Shown: positions 1-64,000 of the stretch, piece by piece
Numbering within the stretch: the first letter of the stretch is position 1
Layout: each line of letters begins with the position of its first letter
Source of the DNA: Geodermatophilus siccatus
GTDB lineage: Bacteria > Actinomycetota > Actinomycetes > Mycobacteriales > Geodermatophilaceae
Length of the DNA: 64,000 nucleotides
Direction: 5' to 3'
Assembly (NCBI RefSeq): GCF_900103785.1
Contig: NZ_FNHE01000004.1
Span: 372,001 to 436,000 of the forward strand
Notes under the pieces: model-generated
Databases searched by the model: none
Seen by the model: only the letters and a program-made list of their open reading frames with translations
What the model was told of the DNA's origin: nothing
Program-made: the position numbers and the translations under genes

Positions 1-158
1 AGGACGACGGCGACCAGGTTGGCCAGCACGAAGCGCAGCACCACCCGGCCCACCGACGGGGACGCCGGCCGGGGGCGGGTGCCGGCCGCGCCGTCGCCGA
101 GCACCACCCACCCCGGGTCCACCGCGGGCGCGACGACCGTCGTCGGCTCCGTCGCCAT
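1..158 (-). CDS. N-terminal fragment of a membrane protein, cut by window edge
   Basis: The gene runs leftward off the window; only the first 52 codons are present. The ATG at 158 follows a purine-rich GAGCGGGGG a few bases upstream. The visible peptide begins MATEPTTVVAP, continues as a polar Pro/Gly/Arg-rich stretch, and from about residue 39 becomes hydrophobic (VLRFVLANLVAVV), which looks like the entry to a first transmembrane helix. A short charged N-terminus before a membrane helix is common in sensor histidine kinases, but no diagnostic motif is visible, so the family stays open. That this is a real gene start is fairly safe; the function is unknown. Confidence 0.5.
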   Translation of the reverse strand, partial: MATEPTTVVAPAVDPGWVVLGDGAAGTRPRPASPSVGRVVLRFVLANLVAVV

Positions 159-286
159 CGCACCCCCGCTCGGCGCAGGCGTGGCACGGGCCTGCGGGGG
201 AGTTGTGCCATCCCGCGGTGGCGGCGCGCAAGGCACCGGTCGGCGGGGTGCCCCGGACGGGGGGACGGCGGAGCGGACCGCGGGCC

Positions 287-841
287 TCACCGCAGGACCC
301 GGAGCCACACCCGCCGCAGCAGGCGGCCGTCGCGATCCGGAGCGGCGGTGTCCGCCGGGCAGGCGCCGTCCGCGGCGGACCGGCTGCGGGCCAGGACGGA
401 CTCGAGGGTCTGGGCCAGCACCGTCGGGGTGCCCGGCGGCACGACGGTGCCGGCGTCGAGCAGGTCGGGGCGCGACGCGAGCGGCGTGGCCACCACGGGG
501 CGGGCGCTGGCCAGCGCCTGGGCCAGGGCCACCTCCGCGGTCGGCGCCACGCCGGTGTCGTCCCGGTGCGGCAGCACGAGGACCGCGCAGCCGTGCACCG
601 CGGCCCGGACCGCCGACGCGGTCGGCCGGCCGCGGAAGTGCACCCGATCGGCGATGCCGAGGTAGGCCGCCTGGTCGTGCAGCACCCGCGACAGCGGTCC
701 GGTGCCGAGGACCTCCACGGACAGCTCCGGGTGGTCGCCGGCGAGCATGCCGAACGCCGTCAGCAGGGTGTCGACCCCACCGGTGGGCACGAGCGGCGCC
801 ACGCACAGCAGCCGGCGCGGTGCGACGGGACCCGTCGCCAT
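287..841 (-). CDS. Half-length GT4-like glycosyltransferase, C-terminal domain only
   Basis: 184 residues that match only the second Rossmann domain of GT-B family 4 glycosyltransferases: an RRLLCVAPLVPTGGVDTLL beginning, then VEVLGTGPLSRVL, VHFRGR, and ALASARPVVATPLASRPDLL. Complete family members are about 350-420 residues with an N-terminal acceptor-binding domain. The start is firm: GGGAGGGGGAGG lies directly upstream of the ATG and an in-frame TGA sits nine codons before it, so the missing half is not simply unannotated. In the donor-binding EX7E region the second Glu is Gln (AQALA) and the first aligns with Pro, so activity is doubtful. It may be a pseudo-enzyme, a subunit needing a partner, or a decaying gene. 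It lies downstream of the cupin gene on the same strand but is separated from it by a hairpin. Confidence 0.75.
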   Translation of the reverse strand: MATGPVAPRRLLCVAPLVPTGGVDTLLTAFGMLAGDHPELSVEVLGTGPLSRVLHDQAAYLGIADRVHFRGRPTASAVRAAVHGCAVLVLPHRDDTGVAPTAEVALAQALASARPVVATPLASRPDLLDAGTVVPPGTPTVLAQTLESVLARSRSAADGACPADTAAPDRDGRLLRRVWLRVLR

Positions 842-947
842 GGCCTCCCCCTCCCGGTCGGGACGGGGTCACTGCACCAGCGCGCCGGTCGGTGCCGCAC
901 CTGGACGGGGGTCGTACGACTCCTCCGGCCCGGGCGGTGGAGCCGGA

Positions 948-981
948 CCGGGTGGGGGGCCCGGCGCACCCCCCACCCCGG
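948..981 (-). terminator. G/C hairpin after the cupin gene
   Basis: CCGGGTGGGGGG (948-959) faces CCCCCCACCCCGG (969-981), giving a stem of about 12 pairs with one bulge and a short loop. It lies immediately past the stop of the cupin gene and before the glycosyltransferase start. There is no T-run, which is usual for intrinsic terminators in GC-rich actinobacteria. The position fits termination; function is inferred. Confidence 0.5.
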
Positions 982-984
982 CGC

Positions 985-1386
985 TCACCCGGTCGGCGGC
1001 TCGTCCTCGCCGGACTCCTCGGCCGCGTCGGCCTCCTCCTTGGTGCGGTGCACCGCGCCGTCGGCGTGCTCCGGCGGGCCGTAGACGGTGTAGAGGACCA
1101 GCGGGTTCGGGCCGGTGTTGACGAAGTTGTGCTTCGTGCCGGCGGGGACGACGACGAGGTCGCCCTGCGCCACCTGCTTCTTGCTGCCCGAGATCCGCGC
1201 CTCCCCGGTGCCGCTGACGAAGGTGAGGATCTGGTCGATGTCCTCGTGCACCTCCTCGCCGATCTCACCGCCCGGCGGGATGGTCATGATGACCAACTGG
1301 GTGTTCTTGCCGGTCCACAGCACGCGGCGGAAGTCGTCGTACTTCTCCGCCTCGGTCGCGATGGTGTAGTGGATGACGGACGCCAT
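985..1386 (-). CDS. Small cupin-domain protein
   Basis: 133 residues forming a single double-stranded beta-helix. Cupin motif 1 is GGEIGEEVHEDIDQILTFVSG, with one His (VHED) and the conserved Gly; motif 2 is GDLVVVPAGTKHNFVNTG with the PxG...H...N pattern. Together these give a reduced His/Asp/His metal site. Such stand-alone cupins act as small metal-dependent isomerases or dioxygenases, or as binding proteins; the substrate cannot be told. I chose ATG 1386 (MASVIHYT) because GAGAGGAG precedes it by 7 bases and the family begins there; an upstream start at 1485 would add a low-complexity Arg/Pro tail. The C-terminus is acidic (EEADAAEESGEDE). Confidence 0.8.
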   Translation of the reverse strand: MASVIHYTIATEAEKYDDFRRVLWTGKNTQLVIMTIPPGGEIGEEVHEDIDQILTFVSGTGEARISGSKKQVAQGDLVVVPAGTKHNFVNTGPNPLVLYTVYGPPEHADGAVHRTKEEADAAEESGEDEPPTG

Positions 1387-1526
1387 CGAGGGCTCCTCTC
1401 GTCGGTCGGGCACGGGTCGGTGCAGCCGCGGCCCGGACGGGCCCGGCGGACGACGTCCCTCCTGCCCTCCGTCCGCGCTGCTCATTCCTGCGTCCCCCCA
1501 CCCGCCGACGGGCCCCGGGTCCCACC

Positions 1527-1580
1527 GGCCCCCTCGCAGGGTCCGGCCGCGAGCCTGCGAGCGGCGGGGGAAGGGGGTCC
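1527..1580. repeat. 54-bp palindromic repeat element, copy A
   Basis: Copy A of a four-copy family (others at 3750, 21268, 58041). The core GAGCCTGCGAG is flanked by an inner stem (GGCCGC/GCGGC) and an outer stem CCCCCT/AGGGGG, ending in GGTCC. It begins 5 bases past the TetR gene's stop codon (minus strand), exactly where a terminator would be. The outer stem sequence differs from copies C and D but still pairs. Confidence 0.8.
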
Positions 1581-1584
1581 TCCC

Positions 1585-2217
1585 TCAGCCGCGGCGCTCG
1601 AACAGGCCGACCAGGACGGCCGCGGCGACGTCGGCGTCCTCGGTGAGCCGGGCGGCCTGGCCGCGCTCGACGCGGGCGAGCATGAGCTCGTGGATGCCGC
1701 CGACCGCGGCGAGCACCAGGTCCGGTCCGACCGGGCGGACCTCGTCGGGGAAGCGGGCGACCAGGTCGTCGGCGGTCTCGCACAGCAGGGTCACGTAGCG
1801 GTCGAGGACGTCGCGGCGCAGCGCCAGCCCGCTGCGGCCGGCGGCCTGCACCTCCACCAGCACCGCCCAGGCGGCCTCCGGGCCGGAGGCGAGGGCGGAG
1901 AGCAGCGCCGAGACGGTGGCGTGCAGCCGGTCGCGCCACGGCAGCCCCGCCGCGGCGCCCTCCTGCTGGGTCCGGCGCAGCTCGGCGAGGACCTTGTCCG
2001 TGGCCCGGGAGACCAGCTCGAGGAGGCAGTCCTCCTTGTCGCGGAAGTGGGCGTACAGCACGGTCTTCGACACCCGGGCCACCCGCGCGATGTCGGCGAC
2101 GGTCGTGGCGCGGTAGCCCTTCTCGGCCATGCAGGTGGCCAGGGCGCCGAGGATCCGGCCGCGGCGCTGGGCGTCGTCCACGGTCGGGTCGTCGCCGAGC
2201 TCGACGAGACCCCCCAC
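1585..2217 (-). CDS. TetR-family transcriptional regulator
   Basis: 210 residues. The N-terminal DNA-binding domain (about 17-65) shows the typical TetR helix-turn-helix, ILGALATCMAEKGYRATTVADIARVARVSKTVLYAHFRDKE, followed by an all-helical ligand-binding/dimer domain. No Shine-Dalgarno is visible before the GTG at 2217, but TACAGT (2230-2225 on the minus strand) ends 7 bases before it, which fits leaderless transcription from a TANNNT -10 box. It is divergent from the MFS transporter at 2371, and the 153-bp gap would hold operators for both. The simplest reading is that it controls that exporter. The inducer is unknown. Confidence 0.85.
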   Translation of the reverse strand: MGGLVELGDDPTVDDAQRRGRILGALATCMAEKGYRATTVADIARVARVSKTVLYAHFRDKEDCLLELVSRATDKVLAELRRTQQEGAAAGLPWRDRLHATVSALLSALASGPEAAWAVLVEVQAAGRSGLALRRDVLDRYVTLLCETADDLVARFPDEVRPVGPDLVLAAVGGIHELMLARVERGQAARLTEDADVAAAVLVGLFERRG

Positions 2218-2370
2218 GCGCGGGACTGTATCGGCCCTGGCCGGTGCGGGCCCCGCGCCGACGTCCGGTGTCCGGCGTGCGGCGTGTCCGGACCGGGCAC
2301 ACCGGCACGGTGACAGACCTCACCGGGCGGACCGGGAAGAGACGGCGGCGCTCGCGGCGTCCTCCCTGAG

Positions 2371-3702
2371 GTGACGACGCCGACCGCTCCCCGACCGACC
2401 GCCCGCGCCTACGCGGTGTGGCTCGTCGCGCTGGCCGCGTACACCGTCGCGGTCTTCCACCGGGCCTCCCTCGGCGTGGCCGGGGTCGAGGCCCAGGAGC
2501 GCTTCTCCGCCGGCGCCTCGGCCGTCTCGCTGTTCCTCGTGCTGCAGCTGGTCGTCTACGCCGCGATGCAGGTGCCGGTGGGAGTGGCGCTGGACCGCTT
2601 CGGCTCGCGCCGGCTCATCCTGGCCGGCGCGCTCACCATGGCCGCCGGTCAGGCGATCCTGGCGGTGGCCGGCGACGTGCCGACGGCGATCGCGGCGCGG
2701 GTGCTCGTCGGCGCCGGCGACGCCATGACCTTCGTCAGCGTGCTGCGGGTGGTCGGGTTCTGGTTCCCCGGCCGGACCATCCCGCTGATCACCCAGCTCA
2801 CCGGCATCCTCGGCCAGTTCGGGCAGATCGTCGCGGCCTACCCGCTGGTCGCGCTGCTGCACTCGACGTCCTGGGAGGGCACCTTCCTCGGCGCGGCGGC
2901 GGTGAGCGTGCTCGTCGCCGTCCTCGTGGTCGTGGCGCTGCGCGACGCGCCGCCCGGCACCGACGTGGCCGCTCCGGCCGGGCTCGCCGAGGTGCGGCGC
3001 AGCCTGGCGCTGACCTGGCGGGAGCCGGGGACCCGCATCGGCCTCTACACGCACCTGGTCACCCAGTTCTCCGGCACCGTCTTCGCGCTGCTGTGGGGCT
3101 ACCCGTTCCTGGTGCTCGGCCAGGGCCTGAGCCCGACGACCGCCGCCGGGCTGCTCACCCTGCTCGTGGTCGTGGGCATCATCGTCGGACCGCTGTTCGG
3201 CCGGCTGTGCGGCCGCTGGCCGCTGCGCCGCTCGTCGCTGGTGTTCGGCATCCTGGCCGCGACCGCCGCGATCTGGACCGTCGTGCTGCTGTGGCCCGGT
3301 CGCGCGCCGCTGCCGCTCCTGGTGCTGCTGGTGGTCGTCCTGGGCACCAACGGTCCCGGCTCGATGATCGGCTTCGACTTCGCCCGCACCTGGAACCCCG
3401 CCGAGCGGCAGGGCAGCGCCAGCGGCGTGGTCAACGTCGGCGGTTTCGTCGCCTCGCTGCTCACCGTCCTGGCCGTGGGCGCGGTGCTCGACCTGCTCAC
3501 CCCGGGCGGTTCGACCGACTACTCGCTGGACGCCTTCCGCGCCGCGTTCGCCGTCCAGTACGTGTTCTGGGCGATCGGCCTCGTCGGCGTGGTCCGGCAC
3601 CGGCGGCAGCTGCGCGCGCGGCTGGCCCGCGACGGCGTCGTCCTCGCGCCGCTGGTCGCCGCCGTCAGCGCCCGGCTGCGGGGGCGCTCCGCCTACCGCT
3701 GA
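2371..3702 (+). CDS. MFS transporter
   Basis: 443 residues with about 12 hydrophobic segments. The loop 2-3 signature region reads VGVALDRFGSRRLILAG, a good match to the major facilitator motif G-x-x-x-D-R-x-G-R-R. The protein starts with a short polar tail and ends in an Arg-rich tail. The GTG at 2371 has no strong ribosome site, but there is no better start upstream. The divergent TetR gene (1585-2217) is its likely regulator, which is the usual arrangement for drug or metabolite exporters. Substrate is not predictable from what is visible; the general fold resembles the NarK/NNP-like and sugar-phosphate-like groups rather than 14-helix drug exporters. Confidence 0.85.
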   Translation: MTTPTAPRPTARAYAVWLVALAAYTVAVFHRASLGVAGVEAQERFSAGASAVSLFLVLQLVVYAAMQVPVGVALDRFGSRRLILAGALTMAAGQAILAVAGDVPTAIAARVLVGAGDAMTFVSVLRVVGFWFPGRTIPLITQLTGILGQFGQIVAAYPLVALLHSTSWEGTFLGAAAVSVLVAVLVVVALRDAPPGTDVAAPAGLAEVRRSLALTWREPGTRIGLYTHLVTQFSGTVFALLWGYPFLVLGQGLSPTTAAGLLTLLVVVGIIVGPLFGRLCGRWPLRRSSLVFGILAATAAIWTVVLLWPGRAPLPLLVLLVVVLGTNGPGSMIGFDFARTWNPAERQGSASGVVNVGGFVASLLTVLAVGAVLDLLTPGGSTDYSLDAFRAAFAVQYVFWAIGLVGVVRHRRQLRARLARDGVVLAPLVAAVSARLRGRSAYR

Positions 3703-3714
3703 CCGGAGGACCAG

Positions 3715-3741
3715 CCCCCCACGCCTCGCAGGCTCGGCGGG
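3715..3741. repeat. Inverted half-copy of the 54-bp element
   Basis: The sequence CGCCTCGCAGGCTCGGCGGG is nearly the reverse complement of the inner half of the element that follows (CCCGCCGCGAGCCTGCGAGGCG in copy B). Half-copy and full copy therefore face each other and could fold into one long hairpin directly after the MFS stop codon at 3702. Confidence 0.6.
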
Positions 3742-3749
3742 CCGCTGAC

Positions 3750-3804
3750 GGCCCCCGTGCAGGGGCCCGCCGCGAGCCTGCGAGGCGGGGGGGCAAGGGG
3801 GTCC
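3750..3804. repeat. 54-bp palindromic repeat element, copy B
   Basis: Second full copy: GGCCCCC arm, core CCGCCGCGAGCCTGCGAGG, then AAGGGGGTCC. It lies 47 bases downstream of the MFS stop codon and is preceded by an inverted half-copy at 3715-3741. The outer CCCCC/GGGGG pairing is intact. Confidence 0.8.
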
Positions 3805-3948
3805 TTCTCACGCCGCGTGGCCGATCCGGCACGCAGGTGGCGGACACCACCGTCGCGCCTCCTCGCCAGGCGCGCGGCCGCCCACCCGGTCCCCGCGGTC
3901 TGGCAGCGTCCGGCCCTCGGCAGGAACGGGGACGCAGGGAGGGGCGCG

Positions 3949-4584
3949 GTGTTCCGACGCAACGAGGTCCCGGCCGGTGGCGGGTCCGAGTCCGGGAGGC
4001 CGCCGTCCCCCGGGACGGCCCCCGCACCCTCCGGGCAGCTCGACGCCCTGCTCGAACCGCGACCGGTCTTCCGGGCCGCGCTGCGCGGCTACGACCGGCT
4101 GCAGGTCGACAACTACGTCGCCTGGGCCGAGACCGAGCTGCTCGCCGTCCGGCGGGCCAACGACGACCTGCTGACGCGCTACGGCGCCTGCTCGGCGGAG
4201 CTGGAGATCTCCCGCCGGCTGCTGGCCTGCTCCCCGGCCGGTCGCGAGCAGGTGCGCACCTCCGAGCGGGTCGGGGAGATCCTGCGGCTGGCCGCGGACG
4301 AGGCCGCCCGGCTGACCGAGGCCGGCGCCGCGGACGCCGACCGGATCCGCGGGGTCGCGCGGGCCGAGGCCGACGCGCTGCTGCGGCGGGCCCGCGAGGT
4401 CCGCGACGGCGCCGTCGCCGACTGCGAGCGCATGCGGGCGGAGGCCGAGGAGGCCCGGGCGGCCGCGGAGGAGGAGCTGGCGCAGGCGCACGCCGAGGTC
4501 CGCCGGCTGACCGCGCAGCTCGACGAGGTGCTGCAGGCCCTGGCAGGGGAGGAGCAACCCGCCCGCGCGCCGCTGGCCGGGTGA
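3949..4584 (+). CDS. DivIVA-like coiled-coil protein
   Basis: 211 residues. After a Pro/Gly/Ser-rich N-terminal linker, residues about 38-75 (PVFRAALRGYDRLQVDNYV AWAE) resemble the N-terminal DivIVA/Wag31 membrane-curvature module with its F...RGYD..QVD pattern. The rest is a long Ala/Glu/Arg coiled coil with heptads ending in a Leu-rich segment. DivIVA-like proteins sit at poles and septa in actinobacteria and organise cell-wall growth; this is shorter than Wag31 and is probably an accessory member. I chose GTG 3949 because GGGAGGGG lies just upstream; earlier starts would translate the preceding repeat element. Monocistronic, followed by the gluconate genes. Confidence 0.7.
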   Translation: MFRRNEVPAGGGSESGRPPSPGTAPAPSGQLDALLEPRPVFRAALRGYDRLQVDNYVAWAETELLAVRRANDDLLTRYGACSAELEISRRLLACSPAGREQVRTSERVGEILRLAADEAARLTEAGAADADRIRGVARAEADALLRRAREVRDGAVADCERMRAEAEEARAAAEEELAQAHAEVRRLTAQLDEVLQALAGEEQPARAPLAG

Positions 4585-4630
4585 GCCGCTAGCGTCGGGC
4601 CCGACCGCCAGACCCCAGCGGGAGGTGCGC

Positions 4631-6178
4631 GTGGACGTCGTCGTCGGGCTCGACTCGGGGACGACGGCGACGAAGGCGGTGACCGCGGGTGTCGACGCCC
4701 GCGTCCGCGACCTGGTGAGCGTCGGCTACCCGCTGCTGGTGCCGGGCCCCGGCCGCGCCGAGCTCGACGCCGGCCGGCTGCAGCGGGCCGCGATCGAGGC
4801 GCTCACGGCCATCGCCGGGCACGCCCGCGAGCGCGGCGACCGGGTCGTCGGGATCGCGCTGTCGGCCGCCATGCACGGGGTGGTGCCGATGGACGGCGAC
4901 GGCGCGCCGCTGGGGCCGCTGGTCACCTGGGCCGACGCCCGGGCCACCGAGTGGGCGCGGGCGCTGCACGCCGACGGGCGCGCCCCCGCCCTGCACGCCC
5001 GGACCGGCACGCCGGTGCACGCGATGTCGCCGCTGGTGAAGCTGTCCTGGGAGCGGGCGCAGGACGGCGGACGGGTGGGCGCGACACCGCGGTGGGGCGG
5101 GGTCAAGGAGCTCGTCCTCGCGGCGCTGTGCGGCGGCCCGCAGGTGGTCGACCGCTCGTGCGCCTCGGCGACCGGGATGTACGACATCCGCGCCGGCCGG
5201 TGGGACGACGAGGCGCTGGACATCGCCGGCGTGCGGGCCGACCAGCTCGGCGAGGTGCTGCCCACGACCGCGGTGCTGCCCGCCCTGCGCGCCGACGTGG
5301 CCACCGCGGCCGGGCTGCCCGCCGACACCCCGGTCGTCGTCGGGGCCTCGGACGGGGTGCTGGCCAACCTCGGCGTGGGCGCGGTGCGCCCGGAGGTCGC
5401 CGCGGTCTCGCTGGGCACCAGCGGCGCGATGCGGGTCGTCGTCCCCACGCCCCGGGTGGACCCCGGCCGCCGGCTGTTCTGCTACGCCCTCACCGACGAG
5501 CACTGGGTGCTCGGGGGAGCGGTGAACAACGGCGGGTCGGTGGTGCGCTGGGCCTCCATCGCCCTGGCCGTCGAGCCCGGGGAGCACGAGCCGCAGGGCG
5601 AGGAGGCCGACGCGCTCGACGCCCGGCTGCTCGAGGAGGCGGCAGACGTCCCCGCCGGGAGCGCCGGGCTGCTGTGCCTGCCCTACCTGCTCGGCGAGCG
5701 GGCGCCGTGGTGGCGCTCGGGCCTGCGCGGGGCCTACCTGGGGCTGCGCCGGGAGCACCGCCGGCCGCACCTCGTCCGGGCCGCGGTGGAGGGCGTCTGC
5801 CAGCAGCTGGCGCTGGTGCACGACGCGTTCGCCGCGAGCGACGCCCCGGTGCGGGAGGTGCGCGCCACCGGGGGAGCGGTGGCCTCGCCGCTGTGGGTGC
5901 GCACGCTCGCCGCCGCCCTCGACCTGCCGGTGCGGGTCGCCGACTCACCGGAGGGCACCGCCCTGGGCGCCTGCCTGCTCGGGCTGCACGCGCTCGGCGC
6001 GCTGCCCGACCTCGACGCCGCGACCGCGCTGGTGACCGTGCACGACCCGGTCGAGCCGGACCCGGCCGACGCCGCGGTCTACCGCGAGCTGCGGCCGCTG
6101 GTGGAGCGCTCCACCGACGCGCTGACCGACGTCCTGACCGCGCTGGACGCCCTCGACGACCCGCCCCACCCCGTCTGA
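4631..6178 (+). CDS. gntK: Gluconokinase, FGGY family
   Basis: 515 residues of the FGGY carbohydrate kinase fold: ATP-phosphate loop 1 at the N-terminus (VVGLDSGTTATKA), VTWADARATEW in the substrate region, the second phosphate loop VSLGTSGAMRVVV, and the C-terminal ATGGAVASPLWV adenosine motif. It would phosphorylate D-gluconate to 6-phosphogluconate in the cytoplasm. The assignment as gluconokinase rather than xylulokinase or glycerol kinase rests partly on the GntP-type permease 31 bp downstream. GTG 4631 is preferred over GTG 4625, because GGGAGG (4619-4624) is then six bases away. No GntR-type regulator is adjacent. Confidence 0.85.
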   Translation: MDVVVGLDSGTTATKAVTAGVDARVRDLVSVGYPLLVPGPGRAELDAGRLQRAAIEALTAIAGHARERGDRVVGIALSAAMHGVVPMDGDGAPLGPLVTWADARATEWARALHADGRAPALHARTGTPVHAMSPLVKLSWERAQDGGRVGATPRWGGVKELVLAALCGGPQVVDRSCASATGMYDIRAGRWDDEALDIAGVRADQLGEVLPTTAVLPALRADVATAAGLPADTPVVVGASDGVLANLGVGAVRPEVAAVSLGTSGAMRVVVPTPRVDPGRRLFCYALTDEHWVLGGAVNNGGSVVRWASIALAVEPGEHEPQGEEADALDARLLEEAADVPAGSAGLLCLPYLLGERAPWWRSGLRGAYLGLRREHRRPHLVRAAVEGVCQQLALVHDAFAASDAPVREVRATGGAVASPLWVRTLAAALDLPVRVADSPEGTALGACLLGLHALGALPDLDAATALVTVHDPVEPDPADAAVYRELRPLVERSTDALTDVLTALDALDDPPHPV

Positions 6179-6209
6179 CCCGCCGTCCGATCCCCACGAG
6201 GAGGAACCC

Positions 6210-7673
6210 GTGCCCGAGGTCGAACCGGCGTTCGGTGCCGGCCCGCTGCTGCTCATCGCGGCCGCCGCGGTCGGCGTCCTGCTGTTCCTGATCATGAAGC
6301 TCAAGCTGCACGCGTTCCTCGCGCTGGTGCTGGTCAGCCTGCTCACCGCGCTGGCCACCCGGATCCCGCTCGAGGACGTCGTCACCACGCTGACCGGCGG
6401 CTTCGGCACGACCCTGGCCAGCGTCGCGCTGCTGGTCGGGCTGGGCGCGATGCTCGGCCGGCTGCTCGAGCACAGCGGTGGCGCGCAGGTGCTCGCCGAC
6501 AGCCTGATCGGCCGGTTCGGGGAGAAGCGGGCGCCGCTGGCCCTCGGCGTGGCCGCGCTGCTGTTCGGCTTCCCCATCTTCTTCGACGCCGGGCTGGTCG
6601 TCTTCCTGCCGATCGTCTTCACGGTCGCCCGCCGGCTGGGCGGGTCGCTGCTGACCTACGGGCTGCCCACCGCCGGTGCCTTCGCGGTGATGCACGCCTT
6701 CGTGCCGCCGCACCCGGGGCCGGTCGCGGCCGCCGAGCTGGTCGGCGCCGACATCGGCCTGGTGCTGGTGTTCGGCCTGGTCGTCGGCCTGCCGACCTGG
6801 TACCTCGGCGGCTACCTGTTCGGCCTGTGGGCCGGCCGCCGCTACGACGTCGCGGTGCCGCACATCCTCGACGACGACGCTGTGCGGACGGCCGACGACG
6901 AACCCGACCCCTCGGTGGAGGGCACCTCGCCGGGCATCGCGTCGACCGGCGGGCGGGCCACGGAGACCGCGACCCGGCCGGCGCCGCCGCGCTTCGGCAC
7001 GGTCGTCGGCATCCTGCTGCTGCCACTGGTGCTCATCTTCCTCAACACCGGGCTCTCCACGCTGGCCAGCGCGGGCGCGGTGGCCGAGGACTCGTTCCTG
7101 GTGCGCGCCGGTCAGCTGCTCGGCGCCACCCCGGTGGCCCTGCTCATCACCGTGCTCGTGGCGATGGTCGTGCTCGGCGTGCGCCGCGGGGAGAGCGGCG
7201 CCCAGGTCGAGTCGATCGTCAACAGCGCCCTGGGACCGGTGTGCGCGATCATCCTGATCACCGGCGCCGGCGGCATGTTCGGCGGCGTGCTGCGGGCCAG
7301 CGGCATCGGCCAGGCGTTGGCCGACGTCCTCGGGGACATCGGGCTGCCGGTCATCGTGGCGGCGTTCGTCATCTCGGTGCTGCTGCGGGTGGCGCAGGGG
7401 TCGGCGACGGTCGCGCTGACCACCGCCGCCGGGCTGATGGCGCCGGTGGTCGAGGCGACCGAGGGGCTCTCGCAGGTCGACCTGGCACTCGTCGTCATCG
7501 CGATCGCCGGTGGGGCGACGGTGCTGTCGCACGTCAACGACTCCGGCTTCTGGCTGGTCAGCCGTTTCTTCCGGATGGACGAGAAGACGACGCTGAAGAC
7601 CTGGACGGTCATGGAGACCCTGCTGGGCACCATCGGTTTCCTCATCGCGCTGGTGCTGAGCCTGTTCCTGTGA
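6210..7673 (+). CDS. gntP: GntP-family gluconate:proton symporter
   Basis: 487 residues, 12 or more hydrophobic segments. Diagnostic GntP stretches include GFGTTLASVALLVGLGAMLGRLLEHSGGAQ, FGFPIFFDAGLVVFLPI, HAFVPPHPGPVAAAELVGAD and the C-terminal VNDSGFWLVSRFFRM. It imports gluconate or a related sugar acid for the kinase directly upstream. There is a long hydrophilic cytoplasmic loop at about residues 220-265 rich in Asp, Thr and Pro. GTG 6210 has GAGGAGGA just upstream. The 31-bp spacing from gntK makes a two-gene operon, ended by the inverted repeat at 7697. Confidence 0.9.
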   Translation: MPEVEPAFGAGPLLLIAAAAVGVLLFLIMKLKLHAFLALVLVSLLTALATRIPLEDVVTTLTGGFGTTLASVALLVGLGAMLGRLLEHSGGAQVLADSLIGRFGEKRAPLALGVAALLFGFPIFFDAGLVVFLPIVFTVARRLGGSLLTYGLPTAGAFAVMHAFVPPHPGPVAAAELVGADIGLVLVFGLVVGLPTWYLGGYLFGLWAGRRYDVAVPHILDDDAVRTADDEPDPSVEGTSPGIASTGGRATETATRPAPPRFGTVVGILLLPLVLIFLNTGLSTLASAGAVAEDSFLVRAGQLLGATPVALLITVLVAMVVLGVRRGESGAQVESIVNSALGPVCAIILITGAGGMFGGVLRASGIGQALADVLGDIGLPVIVAAFVISVLLRVAQGSATVALTTAAGLMAPVVEATEGLSQVDLALVVIAIAGGATVLSHVNDSGFWLVSRFFRMDEKTTLKTWTVMETLLGTIGFLIALVLSLFL

Positions 7674-7696
7674 GCCGGTCCCTCTCGCCCGCCGCC

Positions 7697-7752
7697 GATC
7701 GTGGCGCGGTGACCACCGCTGGGTCGCCAGGAGTGGTCACGGCGCCGTGATC
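7697..7752. terminator. Hairpin of the GATCACGGCGCC family, copy 1
   Basis: Imperfect inverted repeat with 20-nt arms: GATCGTGGCGCGGTGACCAC (7697-7716) faces GTGGTCACGGCGCCGTGATC (7733-7752). It lies 24 bp after the gntP stop codon. The right arm is almost the same sequence as both arms of the hairpin at 12989-13044, so these are two members of one hairpin family. Confidence 0.6.
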
Positions 7753-7841
7753 GCGACCGAGGACGGAGGTCGGTGACGCCGGGCGCAGACCCCGCGGCGA
7801 CGGGACCGCCGCAACCGGGGCCGCGGTGGCATCGTGGCGCG

Positions 7842-9524
7842 ATGGGACGCACCCTCCGTCTCGCCGGAGCCGGCCTGGCCGGTCTCGCCGCGGTCGCCGC
7901 CCGCGACCTGCTGCAGCGCGAGCACACCCTGCTGCGCAACTTCCCGGTGATCGGCCACGCGCGCTACCTGCTGGAGTCGGTCGGCCCGGAGCTGCGCCAG
8001 TACCTCGTGGCGGGCAACAACGAGGAGCGCCCGTTCACCCGCGACCAGCGGCGCTGGGTCTACGCGTCGGCGAAGCAGGAGAACAACTACTTCGGCTTCG
8101 GGACCGACAACGACCTGGAGTTCACCGCCGGCTACCCGGTCATCAACCACCGCACGTTCGGCCGGGCCGTGCCGCCCACCTCCGTGCACGCGGGCCACGA
8201 CGTCACGCTGCCCAGCGCCAAGGTGCTCGGCGGACCACGCGGGCGGGCGCGGGCGTTCCGGCCGGCCTCGGTCGTGAACATCTCGGCCATGAGCTTCGGC
8301 TCGCTGTCCGGCGCGGCGATCGAGGCGCTCAACCGCGGGGCGGCGCTGGCCGGCTGCCTGCAGAACACCGGCGAGGGCGGGCTCTCGGTGCACCACCGGA
8401 ACGGCGGTGAGCTGGTCTTCCAGATCGGCACGGCCTACTTCGGCTGCCGGGACGAGCAGGGCCGCTTCGACCTGCAACGGCTCAAGGACCTCGTCGCCTC
8501 CGCGCCGGTGTGCGCCCTGGAGGTCAAGCTCAGCCAGGGCGCCAAACCCAGCCTGGGCGGCGTCCTGCCGGCTGCGAAGGTGTCGGCGGAGATCGCGGCC
8601 GCGCGCGGCGTGCCGGAGGGCGTGGACTGCATCAGCCCGTCACGGCACGCCGAGTTCTCCGATCCCGACAGCCTGCTCGACTGGGTGGAGCTGCTCGCGG
8701 CCGAGACCGGGCTGCCGGTCGGCATCAAGTCCGCCGTCGGCGACATGACCTTCTGGCACGAGCTCACCGACCTGATGGCGACCACCGGCCGCGGGGTGGA
8801 CTTCGTGACGGTGGACGGCGGCGAGGGCGGCACCGGAGCCGCGCCGCTCATCTTCACCGACTCGGTGTCCCTGCCGTTCCAGCTCGGCTTCGCCCGGGTC
8901 CACGCGGTGTTCGCCCGCGCGGGGCTGCACGAGCAGGTCACCTTCATCGGCGCCGGCAAGCTCGGCCTGCCCGACAACGCGATCGTGGCGTTCGCGCTCG
9001 GCTGCGACATGGTCAACGTCGGCCGTGAGGCGATGCTCGCGATCGGGTGCATCCAGGCGCAGAAGTGCCACACCGACACCTGCCCGACCGGGGTCGCCAC
9101 GCAGAACCCCTGGCTGGCGCACGGCCTGGACCCGCGGCTGAAGTCCGTGCGGGCGGCGAACTACATCAGGACGCTGCGCCGCGACCTGGTCAAGGTCGCC
9201 GAGGCCTGCGGTGTCGAGCACCCCGGGCTGATCGACGCCTCCTCCGTCGAGGTGCTCACCGGGCGCACGGCCTCCACGCCGCTGGGGGAGGTCTACGGCT
9301 ACGAGCCCGGGTGGGGGCTGCCCTCGGCCGCCGACCGCGCCGAGATCGCCCGCATCATGACGGCCGAGGCCCCGCAGGGCGGCGCGGCCCCGGCCTCCGC
9401 CGACGCCGTCGGCCGACCTCCGACCGACGGTCACGCCGGAGCGGCCGGGAGTAGGGACGCGCGGGACGACGGGATCGACCCCGCCCCCGGAGTCGGAGGG
9501 CCGTCGACCCGATCGGCGGGGTGA
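7842..9524 (+). CDS. FMN-binding glutamate-synthase-like protein
   Basis: 560 residues. An N-terminal hydrophobic helix (about 3-22) precedes a GltB central/FMN-type alpha/beta barrel: SAMSFGSLSGAAIEALNRGA, NTGEGGLS, EVKLSQGAKPSLGGVLP, VDGGEGGTGAAPL, and the Cys cluster CIQAQKCHTDTCPTG that in glutamate synthase binds a 3Fe-4S cluster. It lacks the glutaminase and glucosamine-like domains of full GltB, so it belongs to the stand-alone family annotated as FMN-binding glutamate synthase family protein, whose physiological reaction is uncertain. Start is ambiguous: ATG 7842 matches the family start but has no ribosome site; GTG 7773 has GGAGG only 3 bases away. The C-terminus ends in a Pro/Ala-rich tail. 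Confidence 0.8.
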   Translation: MGRTLRLAGAGLAGLAAVAARDLLQREHTLLRNFPVIGHARYLLESVGPELRQYLVAGNNEERPFTRDQRRWVYASAKQENNYFGFGTDNDLEFTAGYPVINHRTFGRAVPPTSVHAGHDVTLPSAKVLGGPRGRARAFRPASVVNISAMSFGSLSGAAIEALNRGAALAGCLQNTGEGGLSVHHRNGGELVFQIGTAYFGCRDEQGRFDLQRLKDLVASAPVCALEVKLSQGAKPSLGGVLPAAKVSAEIAAARGVPEGVDCISPSRHAEFSDPDSLLDWVELLAAETGLPVGIKSAVGDMTFWHELTDLMATTGRGVDFVTVDGGEGGTGAAPLIFTDSVSLPFQLGFARVHAVFARAGLHEQVTFIGAGKLGLPDNAIVAFALGCDMVNVGREAMLAIGCIQAQKCHTDTCPTGVATQNPWLAHGLDPRLKSVRAANYIRTLRRDLVKVAEACGVEHPGLIDASSVEVLTGRTASTPLGEVYGYEPGWGLPSAADRAEIARIMTAEAPQGGAAPASADAVGRPPTDGHAGAAGSRDARDDGIDPAPGVGGPSTRSAG

Positions 9525-9570
9525 CTACGGTCCCTCCCTGAGCCCAGCCGTCCGAGGTCTGGAGCCGCTG

Positions 9571-9849
9571 ATGGCCAGCTACCTGTACCGGTGCGGGGCG
9601 TGCGGCACCTGGGAGGTGCACCGGCCGATCGGCACCGCCGAGCCGACGAGCACCTGCCCGTCCTGCGGAGCCGCCGGCCGCCGCCAGTACACCCCGCCGC
9701 TGCTGAGCCGGACCCCCACCGCGGTGGCGTCCGCCCGCCTGCGCGAGGAGGCCAGCGGTGACGCCCCCGCGGTGGCCACCGCCGTGCCGCCCGCGGCCGT
9801 CCGGCCGGTCGCCCGCGACCCGCGGTGGAGCGCTCTGCCCCGTCCCTGA
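9571..9849 (+). CDS. fmdB: FmdB-family zinc-ribbon protein
   Basis: 92 residues. The first 40 form a zinc ribbon with two CxxC pairs (YRCGACGTWEV and STCPSCG), typical of the FmdB/CxxC_CXXC_SSSS family. The remainder is a disordered Pro/Ala/Arg tail. FmdB was named as a putative regulator of formamidase in Methylophilus, and here it lies 164 bp upstream of the formamidase gene in the same direction, which strengthens the assignment. Whether it binds DNA, RNA or protein is not known for the family. The start is ATG 9571. Confidence 0.75.
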   Translation: MASYLYRCGACGTWEVHRPIGTAEPTSTCPSCGAAGRRQYTPPLLSRTPTAVASARLREEASGDAPAVATAVPPAAVRPVARDPRWSALPRP

Positions 9850-10013
9850 CCGGCTGTCCGCCCTGGCCGGGGAAGGCGTGGTGGCGACCAGGACGACAGG
9901 CGGACCGGCGGCCCGCCGCCGGACGACGGCGGCTCCCGCCGAGCGCGACCGGCCCCGCACGGCCCGTCGACCGCGGGCTGCACCCAGCACGAGACAGATC
10001 GGAGTGTGGCGAC

Positions 10014-11267
10014 ATGCCAGATGTGGTCTTCACGGTGGACCAGGCCAAGTCGATGCGCGACCAGGCCGTACCCGGACACAACCGGTGGCACCCGGACGTC
10101 CCGGTCGCCACGATGGTCCGCCCGGGGCAGAACATCCGGGTGGAGTGCCGGGAGTGGACCGACGGCCAGATCGGCAACAACGACTCGGCCAACGACGTCC
10201 GGGACGTCGACCTGAACCGGGCGCACATGCTCAGCGGGCCCATCGGGGTGGAGGGCGCCGAGCCCGGCGACCTGCTCGTCGTGGACATCCTCGACCTCGG
10301 GCCGGTGCAGGCACCGCAGGAGTACGGCGACGCCCCCGGCCAGGGCTGGGGGTACACCGGCATCTTCGCCAAGGCCAACGGCGGCGGCTTCCTCACCGAC
10401 TACTTCCCGGACGCCTACAAGGCGATCTGGGACTTCCAGGGCCAGCAGTGCACCTCCCGGCACATCCCGGGCGTGCGGTACACCGGCCTCACCCACCCCG
10501 GGCTGTTCGGGACGGCGCCGTCGGCGGACCTGCTCGCCCGGTGGAACCGCCGGGAGAAGGCGCTGGCCGACACCGATCCCGACCGGGTCCCGGCCCTGGC
10601 CCTGCTCCCGCTCGAGGACCAGACCCTGGGCGGGACGGCCACCGGCGACGTCCTCGACGGCATCGCCCGGGACGGCGCGCGCACCGTCCCGGCCCGCGAG
10701 AACGGCGGCAACCACGACATCAAGAACTTCTCCCGCGGCTCGCGGGTCTTCTACCCGGTGCACGTGCGGGACGCCAAGCTCTCCGGCGGCGACCTGCACT
10801 TCAGCCAGGGGGACGGCGAGATCACCTTCTGCGGCGCCATCGAGATGGGCGGCTTCATCGACTTCCACATCGACCTGATCAAGGGCGGCATGGAGACCTA
10901 CGGCGTGACCACCAACCCGGTGTTCATGCCCGGCAACGTCGAGCCGCGGTACTCGGAGTTCCTGACCTTCATCGGGATCTCGGTCGACCACGACACCGAC
11001 ACGAACAAGTACCTCGACGCCACGCTGGCCTACAAGCGGGCCTGCCTGAACGCCGTCCGGTACCTGGAGAAGTTCGGGTACTCGGGCGAGCAGGCCTACC
11101 TGCTGCTGGGGTCCGCACCGATCGAGGGCCGGGTGAGCGGGGTGGTCGACATCCCGAACGCCTGCTGCTCGCTGTACCTGCCGACGGCGATCTTCGACTT
11201 CGACGTCCGGCCGTCGGCGGCGGGTCCGGTGCGGGCGGACAGGGGGCAGTGCGCGGTCACCTCGTGA
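10014..11267 (+). CDS. fmdA: Formamidase (acetamidase/formamidase family)
   Basis: 417 residues, close to the usual 405-415 of FmdA/AmiF-type enzymes. Recognisable stretches are GHNRWHPDVPVATMVRPGQ, WTDGQIGNND, DLNRAHMLSGPIGVEGAEPGD, HPGLFGTAPS, ENGGNHDIKNFSRGSRVFYPV, and GDGEITFCGAIEMGGFIDF. It hydrolyses formamide (and perhaps acetamide) to ammonia and the acid in the cytoplasm. ATG 10014 follows GGAG by nine bases; an upstream in-frame start at 9825 would overlap fmdB and encode low-complexity sequence. Together with FmdB upstream and the AmiS-type amide channel at 12252 it forms a short-amide nitrogen-acquisition cluster. Confidence 0.92.
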   Translation: MPDVVFTVDQAKSMRDQAVPGHNRWHPDVPVATMVRPGQNIRVECREWTDGQIGNNDSANDVRDVDLNRAHMLSGPIGVEGAEPGDLLVVDILDLGPVQAPQEYGDAPGQGWGYTGIFAKANGGGFLTDYFPDAYKAIWDFQGQQCTSRHIPGVRYTGLTHPGLFGTAPSADLLARWNRREKALADTDPDRVPALALLPLEDQTLGGTATGDVLDGIARDGARTVPARENGGNHDIKNFSRGSRVFYPVHVRDAKLSGGDLHFSQGDGEITFCGAIEMGGFIDFHIDLIKGGMETYGVTTNPVFMPGNVEPRYSEFLTFIGISVDHDTDTNKYLDATLAYKRACLNAVRYLEKFGYSGEQAYLLLGSAPIEGRVSGVVDIPNACCSLYLPTAIFDFDVRPSAAGPVRADRGQCAVTS

Positions 11268-11322
11268 CCGTGCTCCTGGTCGCCGCCCGCGACACGGCCT
11301 GACGGAGAACGGCCCGGGCGCC

Positions 11323-11490
11323 CTAGCGAGTGTCCGGGCCGCTCGTTATCCGGACGGTGGGTCGGGCGGTGACCACGACGGGACCGCCGCAGTTCCAGCA
11401 CGCCGGCCCCTCGGCCGCGTCCTCCTCGGCGTCCTGCCCGCCCACCTCGCAGGGGTGGCAGGTCCAGCTGACCTCGATCCGGCTCTCCAC
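11323..11490 (-). CDS. Small zinc-ribbon protein
   Basis: 55 residues reading VESRIEVSWTCHPCEVGG... and ...GPACWNCGGPVVVTARP; the two CxxC pairs (CHPC and CWNC) are spaced as in a small treble-clef or zinc-ribbon fold. GTG 11490 has GAGGAG upstream. It is transcribed against the formamidase gene and stops 56 bp from its end. Actinobacterial genomes contain short proteins of this look with unknown role. Acidic linker (DAEEDAAEG) between the Cys pairs. The frame stays open to 11691 upstream, but that extension is Arg-rich low complexity. Confidence 0.55.
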   Translation of the reverse strand: MESRIEVSWTCHPCEVGGQDAEEDAAEGPACWNCGGPVVVTARPTVRITSGPDTR

Positions 11491-11624
11491 GGACCGCTCT
11501 CCTCGGTGCACTCGTGCGGCCCCCGTCCGGTCGGGGGCCGCCGGGGCGCGAGGTACCCAGGGCGCAGCCGTCCCACGCCGTCGCCGGATGGCCGGCCGCA
11601 CCCGGGTGGGCCGACACTGGACGC

Positions 11625-11876
11625 GTGGACGACGACGCGCCACCTCGCATCCCGCAGCACGAGGCCGTCGACCGCTTCGGCACGACCGCACTGCGGACCG
11701 CGCACCAGCTCACCGCCGAACTGGCCGCGAACGACGGCGGCGACGAGGATCCCGTCGTGCTGCGCCGGGCGGGGGGACGGCACCGCAGCCTCGCCGGGCT
11801 GGCCGCCCTGATCGACGCCGCCCTCGACGAGGGCGGCGCGGACCCCGCGGAGCGGGAGTCGCACCACCGCAGCTGA
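11625..11876 (+). CDS. Hypothetical protein, 83 residues
   Basis: A small helical-looking protein (VDDDAPPRIPQHEAVDRFG..., then TAHQLTAELAAND and SLAGLAALIDAALDEGG). I recognise no family. The GTG at 11625 lacks a ribosome site, but GACACT ends six bases before it, so leaderless expression is possible. It is divergent from the zinc-ribbon gene at 11323-11490 across a 134-bp gap, and upstream of the AmiS gene in the same direction. The codon bias looks coding (third positions nearly all G/C), but in this genome that alone is weak evidence. Confidence 0.4.
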   Translation: MDDDAPPRIPQHEAVDRFGTTALRTAHQLTAELAANDGGDEDPVVLRRAGGRHRSLAGLAALIDAALDEGGADPAERESHHRS

Positions 11877-12251
11877 GGCAGCGGTGCGGGGTGGCGCCGA
11901 CCCCCTGGGTGACGGCGCGCGGTGCGGACGTGCGCCGTCCGGCGGGTCGTTGACGGGTGCGCCGGTCCGGCATGATCGTCGTCCCGCACACGCACGCCGG
12001 CGACGTCGTGCCTCCCGGCCCGGCGCTCGCCCGGCTGGGAGGTCGACGATGACCACCGGCGCCCCCGCGGCCGCCCTGCCACACCGCTGCCCGACGCCGC
12101 GCCCGCACACCTGCCTCCCTCGCCGGTCCCGGCCGCGCGCGTAGTCCGGCGGGGCCCGTCGGGAACCAGCCGACGCCGACCCGACCGGCCCCTCCGCCGA
12201 CTCCCACGGGGAACTCCACCCACAGGTGCGGACGCGAGGAGATGAACGCAC
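11877..12251 (+). promoter_or_regulatory. 375-bp leader region before amiS
   Basis: The stretch between the 83-residue ORF and amiS holds no large gene. It contains a 31-codon ORF with a strong ribosome site at 12049 (separate entry) and another short ATG frame at 11970 that runs into it. I looked for a guanidine or other known riboswitch and could not match one. The ribosome site for amiS, GAGGAG at 12236-12241, is clear. A regulated leader is plausible but unproven. Confidence 0.35.
12049..12144 (+). CDS. Possible 31-residue leader peptide upstream of amiS
   Basis: ATG 12049 is preceded by GGGAGG with a six-base spacer, one of the best ribosome sites in the window. The peptide MTTGAPAAALPHRC... 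ends in ...RPHTCLPRRSRPRA; it has two Cys and is rich in Pro, Arg and His. It ends 107 bp before the AmiS start. Possibilities are a leader peptide governing amiS by translation-dependent attenuation, a small functional protein, or chance. Only the strong ribosome site and location support it. Confidence 0.35.
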   Translation: MTTGAPAAALPHRCPTPRPHTCLPRRSRPRA

Positions 12252-12977
12252 ATGGGAAGCGTCGGACTGCTCTACGTCGGAGCCGTGCTCGCCGTGAACG
12301 GCCTCATGCTGCTGGGGGTGGTGGAAGCCCGCAGCGCCGCTCCGCTCAACCTCTTCGTCGGCGCGCTGCAGGTCGTCACGCCGACGTACCTCATCTTCAC
12401 CGCGGGGGGTGACGCGGCGATCACCCTGAACGCCTCGGGTCTCTACCTGTTCGGGTTCACGTACCTGTACGTCGGGATCAACCTGCTGGCCGGCCTCGAC
12501 GGCACGGGGCTCGGCTGGTTCTCCGCCTTCGTCGCGGCGTGTGCGCTCGTCTTCTCCGGCCTGAACTTCTGGTACGTCCAGCCCACGGACTCGGCGTTCG
12601 GCGTGATCTGGCTGTACTGGGCCGTGCTGTGGGCGCTGTTCTACCTCGTCCTGGGGCTCAAGCGCGACGACCTGACCCGGTACACCGGGGCCATCGCGCT
12701 CATCGCGGGCATCCTGACCGCGGCGGTCCCGGCCTTCATGCTGCTCACCGGGGTGTGGGACGACTACATCGGGATCTCGGCGATCGTGCTCGCCGTCGTC
12801 TGCGCCGCCAGCCTGGTCCTCCTGTACCCGCCACTGCGCGGGCACCTGGAGCCGGCCGGGCCGCCGTCGGGGCCGGTCCCGGAGGGCACGTCGGCCGCGT
12901 CCCAGGGCGTGCCGGCGGCCCGGCGGACCACCGACGCCGGCCACGGAGCCGGCTCGGGGAGGCGGACCAGCGGCTGA
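12252..12977 (+). CDS. AmiS/UreI-family amide or urea channel
   Basis: 241 residues with six hydrophobic segments in the first 195 and a Pro/Gly-rich cytoplasmic tail. The family pattern is clear: GLLYVGAVLAVNGLMLLG, APLNLFVGALQVVTPTYLIF, LYLFGFTYLYVGINLLAGLDGTGLGWF, and VIWLYWAVLWALFYLVLGL. AmiS/UreI proteins are inner-membrane channels for short amides or urea; beside FmdA the likely substrate is formamide or acetamide. ATG 12252 follows GAGGAG. The gene ends in a perfect inverted repeat shared with the convergent flavin reductase. Confidence 0.88.
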   Translation: MGSVGLLYVGAVLAVNGLMLLGVVEARSAAPLNLFVGALQVVTPTYLIFTAGGDAAITLNASGLYLFGFTYLYVGINLLAGLDGTGLGWFSAFVAACALVFSGLNFWYVQPTDSAFGVIWLYWAVLWALFYLVLGLKRDDLTRYTGAIALIAGILTAAVPAFMLLTGVWDDYIGISAIVLAVVCAASLVLLYPPLRGHLEPAGPPSGPVPEGTSAASQGVPAARRTTDAGHGAGSGRRTSG

Positions 12978-12988
12978 TCCACCCGGTC

Positions 12989-13044
12989 GATCACGGCGCC
13001 GGGACCACCCACCACGCTCGGCAGGTGGTCCCGGCGCCGTGATC
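12989..13044. terminator. Bidirectional hairpin of the GATCACGGCGCC family, copy 2
   Basis: A perfect inverted repeat with 21-nt arms: GATCACGGCGCCGGGACCAC plus C (12989-13009) and its complement at 13024-13044, with a 14-nt loop. It lies between the convergent amiS and flavin-reductase genes, the position of a two-way terminator. The arm is shared with the hairpin at 7697-7752. Confidence 0.7.
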
Positions 13045-13060
13045 GCGGGGGAGTGCGGGT

Positions 13061-13681
13061 TCAGTGCCCGCGGAGCAGCTCCTCGAAGGAGGGGACGTCG
13101 GCGAACGGGTCGACCGGCCGCTTGCCGGCCGGCCGGCCGGCGACCAGGTCGGCCAGCTCACCGGCCGCACGGTCGATACGGCGGGCCAGCTCCGCGTCCA
13201 CCCCACCGGCACCGGCCCAGTCCTCCGATGCGGCGAAGACGCCGGTCGGCGCCGGGACGGCGCGCAGGTAGGCGAACAGCGGCCGCATCGCGTGCTCGAT
13301 GACCAGCGAGTGCCGGGCGGTGCCGGCGGTGGCGCCGAGCAGCACCGGCGTCCCGGTGAGCGAGTCCTTGTCCAGGACGTCGAAGAACGTCTTGAACAGC
13401 CCGCTGTAGGACGCCGAGAACACCGGCGTCACCGCGATCAGCCCGTCGGCGCCGGTGACGGTGTCGATCGCCGCACGCAGCGACTCGTTGGCGAACCCGG
13501 TGACCACGTCGTCGGCCAGGTCGCGGGCGTGCGTACGGAGCTCGACGACCTCCACCGTCGCGTCGTCGCCCCGCTCGCGCAGAGCGGCGACGGTCGCGGC
13601 GGTCAGCCGGTCGGCCAGCAGCCGGGTCGACGAGGGGGTCGACAGCCCGGCGCTCACGACGGCCAGGGTGCGGGTGGTCAT
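13061..13681 (-). CDS. NAD(P)H-dependent FMN reductase, CE1759-like
   Basis: 206 residues of flavodoxin-like fold. The FMN phosphate loop is near the N-terminus (VVSAGLSTPSSTRLLADRL), and the flavin-binding loops are TPVFSASYSGLFKTFFDVLD and LGATAGTARHSLVIEHAMRPLFAYL. It would supply reduced FMN to the luciferase-like monooxygenase encoded immediately upstream, with which it overlaps by four bases (ATGA, 13678-13681), indicating translational coupling. This reductase/monooxygenase pairing is conserved across Actinobacteria. Confidence 0.88.
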   Translation of the reverse strand: MTTRTLAVVSAGLSTPSSTRLLADRLTAATVAALRERGDDATVEVVELRTHARDLADDVVTGFANESLRAAIDTVTGADGLIAVTPVFSASYSGLFKTFFDVLDKDSLTGTPVLLGATAGTARHSLVIEHAMRPLFAYLRAVPAPTGVFAASEDWAGAGGVDAELARRIDRAAGELADLVAGRPAGKRPVDPFADVPSFEELLRGH

Positions 13682-14775
13682 GCGGAGACCTCCTCGAGGG
13701 ACGCCTGCCGGGCCGCCACGCGCGAGGCGTGGGTCGGCGCGTCGGGCACGTGCGCCGGCTTGAGCGCGGCGAACTCGCGGCGCAGCACCGGCACGACCTC
13801 CTCGCCCAGCATGTCCAGCTGCTCCAGCACCGTCTTCAGCGGCAGGCCGGCGTGGTCGATGAGGAACAGCTGCCGCTGGTAGTCACCGACGTACTCGCGG
13901 AAGCCGAGGGTCCGCTCGATGACCTGCTGCGGCGAGCCGACGGTCAGCGGCGTCTCCCGGGAGAAGTCCTCCAGCGAGGGGCCGTGGCCGTAGACCGGCG
14001 CGTTGTCGAAGTACGGCCGGAACTCCCGGACGGCGTCCTGGCTGTTCCTCCGCATGAACACCTGCCCACCCAGCCCGACGATCGCCTGGTCGGCGCTGCC
14101 GTGGCCGTGGTGCTCGAAGCGGCGGCGGTAGAACTCGACCATCCGGGCGGTGTGCTCCTTCGGCCAGAAGATGTGGTTGTGGAAGAAGCCGTCGCCGTAG
14201 TAGGCGGCCTGCTCGGCGATCTGCGGCGAGCGGATCGAGCCGTGCCACACGAACGGCGGGACGCCGTCCAGCGGCCGCGGGGTGGAGGTGAAGCCCTGCA
14301 GCGGCGTGCGGAACTGCCCCTGCCAGTCGACGACGTCCTCGTCCCACAGCCGGCGCAGCAGCGCGTAGTTCTCCACCGCCAGCGGCAGGCCGTTGCGGAT
14401 GTCCTGCCCGAACCACGGGTAGACCGGGCCGGTGTTGCCGCGGCCCATCATCAGGTCGACCCGGCCGCCGGCCAGGTGCTGCAGCATCGCGTAGTCCTCG
14501 GCGATCTTCACCGGGTCGTTGGTGGTGATCAGCGTGGTCGCCGTCGACAACTGCAGCGTGGTCGTCTGCGCGGCGATGTAGGCCAGCGTCGTCGTCGGCG
14601 AGGAGGAGAAGAACGGCGGGTTGTGGTGCTCGCCCAGGGCGAAGACGTCGAGCCCGACCTCCTCGGCCTTCTTCGCGATGGTGACGATCGCCTGGATCCG
14701 CTCAGCCTCGCCGGGCGTGCGGCCGTTGGTGGGATCGGTCGTGATGTCGCTGACCGAGAAGACGCCGAACTGCAT
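13678..14775 (-). CDS. LLM-class FMN-dependent monooxygenase, CE1758-like
   Basis: 365 residues of the luciferase-like TIM-barrel family: MQFGVFSVSDITTDP..., AEEVGLDVFALGEHHNPPF, TATTLITTNDPVKIAEDYAMLQHLAGGRVDLMMGRGN, and WHGSIRSPQIAEQAAYYGDGFF. It uses reduced FMN and oxygen on an unknown organic substrate. The start ATG 14775 follows GGAG by six bases; an extra ATG at 14802 would add nine residues without family support. It is the first gene of a two-gene operon with the FMN reductase, read away from the Rpf riboswitch region. Confidence 0.9.
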   Translation of the reverse strand: MQFGVFSVSDITTDPTNGRTPGEAERIQAIVTIAKKAEEVGLDVFALGEHHNPPFFSSSPTTTLAYIAAQTTTLQLSTATTLITTNDPVKIAEDYAMLQHLAGGRVDLMMGRGNTGPVYPWFGQDIRNGLPLAVENYALLRRLWDEDVVDWQGQFRTPLQGFTSTPRPLDGVPPFVWHGSIRSPQIAEQAAYYGDGFFHNHIFWPKEHTARMVEFYRRRFEHHGHGSADQAIVGLGGQVFMRRNSQDAVREFRPYFDNAPVYGHGPSLEDFSRETPLTVGSPQQVIERTLGFREYVGDYQRQLFLIDHAGLPLKTVLEQLDMLGEEVVPVLRREFAALKPAHVPDAPTHASRVAARQASLEEVSA

Positions 14776-14917
14776 GTCGGTCTCCGTTGGTTGAGAGTGC
14801 AACTACCGGCCGGTGCAACGTACCGCGGCCCGCGGTATTCCCCTCGTCGCGACCCCTCGGCGGGAGGGCGGACGCCGGAGTGCGACGTCACTCACGTTCC
14901 GGATGTGGTTCCCGACA

Positions 14918-14947
14918 TTGTCACGGGACGGTAACGCCGCCTACGGT
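14918..14947 (+). promoter_or_regulatory. Sigma-70-type promoter of the riboswitch-Rpf transcript
   Basis: TTGTCA (14918-14923) and TACGGT (14942-14947) are separated by 18 bases, a good housekeeping promoter for an actinobacterium (TANNNT -10). It lies about 60 bp upstream of the first conserved riboswitch base, so the riboswitch would be near the 5' end of the transcript. Confidence 0.6.
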
Positions 14948-15007
14948 GGCTGACGTCCGGTCGGTCGTCTCGTCCCCGCTCGGGGAGCCTGACCGGACGC
15001 CGCCGAG

Positions 15008-15158
15008 TCGTGTCCGCCACCAGCGGGCGCGAGCCGGGGACCCACCGCAGTACTGGGGTGAATCCCGCCCGCGAGCACGAACCGCGGGCCGGTAGGGCTG
15101 CTTCCCGCCCGAACCCGTCAGCTAACTCGGTAGGCGGCTCACGGAAGAACGGAGCACC
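15008..15158 (+). ncRNA. c-di-AMP riboswitch (ydaO/yuaA class)
   Basis: The hallmark segments of the ydaO class appear in order: an initial CCGCCACCAGCGGGCGCGAG with CCGGGGACCCACCGCAG, then GGGGTGAATCCCGC, GGTAGGGCTGC, and the highly conserved CGAACCCGTCAGCTAACTC followed by GGTAGGCGG and ACGGAAGA. In actinobacteria this riboswitch typically precedes cell-wall hydrolase/Rpf genes and reduces their expression when c-di-AMP is high. Here it controls the transglycosylase gene at 15368, after an unusually long 3' leader of about 200 nt that contains a small ORF. Confidence 0.92.
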
Positions 15159-15161
15159 CGC

Positions 15162-15239
15162 ATGCCCCGCCCACGGGCCCTCGCGGCACGCCGGCCCGCC
15201 CGGCCGCGCGCACTCCGCGCCTCTTCCCCGGCCTGCTGA
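15162..15239 (+). CDS. Possible 25-residue upstream ORF after the riboswitch
   Basis: ATG 15162 follows GGAG by seven bases, directly after the riboswitch aptamer. The peptide ([19 protein letters not shown] then ASSPAC) is very Arg/Pro/Ala-rich. Its ribosome site, in ACGGAGCACCC, is repeated before the main gene (15349-15359). The upstream copy has better spacing. It could couple or delay translation of the transglycosylase, or be chance; evidence is positional only. Confidence 0.3.
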   Translation: MPRPRALAARRPARPRALRASSPAC

Positions 15240-15367
15240 CCCGGCACCCGACCGCGCCCGCCGGCACCCCTCGTCCGCCGGCGTCCCCGTAGACCGCGCC
15301 GCACCGGGCTGTCCTCTGCCCTGAGGACCCTCCCGCGCGCCCTCTCGCCACGGAGCACCCCCACCTG

Positions 15368-16207
15368 ATGGACACCAAGCAGTTCCCGGCCGTCCCGGCC
15401 ACCGACGCCCCCGCCGACCGGAGCGCCCGCCGTCCACTGCGGCTGCCCACCCGCGGCCGCCGCCCGGCGATCCTGCTGGCCACCGCCGCCGCCGGTGCGA
15501 TCGTCGTCAACACCGTCATCGGCGCGCAGCCGGCCGCCGAGGCCGAGGCCGAGACGGTGACGGCCTCGATGAGCGTCGCCGAGCAGCTCGGCATCACCGA
15601 GGAGTCGGCGCAGCAGCCGCTCGCCGCCCCGGGCGCCACCGAGCTGGCCCCGCTGCAGGACCTCGCCGCCTCCCGCAGCGAGCGCCAGGTCGCCGAGGCG
15701 CAGGCCGCGCAGGTCCAGGCCGCTGCCGAGCAGGCCGAGCTGGACCGCCAGGCCGCCGAGAAGGCCGCCGCCGAGCAGGCCGCCCGCGAGGCCGCGGAAA
15801 AGGCCGCCGCCGAGCAGGCCGCTCGCGAGGCCGCGGAGCGCGACGCCGCCGCGAAGAAGGCCGCCGCCGCGCCGGCTGCGGCTCCCGCCGCCAGCAGCTC
15901 GTCGTCGTCCGCCGCGCCGCGCGGCTCCTTCAAGGACTACGCGATGAGCAAGGTCGGCAGCGCCGAGCAGTTCAGCTGCCTGGAGAAGCTGTGGGGCAAG
16001 GAGAGCGGCTGGAACCCCAACGCGCAGAACCCCACCAGCACCGCCTACGGCATCCCGCAGTTCCTGAACTCGACCTGGGCCAGCACCGGCATCGCCAAGA
16101 CGTCGGACGGCTACCGCCAGATCGACGCGGGCCTGATCTACATCGAGAGCCGCTACGGCAGCCCCTGCGGCGCCTGGGCGCACTCGCAGTCCACCGGCTG
16201 GTACTGA
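15368..16207 (+). CDS. Secreted Rpf-like/lytic transglycosylase with coiled coil
   Basis: 279 residues. Residues about 1-33 are polar and basic; about 34-52 are hydrophobic (ILLATAAAGAIVVNTVIGA), a signal peptide or anchor. Residues about 55-185 are an Ala/Glu coiled coil with imperfect repeats of EKAAAEQAAREAAE and a Ser-rich linker. The C-terminal domain (about 190-279), SFKDYAMSKVGSAEQFSCLEKLWGKESGWNPNAQNP...AYGIPQFLNSTW, is a compact transglycosylase-like fold with catalytic Glu in GKESGW and two Cys (SCLEK, SPCGAW) that may form a disulfide. It would cleave or remodel peptidoglycan outside the cell. The c-di-AMP riboswitch upstream links it to osmotic and wall homeostasis. The ribosome site GGAG is 13 bases from ATG 15368, rather far. 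Confidence 0.88.
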   Translation: MDTKQFPAVPATDAPADRSARRPLRLPTRGRRPAILLATAAAGAIVVNTVIGAQPAAEAEAETVTASMSVAEQLGITEESAQQPLAAPGATELAPLQDLAASRSERQVAEAQAAQVQAAAEQAELDRQAAEKAAAEQAAREAAEKAAAEQAAREAAERDAAAKKAAAAPAAAPAASSSSSSAAPRGSFKDYAMSKVGSAEQFSCLEKLWGKESGWNPNAQNPTSTAYGIPQFLNSTWASTGIAKTSDGYRQIDAGLIYIESRYGSPCGAWAHSQSTGWY

Positions 16208-16320
16208 GCGAGGACCCCGTCCTCCCCACCCCTCTCGGGCTCGGGGCGGGACCCGGGACGGGGCCGCCTCCTGCCCCCCGCAGGCCGGAGGTCGACGGCA
16301 CCGAGGGCCGTCCCCGCACC

Positions 16321-16500
16321 GCGGGGGCGGCCCTCGGCCGTTCCCGGGCCGTGGGGGCGGCCCTCGGCCGTTCCCGGGCCGTGGGGGCGGCCCTCGGCCG
16401 TTCCCGGGCCGTGGGGGCGGCCCTCGGCCGTTCCCGGGCCGTGGGGGCGGCCCTCGGCCGTTCCCGGGCCGTGGGGGCGGCCCTCGGCCGTTCCCGGGCC
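16321..16500. repeat. Tandem array, six 30-bp units
   Basis: Six head-to-tail copies of a 30-base unit (GTGGGGGCGGCCCTCGGCCG then TTCCCGGGCC). Units two to six look identical; the first differs at one base (GCGGGGG). Each junction can form GGGCC/GGCCC hairpins and each unit holds CGGCC...GGCCG. The array fills the gap between the transglycosylase stop (16207) and the methyltransferase start (16518). It may stall or terminate transcription. Unit length is a multiple of three, so all frames stay open, but I see no reason to think it is translated. Confidence 0.9.
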
Positions 16501-16517
16501 GTGGTGGACTGCGAGGT

Positions 16518-17162
16518 GTGACCGTCCGCGCCGTCCCGTCCGCCTTCGTCCGCGCGCACACCCAGGTGCGGCGGCCCTCCTCGGTGCCGGAGGTCCGGCT
16601 GCACGTCGCCGACGACGTCGTCGCGCTGTGGGAGGCGATGGAGGCGGCGGACGGCGGGGCGGGGGAGACCCCGCCGTTCTGGGCCGCCGCCTGGCCCGGA
16701 GGCCAGGCGCTGGCCCGCTTCGTGCTCGACAGCCCGTCGGTGGTGGCCGGCCGGGCCGTCCTCGACCTGGGCTCCGGCAGCGGGCTGGTGGCGCTCGCCG
16801 CGCGCCTCGCCGGCGCCCGGTCGGTGCTGGCCAGCGACGTCGACCCGTTCAGCCGCACGGCGGTCGGCGTCAACGCCGGTCTCAACGGAGTCGGCGGGAT
16901 CAGCGTCACCGGCGACGTCCTCGGCCGCGACCCGGTCGGCATCGACGTCGTCCTGGCCGGTGACGTCTGCTACGACCGGGAGATGACCGAGCGGGTGCTG
17001 CCCTTCCTCGACCGGGCCCGTGCCCGCGGCTGCGAGGTCTACGTCGGCGACCCCGGCCGGCCCTACCTGCCGCACGACCGGCTCGAGGCGGTTGCGCGCT
17101 ACGAGATCGCGGAGACCGAGGGGCCCGGGCTGCGCCGCACGACGGTCTGGCGGCTGCCCTGA
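16518..17162 (+). CDS. Class I SAM-dependent methyltransferase
   Basis: 214 residues. Motif I is VLDLGSGSGLVALAAR (about 76-91), followed by SVLASDVDPFS for the acidic motif II residue and DVVLAGDVCYDREM. The upstream FWAAAWPGGQALARFVLD resembles the protein-lysine methyltransferases of the ETFB-KMT/METTL20-like group, so a protein substrate is plausible. GTG 16518 has GAGG just upstream and begins directly after the tandem repeat. The DUF72 gene follows nine bases later in the same direction, suggesting a two-gene operon. Confidence 0.8.
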   Translation: MTVRAVPSAFVRAHTQVRRPSSVPEVRLHVADDVVALWEAMEAADGGAGETPPFWAAAWPGGQALARFVLDSPSVVAGRAVLDLGSGSGLVALAARLAGARSVLASDVDPFSRTAVGVNAGLNGVGGISVTGDVLGRDPVGIDVVLAGDVCYDREMTERVLPFLDRARARGCEVYVGDPGRPYLPHDRLEAVARYEIAETEGPGLRRTTVWRLP

Positions 17163-18313
17163 GCGGGACCGTGCACGTCGGGACGTCGGGCTGGAGCTAC
17201 GACCACTGGGCCGGCGTCCTCTACCCGCCGGGCACCCCGCCGCGGGACCGACTGGCGCACTACGTCCGGCGCTTCGGCACCGTCGAGCTCAACGCCAGCT
17301 TCTACCGCTGGCCGCGCACGGCGACCTTCGCCTCCTGGCGCCGGCGGCTGCCCCCGGGTTTCCAGCTCTCGGTCAAGGCCCCGCGCGGGCTGACCCACGC
17401 CAAGCGGCTGTACGCCCCCGAGACCTGGGTCGGCCGGCTCACCGCGTCCTGGCACGAGCTGGGGGACAAGCGCGCCGTCCTGCTGGTGCAGCTGCCGCCC
17501 ACCCAGGCCCGGGACGACGCCCGGCTCGACTTCTTCCTCGGCCTGCTGCCGGAGTGGATGCGGGTCGCCGTGGAGTTCCGCCACCCCAGCTGGCACGACG
17601 AGGCGGTGTACGCCCTGCTCGAGCGGCACGGCGCGGCGTACTGCGTGATGAGCGGCGCCGGGCTGCCGTGCGTGCTGCGGGCGACCGCGCCGTTCGTCTA
17701 CGTGCGCCTGCACGGCCCGGACGACGCCCACCTCTACGCCGGCTCCTACCCCGACGCCGACCTGCGCTGGTGGGCCGACCGGATCGGCGAGTGGGCGCGC
17801 GGCGGCCGCGACGTCTACGCCTACTTCAACAACGACGGGCACGGGCACGCGGTCCGGAACGCCGAGATCCTGCGGGCGCTGACCGGGGGCTGAGTGCGGC
17901 CGCCCGGAGCGTCCCGTGCGGTCGTGCGGTGTGCGCGGCCCCAGCCCCGGCGGAGACGATCTCCGGACGGCCCGCGCGGCCAGGAGCCCGTAGCCGAGCA
18001 CGTTGGGCACCAGCGCGACGGTGTGGATGCCGGCCTGGACGGCGGGCCCGGCGACGTCCAGGCCGAACGGCGCCAGGGCGTAGTGGCCGAGGAAACCGCC
18101 GGTGTAGGGCTCGCCGCCGGCGCGCTCGCGCAGCGCCAGCTCCAGCTCGGTGAGCGGGCACGGCGCCCCGGCCAGGTTGACCGCGAGGATCGCCGCGGCC
18201 ACCGGCGCGTGCACCCACAGCAGCCGGGGGTGGCGCAGGGCGACCAGCGCGCCGGTCACCATGAGGACGACGGCCAGCGCGTGCACCACCGCGACGAGGT
18301 GCGCCCACAGCAC
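17099..18313 (-). CDS. DUF2784-family membrane protein, ORF without its own stop
   Basis: Residues 1 to about 120 from GTG 18313 (VLWAHLVAVVHALAVVLMV...) are a clear DUF2784 protein: four membrane segments, HAPVAAAILAVNLAGAPCPLTELE, ALRERAGGEPYTGGFLGHY and VALVPNVLGYGLLAARAV. The family is normally about 115-135 residues, so the natural end should be near 17940. No stop occurs in this frame until 17099, and the ORF (405 codons including stop) would run antisense through the whole DUF72 gene. Neither of the other two frames offers a stop near 17940 either. Either the stop was lost by mutation, or there is a sequence error. I trust only the domain at about 17950-18313. No ribosome site is visible before GTG 18313. 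Confidence 0.5.
   Translation of the reverse strand: MLWAHLVAVVHALAVVLMVTGALVALRHPRLLWVHAPVAAAILAVNLAGAPCPLTELELALRERAGGEPYTGGFLGHYALAPFGLDVAGPAVQAGIHTVALVPNVLGYGLLAARAVRRSSPPGLGPRTPHDRTGRSGRPHSAPGQRPQDLGVPDRVPVPVVVEVGVDVAAAARPLADPVGPPAQVGVGVGAGVEVGVVRAVQAHVDERRGRPQHARQPGAAHHAVRRAVPLEQGVHRLVVPAGVAELHGDPHPLRQQAEEEVEPGVVPGLGGRQLHQQDGALVPQLVPGRGEPADPGLGGVQPLGVGQPARGLDRELETRGQPPAPGGEGRRARPAVEAGVELDGAEAPDVVRQSVPRRGARRVEDAGPVVVAPARRPDVHGPAQGSRQTVVRRSPGPSVSAIS
17171..17893 (+). CDS. DUF72-family protein (YecE-like)
   Basis: 240 residues, the full length for DUF72. Typical segments: HVGTSGWSYDHWAGVLYPPG, FGTVELNASFYRWPR, GFQLSVKAPRGLTHAKRL, VAVEFRHPSW, YVRLHGPD, and the C-terminal DVYAYFNNDGHGHAVRNA. 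The fold is a TIM barrel of unknown activity. The GTG start at 17171 lies nine bases after the methyltransferase stop codon. Antisense to it runs an open frame from the DUF2784 gene; the DUF72 reading is much the stronger in this interval. Confidence 0.85.
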   Translation: MHVGTSGWSYDHWAGVLYPPGTPPRDRLAHYVRRFGTVELNASFYRWPRTATFASWRRRLPPGFQLSVKAPRGLTHAKRLYAPETWVGRLTASWHELGDKRAVLLVQLPPTQARDDARLDFFLGLLPEWMRVAVEFRHPSWHDEAVYALLERHGAAYCVMSGAGLPCVLRATAPFVYVRLHGPDDAHLYAGSYPDADLRWWADRIGEWARGGRDVYAYFNNDGHGHAVRNAEILRALTGG

Positions 18314-18371
18314 GCACCCAGCCTGGCACGCCGGGAGCGCGCCGGGGACCTCCCGGCGGGAGGATGGGGCC

Positions 18372-18758
18372 ATGAGCGAGAGCGACGCGGGCGGCCGCGA
18401 GAGCGGGTCGGGCAGCCGGGTGAGCCGGTCGGTCGAGGAGTTCGTCGGCCAGCTGCGCAGCTTCACCGACCGGGCACGCGGCGCGGTGCCGTTCTCGCTG
18501 CCGCGGCTGCCCTCGCCGCCCGGCGCGCTGTCGGCGGCCCAGCTGCGCGCCATCGACCGGGCGGTGCGCAGCCAGCGGCAGCAGATCGCGGCGATGACCG
18601 CCCAGCTGCAGGCCTTCGACGAGCAGCTGGCCGTCTTCGAGCGGATCCTCGACCCGCTGGTGGAGTGGAGCGCGACCTGGGCGCGGCTGGAGGAGTCGGT
18701 GGCCGACCTGGTCCGCCGTCCCGGCGACCCCGACGACGGGACGACGCCGCGCGCCTGA
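18372..18758 (+). CDS. Hypothetical coiled-coil protein, 128 residues
   Basis: ATG 18372 follows GGAGG by eight bases, so translation is credible. The N-terminus is Ser/Gly/Arg-rich and disordered; VSRSVEEFVGQLRSFTDRAR and the region from about 60 on (AQLRAIDRAVRSQRQQIAAM, TAQLQAFDEQLAVFERILDPLVEW, LEESVADLV) are amphipathic helices. I recognise no family. It may be an oligomeric scaffold. It is convergent with the VOC gene, whose stop lies one base away. Confidence 0.6.
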   Translation: MSESDAGGRESGSGSRVSRSVEEFVGQLRSFTDRARGAVPFSLPRLPSPPGALSAAQLRAIDRAVRSQRQQIAAMTAQLQAFDEQLAVFERILDPLVEWSATWARLEESVADLVRRPGDPDDGTTPRA

Positions 18759-18759
18759 G

Positions 18760-19143
18760 CTACCGCTGGTCGCGCCGCAGCGGGTGGTCGGCCGGTACCT
18801 CGACCAGCACGATCCGCACGCCCTCGGGGTCGGCGACCCACGCCTCGACCAGGCCCCACGGCTCGGTCCGCGGGTCGCGCAGCACCGTCGTCCCCGCGGC
18901 GCGGAGTCGCTCCGTCTCGGCGGCGACGTCGCGCACCTGCACCCACAGCGCCAGGCCCCGGGGCGGCTCGTCGCCGGGCCCGGAGACCTCGAGCAGACCG
19001 TTGCCCAGGAAGAACACCACCCCGGGGTGCTCGGACGGGCCGAACTCGCGGTACACCGCCAGCCCCAGCACGTCGCGGTAGAAGGTCTGCGACCGCGCGG
19101 GGTCGACCGGCCGGAGGAGCACCCGGCTGCTCAGCACGTCCAC
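18760..19143 (-). CDS. VOC-superfamily (glyoxalase/dioxygenase-like) protein
   Basis: 127 residues with the paired beta-alpha-beta-beta-beta units of the vicinal oxygen chelate fold: LLRPVDPARSQTFYRDVLGLAVYREFG, VVFFLGNGLLEVSG, LALWVQVRDVAAETERLRAAGTTVLRDP and AWVADPEGVRIVLVEVP. The C-terminal Glu of the metal site may be VEVP, but the N-terminal half has no obvious His ligand, so enzymatic activity is uncertain. Members act as lyases, dioxygenases or resistance/binding proteins. The start is a GTG at 19143. The downstream phosphatase gene on the same strand ends (reads) into the 34-bp gap. Confidence 0.75.
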   Translation of the reverse strand: MDVLSSRVLLRPVDPARSQTFYRDVLGLAVYREFGPSEHPGVVFFLGNGLLEVSGPGDEPPRGLALWVQVRDVAAETERLRAAGTTVLRDPRTEPWGLVEAWVADPEGVRIVLVEVPADHPLRRDQR

Positions 19144-19177
19144 CCGGGCATCCTGCCCCGACCGAGGACCGGCCTCG

Positions 19178-20356
19178 CTACGGCACCAGCTCCTGCTCCT
19201 CCCCGGTGAGCCACTCCAGGACGACGATGCTGGCGTCGTCCTGGAGCTTGTCGGCCTGGTGGGCCAGCACGCTGCGCATCAGCCGCCGCACCGTCTCCGG
19301 TGCCCGATAGCCAGCCGCGGACGCCGAGAGGACGAAGTCGGCCAGCCGCTGCTCGCCGAAGAACTCCCCCTCCGGCGAGCGGGCCTCGGTGATCCCGTCG
19401 GTGTAGAGCAGCAGCCGGTCGCCGGGCTCGAGGCGGGTCTCGCAGCAGACCGGCTCGTGCCCCTGCAGCCCCAGGGGCCGGGTCGGCGCGCACCGCGGCA
19501 GTTGCACCAGCGACGAGCCGCGCAGGATCAGCGGGTCGGGGTGCCCGGCGTTGATCCACCGCAGCCGGCCGGTGTCGATGTCCAGGCGGGCGAGCACCGC
19601 GGTGGCGAACTGGCTGCCGGGGAACTGCCCGGCGATCGCGGCGTCGATCTCGGCGGCGATCCCCGGCAGGTCGAGCCCGTTGCGGCGGGCGTGCCGGTAG
19701 GCGCTGATCGCCACGCTGGCGAGCACCGCGGCGGGCAGGCCGTGCCCGACGGAGTCGATGACCAGCAGGTCGGCGGTGTCCCCGTTGACGGCGTAGTCGA
19801 AGCTGTCACCGCCGACGTCGTAGGCCGGCTCCAGGCCCCCGGTGATGACCACCCGCTCGGTGCCGAACGTCACCGGCGGCAAGAGCTCCCACTGCATCTC
19901 CGCCGCCAGGCTCAGCGCCCTGCGGCGCCGCAGCCGGGAGAACACGTCGCTGTAGGCGTCCTTGGCCACGACGAGCTCGGCGACCAGGCTCACGAAGGCC
20001 TTGAGCCGCTCCCCGGACTCCTCGTCCGGGGCCGACGGCAGCGTCAGCTCCGCCACGCCGAGGCGCTCCACCCCGTCGAGCAGCGGCAGCCACATCCGGA
20101 CGTCCGGCCCGGTGCTGCTGGTGAGCACCTCGACGCGGCGGAACGACCGGCCGGCCATCGTGCCCTCGACCGGCACCTCCGGACGCTCGGGGACCCCGTC
20201 GCCGGGCAGCGGCAGCAGGGTGGCCGACTCGTAGTCGGCCAGGTACAGGACGGACTCGGTCACCCCCAGCGCCCGGGCGTGGGCGGCGACGGTGCTGGCC
20301 AGCCTCGACGGCGACATCAGGTGCGCGGCCCGCAGCAGCGAGCTCAGGGGTTCGGT
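19178..20356 (-). CDS. PP2C-type serine/threonine phosphatase (SpoIIE/RsbU-like)
   Basis: 392 residues. An N-terminal GAF-like sensory region (about 1-150: VTESVLYLADYESATLLPLPGDG..., VAELTLP) is followed by a SpoIIE phosphatase domain: AAEMQWELLPPV, AYDVGGDSFDYAVNGDTADLLVIDSVGHGLPAAVLA (metal-binding Asp residues), WINAGHPDPLILRG, LEPGDRLLLYTDGITEARS, and LQDDASIVVLEW. Such proteins dephosphorylate anti-anti-sigma factors in partner-switching stress pathways; no anti-sigma gene is adjacent. GTG 20356 is preferred since AGGA lies eight bases upstream; GTG 20395 has none. The upstream VOC gene is unrelated. Confidence 0.87.
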   Translation of the reverse strand, partial: TEPLSSLLRAAHLMSPSRLASTVAAHARALGVTESVLYLADYESATLLPLPGDGVPERPEVPVEGTMAGRSFRRVEVLTSSTGPDVRMWLPLLDGVERLGVAELTLPSAPDEESGERLKAFVSLVAELVVAKDAYSDVFSRLRRRRALSLAAEMQWELLPPVTFGTERVVITGGLEPAYDVGGDSFDYAVNGDTADLLVIDSVGHGLPAAVLASVAISAYRHARRNGLDLPGIAAEIDAAIAGQFPGSQFATAVLARLDIDTGRLRWINAGHPDPLILRGSSLVQLPRCAPTRPLGLQGHEPVCCETRLEPGDRLLLYTDGITEARSPEGEFFGEQRLADFVLSASAAGYRAPETVRRLMRSVLAHQADKLQDDASIVVLEWLTGEEQELVP

Positions 20357-20502
20357 CACCGAGCTCGTCCTGTCCGTCGGCGGGTCGGGTCGCACGCAGG
20401 GTATGCGCTGAGCACGGGCACGGCCGGTCGGGCCCGGGAGGCATCCTCCGGGCCGCGCCGGGGCAGGGACGGGGGACGGCGGCCGACGAGAGGGGACGGG
20501 AC

Positions 20503-20712
20503 GTGGCGCAGCGCTTCGAGTACCGGGTGGTCGAGCTCCGCGAGGGGCTCATCGGCGGGAGGATGTCGGGTGACAAGCTGGAGAAGGTGCTCAACCAGCA
20601 CGCCCGCGAGGGTTGGCAGCTCAAGGCGATCACCTCGGTCGAGGTCAAGGGCCGGATCGGCCCGGGCGGCGTCGAGGGCGTGCTGGTGACCCTGGAGCGC
20701 CCGACGACCTGA
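20503..20712 (+). CDS. DUF4177-domain protein
   Basis: 69 residues: [17 protein letters not shown]..., [19 protein letters not shown]..., [10 protein letters not shown]. This is the full DUF4177 pattern, a small alpha/beta domain with the characteristic LN..A.EGWQL motif. Function unknown; such proteins are short and cytoplasmic. GTG 20503 has GAGGGGACGGGA upstream. It begins a run of four same-strand genes with short gaps or overlaps (20503-22230). Confidence 0.8.
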
Positions 20713-20726
20713 CCCGAGGAGCGCCC

Positions 20727-21602
20727 GTGCCCGACGCCGTCGTGGCCCGCGCCCGGCTGCGCGCGGACTGCACCCGCTGCGCCGGGCTGTGCTGCGTCGC
20801 CCCGGCGTTCGCCGCCTCGGCCGACTTCGCCATCGACAAGCCGGCCGGGCACGCCTGCCCGAACCTGCGGGACGACGACCGCTGCGGCATCCACGCGCAG
20901 CTGCGCGAGCGCGGCTTCCCCGGCTGCACGGTCTTCGACTGCTTCGGCGCCGGGCAGCAGACGGTGCAGGTGACCTTCGGCGGCGCCCCGCACTGGCGGG
21001 ACTCCCCGGAGCAGGCGGCGGCGGTGTTCGCGGCCTTCGGCGTCCAGCGGCTGCTGCACGAGCTGCTCTGGTACCTCACCGAGGCGCTCACCCTCGAGGC
21101 CGCCGCGCCGCTGCACCGGGAGCTGGCCGCCGCGCACGAGCGCACCGCCGGCCTCACCGCCGCCGGCCCGGGCGAGCTCGCGGCCGTCGACGCCGGCGCC
21201 CTGCAGGCGGAGGTCGGCGCGCTGCTGCTGTCGGTCAGCGAGCTGGCGCGGGCCGGCGCCCGCAGGCGGCCCTCCGCAGGGGCCCGCCGCGAGCCTGCGA
21301 GCGGCGGGGGGCGGAGGGTCCTCCATCGGCGCAACGCCGACCTCGTCGGCGCCGACCTGCGGCGCGGGGACCTGCGCGGTGTCAGCCTGCGCGGGGCCCT
21401 GCTGATCGGGGCGGACCTGCGCGGCGCCGACCTGTCCCTGACCGACCTGCTCGGCGCCGACCTGCGGGGTGCGGACGTGCGCGGCGCCGATCTCTCCGGC
21501 GCGCTGTTCCTCACCCGGCGCCAGGTGGCCGGCGCCCGCGGCGACGCCGCGACCCGGCTGCCGGCCGGGCTCGAGCACCCGGCGCACTGGGAGGCGGCAT
21601 GA
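20727..21602 (+). CDS. YkgJ-type Cys-cluster protein fused to pentapeptide repeats
   Basis: 291 residues. The N-terminal part (about 6-80) has a dense Cys set: [45 protein letters not shown], consistent with a zinc or iron-sulfur cluster domain like YkgJ. The C-terminal part (about 203-265) is pentapeptide repeats ([54 protein letters not shown]), which build a right-handed beta helix. Between them, residues about 181-199 ([20 protein letters not shown]) are encoded by copy C of the 54-bp repeat element, in frame. GTG 20727 follows GAGGAG by six bases. Role unknown; the stop overlaps the next small ORF (ATGA). Confidence 0.8.
21268..21321. repeat. 54-bp palindromic repeat element, copy C, inside a gene
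   Basis: GGCCCTCCGCAGG, then CCCGCCGCGAGCCTGCGAGC with GGCGGGGGGCGGAGGGTCC. The outer stem CCCTCCG/CGGAGGG pairs perfectly although its sequence differs from the other copies. It lies entirely inside the YkgJ-pentapeptide gene; 54 is a multiple of three, so the frame is preserved and the element becomes an Arg/Ser/Gly linker. Confidence 0.85.
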
Positions 21603-21679
21603 GCGAGCTGGCCAGCGCACCGGCCGGCACGGCAGCGCCGGGAACGCGGCCGACGAGCGCCGGCGAGGAGGACCCGTGA
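21599..21679 (+). CDS. Possible 26-residue coupled small ORF
   Basis: The ATG at 21599 overlaps the stop codon of the preceding gene (ATGA), and its own TGA overlaps the GTG start of the following DUF4334 gene (GTGA). The peptide [18 protein letters not shown] then TSAGEEDP is disordered-looking. Double overlap suggests it may carry ribosomes from one gene to the next rather than make a functional protein. No family recognised. Confidence 0.3.
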
Positions 21680-22230
21680 GCACCGAGGCACTCCGCTGGG
21701 TCGAGCGGCACCGCGGCCTCGCGGCGCCGGCCGACGTCCTGGCCCTCGCCGACCGGCTGCCCGGTGTCGCGGTCGAGGAGATGACCGGCCGCTGGCGGGG
21801 CGCCGAGCTGCCCACCGGCTCACCGCTCGACGGCCTGCTCCCCGCGCACCGCTGGTGGGGCAAGGAGGTGCGCGACGCCGACACGGTCCACCCGCTGCTC
21901 TTCCCCGACCGGTCGGGCCGGCCGCGGCCGATCGACCCCGCGCCCGCGCCGCTGGGGCTGCTGCGCCGCGCGCCGGGCCTCGCCCGCAGCGCCCCGGCCC
22001 GGCTGGCGTTCAGCGCCGTCCGGCCGCTGCTGACCACCCGCCGTCCCACCGCCCGGCTGCGCACGGTGGTGCACCGCGGGGTGCCCACCGCGGCGCTGGT
22101 CTACGACCGGCTGCCGGTCGTCGACGTCTTCCGCCGGGTGACCCCGGACCTGCTGCTCGGCCTCATGGACATGCGCGGCCTGCCCGGCCCGTTCGCCTTC
22201 CTGCTCGAACGGGCCCGCGACAACTCCTAG
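21676..22230 (+). CDS. GXWXG/DUF4334-domain protein
   Basis: 184 residues. The N-terminal GXWXG module is visible as LPGVAVEEMTGRWRGAELPTG, followed by LLPAHRWWGKEVRDADTVHPLLF; the C-terminal DUF4334 part includes RLRTVVHRGVPTAALVYDRLPVVDVFRRV and LMDMRGLPGPFAFLLERA. The family is thought to bind small hydrophobic ligands; the function is not established. GTG 21676 has GAGGAGGA. Its stop codon shares the bases CTAG (22227-22230) with the stop of the convergent gene. Confidence 0.82.
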   Translation: MSTEALRWVERHRGLAAPADVLALADRLPGVAVEEMTGRWRGAELPTGSPLDGLLPAHRWWGKEVRDADTVHPLLFPDRSGRPRPIDPAPAPLGLLRRAPGLARSAPARLAFSAVRPLLTTRRPTARLRTVVHRGVPTAALVYDRLPVVDVFRRVTPDLLLGLMDMRGLPGPFAFLLERARDNS

Positions 22231-22655
22231 AGGTCGTCCTCCGGGCGGCCGCGCCGGCGGAGGAAGCCGGCGACCGAGCCGACCCGGTCGGTGGCCTGCC
22301 GCAGCCCGTGCACCAGCGGCAGCAGGTCGTCGGCCACGGTGCGCAGCGTGTCGGGCACGGTCTCGATGGCCGGGTCGTCGAGCACCCGGCCGACGCGCTC
22401 GAGCCCGGGGCGCAGCGCCCGCACCGGCTCCTCGAGCTCCTCGACCAGGCCCTCGAGCCGTTCGGCGGTCCGCTGCGCGGACGCGATGGTCTCGGTCGCC
22501 ACGCGCGTGGCGGTGATCAGCTCGCGGACGGCGGTGTTGAGGTCCGCGATCGTCCGCGGCAGCTGCGCGAGCGCCTCGGTCTGCTTCTGCAGGACGTCGA
22601 CCAGCTCGGACAGTCCCGGGATGCGGGGGAGGCCCAGGCCGCGGAAGGGGTCCAC
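22227..22655 (-). CDS. Hypothetical helical protein downstream of pntB
   Basis: 142 residues that are nearly all amphipathic helix: LSELVDVLQKQTEALAQLPR, TIADLNTAVRELITATRVAT, ETIASAQRTAERLEGLVEEL, then PDTLRTVADDLLPLVHGL and a basic tail (FLRRRGRPEDDL). This resembles phasin-like or apolipoprotein-like surface-coating helices; no specific family is recognised. GTG 22655 has only a weak purine tract upstream. It is 38 bp after pntB on the same strand and may be the last gene of the transhydrogenase operon. Confidence 0.6.
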   Translation of the reverse strand: MDPFRGLGLPRIPGLSELVDVLQKQTEALAQLPRTIADLNTAVRELITATRVATETIASAQRTAERLEGLVEELEEPVRALRPGLERVGRVLDDPAIETVPDTLRTVADDLLPLVHGLRQATDRVGSVAGFLRRRGRPEDDL

Positions 22656-22693
22656 GTGCCCACCGTCGGGGACCCGGGCCGCCCCCGCAACCG

Positions 22694-24100
22694 TCAGAGC
22701 GCCTTGAGGATGTCCTCGACCCGCTCGCGGGCGTCGCCGAAGAGCATCCGGGTGTTCTCCCGGAAGAACAGCGGGTTCTGCACGCCGGCGTAGCCGGTGC
22801 TCATCGACCGCTTGAAGACGACGACGTGCTCGGCCTCCCACACCTGCAGCACCGGCATGCCGGCGATCGGGCTGCCCGGGTCCTCGAGCGCGGCCGGGTT
22901 GACGGTGTCGTTGGCCCCGATGACCAGCACCACGTCGGTCTTGGCGAGGTCGTCGTTGATCTCGTCCATCTCCAGGACGATGTCGTAGGGCACCTTCGCC
23001 TCGGCCAGCAGCACGTTCATGTGGCCGGGCAGCCGGCCGGCGACCGGGTGGATGCCGAACCGCACCCGCACGCCCTTCTCGCTCAGCTGGCGGGTCAGCT
23101 CCGCCACCGGGTATTGGGCGTGGGCCACCGCCATGCCGTAGCCGGGCGTGATCACCACCGACTCGGCGTCGCGCAGCAGCTCGGCGACCTCCTCGGCGGT
23201 GATCTCGGTGTGCTCGCCGTCCTCGGTGCCGGAGGCGGTGCTGCCCTCGTTGCCGAAGCCGCCGGCGATCACCGACAGGAAGGAGCGGTTCATCGCCCTG
23301 CACATGATGTAGCTGAGGTAGGCGCCCGAGGAGCCGACCAGCGCGCCGGTGATGATCAGCAGGTCGTTGTCGAGCAGGAAGCCCGACGCCGCGGCCGCCC
23401 AGCCCGAGTAGCTGTTGAGCATCGAGACGACGACCGGCATGTCGCCGCCGCCGATCGAGGCGACCAGGTGCCAGCCCAGCGCCAGCGCGAGCACGGTGAC
23501 CGCGGCCAGCACCCCGAGCGACGGCGAGACGACGAAGACGACCGTCAGCGCGGCGAAGGCGACCAGCGCGCCGAGGTTGAGCCAGTTGCGTCCCGGCAGC
23601 ATGAGGGGGTTGCTCTTGATCCGCGCCGAGAGCTTGAGGAAGGCGACGATCGAGCCGGTGAGGGTGACCGCGCCGATGAAGACGCCGATCACCACCTCGG
23701 CGGAGTGGATGCCGAGCAGGTCGGCCGGCACCTCGGTCTGCTCCCCGGCACTCGCCTCGACCGACAGGTAGCCGTTCCACCCGACGAGCACGGCGGCCAG
23801 GCCGACGAAGCTGTGCAGCAGCGCGATCAGCTCGGGCATGCCGGTCATCTCGACCCGGCGGGCCCGCCACAGCCCGATCGCGGCGCCGCCGGCCATGGCG
23901 ACGACGATCAGGCCCACGGCGGCGGCCTCGAGGCTGCGGGCGGCCAGGCCGACGGTCGCGGCGAGGGCGATCGCCATGCCGGCGATGCCGGAGGCGTTGC
24001 CCGACTTGGCGGTCTCGTGCCGGGACAGCCCGGCGAGGCTGAGCACGAACAGCAGCGCGGCGACGACGTAGGCGCCGGCAGCGGCCGAGGTGAGGGTCAT
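22694..24100 (-). CDS. pntB: NAD(P) transhydrogenase beta subunit
   Basis: 468 residues, matching E. coli PntB (about 462). Eight or nine membrane helices occupy roughly the first 270 residues (for example [57 protein letters not shown]). The cytoplasmic NADP(H)-binding domain follows: [21 protein letters not shown] with the GYGMAVA loop, [37 protein letters not shown], and [21 protein letters not shown]. With PntA it couples proton flow to hydride transfer from NADH to NADP+. The start is five bases after the pntA stop codon. Confidence 0.95.
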
Positions 24101-24105
24101 GGCGG

Positions 24106-25647
24106 TCAGCTCCTCGTGAACATGCCGAGCATGCGGCGGGTCACGGCGAAGCCGCCGAAGACGTTGATGCTGGCGACGAGCACGGCGACCGTGGCCAGCA
24201 CGGTCACCAGGGCGCTGGTGTGGCCGATCTGCAGCAGGGCGCCGACCACGATGATCCCGGAGATGGCGTTGGTGACGCTCATCAGCGGCGTGTGCAGCGC
24301 GTGGTGCACGTTGCCGATCACGTAGAAGCCCACGACGACCGCCAGCGCGAACACCGTCAGGTTGCCGATCAGCTGGTTCGGCGAGAACGCGGTGGCCAGG
24401 AAGAGCACCAGCGCCGCGACACCGACGACGGCCGCGGTCCGGGCGGGGGAGCGCGGCGCCCTCGGCGCGGGCGCGGGCGGGGCCGGGCGCGGAGCCGGAG
24501 CGGCAGCCGGCGCCGCCGACACCTGCACCGGCGGCGGGGGCCAGAGCAGCTCGCCGTCCCGCACCACGGTCATCGAGCGCTGGACGACGTCGTCGAGGTC
24601 CAGCACCAGCCGCCCGTCCTTGCCGGGGGTGAGCAGCTTGACCAGGTTGACCAGGTTCGTGCCGAACAGCTGCGAGGCCTGGCCGGGCAGCCGGCCCGGC
24701 AGGTCGGTGTAGCCGATGATCGTGACGCCGTTCGGGGTGACGACGACCTCGTCAGGCACCGAGCCGGCCACGTTGCCGCCCTGCGCGGCGGCCATGTCGA
24801 CGACCACCGAGCCCGGCGCCATGGCGGCCACCATCTCCTCGGTGATCAGCCGCGGCGCCGGCCGACCGGGGATCAGCGCGGTGGTGATCACGATGTCCAC
24901 CTCGCGGACCTGCTCGGCGTACATCGCCGCGGCCCGGCGGTCGTAGTCCTCGCTGGTCACGCTCGCGTAGCCGGTGCCGCCGCCGGCCTGCTCCTCGTCG
25001 GCGGGCACGCCGACGTACTCACCGCCCATCGAGGCGATCTGCTCGGCGACCTCGGGTCGCACGTCGGTGGCCCGCACGACCGCGCCCAGGCTGCTGGCCG
25101 CGCCGATGGCGGCCAGCCCGGCGACGCCCGCGCCGACGACCAGCACCGTCGCCGGGGGGACCTTGCCCGCCGCGGTGACCTGGCCGGTGAAGGAGCGGCC
25201 GAAGGCGTGTGCGGCCTCGATCACGGCCCGGTAGCCGGCGATGTTGGCCATCGAGCTGAGCACGTCCAGCGACTGCGCGCGGCTGATCCGCGGGACGGCG
25301 TCCATCGCCAGCGCGGTGATCGGCCGGGCGGCCAGGTCGCTGAGCAGGTCCGGGTCGAGCGCGGGCGCGAGGGTGCTGACCAGCACCGCGCCGTCGCGCA
25401 GCCGCCCGACCTCCTCCGGCGTCGGCTTGGCCACGTGCAGGACGACGTCGGCGCCCCACGCGTGGACGTGCGTCCCCACCCGGGCCCCGGCCTCGCGGTA
25501 GCCGTCGTCGGGGAAGCTGGCCGCCGCCCCCGCTCCGGCCTCGACGACGACGTCGTAGCCCAGCGCGGTCAGTTGCCGCACGGTGGTCGGCGTCGCCGCC
25601 ACGCGCGTCTCGCCGGGGCGGGTCTCCCGAGGGACTCCGATGAGCAC
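24106..25647 (-). CDS. pntA: NAD(P) transhydrogenase alpha subunit
   Basis: 513 residues, a fused alpha subunit as in E. coli (about 510) rather than split alpha-1/alpha-2. The NAD(H)-binding part (about 1-370) has [18 protein letters not shown], the Rossmann loop [39 protein letters not shown] and [15 protein letters not shown]. An Ala/Pro linker ([20 protein letters not shown]) leads to four C-terminal membrane helices, including [22 protein letters not shown] and [22 protein letters not shown] 25647 has AGGAGG seven bases upstream; the longer frame to 25878 would add low-complexity Arg/Pro. First gene of the pntAB operon. Confidence 0.95.
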
Positions 25648-25996
25648 GTCCGGTTCCTCCTGCGCGGGTCGGTCGCCGCCCATCCTCGGCGACGGAGCCG
25701 GGAACGGTGCGGTCCGGTACAGCGGTGGCACCCGCCGGTGGGCGGGCAGTCCGGGACGGCGTGCACTGGTGGCGCAGCCGGGGAGATCATGCCGAATCGC
25801 CGAACCCCTCCGTGAGTGGGCTGCGTCACCCCGCGCGGCGAGTGCCCTCTCCAGGCCGGCCGGGACCGGGGGCTCCACCCCCGGCAGGGTGAGGGGGCGC
25901 CGTCCTCCACTGGTGGGGACACCCGTGGGTGCCGTACTCCTGTCCGGGCGGACGAGGGCACGGATGCCGATCGCCGCCTGTTCGGGAGGGGGGCGC
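25648..25996. promoter_or_regulatory. 349-bp divergent intergenic region
   Basis: The gap between pntA (leftward) and the GGDEF-EAL gene (rightward). It must carry both promoters, but I cannot identify a convincing -35/-10 pair. A few short G/C inverted stretches (for example around 25875-25910) are visible, with no close match to the window's repeat families. No gene is supported here. Confidence 0.3.
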
Positions 25997-28060
25997 GTGT
26001 CAGCGACGACCGCGACCGCTGAGCCACTGGTGCCGGCGGAGATCGTCTCGTCGGTCTTCTACGGGGCCGCGGTGAGCGACGGGCTCGTGCTCCTGGTGGC
26101 CGAGGTCGTGGACGGGACGCCGCGGATCGTCTGGGGCAACGAGGGCGCGACGCAGCTGCTCGGCTACGGGACGGATGACCTGCGGTGGCTGCCGGTCGCC
26201 TCGCTGGTGCCGTCGTTGCGCGGCGCGGAGACCGGACTGCTGCTCCGCCGCGAGCGCAGCGCACGCATGAACCTGTCCGTCCGCACCGCCAGCGGCGCCC
26301 TCGTCGGGGTGCTCGTGCTGTGCACCCCCACGCCGGGCGGGCGGACGTGGACGCTGCAGGTGGTCCCGGCCGACAGCGGGTCCGAGCGGGTCCTGCGGGC
26401 AACCGCCGACGCCCACGAGCGGCGCCTGGCCTCGCTGGCCGAACGCTCCCCGGTGCCCACGCTGCTCTCCGAGCAGGGCATGCGCCTGGCGCACGTCAAC
26501 GACGCCTTCTGCAGCCTGGTGGGGCTGCAGGCCGAGCAGCTGCTGGGCACCGGCTGGATGGCCACGGTGCACCCCGAGGACCTCGACGCCGTCATCGAGC
26601 AGGTCGTCGCCGTACTCGGCGGGCACGACGGGGAGACCAGGGCCCGGCTGGTCCGCGCGGACGGCACCGAGCGGACGACGGTCATCCGCTTGTCGCAGCT
26701 GTTCACCCCCGGCGTCGGGGCCGGCTTCGTCGGGACCATCGAGGACATCACCGACCGGCTGGCCTTCGAGGCCCGGCTGGAGCACCAGACGCACCACGAC
26801 CCGCTCACCGGGCTGCCCAACCGCACCCTGCTCGCCGAGCGGGTGGCCGAGCGGTTCCGTCCCGGCGCCGGCGGCCTGGCCGTCATCTCCCTCGACCTGG
26901 ACGACCTGACCGTCGTCAACGAGTCCCTCGGCCACGCCGCCGGTGACGAGCTGCTCGTGGAGGTCGCCACCCGGCTGCGCGCCACAGTGCGGCCCGGGGA
27001 CCTGGTGGCCCGCCCCGGCGGCGACGGGTTCGTCGTCGTCTGCGCGGACCTCGACGCGGACGCCGCGGTGGCGCTGGCCGAGCGGATCGGTGCGGCGCTG
27101 GCCCAGCCGGTGCGTCTCGGCGGGGTCGACGTCCGCCCGCACGCCAGCATCGGCGTCACCGTGCAGACCGCCGCGCACGGCACGGCGGAGGAACTCGTCC
27201 GCGACGGCGACATCGCGGTGTGCCAGGCCAAGGCAGGCGGCAAGGGCCGCATCACCCTGCTCGACCAGAGCGCCCGCGCCGAGGCGCGGGACAAGCTGCG
27301 GCTGGTCGCCGAGCTGCGCGAGGCGATCGAGCGGCGGGAGATCACGCTGCTCTACCAGCCGATCTTCCGCGCCGACGACCGCGTCCCGGTGGCCGTCGAG
27401 TCGCTGGCCCGCTGGCACCACCCGCAGCGCGGCCCGATCAGCCCGGCGGTGTTCGTCGCGCTGGCCGAGGAGGGCGGGCTGATCGGCGCGCTGGGTCTGC
27501 TGGTGCTCGACGAGACCTGCCGGCAGCTGGCCGAGTGGGACCGCGTGCTGGGGGACGCCGCCCCGCAGCGGGCCAACGTCAACGTCTCGGCGCTGCAGCT
27601 CGACGACCGGTTGCACGGCTCCGTGGTCGCCGCCCTGGACCGGCACGGGCTGGACCCGGCGCGGCTGCAGATCGAGATCACCGAGTCCGCCCTGATGGAG
27701 GACCCTGCCTCGGCCCGCGCGGTGCTCGTCCAGCTGCGCGACCTCGGCGTCTCGCTGGCCATCGACGACTTCGGCACCGGCTACTCGTCGCTGTCCTACC
27801 TGCGCCACCTCCCGGTGGACGTCCTCAAGGTGGACCGCTCGTTCGTCGCCGAGCTCGCCGACGGGCACACCGAGATCGCCGCGGCGGTCATCGCGCTGGC
27901 CCGCAGCCTCGGCCTGACGACCGTGGCGGAGGGGGTGGAGACCGAGGAGCAGGCCGCCCAGCTCGCCGAGCTGGGCGCCGGCTTCCTGCAGGGCTTCGCC
28001 CTCGCCCGGCCGATGACCGGCTCCCGAGCCGCTGCCTGGTACGCCACCCACGCCCGATGA
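25997..28060 (+). CDS. PAS-GGDEF-EAL c-di-GMP protein with degenerate GGDEF
   Basis: 687 residues, no membrane segment. PAS-like domains lie at about 20-130 and 140-255 (LAERSPVPTLLSEQGMRLAHVNDAFCSLVGL...). The GGDEF domain (about 260-420) starts HDPLTGLPNRTLLAERV, but its signature at 341-345 reads GGDGF rather than GG(D/E)EF, so cyclase activity is probably lost. The EAL domain (about 440-680) keeps E468 (VESLARW), NVNVSALQL, ITESALMED, IDDFGTGYSSLSYL (from 589), K and D in VDVLKVDRSF, AEGVET and FLQGF, so it should be an active c-di-GMP phosphodiesterase. GTG 25997 has GGGAGGGG upstream. The stop overlaps the HDOD gene (ATGA), suggesting a joint function. Confidence 0.9.
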   Translation: MSATTATAEPLVPAEIVSSVFYGAAVSDGLVLLVAEVVDGTPRIVWGNEGATQLLGYGTDDLRWLPVASLVPSLRGAETGLLLRRERSARMNLSVRTASGALVGVLVLCTPTPGGRTWTLQVVPADSGSERVLRATADAHERRLASLAERSPVPTLLSEQGMRLAHVNDAFCSLVGLQAEQLLGTGWMATVHPEDLDAVIEQVVAVLGGHDGETRARLVRADGTERTTVIRLSQLFTPGVGAGFVGTIEDITDRLAFEARLEHQTHHDPLTGLPNRTLLAERVAERFRPGAGGLAVISLDLDDLTVVNESLGHAAGDELLVEVATRLRATVRPGDLVARPGGDGFVVVCADLDADAAVALAERIGAALAQPVRLGGVDVRPHASIGVTVQTAAHGTAEELVRDGDIAVCQAKAGGKGRITLLDQSARAEARDKLRLVAELREAIERREITLLYQPIFRADDRVPVAVESLARWHHPQRGPISPAVFVALAEEGGLIGALGLLVLDETCRQLAEWDRVLGDAAPQRANVNVSALQLDDRLHGSVVAALDRHGLDPARLQIEITESALMEDPASARAVLVQLRDLGVSLAIDDFGTGYSSLSYLRHLPVDVLKVDRSFVAELADGHTEIAAAVIALARSLGLTTVAEGVETEEQAAQLAELGAGFLQGFALARPMTGSRAAAWYATHAR

Positions 28061-28914
28061 CCGTCAGCCACCTCGTGATCCCGGGAGCAGCCGTGCCCAC
28101 GACCCCGGCCGCCACGCCGTCCTCCGACCTCGAGGCGGTGCTGAGCAGCATCGACACGATGGCCGCGCAGGAACCGACCGCCGCGCAGATCGTGTCCATG
28201 GTCGACTCCGACGACACCGACGCGCGCACCCTCGCCCGGATCCTGACCTCCGACGTGGCGCTGGCGGGGCGGGTGATGAAGCTGGCCAACTCCGCCTACT
28301 TCGGCATGCGCGGGCGGGTCACCTCGCTGCAGGTCGCGGTCACCGTCGTCGGCTTCCCCACCGTGCGCACCATGGCCACCGTCGCGCTGTCCGGCCTGGA
28401 CGACGAGTCGCGGCTGCCCGAGGGGTTCTGGACGATGAGCACCACCGTCGCGCTCGCCGCCGCCACGCTGGCCCCGCGGTTCGGCCAGCGCCCGCAGGAC
28501 GCGCTGTGCCTGGGGCTGCTCGCGCCCTTGGGCGTCGCGCTGCTGCACCACGGCGACCGGGAGGGCTACGCCGAGCTGGCGGCCGCCGAGCCGACCGCCG
28601 CCGGTCGACGGGCGGCCGAGGTGCGCCGCTACGGCATCCACGCCTTCCGGCTCACCGCGGTGGCGCTCGAGCAGTGGGGCTTCCCGTCGAGCATGGTCAC
28701 CCCGCTGGGCGCGGTCGACGACCACGGCAGCCAGGACGGCGCGCTGCTGCGGGCGGCCCTGGAGGTCGCCACCCGGCTGACGGTCGAGGACCACGTGCCG
28801 GTGCCGGTCGAGGAGCTGACCGGCGGTCAGCTGGGCGAGGACGCCGTCGTCGCGGTGCTGGACCGGGTGCGTGCGGAGGCCGACGAGCTGCGCGTGGCGA
28901 TGCTCGGGGAGTAG
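28057..28914 (+). CDS. HDOD-domain protein
   Basis: 285 residues with the HD-related output domain: SIDTMAAQEPTAAQIVSMVD, LARILTSDVALAGRVMKLANSAYFGMRGRVTSLQVAVTVVGFPTVRTMA. The catalytic HD pair is absent, as in all HDOD proteins, which act as signalling adaptors often next to GGDEF/EAL proteins. The second half (about 120-285) is helical and ends in an acidic tail. The ATG at 28057 overlaps the stop of the GGDEF-EAL gene by four bases, so the two are translationally coupled and probably work together in c-di-GMP signalling. Confidence 0.87.
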   Translation: MTVSHLVIPGAAVPTTPAATPSSDLEAVLSSIDTMAAQEPTAAQIVSMVDSDDTDARTLARILTSDVALAGRVMKLANSAYFGMRGRVTSLQVAVTVVGFPTVRTMATVALSGLDDESRLPEGFWTMSTTVALAAATLAPRFGQRPQDALCLGLLAPLGVALLHHGDREGYAELAAAEPTAAGRRAAEVRRYGIHAFRLTAVALEQWGFPSSMVTPLGAVDDHGSQDGALLRAALEVATRLTVEDHVPVPVEELTGGQLGEDAVVAVLDRVRAEADELRVAMLGE

Positions 28915-28920
28915 GGGCGC

Positions 28921-30174
28921 TCAGGACCCGGCGGCCTGGACCCGGTCGGCCACGTCGCGCAGGACCGCGGGCCAGTCGTCGATGCCGTGGTCGCGGCCCA
29001 TCCGGACGACGACCACGTCGGTGGCGGGGTCGACGTAGACGTACTGGCCCTTGTTCCCCCGCGCGGAGAAGCGCCCCTCCCGCTCGGTGTCGACCCACCA
29101 CCAGTACTGGTAGTGCTCGGCCGGGTCGGCGGAGGTGTCGCGGGCGGTGGCCTCGGCGACCCAGGCCGCGGGCACCACCTGCCGGTCGCCGACCCGGCCC
29201 TCGTGCGCGAAGAGGTACCCGAAGCGGGCGAAGTCCACGGCCCGGGCGTTGAAGCCGCTCTCCATCTTCGGGAAACCCGAGGCCAGGCTGTCGGCGCTCC
29301 ACGACGCGTCGGCCTCGGCGCCAAGCGGCTGCCACAGCACCTCGCTCGCGTAGTCGGCCACCGGCGTGCCGGTGGCCCGCTCCAGTACCAGCCCCACGAG
29401 CAGCGGGTTGTAGTTGTCGTAGTGCCAGCGCACGCCCGGGGCCTCGTCGATCTGCACCGAGAGGGCGGTCGCGCGCAGGTCGGGGGAGTAGTAGGTGACC
29501 GAGTCGTCGCTCCAGGGCAGGCCGTGCTCCTCGTAGCGCAGCCCCGACGACATGGTGACCAGGGACCGCAGCGTGACCCGGGCGAAGTCGGGGTCGCGGT
29601 CGAGCAGCTCCGGCACGTAGGTGGTGACCGGGTCGTCGAGGCTGCCGATCCGACCGCGGTCGATCGCGATGCCGACCAGGGTGGAGAGGATCGACTTGGC
29701 GACGGAGAACGACGTCTGGGTCGCCTCCCGGCCGCCGCCGTGCAGGTACCGCTCGACCACCAGCTCGTCACCGCGCAGGACGAGGAACGCCTGGGTCCCG
29801 GTGCGCTCGAGCAGCGCGCCCAGGTCTTCGGTCCCGCCGTCGGGCAGGGTCACCTCGTCGAGGACGCCGTCGGGCAGGGACCCCGGCCGGAGCTCCAGGG
29901 TCTGCGGGCCGGCGGGGACCGGCAGCGCCGGGAAGCGCCGCCAGTCGTCGACGTCGGCGTCGCGCCACACGACCGCCCGCGCCACCGCGGAGGAGTCCAG
30001 CGCGGCCAGTGCCCACAGCTGCACGCCCCCGGCGGTGACCGCGACGAAGACCAGGGCCGCCACCAGCGCGGTGACCGTCCGCCCGCGCCTGCGGCGGACG
30101 AGCCGGGCGGCGCCCCAGCCGGCGAGGCCGGCGACCGCGAGGAGGAGCGGCACGAACAGCGGGGACGTGAGCAC
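28921..30174 (-). CDS. Membrane-anchored serine hydrolase, class C beta-lactamase fold
   Basis: 417 residues. Two N-terminal membrane segments (about 4-25 and 33-58) flank a basic loop. The catalytic domain has SFSVAKS with nucleophile Ser157 and Lys160, Tyr252-Asp-Asn (WHYDNYNPLLVG) as the YxN motif, and a C-terminal ARGNKGQYVYVDPATDVVVV in place of the KTG strand. This is typical of 6-aminohexanoate-dimer hydrolase, esterase EstB and DD-peptidase-like relatives; true beta-lactamase activity is unlikely. GTG 30174 has no ribosome site, but TAACCT ends six bases before it, which fits leaderless expression. Convergent with the HDOD gene, six bases apart. Confidence 0.85.
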   Translation of the reverse strand: MLTSPLFVPLLLAVAGLAGWGAARLVRRRRGRTVTALVAALVFVAVTAGGVQLWALAALDSSAVARAVVWRDADVDDWRRFPALPVPAGPQTLELRPGSLPDGVLDEVTLPDGGTEDLGALLERTGTQAFLVLRGDELVVERYLHGGGREATQTSFSVAKSILSTLVGIAIDRGRIGSLDDPVTTYVPELLDRDPDFARVTLRSLVTMSSGLRYEEHGLPWSDDSVTYYSPDLRATALSVQIDEAPGVRWHYDNYNPLLVGLVLERATGTPVADYASEVLWQPLGAEADASWSADSLASGFPKMESGFNARAVDFARFGYLFAHEGRVGDRQVVPAAWVAEATARDTSADPAEHYQYWWWVDTEREGRFSARGNKGQYVYVDPATDVVVVRMGRDHGIDDWPAVLRDVADRVQAAGS

Positions 30175-30296
30175 ACCGGGAGGTTAGGGACCGCCGGCCC
30201 CCTCGCGGCCGGGCGCACCGCCGCGCGTGTCCGCACCGGGAGACGACCGCGGCCGGCGCCCCACGGGGGACGCCGGCCGCAGTGGTCGCCGGTGGC

Positions 30297-31463
30297 TCAG
30301 CCGGTGTAGGGCGCGCCCAGCGGGTCGACGGTCTCGTGCCCGGTCACGTCGGCGGCGAGGCGGGACAGCGCCCAGTCGCCGTCGCCGAGGACGTGGTCGA
30401 TGGCGGTGAGCCGGCTGGTGTGGTGGCCGACCGTGTACTCGGCGGTCACGCCGATCCCGCCGTGCAGCTGGATCGCCTCCTTGCCGATGTGCCGGCCGGC
30501 GCGGCTGGTCTGCAGCCTTGCGCGGTCGGCCGCGGTGACGACGTCCCCGCCGGCGTCGGCCACCATCGACGCCCACAGCGCGGTGCTGCGGGCCAGCTCG
30601 AGCGAGACGTACATGTCCGCGGCGCGGAAGGTGAGCGCCTGGAACCGGTTGAGCGTCACGCCGAACTGCTTGCGGGTCTTGAGGTACTCGGCGGTGGTGC
30701 GCAGCGCGGTGTCCATCGAGCCGATGGCCTCGTGGGCGTAGGCGATGCGCGCCTCGGCGAGCACCCGCTCGATCTCCGCGGTCCGGTCGGCGGTGCCCTC
30801 GCCGAGCAGCTCGGCCGGGGTGCCCTCGAAGCGGACGTTGGCCGCGCGGCCGCCGTCGTGCGTCCGGTAGCCGGTGCGGGTCAGCCCCGCCGCGTCGCCG
30901 CGGACGAGGAACAGCGCCGTCCCGCCGTCGGCCCCGTCCCCGGTCAGCAGAGCGGACACGACGAGGACGTCGGCCCGCGCGCCGTTCAGCACCGGCTCCT
31001 TGACGCCGGTGAGCGTCCAGGAGTCGCCGTCCCGGGTGGCGGTGACGGCCTCGGCCGACGGGCTCCAGCGGGTGCCGGGCTCGGCGTGCGCGGCGGCGGC
31101 CAGCGTCGTCCCCTCGGCGATGCCGCCCAGGACCTCCGACCGCTGGGCGTCGGTGCCGACGGCGGCGACCAGGCCGCCGGCGAGCGCCACCACCTCGATG
31201 AACGGCTCGGGCGCGAGCACCCGGCCGATCTCCTCGGCGACGATCGCCACCTCGATCGGCCCGGCGCCCATGCCGCCGTGCTCCTCGGCGAAGGGCAGCC
31301 CCAGCAGGCCCATCTCGGCCAGCCGCGACCAGGTCTTCTCGTCGAAGCCGGGGTCGGTCCCGGTCACCCGGCGGCGCTGCTCGCTGTCGCCGTAGGCGCG
31401 CTCCAGCAGACCGCGCACGGCCTCCCGGAGGTCGTTCTGCTCACTGTCGAAGGTGAAGTCCAC
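30297..31463 (-). CDS. Acyl-CoA dehydrogenase, subunit-like partner
   Basis: 388 residues: MDFTFDSEQNDLREAVRGLLERAYG start, EKTWSRLAEMGLLGLPFAEEHGGMG, then a short beta domain with VKEPVLNGARADVLVV, and the C-terminal four-helix domain ARIAYAHEAIGSMDTALRTTAEYLKTRKQFGVTLNRFQAL and QLHGGIGVTAEYTVGHHTSRL. It oxidises acyl-CoA esters with FAD. It lies seven bases downstream of a second acyl-CoA dehydrogenase; adjacent unlike pairs in actinobacteria often form alpha2beta2 heterotetramers used in steroid side-chain breakdown, so I infer that here. Start is a GTG at 31463. Confidence 0.88.
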   Translation of the reverse strand: MDFTFDSEQNDLREAVRGLLERAYGDSEQRRRVTGTDPGFDEKTWSRLAEMGLLGLPFAEEHGGMGAGPIEVAIVAEEIGRVLAPEPFIEVVALAGGLVAAVGTDAQRSEVLGGIAEGTTLAAAAHAEPGTRWSPSAEAVTATRDGDSWTLTGVKEPVLNGARADVLVVSALLTGDGADGGTALFLVRGDAAGLTRTGYRTHDGGRAANVRFEGTPAELLGEGTADRTAEIERVLAEARIAYAHEAIGSMDTALRTTAEYLKTRKQFGVTLNRFQALTFRAADMYVSLELARSTALWASMVADAGGDVVTAADRARLQTSRAGRHIGKEAIQLHGGIGVTAEYTVGHHTSRLTAIDHVLGDGDWALSRLAADVTGHETVDPLGAPYTG

Positions 31464-31470
31464 GGTTGCC

Positions 31471-32646
<1,176 letters not shown>

Positions 32647-32711
32647 CGGGCCTCTCTCCTGACGGCGACCGTGCCGTCTCGCAGGGTGGGAGACCGACTT
32701 TCCCACACTTC

Positions 32712-32725
32712 CTACCGGCGGGTAG
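32712..32725. promoter_or_regulatory. Candidate operator upstream of the acyl-CoA dehydrogenase pair
   Basis: CTACCGGCGGGTAG is palindromic at 12 of 14 positions (arms CTACC/GGTAG) and is followed directly by CACCGGTGGGTA, a related half. It lies 66-79 bases upstream of ATG 32646. TetR-family repressors of lipid catabolism bind palindromes of this size. No local TetR gene is present to pair it with, so the regulator is unknown. Confidence 0.35.
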
Positions 32726-32789
32726 CACCGGTGGGTACGGCGTGGCGGTCGCCGTCCCGGGATCGCCGTCCACCGCTCGAGGCCGCTGG

Positions 32790-34463
32790 TCAGGCCTGCG
32801 CCAGGGAGGTCCAGAAGGCGCAGTTCGACCCGGCGGCGACGTCCACCGGTCCGACCCCGCCGGCGGAGGCGAGGTCGAGGCCCTGCACGTCCCCGCTGTC
32901 GCGGTGGTGGTGCCACCGGGGGACACCCGGGCCGTCGGGGTCGCCGGTCGCGGCGAAGGTGGTCCAGTAGCGGACCATCGTCGCCGACAGCTCCTGCTGC
33001 TCCGGCGTCAGCGGGGCGCCGAACAGGCCCGGGAACAGGTACGGCAGCTCGCTGCCGTGGCTGGCGTCCTCCGGGTGGTCCGGTGACGGGAGGTCGACCA
33101 GCGGGGACGCCGTCCGGTCGCGGAACTGGTAGGCGTACACCCGCGGCCGTCCCGGGGTCGCCGACAGGGCCGCGTAGGCGTCGACGTGCGCACAGGTGGA
33201 CAGCATGGTCGGGGGGCCGGCGTCGCTGTACACCGCCGCCAGTGCCCGCAGCGGCGAGGGATACGCGTCGGCCGGGTAGCGGGCGAGGACCTCCTCGGCC
33301 CGGTCGCCGTAGCGCGCGGTCAGCTCCGCCGCGTACTCCTCCGCGGTCAGCGTCGGGGACGGCGGGGCGCCGGTCGAGACCAGCGGCTGGTCCGGGGCGA
33401 ACAGCGTGTTCTCGTCGCGGTTGTTGCCGTGCAGGACCGGTACCCGCGCGTACTCGCCCGCGGCGATGGCGTCCGCCGGCTGGACCGGCAGGGCCGAGCC
33501 GCCGACGACGAAGGCGCCGCTCTGCGGCAGGGCGCCCAGCCAGGCGCGCAGCAGCTCCTCGACCCCCACCTCCCGCAGGCAGGCCGCCACGTCGGTCCCC
33601 CCGGCGCAGCCGACCGCCGCGGCGACCTGGTCGCCCCTGGCCTCGGCGGTGGCCAGGTCCTCGGAGCGCGCGGTGCAGCTGTAGCTCTGCGCGATCGCGC
33701 GGTCGAACAGCCCACGCGCTGTCGGCGAGACCAGCTGGGCGCAGACCGACGCGCCACCGGCGGACTCGCCGAACACCGTCACGGTGTCCGGGTCGCCCCC
33801 GAAGGCGGCGATGTTGCGCTCCACCCAGCGCAGGGCGGCCTGCTGGTCGAGCAGGGCGGCGCTGCCCGAGGCGACGTCGCCGTTCTGGGCGGACAGGTCC
33901 CGCTGCGCCAGGAAGCCCAGCGGCCCGAGCCGGTAGTTGATCGTCACGATCACCACGTCACCGTCGACGGCGAGCCTGCCCGCGTCGTACGGCGACCCGG
34001 CGCCGAGGACGAAGAAGCCGCCGTGGATCCACACCATGACGGGCAGCTCCCCGCGCCGGCCCTCCAGGCCGGCCGGCGTCGTGACGTTCAGGAACAGGCA
34101 GTCCTCGTCCGTCGACGCGATGGTGCTGAGGTCCGGGAACTGCGGCTGGGGGCAGCTGCTGCCCGGCTCCGTCGCGTCGCGGACGCCGTCCCACGGCTCC
34201 ACCGGCGCCGGCGGCCGGAACCGGAGGTCACCCACCGGCGGGGCGGCGAACGGGATGCCCTGGAAGAGGCGGTAGCCCTTCGCCAGGGTGCCCCGCACGG
34301 CGCCGTCCTCGGTGGGCACGACGACTGGCGGCGCACCGTCGGCCGTGACCGCGGCTGCGCCCCCGGGGGCGGCGAGGGCCGGCCCGCCACCGGCCAGGAG
34401 GGCCGCGCCGAGACCGAGGGAGAGCAGTGCCCGGCCGAGCGGCCGGGGGAGGGAGGGTCGCAC
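32790..34463 (-). CDS. Secreted type-B carboxylesterase
   Basis: 557 residues. A signal peptide with a basic start and hydrophobic core (RALLSLGLGAALLAGGGPALA, cleavage near residue 31) precedes a full carboxylesterase/lipase domain: FQGIPFAAPPVGDLRFRPP, DCLFLNVTTPA, MVWIHGGFFVLGAGS (oxyanion hole), nucleophile Ser234 in FGESAGGAS, acidic residue in NNRDENTLF and His in DASHGSELPY. Paired Cys residues suggest disulfides. It would cleave esters outside the cell. The start is a GTG at 34463. It is on the same strand as the acyl-CoA dehydrogenases but 140 bp upstream and probably separately transcribed. Confidence 0.92.
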   Translation of the reverse strand: MRPSLPRPLGRALLSLGLGAALLAGGGPALAAPGGAAAVTADGAPPVVVPTEDGAVRGTLAKGYRLFQGIPFAAPPVGDLRFRPPAPVEPWDGVRDATEPGSSCPQPQFPDLSTIASTDEDCLFLNVTTPAGLEGRRGELPVMVWIHGGFFVLGAGSPYDAGRLAVDGDVVIVTINYRLGPLGFLAQRDLSAQNGDVASGSAALLDQQAALRWVERNIAAFGGDPDTVTVFGESAGGASVCAQLVSPTARGLFDRAIAQSYSCTARSEDLATAEARGDQVAAAVGCAGGTDVAACLREVGVEELLRAWLGALPQSGAFVVGGSALPVQPADAIAAGEYARVPVLHGNNRDENTLFAPDQPLVSTGAPPSPTLTAEEYAAELTARYGDRAEEVLARYPADAYPSPLRALAAVYSDAGPPTMLSTCAHVDAYAALSATPGRPRVYAYQFRDRTASPLVDLPSPDHPEDASHGSELPYLFPGLFGAPLTPEQQELSATMVRYWTTFAATGDPDGPGVPRWHHHRDSGDVQGLDLASAGGVGPVDVAAGSNCAFWTSLAQA

Positions 34464-34630
34464 GGGACCTCCGGGGGCTGGTCGGCCCGCCGCGCGACCG
34501 GAGCCGTGTCACGACGGTCGTGCGGAGGGTAGGGGACCGGGGGTCGGTGCGGGCCCCGGAGGCGCGTGCCCGTCCACCCGCCGCCGGTCCCCGCGCGTGT
34601 CGCCGCGGTCGTGCGGGCACGCTCGTCAGC

Positions 34631-35455
34631 GTGTTCGACGTCGACTGGATGGGTCAGCTCAGCCGCGAGGTGCTGCGGGAGCGGCTGCCCGCGCTGATCG
34701 CCGAGACCTGCGCGTGGGCCGTCGGCATGTCCGACCGGCCGCACCACGAGCGGCGCCGCGGCCGGCTGGGCGAGACCGGCGGGACCATCGGTGACCGCAT
34801 CGCCCGCGGGCAGCCGCTGTCCGGTGAGGAGGACGGCCGCCTCGACCTCGGCGACGCCCGGCCGGGCAGCTTCCGCGACGTGCTCAACGCGGTGGACGCC
34901 ACCGGGGTCCTCTACGCCGACCGGTTCGACCGCGAGGTGCTCGAGCCGTTCGTGCTGGCCACCTGCGTGCTGGCCGCCGAGCGGGCGCGGGCCACCCGGC
35001 GGGCGGAGTGGGCCGAGCTGCTCGACGACCTGGGGGAGGACGGCCGCGACCTGGTCGGGGTGGTCCGGGCGGGGGAGTGGGAGACGTCGCTGCGCACCGA
35101 GGCCGAGCACCTGGTGCTGGCCGCGCTGGCCGACGTCCCGCTGCTGGAGGTCGAGGCCGAGGGGCTGCCGCTGTCGCTGCTGCGGGCGGCCGAGGCGCTG
35201 ACCCGGGAGGCCGCGACCGCTCCGCCGTCCGGGCCGCCGGGGGAGGACCCGGCCGCCTCGGGGGCGGTCTTCCTGGCCCGGGCCGCGCTCGCGGGCCTCG
35301 ACGAACCGGTGCCGCCGTCGCAGGCCGACCGGGTGCTCACCGCGCTGCTGGCCGAGGGCATCGAGCCCGAGGAGCTGCCCGCCGTCCTGCCGCACCTGCC
35401 ACTGGCGCCGGGCACCGCGGACGCCGTCCTCACCCTGCTCGACGCCGGCCGCTGA
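34631..35455 (+). CDS. Hypothetical protein, 274 residues
   Basis: A soluble, acidic, mainly helical protein: FDVDWMGQLSREVLRERLPALIAETCAWAVG, a positively charged segment HHERRRGRLGETGG, FRDVLNAVDATGVLYADRFDREVLEPFVLATCVL, and a long helical second half. I do not recognise a family. GTG 34631 has no ribosome site; CACGCT ends seven bases upstream, as at other likely leaderless genes here, while ATG 34649 is an alternative. It is divergent from the carboxylesterase. Confidence 0.6.
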   Translation: MFDVDWMGQLSREVLRERLPALIAETCAWAVGMSDRPHHERRRGRLGETGGTIGDRIARGQPLSGEEDGRLDLGDARPGSFRDVLNAVDATGVLYADRFDREVLEPFVLATCVLAAERARATRRAEWAELLDDLGEDGRDLVGVVRAGEWETSLRTEAEHLVLAALADVPLLEVEAEGLPLSLLRAAEALTREAATAPPSGPPGEDPAASGAVFLARAALAGLDEPVPPSQADRVLTALLAEGIEPEELPAVLPHLPLAPGTADAVLTLLDAGR

Positions 35456-35551
35456 CCGCCGTCGGGACACCGCCCTCGCGCCGGGGTGCCGGCGTCCGTC
35501 ACGATGGAGAGGGCGGTCCAGGGCCGCGGAGCCCGGTGGACGGAGGACAGG

Positions 35552-35863
35552 ATGAGCGATCAGCAGCCGGTCGAGCCCGACGCGATCCTCGGGAGGGACG
35601 GGGCCGCGGTCCCGGGCCCGCGGGGTTCCGGCCTGGCGCCGCAGCAGCTCCCCTCGCTGGTCCCGGCGCTCGCACGCGTGGCGTTCGCCGGGCCGCTGCT
35701 CACCGCGTCGGCTCTCGCGCTCACCGCGGCCGCTGCGGCCAAGGCGGTCGAGGTGGCCGGCCGGGTGGCCCGGCAGCGGATGGGTGCCGATGCGGTGCGG
35801 CAGGTGCTCCCCGGCGGGATCGAGGTCACCTGGACCAGGGTCGAGGTCCGGTGGACCCCCTGA
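35552..35863 (+). CDS. Hypothetical protein with one hydrophobic segment, 103 residues
   Basis: ATG 35552 follows GGAGGACAGG by few bases, so expression is likely. After a Pro/Gly-rich polar N-terminus there is one long hydrophobic Ala/Leu segment (about 43-70: LARVAFAGPLLTASALALTA...), then a basic, beta-rich tail (RQRMGADAVRQVLPGGIEVTWTRVEVRWTP). No family recognised. It is the last normal high-GC gene before the low-GC island. Confidence 0.55.
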   Translation: MSDQQPVEPDAILGRDGAAVPGPRGSGLAPQQLPSLVPALARVAFAGPLLTASALALTAAAAAKAVEVAGRVARQRMGADAVRQVLPGGIEVTWTRVEVRWTP

Positions 35864-36083
35864 GCGCCGCAGCGCCCCACGGCCCGGCGACACGGAGCTG
35901 ACCCGGCCGACCCAACGCGGCAAGGAGCCTCGCAGCGGCCCACCTGAGGCTGTTCCATGAGGTCGCCTACTTCTGACGAAGGCGCGTAGTCGGCATCGTC
36001 GCCAGGTGCTCCCGAACCTGCAGCGTCAGGCGCTCTCCTTGCGCTTGGCCGTCAACCGGCGGCCAGAGCAGCTCCCTGGGAGC

Positions 36084-36323
36084 TCATGTGGTCTCCGAAG
36101 GACACCTTGCCGCTCTGGACGAACGGCGCTCATAACGGAGGATCGACGAGCGACCAGCGGGTGCGCCTTCCCATGTCGGGCGGACCCGTGAGTACATGGC
36201 AGCTTTCTTCCATAGGCCGGCATCCTCTCCGTAGGTGCAAGAGGCGCAGGTAGTGACCTGGGCTGGGGCCCCGGAGTGGACCTCCCAAGGGTGCGCGCAG
36301 TCGGTGCACATTCTGTCGGCCAT
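36084..36323 (-). CDS. Possible small zinc-ribbon protein in the island
   Basis: 79 residues starting MADRMCTDCAHPWEVHSG and continuing VTTCASCTYGEDAGLW; the two CxxC pairs 20 residues apart fit a zinc ribbon. The rest is Arg/Ser-rich without clear structure. The ATG at 36323 has no convincing ribosome site. It is divergent from the KAP gene, 373 bp apart. It may be a real small gene or the 5' part of a decayed one. Confidence 0.35.
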   Translation of the reverse strand: MADRMCTDCAHPWEVHSGAPAQVTTCASCTYGEDAGLWKKAAMYSRVRPTWEGAPAGRSSILRYERRSSRAARCPSETT

Positions 36324-36696
36324 GACGGCTCAGGCCGCCCCTCAGGGCAGGACACCGCTGCTGTCTCAAGAGTTGCCTTGCGTTCCTGGGCGACCCATTA
36401 AGGGGTCGACGCAGCGGTGACGCTCTGGTGACGTCTGCGTGACGGTCGCCCGTGCAGACTCCGCCCTCTTTGCTGTGGTCGAATCTCGAGCCGGATGGCG
36501 TATCGAGCCTCGCCTCAGCTCGACGATCAGCTTTGATCCTTGGGGGTGAGAATAGGTACAAGTGGTCACGGACGAGCGATCGCGCCGACGCCCTATTCAG
36601 GAGCGAAATGAACACGCGCCGGCAATCTCGGCAAACGGTGTTTTCACCTGTCGAACTGCGCGTCGTCTATCCGTATGGATCTCACGGAGGACTCCA
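36324..36696. other. 373-bp gap upstream of the KAP gene
   Basis: No gene is supported here. The stretch is lower in GC and should contain the promoter of the KAP gene; TTGATC near 36532 followed about 18 bases later by TACAAG is the best but weak match. GGAGG at 36686-36690 is the KAP ribosome site. Short direct GTGACG-type repeats occur around 36416-36445 (GGTGACGC, GGTGACGTC, CGTGACGG), which could be a regulator site. Confidence 0.3.
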
Positions 36697-38304
36697 GTGG
36701 TGAACTACAGCTCTTTTCGTATTCTTCTGGACACGCCCGCGAAAGCGCCTGGACTGGGTTTTACGCACTACGCCGAGGCTCTGGCGGAAGTGGTATCGGA
36801 AAGTCCCGCACGTTTCGCAGTAGGGATCTTCGGAGACTGGGGAGCCGGCAAGACCACTTTGATGCGAGCGGTCCAAAACCTCCTGGCAGCAGATTCTGGA
36901 GTGCTGACAGTTGAGTTCAATGCCTGGCGTTACGAGCGGGAGCCCGACCTGATCGTGCCATTGCTGGATATAATGCGGGACAGGCTATTAAAACTTACGG
37001 CCGACAACGATGAGGCCGACGATGATCGTCAGCAGATGATTCGTCGCGCAGCTAGCCGCATCGCTCGAGCCGCGCGCGCAATACTCCACGGATCGACGGT
37101 CACTCTGAAGACACCTGTAGTGGACGTTGGACTGAACGCGGGTGCAATACTGGATGAATGGTCGAAGGGGGCGCAGACGCAAGCTCCATCACTGCAATCG
37201 TTCTATCATGCGGCCTTCAAAGAGTTGGAGGGAGCCGCGGGTGATTTCCGAGAGGCCGGCCTAGAGCGCGTGGTCGTCTTCATCGACGACTTAGACCGAT
37301 GCCTCCCGTCCCAAGCGCTGCAGGTCCTCGAGTCTATGAAGTTATTCTTCGATCTTGAGGGATTTGTTTTCGTCTGCGGACTTGATCAGGACCTCGTTGC
37401 GCGAGCAGTTTCGTCCAAGTATCCAACGCCCGCCACCGAGGCTGTCGAACACGTGTCCGGCAGTGAGTACATTCAGAAGATATTCCAATTACCGTTCGCA
37501 CTGCCGCGCATTACTTCGGCTGACCTCAGGCACTACAACGAGGTGCTGCTTCGAGACAGCGATTGGGCTGACGATCAGAAGGTGGACTACAACGTAGTCG
37601 TCCGGCACCATCTGAGATTTCTCGTCGAGAATGACACCGTTAATCCGCGAGAGGTCAAGAGACTGATCAATTCGTATGTCATCCAGATGAAGATCCTTAC
37701 GCGGCGGCTCGCCGTCGTGGATCCGAACATCGTCATGATCCTCCAACTTATGGGCTCCCGTTCCGACTGGCGACCTCAGTACTTGGCGCTAGCGGCAGAT
37801 CCACAGTTGTACGTTTCGACGGTCCTGCAGCCGGAACTCGCGGATGGCCAGGGTGTCAATGACGGAGCGCCGCAGTTGCCACCATCTTTGTACAACTACT
37901 TGAACCAGGAGGGGCGGGCGCTGTTGTCTGTGCCTGATTTGGGCCCATACGTGCTCGCCGCGGAGTCAACTCGTTCGACCGACACAACTTTGATCACAAT
38001 CCAAGCGGCACTGAGACGGCTTCGCGCCGCCATTGCCGACTTGGCGGTGAATGTGCAACCGCAGACCGTTCAAGCAGTTCAGGAGCAATTGAGGCCCCTT
38101 AGCTCTCTGGGTGCGAGACGCAGCGGCCCGTTAGCGGCACGCTGGAAGCAACAGGCCGTGCAGTTGGAGGCCTTGGTTGAGGAGCTTCATCCGAATCAAG
38201 GAGAGCTGCCGCAAGGCTGGAGTGAGCGGGTCACCAGGACGGTTGACCAACTAGATCTTATTGCGCGCGAACTTCGAAGTGAGTCAACGTTCGGGGAAAC
38301 GTGA
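36697..38304 (+). CDS. KAP-family P-loop NTPase
   Basis: 535 residues. The N-terminal YAEALAEVVSESPARFAVGIFGDWGAGKTTLMRAV holds the Walker A motif (residues 46-53, GDWGAGKT); FNAWRYE (about 74-80) is the characteristic KAP motif after it; Walker B is VVVFIDDLDRC (192-202), followed by LESMKLFFDLEGFVFVCGLDQDLVARAV, SEYIQKIFQLPFALP and REVKRLINSYVIQMKIL. This is a STAND-related KAP ATPase; unlike membrane KAPs I see no transmembrane insertion, so it is probably cytosolic. The C-terminal 150 residues are helical and of unknown role. KAP ATPases occur in phage-defence loci and may act alone. GTG 36697 (or 36700) follows GGAGG. Codon use and GC differ strongly from neighbours. Confidence 0.88.
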   Translation: MVNYSSFRILLDTPAKAPGLGFTHYAEALAEVVSESPARFAVGIFGDWGAGKTTLMRAVQNLLAADSGVLTVEFNAWRYEREPDLIVPLLDIMRDRLLKLTADNDEADDDRQQMIRRAASRIARAARAILHGSTVTLKTPVVDVGLNAGAILDEWSKGAQTQAPSLQSFYHAAFKELEGAAGDFREAGLERVVVFIDDLDRCLPSQALQVLESMKLFFDLEGFVFVCGLDQDLVARAVSSKYPTPATEAVEHVSGSEYIQKIFQLPFALPRITSADLRHYNEVLLRDSDWADDQKVDYNVVVRHHLRFLVENDTVNPREVKRLINSYVIQMKILTRRLAVVDPNIVMILQLMGSRSDWRPQYLALAADPQLYVSTVLQPELADGQGVNDGAPQLPPSLYNYLNQEGRALLSVPDLGPYVLAAESTRSTDTTLITIQAALRRLRAAIADLAVNVQPQTVQAVQEQLRPLSSLGARRSGPLAARWKQQAVQLEALVEELHPNQGELPQGWSERVTRTVDQLDLIARELRSESTFGET

Positions 38305-38605
38305 TCGTCGTCTTGAACAATCTGAGGAGGTCGTAGCCCCCGCTGCGCATCAATAAGTCTTTTCGTGGACAGGTCGGCGCTGCTGCCGACGCAGATCTGG
38401 ATCTTGTCAGTGCCGAGGATTTTGGCATCGCCGCGCCAGCTTGCACCGGCGGGTATCCCTGGGGCTGTCTTCACAGGGACGGTGCCTGGAGCCAGTCAGC
38501 ATGGGGATCGTTGTCCGGCCGCCGTGGCGCCAGGTCGGTCAGTGTGCCTGCTGAGCTTGGCATGTGGGGGTCGTGGGCGTGCACGCGTTCGGACCGTTGG
38601 GTAGC
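38305..38605. other. Intergenic debris after the KAP gene
   Basis: About 300 bp without a convincing gene. On the minus strand a frame from 38474 reads GIPAGASWRGDAKILGTDKI...STKRLIDAQRGL, which looks more protein-like than its surroundings but lacks a ribosome site and loses sense as it enters the KAP 3' end. It may be a fragment of a gene interrupted when the island inserted. GC rises to the chromosomal level by about 38600. Confidence 0.3.
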
Positions 38606-38656
38606 GCGGCCACCGGCTACCGGCCGCCGTTGATTCGGCCGGCGGCCGGTGGCCGC
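38606..38656 (-). terminator. Nested hairpin after pobA
   Basis: GCGGCCACCGGC (38606-38617) faces GCCGGTGGCCGC (38645-38656), with an inner CCGGCCG/CGGCCGG stem and a 9-base loop. It starts four bases past the pobA stop codon on the minus strand, the expected place for its terminator, and also marks the right edge of the low-GC island. Confidence 0.65.
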
Positions 38657-38659
38657 GAC

Positions 38660-39829
38660 TCAGAGCTCGAGCGGGAGGCCGGTGTAGTTCTCGGCGAGCT
38701 CGCGCGCGGCGGCCTCCGAGGAGCAGACCCGGCGCAGCTGGGAGAGCTGCAGCTCGGCGTCGAAGTCGTCGCCGGAGCGGTGCAGCATCGACGTCATCCA
38801 CCAGGAGAAGTGCGTGCACCGCCAGACGCGGGCCAGGGCGCGGTCGGAGTAGGAGTCGACCAGGTCGGTCTCCTTCTCCTGCAGCAGCCGCACCAGCGCC
38901 TGGGCCAGCAGGGTGACGTCGGCGACGGCGAGGTTGAGGCCCTTCGCGCCGGTCGGCGGGACGATGTGCGCGGCGTCCCCGGCGAGGAAGAGCCGGCCGC
39001 GGCGCATCGGGGCGCTGACGAAGGAGCGCATCGGCAGGATGGACTTCTCCGTCACCGGCCCGCGGTTGACCGACCAGCCCTCCAGCGCCATCCGGGTGTC
39101 GAGCGCGTCCCAGATCCGCTCGTCCGACCAGTCCTCGATCCTCTCCGACGGGTCGACCTGCAGGTACAGCCGGGACACCGTCGGCGAGCGCATCGAGTAC
39201 AGCGCGAAGCCCTCGGGGTGCCAGGCGTAGATCAGCTCGTCGGTGGCGGGCGCGGCGTCGGCCAGGATGCCCAGCCAGGCGTAGGGGTAGGTGCGCTCCC
39301 ACACCCGCCCGCCGGCCCCCTGCACCACCGGCCGCGAGACGCCGTGGAAGCCGTCGGTGCCGGCGACGGCGTCGCACTCGAGCACCTGCGGGACGCCGTC
39401 CGCGTCGGTGAACCGGATCCGCGGGCTGTCGCCGTCGACGTCCTCGAGCCGGACGTCGGAGACCTCGAACAGCAGCGGCGGGCCGCCGTCCAGCTGGGCC
39501 TTGATGAGGTCCTTGGTGACCTCGGTCTGCCCGTAGACCCACACGGTGCGCCCGCACAGCGCCGGGAAGTCCAGCGTGTGGCGCACACCCGGGTACTGCA
39601 GGTGGATGCCGGAGTGCTCCAGGCCCTCGCGCTGCAGCCGGTCGCCCACGCCGGCCGCGGTCAGCGTGTCGACGGTGTGCTGCTCGAGGATGCCGGCGCG
39701 GATGCGCGCCTCCACGTAGTCCCGCGACCGGTTCTCCAGGACGACCGAGTCGATGCCCTGCAGGGCCAGCAGCCGTGACAGCAGGAGGCCGGCCGGGCCG
39801 GCGCCGATGATCCCCACCTGGGTGCGCAC
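38660..39829 (-). CDS. pobA: 4-Hydroxybenzoate 3-monooxygenase
   Basis: 389 residues (Pseudomonas PobA is 394). FAD motif GIIGAGPAGLLLSRLLALQG at the N-terminus, ENRSRDYVEARIRAGILEQHTVDTL, the DG motif in AVAGTDGFHGVSR, and the second FAD motif RGRLFLAGDAAHIVPPTGAKGLN; TRPYP-type substrate region is ERTYPYAWLGIL. It hydroxylates 4-hydroxybenzoate to protocatechuate with NAD(P)H, feeding the pca operon on the other side of the IclR gene. GTG 39829 fits the family start but has no clear ribosome site. Same strand as and 50 bp downstream of the IclR gene, so possibly co-transcribed with it. Confidence 0.93.
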   Translation of the reverse strand: MRTQVGIIGAGPAGLLLSRLLALQGIDSVVLENRSRDYVEARIRAGILEQHTVDTLTAAGVGDRLQREGLEHSGIHLQYPGVRHTLDFPALCGRTVWVYGQTEVTKDLIKAQLDGGPPLLFEVSDVRLEDVDGDSPRIRFTDADGVPQVLECDAVAGTDGFHGVSRPVVQGAGGRVWERTYPYAWLGILADAAPATDELIYAWHPEGFALYSMRSPTVSRLYLQVDPSERIEDWSDERIWDALDTRMALEGWSVNRGPVTEKSILPMRSFVSAPMRRGRLFLAGDAAHIVPPTGAKGLNLAVADVTLLAQALVRLLQEKETDLVDSYSDRALARVWRCTHFSWWMTSMLHRSGDDFDAELQLSQLRRVCSSEAAARELAENYTGLPLEL

Positions 39830-39879
39830 GGGCCGAGTGTGACCGCCGCAACGCCCGGATGGGAACCGTTCGCTCCCGC

Positions 39880-40656
39880 TCAGTGGAAGGGCTGAGCCCG
39901 CGCCAGCTCCCGCCCGATGCCGCGCGCGGCCACCTCCAGCACCGGCACCAGCCGCAGCAGGTCCCGCCGGTGGCTGGGGACGACGATGCCCAGGGCGGCG
40001 ACGACCGCCGGGCCGGCCGGCCGCTCGACCCGCACCGGGACGGCGACCGACAGCGTGCCCAGCGACATCTCCTCGGCGGTCCGCGCGTACCCGCGGCGGC
40101 GCACCTCGGCGATCTCCCGGCGCAGCCGCCCGGGGTCGACGATGGTGTGCCGCGTCTCGCGGGTGGGCGCGCGCAGCACCGCCTCGGCGACGTCCTCCGG
40201 CGCGGCGGCCAGCAGCACCTTGCCCACCGCGGTGGCGTGCAGCGGCAGCCGGCTGCCCACCTGGCTGACCACCGGCACCGACTCGCGGCCGGAGACCCGC
40301 TCGACGTACAGCGCGCTGCGGCCCTCGCGGACCGCCAGGTGCACGGTGTCGCGGGTCGCGGTGTGCACGTCGAGCAGGAACGGCGCGGCGACCTGGCGCA
40401 GCTCCAGCTGCACCGGCGCGAGCAGGCCCAGGTCCCACAGCCGGCGGCCGATCTCGTAGCGGCCGTCGGGACGCCGCTGCAGCGCACCCCAGTCGGTGAG
40501 CTCGCCGAGCAGCCGGTGCACGGTGGTCAGCGGCATGGCGGATCGCTCGGCGATCTCCGACAGCGACAGCCGCGGGGCACCGGTGTCGAAGGCGCCGAGG
40601 ACGGCGAGCGCGCGGGAGGTGACCGACCGCCCGGGGGTGCTGCTCCGACCGGCCAT
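39880..40656 (-). CDS. IclR-family regulator of the pca/pob genes
   Basis: 258 residues. The N-terminal winged helix (about 10-75: VTSRALAVLGAFDTGAPRLSLSEIAERSAMPLTTVHRLLGELTDWGAL) is followed by the IclR effector domain with QVGSRLPLHATAVGKVLLA, the hallmark near residue 130, and EEMSLGTLSVAVPVR. Regulators of this family control protocatechuate genes in many bacteria (PcaR, PobR, PcaU). It is divergent from pcaH over a 72-bp gap holding two palindromes and the operon promoter, so it very likely controls the operon and itself. ATG 40656 has GGGAGG close upstream. Confidence 0.9.
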   Translation of the reverse strand: MAGRSSTPGRSVTSRALAVLGAFDTGAPRLSLSEIAERSAMPLTTVHRLLGELTDWGALQRRPDGRYEIGRRLWDLGLLAPVQLELRQVAAPFLLDVHTATRDTVHLAVREGRSALYVERVSGRESVPVVSQVGSRLPLHATAVGKVLLAAAPEDVAEAVLRAPTRETRHTIVDPGRLRREIAEVRRRGYARTAEEMSLGTLSVAVPVRVERPAGPAVVAALGIVVPSHRRDLLRLVPVLEVAARGIGRELARAQPFH

Positions 40657-40668
40657 CGCACCTCCCTG

Positions 40669-40721
40669 CTTCCGACCACCGGAAGCGATCGCTTGGGAGC
40701 GTAGAGCCGGGGCCGTACCTT
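40669..40721 (+). promoter_or_regulatory. Leaderless pca promoter with two palindromic operator candidates
   Basis: TTGGGA (40693-40698) and TACCTT (40716-40721) are 17 bases apart, and the ATG of pcaH is just 7 bases after the -10 box with no ribosome site, so the mRNA probably begins at the ATG. CTTCCGACCACCGGAAG (40669-40685, arms CTTCCG/CGGAAG) and the perfect palindrome AGCGATCGCT (40684-40693) abut the -35 box. These are the natural candidates for IclR binding. Confidence 0.6.
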
Positions 40722-40728
40722 CCACGCT

Positions 40729-41475
40729 ATGACCGGCACCACATCGGAGAGCAGGCTGATACTGCCGCGCTACCTGCGCGAACCCGCCGAGAAGCGGACG
40801 CCCGTCGGTTTCCCCGACTACCGGAGCACGGCGCTGCGCGCACCGCTGCGCACCCCGGTCGACCTGCCGCACCGGCTCACCGAGGTCACCGGCCCGGTGC
40901 TCGGCGAGGACCGGGTGCTGCCCCAGGACGCCGACCTGACCCTGCGCAACGGCGGCGAGGCGATCGGCCAGCGGATCCTCGTGTACGGGCGGGTCCTCGA
41001 CAGCGACGGCCGCCCGGTGCCGGACGCGCTGGTGGAGGTGTGGCAGGCCAACGCGGCCGGTCGCTACCGCCACGTCGCCGACAACTGGCCGGCGCCGCTG
41101 GACCCGCACTTCGACGGGCTGGGCCGCGTGGTGACCGACAGCCTGGGCCGCTACGAGTTCATGACGGTCAAGCCCGGCGCCTACCCGTGGGGCAACCACC
41201 ACAACGCCTGGCGCCCCGCGCACATCCACTTCAGCCTGTTCGGCCGCGCGTTCACCCAGCGGCTGGTCACCCAGATGTACTTCCCGGACGACCCGCTGTT
41301 CGGCCAGGACCCGATCTTCAACGCCATCCCTCCCGTCGCGCGGCACCGGGCGGTCAGCCGGTACTCCCTCGAGCGCACGCAGGACAACTGGGCGCTGGCC
41401 TTCGAGTGGGACATCGTGCTGCGCGGCACGGACCAGACCCCCTTCGAGACCGACGACGACGGAGACGTGGCGTGA
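40729..41475 (+). CDS. pcaH: Protocatechuate 3,4-dioxygenase beta subunit
   Basis: 248 residues, usual length. Intradiol dioxygenase fold with the N-terminal beta-subunit signature (LPRYLREPAEKRTPVGFPDYRSTALRAP). Likely Fe(III) ligands are the Tyr in AAGRYRHVADN, the Tyr in GAYPWGNHHNAW and the two His in WRPAHIHFSLFG. With PcaG it opens protocatechuate to 3-carboxy-cis,cis-muconate. First gene of the operon pcaHGBDC, apparently leaderless. Its stop overlaps the pcaG start (GTGA). Confidence 0.96.
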   Translation: MTGTTSESRLILPRYLREPAEKRTPVGFPDYRSTALRAPLRTPVDLPHRLTEVTGPVLGEDRVLPQDADLTLRNGGEAIGQRILVYGRVLDSDGRPVPDALVEVWQANAAGRYRHVADNWPAPLDPHFDGLGRVVTDSLGRYEFMTVKPGAYPWGNHHNAWRPAHIHFSLFGRAFTQRLVTQMYFPDDPLFGQDPIFNAIPPVARHRAVSRYSLERTQDNWALAFEWDIVLRGTDQTPFETDDDGDVA

Positions 41476-42152
41476 CGACAGCCGAGGGAGCGTCGCAGTT
41501 CGTGGACCCGCTGGACGTCCCGCCGGACCCGGCCACCCCGTTCCAGCCCCGGTCCGGGCAGCGCGGCACCGGCTTCCTCACCGAGCCGTTCCGGCTGGGC
41601 ACCACCCCGAGCGCGACCGTCGGCCCCTACCTGGCCATCGGTCTGACCTGGCCGGACGGCATCTGGGCCGCGGCGGAGGGCACCGAGGGCGGGATCTGGA
41701 TCCGCGGCCGCGTGCTCGACGGCGCGGGCGACGTCGTCCCCGACGCCATGCTGGAGACCTGGCAGGCCGACCCGGACGGCCGCTTCCCGTCGCCCGAGGA
41801 CCCCCGCGGCGCCTCGACCCACCCCGGCTTCCGCGGCTACGCCCGCGCCTCGACGGTCCACCCGCCGGGGGAGTTCGGCATCTTCACGCTCAAGCCCGGC
41901 CGGGTGCCCGACGGCGAGGGCGGCCTGCAGGCGCCGCACATCGACGTCTCGGTCTTCGCCCGCGGCCTGCTCGACCGCGTCGTCACCCGCATCTACTTCG
42001 CCGACGAGGCCGCGGCCAACGCCGAGGACGTCGTCCTGCGGGGGCTGACCGAGGAGCAGCGCCGCACGCTGGTCGCGGAGCCGACCGACGACGGCTACCG
42101 CCTGGACATCCACCTGCAGGGCGAGCGGGAGACGGTGTTCTTCGCCGTATGA
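41472..42152 (+). CDS. pcaG: Protocatechuate 3,4-dioxygenase alpha subunit
   Basis: 226 residues. It shares the intradiol beta fold (IRGRVLDGAGDVVPDAMLETWQADPDGRFPSP, GIFTLKPGRVPDGEGGLQAPHIDVSVFARGL), but as expected for the alpha subunit it lacks the full iron-ligand set; its role is to complete the active site and the alpha-beta protomer. GTG 41472 overlaps the pcaH stop by four bases, and its own stop overlaps pcaB (ATGA). Tight coupling should keep subunits in equal amount. Confidence 0.95.
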   Translation: MTTAEGASQFVDPLDVPPDPATPFQPRSGQRGTGFLTEPFRLGTTPSATVGPYLAIGLTWPDGIWAAAEGTEGGIWIRGRVLDGAGDVVPDAMLETWQADPDGRFPSPEDPRGASTHPGFRGYARASTVHPPGEFGIFTLKPGRVPDGEGGLQAPHIDVSVFARGLLDRVVTRIYFADEAAANAEDVVLRGLTEEQRRTLVAEPTDDGYRLDIHLQGERETVFFAV

Positions 42153-43474
42153 CGCTGCTCTCCGGGACCTTCGCCCGCGGCGGGGCCGCGGCCGCCGTCT
42201 CCGACGACGCCTGGTTCCGGGCGCTGCTGGCCGTCGAGGCCGCGCTGGCCCGCGCCGCGGCCCGCACCGGGCTGGTGCCCGCCACCGCGGCCGACGCGGT
42301 CACCGCCGCCTGCGCGCACCCCGAGCGGCTGGACCTGGCGACCGTGGTGGCCCGGGCGGCGGACGCCGGCAACCCGGTGCCGCCGCTGGTGCGGGTGCTG
42401 CAGGACGCGGTCGGCGAGCGCGACGCCGGCGCCGTCCACGTCGGGGCGACCAGCCAGGACGTGCTCGACAGCGCGCTGCTGCTGATGGCGCGCGACGCGA
42501 TCGCCGCGGTCGACGCCGACCTGGCCGCGGCCGCGGAGACCGTCGCGGAGCTCGCCCGCACCCACCGGGACGACGTCCTGGCCGGCCGCACGCTCATGCA
42601 GCAGGCGCTGCCCACGACCTTCGGGCTCAAGGCCGCCGGCTGGCTGGCCGGGCTCGACGGCGCCCGGCTGCGGCTGGCCGAGGTGGTCGCCGCGCTGCCG
42701 GTGCAGTACGGCGGCGCCGTCGGCACGCTGGCCGCCAGCGGTGGGGCCGGCGTCGCGCTGCGGGCGGCACTGGCCGAGGAGCTGCAGCTGACGAGCACCG
42801 CCGTCCCGTGGTTCACCGTCCGGCTGCCGGTCGCCGATCTCGCCGGGGCGCTGGGTGCCGCCGCGGGCGTGGTCGCCACCGTGGCCGTCGACGTCGTGCT
42901 GCTCGCCCAGACCGAGGTGGCGGAGGTCGCCGAGGTGGGCGAGGGGCGGGGCGGGTCGTCGGCGATGCCGCACAAGCGCAACCCCGTGGCCGCCGTCTCC
43001 GCCCGGGCCTGCGCCCGCCGCGCGCCGGGGCTGGTCGCCACGCTGCTGTCGGCGATGGAGCAGGAGCACGAGCGGGCCGCCGGCGCCTGGCACAGCGAGT
43101 GGCCGACGCTCACCGAGCTGCTGACCACCGTCGGGTCGGCGGCGTCGTGGCTGGCCGAGAGCCTGCGCGGGCTGCGCCCGGACCCCGCCCGCATGGCCGC
43201 CACCGCCGCGGCCGCCGCCGAGGGTCCCCTGGCCGGCGCGCTCGCCGAGGCGCTGGCGCCCACGCTCGGCAAGGGCGCGGCGCACGACGCCGCGGCCGCG
43301 GCGGTCCGCGAGGCCCGCGACAGCGGCCGGCCGCTGGCAGAGGTCGTCGCCACCCGGACCGACGTCGACGTGCGTGCGGTGCTCGCCGCCGGTAGACCCG
43401 ACGTCGGCGAGGCCGGCGCCCAGGTGGACGCCGCGCTCGCCGAGCACGCCGCACTCACGGAGGGACGCCCATGA
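42149..43474 (+). CDS. pcaB: 3-Carboxy-cis,cis-muconate cycloisomerase
   Basis: 441 residues of the fumarase/aspartase superfamily. Conserved regions are VHVGATSQDVLDSALLLM, LAGRTLMQQALPTTFGLKAAGW and the signature GSSAMPHKRNPVAAVSARA, here carrying the catalytic loop. It converts 3-carboxymuconate to 4-carboxymuconolactone. The ATG overlaps the pcaG stop (ATGA). The C-terminus ends in an Ala-rich helical tail; length is typical. Confidence 0.95.
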   Translation: MTLLSGTFARGGAAAAVSDDAWFRALLAVEAALARAAARTGLVPATAADAVTAACAHPERLDLATVVARAADAGNPVPPLVRVLQDAVGERDAGAVHVGATSQDVLDSALLLMARDAIAAVDADLAAAAETVAELARTHRDDVLAGRTLMQQALPTTFGLKAAGWLAGLDGARLRLAEVVAALPVQYGGAVGTLAASGGAGVALRAALAEELQLTSTAVPWFTVRLPVADLAGALGAAAGVVATVAVDVVLLAQTEVAEVAEVGEGRGGSSAMPHKRNPVAAVSARACARRAPGLVATLLSAMEQEHERAAGAWHSEWPTLTELLTTVGSAASWLAESLRGLRPDPARMAATAAAAAEGPLAGALAEALAPTLGKGAAHDAAAAAVREARDSGRPLAEVVATRTDVDVRAVLAAGRPDVGEAGAQVDAALAEHAALTEGRP

Positions 43475-44250
43475 CAGCCGTCGAGGTCTCGTACACCGAG
43501 GACGGGCCGGCCGACGCGCCGGTCGTCGTCCTGTCCAACTCGCTCGGGGCCACCCGCGGCATGTGGGACCCGCAGGTGCCCGCGCTGGCCGAGCGCTACC
43601 GGGTGGTCAGCTACGACACCCGCGGCCACGGCGACTCGCCGTCCCCCGCCGGGCCCTGGTCCCTCGACGACCTGGTGGACGACGTCGTCGCGCTGCTCGA
43701 CCGGCTCGGCGTGCAGCGGGCCCACGTCGCCGGGCTGTCCCTGGGCGGGATGACGGCGCTGCGGCTGGCCGCCCGCGAGCCCGCACGGGTGGACCGGCTC
43801 GTCGCGCTGGCCACGTCGGCCAAGCCCGACCCGCAGGGCTTCCTCGACCGGGCCGCGGCGGCCCGCTCCGGCGGGACCGCGCCGCTGGCGCCGACGGTGG
43901 TGAGCCGGTGGCTGACGCCGGCGTACGCCGCTGAGCACCCGGACCTGGTGGCGCGGCTCGAGGCGATGATCGTCAGCGCCGACGACGAGGGCTACGCGCT
44001 GTGCTGCGAGGTGGTGGCGGCGGTGGACCTGCGCGAGGACCTGGGGCGGATCACCGCCCCGACGCTGGTCGTGTCGGGCGCCGAGGACCCCGCGCTGCCG
44101 CCGCCGCACCAGCAGGCGATCGCCGAGGGCATCGCCGGCGCCTCCCTGGTGTCGGTGAGCCCGGGCGCGCACCTGCCCAACCTCGAGCAGCCGCTGGAGG
44201 TCACCGGTGCGCTCCTGGCGCACCTCGACGCGGCGGGCGGGCACGCATGA
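43471..44250 (+). CDS. pcaD: 3-Oxoadipate enol-lactonase
   Basis: 259 residues, alpha/beta hydrolase. VVVLSNSLGATRGMWDPQVPAL is the family start; the nucleophile elbow is AHVAGLSLGGMTALRLA; the acid and His are in LVVSGAEDPALPPPHQQAIA and SPGAHLPNLEQP. It hydrolyses 3-oxoadipate enol-lactone to 3-oxoadipate. Starts by ATGA overlap with pcaB and ends by ATGA overlap with pcaC. In many actinobacteria PcaD and PcaC are fused as PcaL; here they are separate but coupled. Confidence 0.94.
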   Translation: MTAVEVSYTEDGPADAPVVVLSNSLGATRGMWDPQVPALAERYRVVSYDTRGHGDSPSPAGPWSLDDLVDDVVALLDRLGVQRAHVAGLSLGGMTALRLAAREPARVDRLVALATSAKPDPQGFLDRAAAARSGGTAPLAPTVVSRWLTPAYAAEHPDLVARLEAMIVSADDEGYALCCEVVAAVDLREDLGRITAPTLVVSGAEDPALPPPHQQAIAEGIAGASLVSVSPGAHLPNLEQPLEVTGALLAHLDAAGGHA

Positions 44251-44681
44251 GCGAGCTCCCCGACACCGACGACGCCCGCCGGGCTCTGCCTCCCAGCACG
44301 GACGACGAGCGCCGTGCTGCCGGCATGCGCACCCGGCGCGAGGTGCTCGGCGACGCCTGGGTGGACCGCGCGGTGTCCGGCACGACGCCGTTCACCGCCG
44401 ACTTCCAGGACTTCATCACCCGGGTGGCCTGGGGCGACATCTGGCAGCGACCCGGCCTGTCCCGCCGCGACCGCAGCCTGATGACGCTGTCGATCACCAT
44501 CGCGCTGCGCCACTGGGACGAGTTCGCGCTGCACGTGCGGGCGGCGAAGAACAACGGCCTGTCCGACGAGGAGATCGCCGAGGTCGTCCAGCACGCCGCC
44601 GTCTACGCCGGCGTGCCCGCGGCCAACCACGCGTTCAAGGTCGCCGCGCCGATCCTCGAGGAGCTGCGCGGCGGGGAGTGA
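44247..44681 (+). CDS. pcaC: 4-Carboxymuconolactone decarboxylase
   Basis: 144 residues of the AhpD-like carboxymuconolactone decarboxylase family: GMRTRREVLGDAWVDRAVS, FQDFITRVAWGDIWQRPGLSRRDRSLMTLSITIALRHWDEFALHVRAA, NGLSDEEIAEVVQHAAVYAGVPAANHAFKVA, with the catalytic His in RHWDEFALH. It makes 3-oxoadipate enol-lactone. Last gene of the operon; followed by a long hairpin at 44705. Genes for the last two pathway steps (CoA transferase, thiolase) are not in this window. Confidence 0.95.
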   Translation: MSELPDTDDARRALPPSTDDERRAAGMRTRREVLGDAWVDRAVSGTTPFTADFQDFITRVAWGDIWQRPGLSRRDRSLMTLSITIALRHWDEFALHVRAAKNNGLSDEEIAEVVQHAAVYAGVPAANHAFKVAAPILEELRGGE

Positions 44682-44704
44682 CCGTCCCGCGGCCGGCCCC
44701 CGGT

Positions 44705-44764
44705 GCGAGATCTGCACACTGGCGGCCTTCGAGCCCTCGAAGGCCGCCAGCGTGCAGATCTCGC
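44705..44764. terminator. 60-nt near-perfect bidirectional hairpin
   Basis: Arms of 29 bases (44705-44733 and 44736-44764) with a two-base loop and a single mismatch; the left arm begins GCGAGATCTGCACACTGGCG and the tip is TTCGAG/CTCGAA. It separates the convergent pcaC and pgi genes, so it probably terminates both transcripts. The near-zero loop means it could also extrude as a DNA cruciform. Confidence 0.75.
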
Positions 44765-44793
44765 GGGGGGACGGGTCGGGGCAGGGGCCTTCT

Positions 44794-46440
44794 TCAGGCC
44801 GGCCGGCCGCGGCCCTCCCGCAGCAGCCGGACCAGCGCGTTGGTGGACGAGTCCGAGTCGTACTCCGGCGCGGACTCGCTCTGCAGCTTCGGCGCGAGCT
44901 GGTTGGCCATGACCTTGCCCAGCTCCACGCCCCACTGGTCGAACGAGTTGATGCCCCAGACGACGCCCTGGGTGAAGACCCGGTGCTCGTAGGCGGCGAC
45001 CAGCTGCCCGAGCACCGACGGCGTCAGCTTCGGCGCCACGATCGCGTTGGAGGGGTGGTTGCCCGGCATGACCTTGTGCGGGACGACGTCCGGCGCCGTC
45101 CCCTCGGCGGCGACCTCCTCGGCCGTGCGGCCGAAGGCCAGCGCGCGCGGCTGGGCCAGGAAGTTGGCCAGGAACAGGTCGTGCATGCCGTCGAGGTCCC
45201 TGTCGTGGGCGAGATCGCTGGGCTGGGCGAAGGCGAGGAAGTCGGCCGGCACCAGCACCGTGCCCTGGTGCAGCAGCTGGTAGAAGGCGTGCTGGCCGTT
45301 GGTGCCCGGCTCGCCCCACACGATCTCCCCGGTGGCGACGTCGACCGGTGAGCCGTCGAGGGTGACCGACTTGCCGTTGGACTCCATGCACAGCTGCTGC
45401 AGGTAGGCGGGGAAGCGCGCCAGGTACTGCGAGTAGGGGAGCACCGCCTGGCTCTGCGCCCCGAAGAAGTCGACGTACCAGACCGAGATCAGGCCGAGCA
45501 GGGCCGGCAGGTTCTCCTCGTACGGCGCGGTGCGGAAGTGCTCGTCGACGGTGTGGAAGCCGTCGAGCATCTCCCGGTACTGCTCCGGCCCGATCGCCAC
45601 CATGAGCGAGAGGCCGATCGCCGAGGTGAACGAGTACCGGCCGCCGACCCAGTCCCAGAAGCCGAACATGTTGGCGGTGTCGATGCCGAACTCCGCGACC
45701 TTCTCGGCGTTGGTGGAGACGGCGACGAAGTGCTGGGCGACGGCCTTCTCGTCGCCGCCGAGGCCCTCGACCAGCCAGCGGCGGGCCTCCTTGGCGTTGG
45801 TCAGCGTCTCCTGGGTGGTGAAGGTCTTCGACGCGACGATGAACAGCGTGGTGGCCGGGTCCAGGTCGCGGGTCGCCTCGGCCAGGTCGGTCGGGTCGAT
45901 GTTGGAGACGAACCGGAAGGTCAGCGACCGGTCGGAGTGGTCGCGCAGCGCCAGGTAGGCCATGGCGGGGCCGAGGTCCGAGCCACCGATGCCGATGTTC
46001 ACCACGGCCCGGATCCGCTCCCCGGTGTGCCCGGTCCACGCCCCGCTGCGGACCCGGTCGGCGAAGTCGGCCATCCGGCCGAGGACCTCGTGCACCTCGG
46101 CGTTGACGTCGTGCCCGTCGACGACGAGGCCGCGGGCAGCGGGGTCGCGCAGCGCCACGTGCAGGACGGCGCGGTCCTCGGTGGCGTTGATGTGCTCACC
46201 GCGGAACATCGCCTCGGTGCGCTCGCGCAGGCCCACCCGCTCGGCCAGCGCCGCGAGCAGCCGCACCGTCTCGCGGGTCAGTCGGTTCTTGGAGTAGTCG
46301 AGGTACAGGTCGCCGGCGGTGACGACCAGCTCGGTGCCCCGCTGCGGGTCCTCGGCGAACAGGTCGCGCAGGTGCCGGTCGCGCACCGCGCGGTGGTGCT
46401 CGGCCAGCGCCTGCCACTCCGCGCTGTCGCTGATGCCCAT
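44794..46440 (-). CDS. pgi: Glucose-6-phosphate isomerase
   Basis: 548 residues, the usual bacterial length. Motifs: [52 protein letters not shown], the PROSITE-type signatures [14 protein letters not shown] and [14 protein letters not shown], and [11 protein letters not shown]. It interconverts glucose-6-phosphate and fructose-6-phosphate in the cytoplasm. ATG 46440 follows GGGAGGGG by five bases; the longer open frame to 46878 would overlap the divergent aldehyde dehydrogenase. Monocistronic. Confidence 0.96.
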
Positions 46441-46549
46441 GGACCCCTCCCGTTCCCGGCCGACGGATCGGCTGCCGTGCCTCCTACCCTGCCGGGAGGC
46501 GAGCCGCGGGGCGACCCCAGGCCCCGCCCGCCCCGACGAGAGGACAGGC

Positions 46550-48010
46550 ATGGCACTGCTGGACGACGGCGCGTGGCACGGGAAGGTCTGGACCGGTGCG
46601 TGGACCGACGGGTCGGGCGGCACGTACGACGTGGTCGAGCCCGCGACCGGGGACGTCGTCGGCGCGGTCGGGCGGGCCACCCCGGAGGACGTCGCCGCCG
46701 CGGCGGACCGGGCCGCCGAGGCCCAGCGGGCGTGGGCGGCCCTGCCGTTCGAGGACCGGGCGCGGGTGCTGCGCCGCGCCGGTGAGGTGCTCGAGGGCTC
46801 CGCCGACGAGATCAAGGGCTGGCTGGCCCGGGAGACCGGCGCCATCCAGCCCTTCGGCGACTTCCAGGTGCACACCACCGCCGCGGAGTGCTACGAGGCC
46901 GCAGGCTTGCCCAGCCACCCGTACGGCGAGCTGCTGCGCACCGGGGCGCCGCGGCTGTCCTTCGCCCGCCGGGTGCCGGCCGGCGTGGTCGGCGTCATCG
47001 CGCCGTTCAACGTGCCGACCATCCTGGCGATCCGGGCGATCGCCCCGGCGCTGGCGCTGGGCAACGCCGTCGTCCTCAAGCCCGACCCGCGCACCGCGGT
47101 CTCGGGTGGTGTGCTCTTCGCCCGCGTCTTCGAGGAGGCCGGCCTGCCGGCCGGCGTGCTCCAGGTGCTGCCCGGCGGTGCGGACGTCGGCGAGGCGCTG
47201 GTGACCGCCCCGCCGGTGCGGGTCATCGCGTTCACCGGCTCGACCAGGGCCGGTCGCGCGGTCGGCGCGCTGGCCGGTCAGCACCTCAAGCGCGCGCACC
47301 TGGAGCTCGGCGGCAACTCCGCGCTCATCGTGCTGCCCGACGTCGACGTGACCGCGGCGGCCTCGGTGGGTGCCTGGGGCACGTTCGCGCACCAGGGGCA
47401 GATCTGCATGGCCACCAGCCGGCACCTGGTGCACGAGTCGATCGCCGAGGAGTACACCGCCGTCCTCACCGAGAAGGTCGAGAAGCTGCCCGTCGGCGAC
47501 CCGTTCCGCGAGGAGGTGGCGCTGGGCCCGCTGATCGACGCCGGCCAGCGCGACCGCGTGCACGGCCTGGTGACGAGCAGCGTCGAGGGCGGGGCGACGC
47601 TGCGCACCGGCGGCACCTTCGAGGGGCTGTTGTACCGGCCCACCGTGCTCGGGGACGTCCCGGTCGAGGCGCCCGCCTACCGGGAGGAGATCTTCGGCCC
47701 GGTCGCCCCGGTGACCCCCTTCTCCAGCCTCGACCAGGTGGTGGAGCTGGCCCGCGGCACCGAGTACGGGCTGTCCCTGGGCATCCTCACCCGCGACGTC
47801 TACGCCGGCCTCCAGCTGGCCGAGCGGATCCCGTCGGGCCTGGTGCACATCAACGACCAGACGGTCAACGACGAGGCCGTGGCCCCGTTCGGCGGCGTCG
47901 GGGCGTCGGGCACCGGTTCCCGGCACGGCGGACCCCAGGCCAACATCGAGGCGTTCACCGAGACCCAGTGGGTCACCCTGCGCGGCGACCTGCCCGCCTA
48001 CCCCTTCTGA
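46550..48010 (+). CDS. Aldehyde dehydrogenase, benzaldehyde-dehydrogenase-like
   Basis: 486 residues. NAD-binding and catalytic features: [36 protein letters not shown], the [15 protein letters not shown] loop, catalytic Glu in [12 protein letters not shown], catalytic Cys in [13 protein letters not shown], and [10 protein letters not shown]. The overall pattern ([35 protein letters not shown]) is close to aryl aldehyde dehydrogenases, which would fit an organism using aromatics through the nearby pca pathway, although the link is inference. ATG 46550 has GAGAGGACA upstream. The 3' end overlaps the convergent nitronate-monooxygenase gene by 13 bp. Confidence 0.88.
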
Positions 48011-48963
48011 CGTCCCGTCAGGATGCGCTCCGCCTGCGCGGCCATGTCCCGCACGACGTCGCCGGCGTCCTCGATCGCGTGGACCTGCCCGACCGCCTCG
48101 CCGACGATCATGTTGGCGTGGTCGAGGTCGTCGGCCTCGACGGCGTGCCGGAACTCCGCGCGCGCGTCGTCGAGGTGCTCGACCAGTTCGGTCTCGGAGC
48201 CGTGCCAGCGGACCACGAAGTCGTTGGCGAGGACGCGGCCGGTGTAGACGGGAGGCCAGTCCTTGCCGCGGACGATGTCGTAGACGCTGGTGCGCCGGGT
48301 GGCGTCGCCGGTGGTGGCGAGGGCCCGTGCGTGGGCGGCTCGGGAGACGGCGGCCTGGCGTGTCGCCCAGAAGCGGGTGCCGGCCACGACCCCGTCGGCG
48401 CCCAGCGCCAACGCCGCTGCGACGCTGCGGCCGTCGGCGATGCCGCCGGCGGCCAGGAGCAGCACCTCCGGGCGCTGCTCGGCGATGAGGTCGGCGGCCT
48501 CGGGCACGAGCGTGAAGGTCGACCGCGTGCCCGTGCCGTGGCCACCGGCCTCGCCGCCCTGCACGCAGACCACATCGGCGCCGACCTGCAGCGCCTCCTC
48601 GACCCCGGCCCGGTCGTGGACCTGGCAGATGAGCGGGACGCCGGCTCGGTGGATCCGCTCGACGTAGGGGCCGGCGTCCCCGAAGGACAGGAAGACGGCG
48701 GCCGGCTCGTGCGACAGCGCGATGTCGACGAGGCCGGCGTCGATGCTCCAGGTGATGAAGCCGCACCCGACGCGGGTGCCCGCGGCCGCCGAGACCTCTC
48801 GGCGCAGCCAGTCCGGGTCCCCGTAGCCGCCGCCGATGAGCCCGAGGCCCCCGGCTCGGCTCACCGCGGTGGCGAGCTGCGCGGTGGAGACGACGTCCAT
48901 CGGTGCGGAGACGATGGGGTGCTCGATCCCGAAGCGCTCGGTGAAGCGGGTGTGCAGGGTCAT
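47998..48963 (-). CDS. Nitronate monooxygenase family protein (first)
   Basis: 321 residues, FMN TIM barrel. FGIEHPIVSAPMDVVSTAQLATAVSRAGGLGLIGGGY is the family N-terminus, VVCVQGGEAGGHGTG is the phosphate/His loop (catalytic-type His in GGHGTG), and LLLAAGGIADGRSVAAALALGADGVVAGTRFWAT the second phosphate loop. Known members oxidise nitronates or act as enoyl reductase-like enzymes. It follows the second homologue (49003-50037) with a 39-bp gap, so the two probably form an operon controlled by the divergent LysR. Confidence 0.87.
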   Translation of the reverse strand: MTLHTRFTERFGIEHPIVSAPMDVVSTAQLATAVSRAGGLGLIGGGYGDPDWLRREVSAAAGTRVGCGFITWSIDAGLVDIALSHEPAAVFLSFGDAGPYVERIHRAGVPLICQVHDRAGVEEALQVGADVVCVQGGEAGGHGTGTRSTFTLVPEAADLIAEQRPEVLLLAAGGIADGRSVAAALALGADGVVAGTRFWATRQAAVSRAAHARALATTGDATRRTSVYDIVRGKDWPPVYTGRVLANDFVVRWHGSETELVEHLDDARAEFRHAVEADDLDHANMIVGEAVGQVHAIEDAGDVVRDMAAQAERILTGRQKG

Positions 48964-49002
48964 CGCGTCTCCTCTGTCGGGCGGGCGGTGTGGTCGGAGC
49001 GG

Positions 49003-50037
49003 TCAGAGGAACTCGGCGAGCCGGTCGACGACGGCGCGCGCGGGTCCGGTGGTGGCGGAGCGGAAGCCGGTGCCCGCCCACAGGTGCAGACCGTGCGGGT
49101 CCCCGGCGGCAGCCGCGGCCTGCCGGAGCGCGCGGGTGAGGTGGTGGACGGCCGGGTAGCCGGCCGGGCCGGTGGCGCTGTAGCGGTCGGCGAACCGGTT
49201 GCGCAGGGAGCGCGCCGGGCGGCCGGTGAACGCGCGGGTGATGACGGTGTCGGGGAACTGCGGATCGGCCAGCGCGTCCTTGTGGGTACGGGAGGCGCCG
49301 CTCTCGTCGGTGCGCAGCAGCAGGGTGCCGACGGCGACGGCCGACGCACCGGCGGCGAGCAGCTCTGCCACGGCCCGTGGGCCGTCGACGCCGCCGGCGG
49401 CGATGACCGGGAGCCCGGTCGTCGCGACGACGCCCCGGGTGAGTTCCGCGGTCGGCGTCTCGGTGATCGGCCGGAGGGGGTCGTGGGTGCCGGAGTGCCC
49501 GCCGGCGCTGCTGCCCTGCACCACCAGCGCGTCGGCGCCGACGTCGGCGGCCGCCTGGGCCTCCTCCACCGTGGTGACGGTCACCAGCACCTGGCTGCCA
49601 GCACGGCGCAGCGCGGCGACCTCGGCCGGCCGGGGCAGGCCGAACGTCACCGACACCACCGGCACCGGATCGGCCAGCAGCAGGTCGAGCTTGTCGGCCC
49701 ACTGGTCGTCGTCGTGGACCGGCGTGGCCTGGGAGAGGTCGAGGCCGTAGCGCTCGGCCTCCGGTTGCAGCTCGCGGGCGTACCGGCGGAGGTCGGCGTC
49801 GTCGATCTCGGTGGTGCCGGGCGCGAACAGGTTCACCCCGAACGCCGCGCCGGTGCGGCGCACCTCGGCGATCTCGGCGGCCAGCGCCTCGGGGGTCTTG
49901 TAGCCGCCGGCGAGGAAGGCGAACGCGCCGGCCTCGGCGACCGCGGCGGCCAGCCTCGGCGTGGTGGCGCCGCCGGCCATCGGTGCGGCGGCCAGCGGCA
50001 GCGGGCTGCCCAGCGGTTCGGGTGCGGTGCGTGCCAT
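49003..50037 (-). CDS. Nitronate monooxygenase family protein (second)
   Basis: 344 residues. PLPLAAAPMAGGATTPRLAAAVAEAGAFAFLAGGYKTPEAL, FGVNLFAPGTTEIDDADLRRYARELQPEA, VVQGSSAGGHSGTHDP (with the His loop), VIAAGGVDGPRAVAELLAAGASAVAVGTLLLRTDESG and HKDAL. This is the class I nitronate monooxygenase type that detoxifies propionate-3-nitronate. ATG 50037 has GGAGAGG upstream. It starts 118 bp from the divergent LysR gene, which is the likely regulator. Confidence 0.88.
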   Translation of the reverse strand: MARTAPEPLGSPLPLAAAPMAGGATTPRLAAAVAEAGAFAFLAGGYKTPEALAAEIAEVRRTGAAFGVNLFAPGTTEIDDADLRRYARELQPEAERYGLDLSQATPVHDDDQWADKLDLLLADPVPVVSVTFGLPRPAEVAALRRAGSQVLVTVTTVEEAQAAADVGADALVVQGSSAGGHSGTHDPLRPITETPTAELTRGVVATTGLPVIAAGGVDGPRAVAELLAAGASAVAVGTLLLRTDESGASRTHKDALADPQFPDTVITRAFTGRPARSLRNRFADRYSATGPAGYPAVHHLTRALRQAAAAAGDPHGLHLWAGTGFRSATTGPARAVVDRLAEFL

Positions 50038-50155
50038 CAGCGCCTCTCCAGCGTCCGGCGTGGTCAGCGGGTCTCGCGGCGAGCCCGACGACGACGCTAG
50101 GCAGTGGGTGCCGCCGCCGGAAATGCCGCTGCGACCGCGCCTATGCTCCGCAGGC

Positions 50156-51013
50156 ATGGATGTGGAGCTGCGCCACCTGCGCGCCTTCACCGCGGTCGCG
50201 GCCCACCGCTCCTTCACCGCCGCCGGCCGGGAGCTGCTGATCGGCCAGCCCGTGCTCACCCGCACCGTCCAGCAGCTGGAGGCCGCGCTCGGGGTGCGGT
50301 TGCTGGAACGGACGTCCCGATCGGTCGAGCTCACCGACGTCGGCCGGGACTTCCTCGACCGCACCCGCGCCGTCCTCGCCGACCTCGACCGGGCGATCCT
50401 GGCCGCCCGCGGTGAGCAGGAGCTGCGGCTGGGCTTCCAGTGGGTCCTGCCCGACCCCTGGGCCACCGAGACGATCACCGGGTTCGAGCAGGCCACCGGG
50501 GCGAGGGTCACCCTGCTGCGCCGCGACGACGTCGACGCCGCCCTAGAGGCCGGCGACCTCGACGTCGCCATCACCCGTACCCGGCTCACCACGTCGGGGA
50601 CGGTGCAGACGCCCCTCTTCGACGAGGACCGCGTCGCCGCCGTCAGCACCCGCTCCCCGCTCGCGGGCGAGGACGTCATCGACTGGCTGGAGCTGGCCGG
50701 GGAGCCGGTCGTCGTCAACACCGTCAACGGCACCACGCAACCGGACTCCTGGCCGGCGGAGCACCGCCCGACGCGGGTGGTGACCTGCGGCAACTACGAC
50801 GAGTGGCTGCTGCTGGTCGCCACCGGCCGCGGCGTCGGCGCCGTCCCCCGGTCGGCCGCCCGCACCGGCACGCACCCCGGGGTCACGTTCGTGCCCCTGA
50901 CCGGGGCGCCACCGGTTCCCGTCTGCCTCGCCTACCGGCCCCGCCGCAGCAGCCCGCTGGTGCGCCGGTTCGTCACCTTCGCCGCGACCGCAGCCACCGC
51001 TCACCCCGGGTAG
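50156..51013 (+). CDS. LysR-family transcriptional regulator
   Basis: 285 residues. The N-terminal helix-turn-helix is ELRHLRAFTAVAAHRSFTAAGRELLIGQPVLTRTVQQLEAALGVRLLERTSRSVELTDVG, followed by a shortened effector domain (RLGFQWVLPD..., ITGFEQATGARVTLLRRDDVDAALEAGDLDVAI). TATGCT (50142-50147) ends eight bases before the ATG and no ribosome site is visible, so it is probably leaderless. It is divergent from the two nitronate-monooxygenase genes, the classic LysR arrangement. Confidence 0.88.
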   Translation: MDVELRHLRAFTAVAAHRSFTAAGRELLIGQPVLTRTVQQLEAALGVRLLERTSRSVELTDVGRDFLDRTRAVLADLDRAILAARGEQELRLGFQWVLPDPWATETITGFEQATGARVTLLRRDDVDAALEAGDLDVAITRTRLTTSGTVQTPLFDEDRVAAVSTRSPLAGEDVIDWLELAGEPVVVNTVNGTTQPDSWPAEHRPTRVVTCGNYDEWLLLVATGRGVGAVPRSAARTGTHPGVTFVPLTGAPPVPVCLAYRPRRSSPLVRRFVTFAATAATAHPG

Positions 51014-51071
51014 GCATGGCGGACCGGCGTGCCGGGGATGCCGCCGAGGTGCCCCACAGGGGCCCGCTCCG

Positions 51072-51131
51072 GGGTGGACTCCGCCTGCCGCGGCACACGT
51101 CGCCGCCCCCGAGGCTTGCAGGAGTCCACCC
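51072..51131. terminator. Inverted repeat after the LysR gene
   Basis: GGGTGGACTCC (51072-51082) and GGAGTCCACCC (51121-51131) are perfect 11-base arms around a 38-base centre that contains its own TGCCGCGGCA palindrome. It lies 58 bp past the LysR stop codon and just before the end of the DUF222 remnant. Confidence 0.45.
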
Positions 51132-51145
51132 GAGCTGGCCGTCCG

Positions 51146-51868
51146 TCATCGGCCGATCGCCGTGTCGGTTCGTCGACACGGCGACCAGCCGACACGGCGA
51201 CGAACCGACACGTGGTCCCGATGGGTCAGAAGGCCGGGGGATCGGTGTCCCGAGGCAGCGGGTCCGGCGGTGGCGCGCCAGCCCTCTGCGGCGGGTCCGG
51301 TGCCGATGGCCTCGGGCAGCAGTCGGGCCTCCACGGCCCGGGCGATCGCCGGGGCGGTCAGGCCGAGCACGTCGGCCAGCACCTTGGCGCGCGGCTCGTC
51401 CAGGGCGCCGACGGCCAGCGCCGCCCAGGTCGCGGGCAGGTGCTCGCGGTGGGTCCAGGCGCGGTGGGCCAGGTTCGCGGCGGTGCGGCGGCCGCAGTTG
51501 AGCACCACCGCCAGCTCGGCGGTGAAGAACTGCGACACCCCGGGCAGCTCGGGTTCCGGCGCCCAGGACCCCTTGCGCGCGCCGGGCCGGTCCGGTGGCG
51601 GGTCGAGGGTGTCGGGGGTGTCGTCGGCCAGCCCCAGCACCAGCTCGGCCTCGCAGGCGGCGTCCATGGCCTGTCGGGCCCGCAGCCGCCGCAGCTCGGC
51701 GGCCTTTCCCACCCGGGTCAGCGCGCCCACCGGCAACCGGGCGGTGGTCGGGGGCCGGTCCAGCAGCCGGCCGACCGGCGCAGCCTCGATCGGCGTGCGC
51801 AGGGAGCCGGCCGAGGTCGTGCCCCGAACGGGTCGGGTACGACACTTCCGGGCCGCTGACCTGGCCAT
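51146..51868 (-). pseudogene. Truncated DUF222/13E12-type protein
   Basis: 240 codons. The middle part (RLRARQAMDAACEAELVLGLADD, FFTAELAVVLNCGRRTAANLAHRAWTHREHLPATWAALAVGALDEPRAKVLADVLGLTAPAIARAVEARLLPEA) is the N-terminal portion of a DUF222 domain, which in actinobacteria is followed by more DUF222 and an HNH nuclease. Here homology stops at about 51260, and the frame continues through the hairpin at 51161-51212 to an accidental stop at 51146. The HNH part is missing, so this is a remnant of a multicopy, mobile-looking family. No ribosome site. Confidence 0.7.
51161..51212. terminator. Inverted repeat at the break of the DUF222 remnant
   Basis: CGTGTCGGTTCGTCG (51161-51175) faces its exact complement CGACGAACCGACACG (51198-51212). 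Between them GACACGGCGAC occurs twice as a direct repeat, once overlapping each arm. It may be a terminator or the footprint of the event that truncated the DUF222 gene. Confidence 0.5.
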
Positions 51869-51907
51869 CCGTTCCTGGCCCGCCGGCGCCGGGCCAGGCA
51901 GGCGTGG

Positions 51908-53146
51908 TCAGCGGCGGGCCGCGGCAGCGTCCGTCGTCGCCTCGGTCACCAGCCGCGGGCGGCCGGCGTACAGCCCGGCCCCGAGCTGGAGGACCTGCAG
52001 GACGGCCAGGACGGCCAGCCCCGCGCGCCACCCGCCGGTCGCGTCGTGCAGCAGGCCGACGGCCAGCGGGCCGGTCGCGGCCACCAGGTACCCGACGCTC
52101 TGCGCGGCCGCCGACAGCCGGCCGGTCTGGGCGACGTCCCGGGTGCGCACCAGCACCAGGGTCAGGGCCAGCGGGAACGCCGTCCCCGTGCCCAGGCCCC
52201 ACAGCACCGCCCACACCGCCGGGGCGGCCGTGGGCGCGGCGAGCAACCCGAGGATGCCGACGGTCGACAGCAGCGTCGCGCCGACCACCCACCCGACCTG
52301 GGACCGCGCCCGCGCCGCCAGCGGCGGGACGACGAGCGCGCAGGGTGCGCCGAACGCGGCTGCGACGGCGACGAGCGCCCCGGCGGTGACCGCGGACGTG
52401 CCGGCGTCGTCCTCCAGCACGTCGGCCAGCCAGGTGAGCATCACGTAGAAGGCCAGCGACTGGAGGCCGAAGAAGACCGTCACCGCCAGTGCCACCCGGT
52501 CGCGGAGGACGGCGACCACCGGCGGCCGGGCCACCCGCGGGCCGGCCGCGGGCCCGCGGCGCCGGGCGAGCAGGGCCATCGCGGCGGCCGCGAGCAGCAC
52601 CGGTGCGGACCACACGGTCAGCCCGGCGACCGCGCTGCCGGTCGCCGTCGTCAGCGGCTGGGCCAGGCCCGCGCCCAGGCTCGCGGAGAACCCCATCGCG
52701 GCGGTCGCCGCGCCCAGCACCGGTGCCGCGCGGCGCCCGTACGCGGCCCGCGCGGCCGCCGGGACCAGCACGTTGCCCACCGCGATCCCCGCCGACAGCA
52801 GCACGGTGCCGGCGTAGAGACCCCACGTGCCGGCCGTGCGCAGGGCGATCCCGGCGGCGAGCACGGCCAGGCCGGCCAGGACGGCGCGCTGGACGCCGAG
52901 CCGCGCGGCCAGCGCGGGCGCGACGGGGGAGACCAGGCCGAAGCAGACCAGCGGGAGCGCGGGCAGCACCGACAGCGCGGCCTGCGGCACGGACAGCTCG
53001 GTGCCCAGTTCGCCGAGGACCGGCCCGACGGCCGAGAACGGCGCGCGCAGGCACAGGGCGGCCAGCACCAGGGCGGCGGCGGGCGCGAGCACCACCCACC
53101 AGCGGCGTGGGGAGCCGGTTCCGGTCGCCGGGTCGGCGGTCTGCAC
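51908..53146 (-). CDS. CynX/NimT-type MFS transporter
   Basis: 412 residues, 12 hydrophobic segments. LVLAALCLRAPFSAVGPVLGELGTELSVPQAALSVLPALPLVCFGLVSPVAPALAARLG at the N-terminus is the hallmark of the cyanate-transporter CynX and nitroimidazole-transporter NimT group, and LQSLAFYVMLTWLADVL marks the seventh helix. Substrate unknown. GTG 53146 has GGAGG seven bases upstream; an ATG at 53179 lacks this. No cyanase gene lies nearby. The 265 bp between it and pxpC hold no convincing gene. Confidence 0.85.
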   Translation of the reverse strand: MQTADPATGTGSPRRWWVVLAPAAALVLAALCLRAPFSAVGPVLGELGTELSVPQAALSVLPALPLVCFGLVSPVAPALAARLGVQRAVLAGLAVLAAGIALRTAGTWGLYAGTVLLSAGIAVGNVLVPAAARAAYGRRAAPVLGAATAAMGFSASLGAGLAQPLTTATGSAVAGLTVWSAPVLLAAAAMALLARRRGPAAGPRVARPPVVAVLRDRVALAVTVFFGLQSLAFYVMLTWLADVLEDDAGTSAVTAGALVAVAAAFGAPCALVVPPLAARARSQVGWVVGATLLSTVGILGLLAAPTAAPAVWAVLWGLGTGTAFPLALTLVLVRTRDVAQTGRLSAAAQSVGYLVAATGPLAVGLLHDATGGWRAGLAVLAVLQVLQLGAGLYAGRPRLVTEATTDAAAARR

Positions 53147-53411
53147 GCGCGTTCCTCCAGGGGGATCGGGGACGCCCATCGTCGCGCAGCACCGGCCGGC
53201 CACTCCGCAGCGGTGGTGGGCGGCACCTCCGCGGGGACCGGGCGCAGCAGACCGGGCTGGTGCCTCCCGGGCACGTCGGCCCGGGATGTCGGTTCAGGCC
53301 AGCCCCGCTGACGTCCCCGATGCGGTTGCCGAGGACGTCGAGGACCAGCAGCGTCGGGACGGTCCCGAGCGGCGTGGGGTCGACGACCCCCTGCCGGACG
53401 CCGACCGGTGG

Positions 53412-54314
53412 TCAGCGGGGGGCGACGGCGCCGCGGAAGCGGAGCGTCTGGCCCGGCCGCAGCTGGCCGCAGCGGTCGACGTCGGCGTCCTCGACGTAGC
53501 CGATCACCGGGTAGCCGCCGGTCACCGGGGCGTCGGCCAGGAAGAGGACCGGCTGCCCGGACGGCGGCACCTGCAGCGCGCCGCGCACCATGCCCTCGCT
53601 GGCCAGCTCGCCGGCCCGCGACCGCTCCAGCGCGACGCCGGCCAGCCGCAGGCCGATCCGGTTGCTCTCGCCGGTCACCTCCCAGGCGGTCGTGGTGAGG
53701 GCGGCCGCGGCCTCGGCGGGGAACCAGTCGGCGCGCGGGCCGGGGAGCACCCGCACGGTCACCTCGCCGCCGGGGGGGTCGGGCACCGGCGCGAGGTCCA
53801 CCCCCGGCATCGGTGCCGTGGGCTCGCCGACGGGCAGGACGTCACCGGCGGAGAGCGCCGGCGGGCCGAGGCCGGAGAGGAGGTCGGTCGAGCGGCTGCC
53901 GAGCACCGGCTCGACGGCGATCCCGCCGCGGACGGCGACGTAGGTGCGCAGCCCCGTCGGCGGCAGGCCCAGCCGCAGCTCGCGCCCGGCCCGCAGCACC
54001 GTCGGGGCGTTGTGCGCGCCGGAGCACCGGGCGCCGGTCGTGGCCACCACCAGGTCCGCGCCCGTCCGCAGCACCAGCCCGCCGAGGGTCACCTCGAGCA
54101 CGGCGGCGTCCGGAGGGTTGCCCACCAGCCGGTTGGACAGCCGTGCGGCGGCCCGGTCGCAGGCGCCGGACCGGCCGATGCCGAGCGCGCCCTGCCCGGG
54201 CCGGCCGCCGTCCTGGACGGTGGTCAGCGGGCCGGTCGCCAGCACGGTGAGGGAGCGCGTCGCTCCGCCCTGCGACGCGGCGCGGCCGGTCACGTGACCT
54301 CCGTGCAGCGTCAC
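53412..54314 (-). CDS. pxpC: 5-Oxoprolinase subunit C (KipA-like)
   Basis: 300 residues of the biotin-dependent carboxyltransferase/KipA fold: LTVLATGPLTTVQDGGRPGQGALGIGRSGACDRAAARLSNRLVGN, ALEVTLGG-type region, YVAVRGGIAVEPVLGSRSTDLLSGLG, and SSEGMVRGALQVPPSGQPVLFLADAPVTGGYPVIG. With PxpA and PxpB it forms the ATP-dependent 5-oxoprolinase. GTG 54314 overlaps the pxpB stop (GTGA) and GTG 54293 lies 21 bases later; both have a GGAGG four bases upstream within nearly the same CACGGAGGTC context, so the start is ambiguous. Confidence 0.9.
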   Translation of the reverse strand: MTLHGGHVTGRAASQGGATRSLTVLATGPLTTVQDGGRPGQGALGIGRSGACDRAAARLSNRLVGNPPDAAVLEVTLGGLVLRTGADLVVATTGARCSGAHNAPTVLRAGRELRLGLPPTGLRTYVAVRGGIAVEPVLGSRSTDLLSGLGPPALSAGDVLPVGEPTAPMPGVDLAPVPDPPGGEVTVRVLPGPRADWFPAEAAAALTTTAWEVTGESNRIGLRLAGVALERSRAGELASEGMVRGALQVPPSGQPVLFLADAPVTGGYPVIGYVEDADVDRCGQLRPGQTLRFRGAVAPR

Positions 54315-54922
54315 CGGACCTCCGTGAAGCGGACCCGGACGCCGGGACGCAGCAGCGCCGCCGGCTCGCGGTCGACGTCGAAGACGGCGACGTCGGTGCG
54401 ACCGATCAGCTGCCAGCCGCCCGGGGACTCCCGCGGGTAGACGCCGCTGAACTCACCGGCCAGTGCCACCGAGCCGGGCGGCACCTTGGTCCGCGGGCTG
54501 CTCCGGCGCGGGACGTGCCACGGCTCGCCGTCGGGGGTCAGGTAGCCGAAGCCGGGGGCGAAGCCGCAGAAGGCGACGGTCCACTCCGTGCCGGTGTGCC
54601 GGCGCACCACCTCGGCGGCGTCCACGCCCAGGTGCGCGGCGACGTCGGCCAGGTCGGAGCCGTCGTAGACGACCGGCAGCTCGACCAGCTCCCCGCCGTC
54701 GCGCCGGCCGGAGCGGGGCGTCGTCTGCCGCACCGCCTGCTCCACGGCCGCGAGACCGGTCACCGCGGGGTCGGTCACCAGCAGCACGGTGCGCGCCGCG
54801 GGGACGACGTCCACCACCCCCTCGACCGGCTCGGCCGTGAGCGCGGCGTACAGCCCGAGGACCTCGTCGAGGCCGTCGAGCTCGACCAGCAGCGCGGTCG
54901 ACCCGCTGGGCAGGACGCGCAT
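54311..54922 (-). CDS. pxpB: 5-Oxoprolinase subunit B (KipI-like)
   Basis: 203 residues of the allophanate-hydrolase subunit 1 type: RVLPSGSTALLVELDGLDEVLGLYAAL, VELPVVYDGSDLADVAAHLG, VAFCGFAPGFGYLTPDGEPWHVPRRSSPRTKVPPGSVALAGEFSGVYPRESPGGWQLIGRT. The CGFAPGFGYL and PGGWQLIGRT blocks are diagnostic for KipI/PxpB. It is the ATP-using partner of PxpC. The start codon shares one base with the pxpA stop (TGATG). Confidence 0.92.
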   Translation of the reverse strand: MRVLPSGSTALLVELDGLDEVLGLYAALTAEPVEGVVDVVPAARTVLLVTDPAVTGLAAVEQAVRQTTPRSGRRDGGELVELPVVYDGSDLADVAAHLGVDAAEVVRRHTGTEWTVAFCGFAPGFGYLTPDGEPWHVPRRSSPRTKVPPGSVALAGEFSGVYPRESPGGWQLIGRTDVAVFDVDREPAALLRPGVRVRFTEVR

Positions 54923-55674
54923 CAGGCGGCGAACGGTGCCAGCGAGACCCCGGCCGCGGTGAGGGCCTCGCGCACCTGCCGGGCGATCGCCACCGCGCCG
55001 GGGGTGTCGCCGTGGACGCAGATCGAGTCCGGCGCCAGCCGCAGCAGTCCGCCCTCGACGTCGGTGACCGGCTCGCCGGTGGCCATCGCGACGCAGCGGC
55101 GGGCGATCTCGCCGGGGTCGTGCAGCACCGCGCCGGGCAGCCGGCGGGAGACCAGGGTGCCCTCGGGGGTGTACTCGCGGTCGGCGAACGCCTCGGCCAC
55201 CGTCGTCAGCCCGGCCTCGTCGGCCAGCCGCAGCCAGGCCGACCCGGGCAGCCCGAGCACCGGCAGCTCGCGGTCGTACTCGACCACCGCCCGCACCACC
55301 GCCGCCGCCTGCTCCTCGTGCGTGACGATCGTGTTGTAGAGCGCGCCGTGCGGCTTGACGTAGCGCACCCGGGAGCCGGCGACCTTGGCGAACGCCTCGA
55401 GCGCGCCGATCTGGTAGAGCACGTCGGCGGTCAGCTCGTCCGGCTCCACGTCGATGAAGCGGCGGCCGAAGCCGGCGAGGTCGCGGTAGCCCACCTGGGC
55501 GCCGATCGCGACGCCGGTCTCCGCGGCCCGGGCGCAGACCCGGTACATGATCGACGGGTCGCTCGCGTGGAAGCCGCAGGCCACGTTGGCGCTGGTGACG
55601 ACGTCCAGCAGCGCCTCGTCGTCCCCCAGGCGCCACTGGCCGAAGCCCTCGCCGAGGTCGGAGTTGAGGTCCAT
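54922..55674 (-). CDS. pxpA: 5-Oxoprolinase subunit A (LamB/YcsF family)
   Basis: 250 residues: [43 protein letters not shown] start, [41 protein letters not shown], and [21 protein letters not shown] at the end, all classic LamB/YcsF. The His/Asp/Glu cluster ([23 protein letters not shown]) forms the metal site that attacks the activated 5-oxoproline ring. ATG 55674 has GGGAGG nine bases upstream. Middle gene of transporter-pxpA-pxpB-pxpC. Confidence 0.94.
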
Positions 55675-55688
55675 CCCGTCAGCCTCCC

Positions 55689-56927
55689 TCACGAGAACAG
55701 CGCGATCACCGGGCGGATCGAGTTGACCGCCAGGTAGATCGTGAGCAGCCAGGCCACCCAGCCGACCACGAGCAGCCAGCGCGGGTAGCGGTATCCGTGC
55801 AGGAGGTCGGACCGGCGGGTGGCCACCCAGAGGATGACCGCGATCCCGATCGGCAGCAGCAGGCCGTTGAACGCACCGGCGAAGACCAGCAGCGTGGTCG
55901 GGGCGGCACCGAGGAGGAGGAAGGCCAGCGTGGTGACGGCGATGAAGCCGACCACCAGCAGCGTGCGGGTGCGGTCGCTGGTGCGGGTGCGGGAGGTGAC
56001 GAAGGAGATGGTCGTGTAGGAGGCGCCGATGACGCTGGTGATCGCCGCGGCCCACAGCACGACGCCGAAGACCCGCAACCCGATCTCGCCCGCCGCGGCC
56101 TGGAAGGCGTTGGCGGCCTGGTTCTCCGTGCCGAGGTCGGCGCCACCGGCCACCACGCCGAGGATGGCGAGGAAGAGGACGACCCGCATGATCCCGGTGA
56201 TCACGATCCCGGTGACCGAGCCGCGGGTGATGTCGCGGACGTGCTCCCGGCCGGTGACCCCGGAGTCGAGCAGCCGGTGGGCGCCGGCGTAGACGATGTA
56301 GCCGCCGATCGTGCCGCCGACCAGCGTGGTGATCGCCAGGAAGGAGACCTGCTCGGGGAGGACGACGTTGCGCAGCGCCCGGCCGACCGGCGGGCCCGAG
56401 GTGATCGCGATGTAGGCGGTCAGCCCGATCATCAGCAGGCCGAGGACGACGACGATCCGGTCGACGGCGACCCCCGCCCGGCGGCTGAGGAAGATCCCGA
56501 TCGCGATGACGGCCGACACCGCGCCACCGATCCTCGGATCCAGCCCGATCATCGCGTCGAAGCCGAGGCCCGCGCCGGCGACGTTGCCGATGTTGAACAC
56601 CAGCCCGCCGATCAGCAGGAACGCGGCCATCACCCAGCCCAGGCCGGGGGCGACGAGGTTGCCCAGCTCCTGGGCCCGCCGGCCGCTGACCCCGATCACC
56701 CGCCACACGTTCAGCTGCAGCGCGATGTCGATGACGATCGACACGGCGATGGCGAACGCGAACGCGGCACCCAGCTGGACGGTGAACGTCGTCGTCTGGG
56801 TGATGAAGCCCGGGCCGATGGCCGAGGTGGCCATGAGGAACATCGCGCCGAGCAGGGTCGAGCGCGTGCCCGCGGCCATGCGGCTGCTGGCCGGGGCGGT
56901 GGTGGCGGGTTCGTGGCTCTGCGACAT
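55689..56927 (-). CDS. NRAMP-like transporter of the pxp operon, lacking metal motifs
   Basis: 412 residues with about 11 hydrophobic segments of NRAMP fold. The TM1 block [15 protein letters not shown] aligns with NRAMP GPGF..., but the metal-binding DPGN is replaced by TVQL; in TM6 [18 protein letters not shown], the MPH motif is replaced by GGY. It is therefore unlikely to carry Mn2+ or Fe2+. B. subtilis ycsG, also NRAMP-related, lies in the ycs/kip cluster that encodes 5-oxoprolinase, and this gene is 14 bp from pxpA; I infer that it imports 5-oxoproline or a related compound. ATG 56927 follows GGAG by six bases; GTG 56939 is an alternative. Confidence 0.82.
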
Positions 56928-57223
56928 GGGCTTCTCCACGACGGCGGGGATCCGACGCTAGGGGCCCTTGCAGGGAGCGGCAACGCGAGGGCGGGCGGCG
57001 TCCCGTCCGCGTGGGCAGCCGGCCGCTCGGCGACGACCACGGGGTCGGCGCGGCGACACGCCGGGGCTCGTCCGCGTGTCGCCCCGCAGCTCCGTGATCG
57101 TCCGCGGGGTCGGACGGGGCAGGGGGGCGGGGACAGCTGCAGGAGGACCTGCGGGCGAGCCGGGCGGGAGTGAGCGGGGGACCATGGGCACCTGGCCTCT
57201 CGCGACCGACCGAGGAGGACCCC
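56928..57223. promoter_or_regulatory. 296-bp divergent control region of the pxp cluster
   Basis: The gap between the NRAMP-like gene and the divergent DUF1445 gene, presumably with both promoters. An inverted repeat GGCGACACG/CGTGTCGCC occurs around 57050-57083. I cannot identify reliable -35/-10 pairs. No gene is supported. Confidence 0.35.
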
Positions 57224-58012
57224 GTGACCGCCACGATGCCCGCCGCCGACCCCGCGGTCGCCCGTGAGCACTACCGCGCCGGCCTGGCCGTCCCGTCGTC
57301 GGGCTGGGCGCCCGGCTACACCCAGGCCAACCTCGTCGTCGTCCCGCAGGACTGGGCCTACGACGTGCTGCTGTTCGGGCAGCGCAACCCGAAGCCGGTG
57401 CCCCTGCTCGACGTGACCGACGCGGGGTCGACGTCCACCGCGCTGGCGCCGGGGGCGGACCTGCGCACCGACCTGCCGCGCTACCGGGTGTGGCGGGACG
57501 GCGAGCTGGTCGACGAGCCGACCGACGTCGTCGACCTGTGGCGCGACGACCTGGTGACCTTCCTCATCGGGTGCAGCTTCAGCTTCGAGACCGCGCTGCT
57601 GGACGCCGGTGTGCCGGTGCGCAACATCGAGCAGGGCCGCAACGTGTCGATGTACCGCACGAACCGGGCCTGCCGCCCCGCCGGCCGGCTGTCCGGGCCG
57701 CTGGTGGTGTCGATGCGGCCGGTGCCCGGCGAGCTGGTGGCCGCCGCGGTGCAGGTGACCGCCCGGATGCCCCAGGTGCACGGGGCGCCGGTGCACGTCG
57801 GTGTGCCCGAGGCCCTGGGCATCGCCGACCTCGCCCGGCCGGACTTCGGCGACCCGGTCGAGCTCGCCGACGGCGACGTCCCGGTGTTCTGGGCCTGCGG
57901 GGTCACCCCGCAGGCGGCGCTCATGGCCTCCCGGCCGCCGTTCGCGATCACCCACGCGCCGGGGCACATGTTCGTCACCGACGTCCCCGACGCGGTCTAC
58001 CGGCAGAGCTGA
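57224..58012 (+). CDS. DUF1445 putative hydro-lyase (YcsI-like)
   Basis: 262 residues matching the DUF1445/D-glutamate-cyclase-like family: [138 protein letters not shown]. Relatives include D-glutamate cyclase, which makes 5-oxo-D-proline, so a role feeding 5-oxoproline to the divergent pxpABC enzyme makes sense. GTG 57224 has AGGAGGA six bases upstream. Confidence 0.88.
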
Positions 58013-58040
58013 GGCCCCGGCGTTCGGAACCGTCGGGAGC

Positions 58041-58095
58041 GGCCCCTCTGCAGGGACCCGCGCCGAGCCTGCGAGGCGTGGGGGCAGAGGGGTCC
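58041..58095. repeat. 54-bp palindromic repeat element, copy D
   Basis: GGCCCCTCTGCAGG..., core GAGCCTGCGAGG, ...GCAGAGGGGTCC. The outer stem CCCCTCTG/CAGAGGGG is a perfect pairing of different sequence from copies A-C. It lies between the convergent DUF1445 (stop 58012) and argG (stop 58102) genes, again a terminator position. Confidence 0.82.
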
Positions 58096-58101
58096 TTCTG
58101 C

Positions 58102-59700
<1,599 letters not shown>

Positions 59701-60243
59701 TCACCCCCGGACGACGTCGTAGCGGATGCAGACGAACTCGCCGTTGACCGCCTCCTCGGTGCGGACCAGCTCCAGCCGGCGCGGCAGCAGCGGCGCCCCG
59801 CCGCCGAGGGTCACCGGGGCGATCGAGACGACCACCTCGTCGAGCAGACCCCGGTCGGCGAACTGGCCGGCGAGGTCGCCGCCGCCGACCACCCACACGT
59901 CACGGCCCCCGGCTGCCGCGACCATCTCCGCGTGCACCTCGGCGATCCCGTCGTCGCCGTCGGCCGCGGTGAACCGGATGTCCGCGTCCGGGTACGCGGT
60001 CAGCTGCCGGTGCGTGAACACCCACGCGGGCACGGTGTAGGCCCACGCGCCGGGGTCGTGCTCCTGCACCCACTGGTAGGTCGTCGCGCCCATCGCCAGC
60101 GCGCCGACCCGCTTCTCGAACTCCGCGTACCCCATCGGGCCGTGCTCGTCGGAGCGCCGGGAGAGCAGCCAGTCCAGCGAGTGGTGCTGGTCGGCGATGA
60201 AGCCGTCGAGGCTGGTCGCGGTGTAGTAGACGGTGCGCGTCAT
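59701..60243 (-). CDS. RibD/DHFR-like reductase family protein
   Basis: 180 residues of dihydrofolate-reductase fold (RibD C-terminal domain type): TRTVYYTATSLDGFIADQHHSLDWLL, ALAMGATTYQWVQEH, DVWVVGGGDLAGQFADRGLLDEVVVSIAPVTLGGGAPLLP. The GGGDL loop binds NADPH. The physiological substrate of this small actinobacterial family is unknown. ATG 60243 has AGGAGGGA upstream and overlaps the stop of the AraC-DinB gene (ATGA), so the two are coupled. Confidence 0.87.
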   Translation of the reverse strand: MTRTVYYTATSLDGFIADQHHSLDWLLSRRSDEHGPMGYAEFEKRVGALAMGATTYQWVQEHDPGAWAYTVPAWVFTHRQLTAYPDADIRFTAADGDDGIAEVHAEMVAAAGGRDVWVVGGGDLAGQFADRGLLDEVVVSIAPVTLGGGAPLLPRRLELVRTEEAVNGEFVCIRYDVVRG

Positions 60244-61178
60244 CGGTCCCTCCTGGTGAGCCACTCGATGGGGTCCCCGGTGTCGACGGCCAGGCCGGCG
60301 TCCCGGAGCAGGTGGCGCACCAGCAGCCGCCGGTGCGCCGAGAAGGTGAGGACGTGGGCGACGACGCTGCCGAGGACGAAGGTCTCCGGCGGCTCGCACA
60401 GCGCGTCGACCAGCCGGTCGCCCCACGCACCCCGGCGGGCGACGTCCCGGACGGCGGCCAGCCAGCGGGGCGCCACGGCGTCGTGCCGGGCCAGCAGGGT
60501 GGCCGGGTCGTCGGCGCCGCGGGCGGGGTGCCCGGCGCCCTCGATCGAGGCCAGCCACACCTCCTTGCTCCACACCAGCGTGTCCAGGACCGCGGCGACC
60601 GACTCCTCGGGGCCGTCCCAGGGCAGCACCGAGAGCCCGGGCAGCCGGGCGCGGCGGTACTCACCCTCCGGGAGCGCCTTCGCGGCCTCGAGCAGGGCGC
60701 GGGTGTCCTCGACGTCGTGGTGCACCAGCAGGGCGGTCACCTCGTCCGGCGTGCCGCGCCGGCCCTCGTCGGCGACCCACAGCGAGGTCGGCGGGTGGAA
60801 GTGGATGCCGTTGGGCGCCGGCAGCCAGTGCTCGTCGCGGGTGCGCGGGCGGTCGTCGTCCGGCGTGCCGGGGGAGCGGCCGTAGGCGCGGGCGAAGGCG
60901 CGGGCGAAGCCCTCGACCGACTCGTACCCGGCGGCGAAGGCGGCCGCGGTGACGCTCGACCCCTCGCGCAGCTGCCACGCCGCCCGTTCCAGCAGGACCC
61001 GGCGGCGCAGGGCCACCGGCGGCTCCCCGGCGCCCCGGCTCACCTGCCGGGCGAAGTACCAGGGGCTGGCGAAGGCGTCGCCGGCCATGTCGGGCAGCGT
61101 GCGGTTGTCCTCGTCGAGGACGGCGTCGAGCAGTTCGCGGAGTCGGTCCCGTCCGGGGAGGGGGTCGTCGTCGGCCAC
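60240..61178 (-). CDS. AraC-type helix-turn-helix protein fused to a DinB-like domain
   Basis: 312 residues. Residues about 1-95 are an AraC HTH pair: ASPWYFARQVSRGAGEPPVALRRRVLLERAAWQLREGSSVTAAAFAAGYESVEGFARAFARAYGRSPG. From about 130 on there is a helical DinB/YfiT-like domain (LLVHHDVEDTRALLEAAKAL, LVWSKEVWLASIEGA, VVAHVLTFSAHRRLLVRHLLRDAG) with the spaced His residues (HHD..., HVLTFSAHR) that bind metal. It probably senses a small ligand. GTG 61178 lacks a ribosome site, but CAGACT ends seven bases before it. It is coupled by ATGA to the RibD-like gene, its likely partner. Confidence 0.8.
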   Translation of the reverse strand: MADDDPLPGRDRLRELLDAVLDEDNRTLPDMAGDAFASPWYFARQVSRGAGEPPVALRRRVLLERAAWQLREGSSVTAAAFAAGYESVEGFARAFARAYGRSPGTPDDDRPRTRDEHWLPAPNGIHFHPPTSLWVADEGRRGTPDEVTALLVHHDVEDTRALLEAAKALPEGEYRRARLPGLSVLPWDGPEESVAAVLDTLVWSKEVWLASIEGAGHPARGADDPATLLARHDAVAPRWLAAVRDVARRGAWGDRLVDALCEPPETFVLGSVVAHVLTFSAHRRLLVRHLLRDAGLAVDTGDPIEWLTRRDR

Positions 61179-61308
61179 GTCAGCGAGTCTGGCCGGGGAC
61201 GGCGGCCTCGCGCCCGACCGTTCTTGCCCTCCTGTCCCGCCCCCTGCGCCACCGCCCGCCCGACCCCGCCGGTTCGTGCGCACCCGCCGCCCACCGCAGA
61301 CTGGCGAC

Positions 61309-62175
61309 ATGTCGACACCGGTGGTGACGGTCCTCGGTACGGGCACGATGGGCGCGGGGATGGTGCGGTCGCTGCGCCGAGCGGGCCTGCCCATCCGCAC
61401 GTGGAACCGGGACACCGCCAAGGCCCGGGCGCTGACCGACACCGGCGCGGAGGCGTTCGACTCACCGGCCGAGGCAGCGGACGGCGCGGACGTCGTCCTG
61501 ACCATGCTGCTGGACGCCGACGCCGTCCTCGACGTCGTCCGGCAGGCGTCACCAGCGGCCGGCACCGTGTGGCTGCAGACCTCGACCGTCGGGCTGGAGG
61601 GCGCCGACAGGACGGTCGCCGCGGCCCGGGAGCTGGACCTGGTGCTGGTCGACTGCCCCGTCCTCGGCACCAAGGAGCCCGCCGAGAAGGGGGCGCTGGT
61701 GCTGCTCGCCTCGGGCCCGGAGGAGGTCCGGGACCGGCTGGCCCCGGTGCTCGACGCGCTCGGGTCGAAGACCCTGTGGCTCGGCGAGGCCGGGGCCGGC
61801 AGCCGGCTGAAGATGGTCTGCAACGCCTGGCTGTTCATGGTCACCGCCGGCGTGGCCCAGTCGGTGGCGCTGGCCCGCGGGCTCGGGCTGGACCCGCGCG
61901 ACTTCCTCGCCGCGATCGAGGGCGGCCCGCTGGACACCCCGTACGCGCACCTCAAGGCCGGCCTGATGCTCGACGGCGAGTACCCGGTCAGCTTCGCCCT
62001 CACCGGGGCGGCCAAGGACGCGCGGCTGATCCGGGCGGCCCTGCAGGCCACGGGTGTCCCCGACCGGCTCACCGCCGCGGTGCTGGCGACGATGGACACG
62101 GCGGCCGAGCGGCTACCCGACCCGTCGGCGGCCGACGTCGCGGCCGTCGTGGAGGGCCTGGCGCCCCGCCGGTGA
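61309..62175 (+). CDS. NAD(P)-dependent beta-hydroxyacid dehydrogenase
   Basis: 288 residues of the 3-hydroxyisobutyrate dehydrogenase family: VTVLGTGTMGAGMVRSLRRAGLPIRTWNRD (Rossmann motif), LVDCPVLGTKEPAEKGALVLLASG (substrate loop), catalytic Lys in GSRLKMVCNAWLF, and the cofactor-binding PVSFALTGAAKDARL. Likely substrates are 3-hydroxyisobutyrate, tartronate semialdehyde or similar. ATG 61309 lacks a ribosome site; CAGACT ends six bases upstream. Divergent from the AraC-DinB gene over 130 bp. Confidence 0.9.
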   Translation: MSTPVVTVLGTGTMGAGMVRSLRRAGLPIRTWNRDTAKARALTDTGAEAFDSPAEAADGADVVLTMLLDADAVLDVVRQASPAAGTVWLQTSTVGLEGADRTVAAARELDLVLVDCPVLGTKEPAEKGALVLLASGPEEVRDRLAPVLDALGSKTLWLGEAGAGSRLKMVCNAWLFMVTAGVAQSVALARGLGLDPRDFLAAIEGGPLDTPYAHLKAGLMLDGEYPVSFALTGAAKDARLIRAALQATGVPDRLTAAVLATMDTAAERLPDPSAADVAAVVEGLAPRR

Positions 62176-62252
62176 CCTGGCCTCGATCGGGGGTCGGCTC
62201 CGTCTCGGGGGCGGCCTGAGCGTGCGGGGGGTGGGGAGGACGGGGTCCGTGC

Positions 62253-62666
62253 TCAGCCGGCGATGGTCTGGCGTTCCGGCTCGGTCCAGACGATCACCCG
62301 CTCGGTCGTGATGTTCTCGGCGGGGTAGGGCTTGCCGTCGTACTTCTGGGACAGCTCGTCGATCTGGTCGCGGGCGCGCTGGCCGCGCTCGGTCTCGACG
62401 ACGCGGCCGCGGACCTCCGCGTAGCGGTACGGGTTCTGCTCGTCCCGGATGGCCAGGGTCACCCGCGGGTCCCGCTCGAGGTCCCGGAACTCCTGCCGGT
62501 GCGGACCGGTGTTGACGAACAACCCGTCCCCCTCGACGCCGACCCAGATGTACTGGGTCCGGATGTGTCCGCTCGGCATACGGGTGCTGATCGCGGCGTA
62601 GTCGGGGCCGCTGGCCGGCTCGCGGGTGGTGGAGTGCAGGTCGGGACCGTCCTGGGTGCCAGCCAC
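62253..62666 (-). CDS. PPOX-class (F420 or FMN) split-barrel protein
   Basis: 137 residues. YAAISTRMPSGHIRTQYIWVGVEGDGLFVNTGPHRQEFRDLERDPRVTLAIRDEQNPYRYAEVRGRVVETERG is the typical split-barrel flavin-binding pattern of PPOX-class F420-dependent oxidoreductases, ending in TERVIVWTEPERQ. It probably reduces or binds small molecules using F420H2, a cofactor common in Actinobacteria. The start is uncertain: GTG 62666 gives the usual length but has a weak ribosome site. Convergent with the dehydrogenase. Confidence 0.82.
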   Translation of the reverse strand: MAGTQDGPDLHSTTREPASGPDYAAISTRMPSGHIRTQYIWVGVEGDGLFVNTGPHRQEFRDLERDPRVTLAIRDEQNPYRYAEVRGRVVETERGQRARDQIDELSQKYDGKPYPAENITTERVIVWTEPERQTIAG

Positions 62667-62837
62667 GGGACGCGCGCCCCGGTCCGCCGCCCGGAACGCA
62701 CCCAGGGTCGGCTCGCGGCTGCGGAACACCCGCGAGCCCGGGAGGAAGGCGCTGTGCTCCAGGCCACACGGGGGTGCGAGGGGCGATAGCTTCCACGTCC
62801 CGGAGCCCACGGGGCCCACCGACCACGGGGGACGCCG

Positions 62838-63956
62838 ATGACCGCCTGCCGTTCGATCTGCTTCTACACGCCGTCGACCGACCCCTCGGGGATGGGCGCG
62901 CACATGGTGGACCTGATCGCCGAGTTCGCCGGGACGGCCGACGTGGCGCTGATGATGAGGCCGACGGTGGGCGGCCGGCGGTTGCTGGACCGCGCCGCCG
63001 AGCTGGGCGCCCGCACCGTGGAGCTGCCCTCACCCCGTGACCCCGGCTTCTCCGCCGTGGTGTCGGACTCCCTCGTCACCTCGCCCGCCGACGTCTTCCA
63101 CTGTCACGTGGGCACCGGCTGCGAGGACTGGGACGGCGTGCGCCTCGCCCGCCGCGCCGGGTGCCCGGCGGTCGTGCAGAGCCAGCACCTGCCCTACCTG
63201 GTGTCCTCCCCGCGCAAGCGGCGGGCCTTCCACCACGCGATCGAGGAGGTCGACCGGCTCATCGCGGTCTCGGAGGGGCTGCGGCGCACCTACTCCCGGA
63301 TCGGCGTCCCCCCGGAGCGGCTGACCACCGTGCCCAACGGCGTGGCCCCGCTCGCCGACCGGATCGGCCGGGAGGCCGCCCGCGCCGCCCTGGGCCTGGA
63401 CCCGCGGCAGCCCGTCGTCCTCACCGTGGGCCGGCTGACCCACATGAAGGGCCAGTGGCACCTGGTCGACGCCGTCCCCGGCCTGCTGGGGCGGTTCCCG
63501 GACCTCGCCGTCGTGCTGGTCGGCGACGGACCGCTGCGCGAGGCGCTGGAGAAGCGGGCCGCCGGGCTCGGCGTGGGCGGCGCCGTCCGGTTCCCCGGTC
63601 ACCGGGGCGACGCCCGGCAGCTGCTGGCCGCGGCCGACGTGTTCGTGCTGCCCTCGCGGCACGAGGGCCTGCCCCTGGTGGCGCTGGAGGCGATGGAGGA
63701 GGGGCTCCCGGTGGTGGGCACCCGCGTGATCGGCACCGAGGAGGTCGTCGAGGACGGCGTCACCGGCGCGCTGGTGCGGGCGGGGGACCCCGCCGCCCTG
63801 GGGGCGGCCCTGGCGCGGCTGCTCGCCGACCCCGCGCTCCGGCGCCGCCAGGGCGACGCCGGGCGGCGCCGGTACCTGGCCGGGTTCACCCGGGAGCGGA
63901 TGGCCAGGGACACCGCAGCGGTCTACGAGTCGGTCCTGCGCGGGGCGCTGTGGTGA
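62838..63956 (+). CDS. GT4-family glycosyltransferase
   Basis: 372 residues, a complete GT-B enzyme. The N-terminal domain starts ICFYTPSTDPSGMGAHMVDLIAEF; the hinge reads VPPERLTTVPNGVAP; the C-terminal domain has VVLTVGRLTHMKGQWHLVDAV, VVLVGDGPLREALEKRA, VRFPGHRGDARQLLAAADVFVLPSRHEGLPLVALEAMEEGLPVVGT with an intact EX7E motif (E GLPLVAL E). The donor sugar is unknown; likely acts on a surface polysaccharide or glycolipid. ATG 62838 has GGGGGA upstream. The next gene starts by GTGA overlap, so this is the beginning of an operon. Confidence 0.92.
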   Translation: MTACRSICFYTPSTDPSGMGAHMVDLIAEFAGTADVALMMRPTVGGRRLLDRAAELGARTVELPSPRDPGFSAVVSDSLVTSPADVFHCHVGTGCEDWDGVRLARRAGCPAVVQSQHLPYLVSSPRKRRAFHHAIEEVDRLIAVSEGLRRTYSRIGVPPERLTTVPNGVAPLADRIGREAARAALGLDPRQPVVLTVGRLTHMKGQWHLVDAVPGLLGRFPDLAVVLVGDGPLREALEKRAAGLGVGGAVRFPGHRGDARQLLAAADVFVLPSRHEGLPLVALEAMEEGLPVVGTRVIGTEEVVEDGVTGALVRAGDPAALGAALARLLADPALRRRQGDAGRRRYLAGFTRERMARDTAAVYESVLRGALW

Positions 63957-64000
63957 CCCGCCTGCGGGTCGGCGTCGTCGGCACGGGCTTCATCGCCGGC
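63953..64000 (+). CDS. Gfo/Idh/MocA-type oxidoreductase, N-terminal fragment
   Basis: Only 16 codons are present before the window ends: TRLRVGVVGTGFIAG, a Rossmann start with GxGxxA. GTG 63953 overlaps the stop of the glycosyltransferase gene by four bases. NAD-dependent sugar dehydrogenases of this family commonly accompany glycosyltransferases in polysaccharide loci, which supports the call. Confidence 0.6.
   Translation, partial: MTRLRVGVVGTGFIAG

Follow-up and report, generated by a model that had tools for sequence, protein, structure and literature searches.

The question raised by this locus is what a palindromic element of about 54 bp is doing in the 64,000-nt stretch of the Geodermatophilus siccatus genome analyzed here (the window), for which four copies and three candidate roles, namely a terminator, a small-RNA or protein binding site and a non-autonomous mobile hairpin, had originally been predicted. 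The analysis of the window, the own genome and related genomes indicates that the element is probably one of a family of mobile hairpins, REP-like and non-autonomous, that belongs to the Geodermatophilaceae. Its scale, its stop-codon register, its antisense reading and its nesting could not have been seen by the original prediction.

The four predicted copies (A to D) were all found at the positions given for them, with the core GAGCCTGCGAG and the arms that had been quoted for them. A covariance-model search of the window, which took in 72 of 90 sequence sources, raised the number from four to six, and since the two further copies lie on the opposite strand, the uniform plus orientation that had been claimed does not hold. 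The copies are listed below, the strand being the sense strand, i.e. that of the abutted gene.

1527-1580, minus strand: copy A, type I, imperfect; follows a minus-strand TetR-type gene (1585-2217), with GGACC 4 nt past its CTGA stop (1585-1587)
3705-3754, plus strand: degenerate copy (E 0.00017); follows a plus-strand MFS transporter gene (2416-3702), with GGACC (3708-3712) 5 nt past its CTGA stop (3700-3702)
3750-3804, minus strand: copy B, inverted and adjoining the degenerate copy; its sense side has GTGA 3 nt before GGACC but lacks a called gene stop
16209-16266, plus strand: fifth full copy, type II; GGACC at 16212-16216, 4 nt past the CTGA stop (16205-16207) of an SLT-domain gene (15368-16207, plus strand)
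21268-21321, minus strand: copy C, 54 bp within a called pentapeptide-repeat gene (20727-21602, plus strand), with in-frame read-through of 18 codons
58041-58095, minus strand: copy D, type I; follows a minus-strand argininosuccinate synthase gene (58102-59550), with GGACC 6 nt past its CTGA stop (58102-58104)

Three copies had been placed directly after stop codons; this is correct for A and D, each after a minus-strand stop, and not for B, and both additional copies follow plus-strand stops. The one copy said to be inside a gene is indeed C. It is in frame, with the N-terminal part of the product on one side and the pentapeptide repeats on the other, and its palindrome may therefore be translated; a copy with similar flanks was found in an ORF of the relative G025.

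The family is real and far larger than first noted. When up to 3 mismatches were allowed, a 26-base core pattern gave 123 + 114 = 237 matches on the two strands of the 5.2-Mb genome, against 2 + 1 for the reversed pattern, and the covariance model, which was built from 34 copies of the G. siccatus genome, matched at least 152 places in it. A sequence profile detected 60 copies in 400 kb of the own contig C20 and 6 in the window, which suggests approximately 500-800 copies per genome if this one contig stretch and the window, on which the density estimate is based, are typical. An iterated profile yielded 241 matches in approximately 1.4 Mb of the own and eight related genomes, and none in the reversed sequence. 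The 11-mer core alone is weak, with 7 window matches (at most 1 mismatch) where 4.5 were expected, 20 of 100 shuffles reaching 7. Among the 66 matches in the window and the C20 stretch, 63 were outside called genes. The element is therefore a REP in the broad sense: palindromic, present in more than 100 copies per genome and mainly intergenic.

Matches to the covariance model were obtained in at least 35 of 61 genomes, including the own genome and all 25 congeners. Eight of 11 genomes from other Geodermatophilaceae genera had matches; G029, G032 and G034 had none, and G028 only 4, among the matches listed. Only one of 24 genomes from other families of the order gave a match, a single weak one (E 1e-4). 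The exact core pattern was present in at least 114 stretches of a species-genome collection, and the 114 listed were all titled Geodermatophilus, Blastococcus, Modestobacter, Trujillonella, Geodermatophilaceae or Frankiales MAG. These results show that the element is spread over the Geodermatophilaceae. The search of the genome and of relatives with a covariance model, which the original prediction had proposed, thus returned at least 152 places in the own genome and a family-wide distribution, and the copies show covariation above that of shuffles.

Genes were called by a purpose-written codon-usage caller and not taken from annotation, with at least one ORF missed. For the 66 copies in the window and C20, on the strand first described, 43 in tandem gene pairs were antisense and 6 in the same sense, 13 were convergent, 1 divergent and 3 intragenic; the corresponding numbers for 41 copies in the relatives' stretches were 20, 1, 14, 1 and 5, respectively. 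The constant feature is therefore the orientation to the abutting gene, to which the form first written is antisense, and the natural reading is its reverse complement, STOP-N4-GGACC...GGCC. In this sense form the unit comprises a short purine-rich head (approximately NGRA), GGACC, an outer and an inner stem, a loop with GCTCG and the GGCC end. At least three subfamilies with a common plan and different arms were distinguished by eye, and a crude rule assigned 193 copies to type I (103), type II (77) and type III (13). Visual inspection also suggested a possible pseudoknot between loop and bulge.

The compensatory change that had been predicted was borne out and extends to both stems. In an alignment of 83 distinct copies from the own and related genomes, which was fitted to the covariance model and so leans towards it, 13 of 19 pairs were changed on both sides (shuffles 7.1), pairing was kept in 96.2% of cells and the covariation score reached 0.302, compared with 0.135 for shuffles and no more than 0.085 for slid structures. 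The folding energy of single copies was unusual only for C (z -2.34) and D (z -2.26) and unremarkable for A (z 0.03) and B (z -0.32). It had been argued that such a pattern reflects selection on a fold and not only recent copying; the fold-keeping covariation stands, but the contrast was too sharp, as the data show both folding constraint and turnover. In a sequence-only alignment of 405 distinct sequences, the inner stem on the strand first described contained 394 G.T and 37 A.C combinations; 358 of the 394 G.T sit at two positions, and elsewhere the ratio of G.T to A.C was 36 to 29. Alignments fitted to the model, which lean on it, gave 225 to 12 and 225 to 36. At those two positions the antisense strand retains a wobble where the sense mRNA would have a mismatch, which hints, and no more, that the constrained fold is that of a folded single DNA strand or an antisense RNA.

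The position of the sense start relative to genes is precise. It lay -2 to +10 nt from a called stop in 129 of the 241 matches, compared with 18 for the other end. GGACC could be anchored in 232 copies (the other 9 of the 241 had no anchor or were too near a sequence end), and 126 of these were adjacent to the stop of a called gene, 70 of them with exactly four bases between stop and GGACC. All 70 followed TGA, the stop of 86.7% of all genes (P = 5e-5), and 64 of the 70 followed CTGA, compared with 64.9% of TGA genes (P = 5e-7). At other spacings some stop-adjacent copies follow TAA or TAG. A second set, from the 114 named loci listed, agrees, although it was fetched by the type I core pattern and so favors type I, and its locus L280 may overlap the first set: of 181 anchored copies 114 were stop-adjacent and 84 at four bases, all 84 after TGA and 77 after CTGA, while the 30 copies at other spacings followed TAG (16), TGA (12) and TAA (2). 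Among gene 3' ends in the stretches studied that have at least 60 bp to the next gene, a gap which the element itself helps to widen, 89 of 439 tandem and 33 of 212 convergent ones carried the element after the stop. An element four bases after CTGA was found at 64 of 688 gene-end CTGA and at 2 of 593 other noncoding CTGA; as non-gene CTGA is hardly used, simple TGA targeting is insufficient. TGA as a part of the element was also rejected, because nested copies mostly lack it. A replication-strand bias was considered and set aside in G024, where the 150 copies listed collapsed to 137 and the two arms differed weakly (47/28 versus 24/38, P = 0.006), the strand of the genes being a likely cause.

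Element presence was compared between species at orthologous stops, using own genes with at least three orthologs and one genome per species. The counts given below are stops with the element in both genomes, in the own genome only, in the other only and in neither, respectively.

C20 and G025: 11, 9, 6, 49
C20 and G016: 16, 4, 4, 52
C20 and G003: 13, 7, 6, 46
C20 and G009: 6, 9, 5, 39
C20 and G017: 4, 3, 1, 12
C20 and G014: 7, 10, 3, 53
C20 and G013: 7, 8, 4, 42
C20 and G024: 6, 9, 2, 47
Window and G025: 2, 0, 2, 38
Window and G016: 2, 0, 3, 37
Window and G003: 1, 1, 0, 40

Presence is thus shared above chance, yet frequently different. Where sequences were read (12 genes), the same stop often bore different subfamilies across species. 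At C20 gene 198, where the species share one sequence context, TGA and the element were found in the own genome, G003, G013 and G014, and TAG without the element in G025, G016 and G009; gene 161 compared with G014 is similar. The own gene 154 carries the element after TAG, and gene 147 ends in TAA or TAG in several species. Pairs of filled and empty sites are few (22 listed, several with untidy alignments), and species divergence blurs the junction and any target duplication. Of the features of MITEs, the ends are inverted repeats by structure, and one 13-nt direct repeat flanks a truncated copy.

Many copies that are not at a stop occupy the loop of a second one, e.g. in some species at C20 genes 152, 159, 167 and 188. 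Among comparable systems, cyanobacteria have short dispersed repeats, tiny hairpins that insert into other repeats. Nesting is three deep in G025, and the G017 counterpart of copy A is one copy within another. The claim of nesting is based on a match of arms. Among 87 non-stop copies with definable ends (39 of the 232 copies, without a clear 3' end, being left out of the set), 59 had an element 5' arm on the left, and the matching 3' arm was on the right in 34 of these 59, compared with a mean of 13.3 and a maximum of 24 in 200 re-pairings. The 106 stop-adjacent copies included 11 with the left arm and none with the matching right arm. The left junction of nested copies is mostly CCG or TCG and approximately nine loop bases are missing, so host loops are replaced, not merely interrupted. 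Two other measures were discarded. A complementarity score was too insensitive: a value of at least 9 was reached by 10 of the 87 non-stop copies, by 1 of the 106 stop-adjacent ones and by 5.9% of re-paired flanks. Rejoined flanks matched the profile in 32 of 87 non-stop and 0 of 106 stop-adjacent copies, but re-paired flanks did so in 26, 16 and 20 of 87, and this test therefore shows only that the flanks are element halves. Tandem and mosaic arrays were also seen, and a second motif (approximately GTTCCAGYACGTCACC) follows many copies, with 59 places at up to 3 mismatches, some of them not beside a copy. In the C8 stretch of G003 (G03b, approximately 94433-94591), a tandem array with a period of approximately 46 bp has the 5' half of the element replaced by a GTTCCAGYACGTCACC-like motif.

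That copies stand behind stops, often at a fixed distance, or within the loop of a further copy suggests a mobile element, and among the candidate roles originally proposed the non-autonomous mobile hairpin is best supported, by turnover and nesting. New copies would arise by insertion next to a CTGA that ends a gene or into the loop of a hairpin, perhaps as a folded single strand on which an enzyme acts in trans, with the wobbles at two pair positions hinting at a constrained fold on the strand antisense to the gene. Against this reading, neither an insertion in progress nor a mobilizing gene was found. A Y1 transposase (PF01797, RAYT-type) was detected in none of 25 genus genomes (own plus 24, G025 and the other Geodermatophilaceae genera being outside the search), so the genus genomes searched do not indicate a REP mobilized by RAYT; overall, 2 of 41 genomes, both of other families, had one, and E. 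coli and 4 further controls were positive. Reverse transcriptase was rejected as a driver, as it is absent from the own genome and patchy in the genus (13 of 26). The missing transposase (Y1, 25 genus genomes) would suit a spread without a dedicated enzyme, by template switching between hairpins during replication or repair together with gene conversion, as would the replaced loops with approximately nine bases gone, the tandem and mosaic arrays and the 13-nt repeat around one truncated copy. The four-base CTGA register at unrelated genes is left unexplained by such a process, which we regard as unlikely. Also unlikely is a specific form of the mobile-hairpin reading, in which an undescribed kind of enzyme would insert the element in connection with translation termination and with the exposed loops of its own copies; the gene-end and other noncoding CTGA counts (64/688 versus 2/593) would then mean that the functional stop is found and not only a DNA word.

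A simple target word does not account for the exact stop register. The register and orientation, together with the preference for gene-end over other noncoding CTGA and the covariation, speak for a 3'-UTR RNA element used by the host as a terminator, 3'-end stabilizer or protein-binding hairpin and kept after stops by selection. That orthologous stops share the element in part speaks for it too and would also agree with inheritance and retention, and the T content of the first 8 nt after the hairpin slightly exceeds the intergenic mean (0.169 versus 0.119). However, none of 106 copies had TTTT within 12 nt of the hairpin on the sense strand, so that the T-run of an intrinsic terminator is lacking, and a further downstream hairpin was as common with the element (19 of 123 genes) as without it (80 of 622; shuffled sequence 2.4%), which means that the element is no replacement for a terminator. 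The terminator proposed originally is thus unsupported, with neither a T-run nor a deficit of other hairpins, and is unlikely as the main role. Nor would a device acting as sense RNA predict loop nesting or the antisense-strand wobble bias at two positions, and we give a host-used RNA element only a small share of credence. Transcripts presumably include the copies located in 3' UTRs, which may influence mRNA ends as a by-product. A chance product of a genome with 75% GC would agree with the near-expected number of the 11-mer and the ordinary folding of A and B, but the reversed-pattern and reversed-sequence controls and the covariation contradict it, and it can practically be dismissed.

Several known systems are comparable. 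According to the part of Di Nocera et al. 2013 (PMC3733652) drawn on here, GTAG/CGTC REPs are short high-copy palindromes, mostly intergenic and near gene 3' ends, some within other palindromes or genes; GTAG REPs often provide a TAG stop, and CGTC REPs have no transposase on record, their mode of movement being left open. The present element resembles them in copy number and location, but has a longer two-stem hairpin (approximately 54 bp), the four-base CTGA register and self-nesting in the apical loop, and its position table contains no GTAG or CGTC end tag, the head consensus before GGACC being NGRA. The main text of that paper has no mention of Geodermatophilus, Blastococcus, Frankia or Actinobacteria. 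REP/RAYT systems and REPINs, in the portions of Nunvar et al. 2010 (PMC2817692) and Bertels and Rainey 2011 (PMC3116915) used here, are likewise non-autonomous palindromes with hundreds of copies and mosaic clusters; unlike them, the present family lacks Y1 transposase in 25 genus genomes, and its arrays are, by inspection, direct and nested, not mainly inverted doublets. Rickettsia palindromic elements, as outlined in PMC3733652, place a palindrome in frame inside a protein gene, as in copy C, whereas most copies here are extragenic. No description of the present family was found in the literature searched, which mostly excluded subscription papers. With its stop register, its nesting and no RAYT in the genus genomes searched, the family is a concrete test case for the movement of REP-like elements, a question that PMC3733652, in its passage on CGTC REPs, also leaves open.

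Other features of the window were recorded. At the gathering score of Rfam 15 the element matched no family, the sole match in the window being a c-di-AMP riboswitch (RF00379, 62 bits) at 14991-15151, upstream of the SLT-domain gene whose stop carries the fifth copy. Just 3' of that copy, at 16306-16504, a 30-bp unit is repeated 6.6 times (97% matches); the unit looks like a conserved hairpin that relatives carry behind this gene, and the array gives the impression of an amplified terminator-like hairpin. An ORF of 580 aa (36562-38304), missed by the codon-usage caller, contains a P-loop and a FIDDLDRC motif, which we take to recall KAP-type NTPases, and is perhaps an acquired gene.
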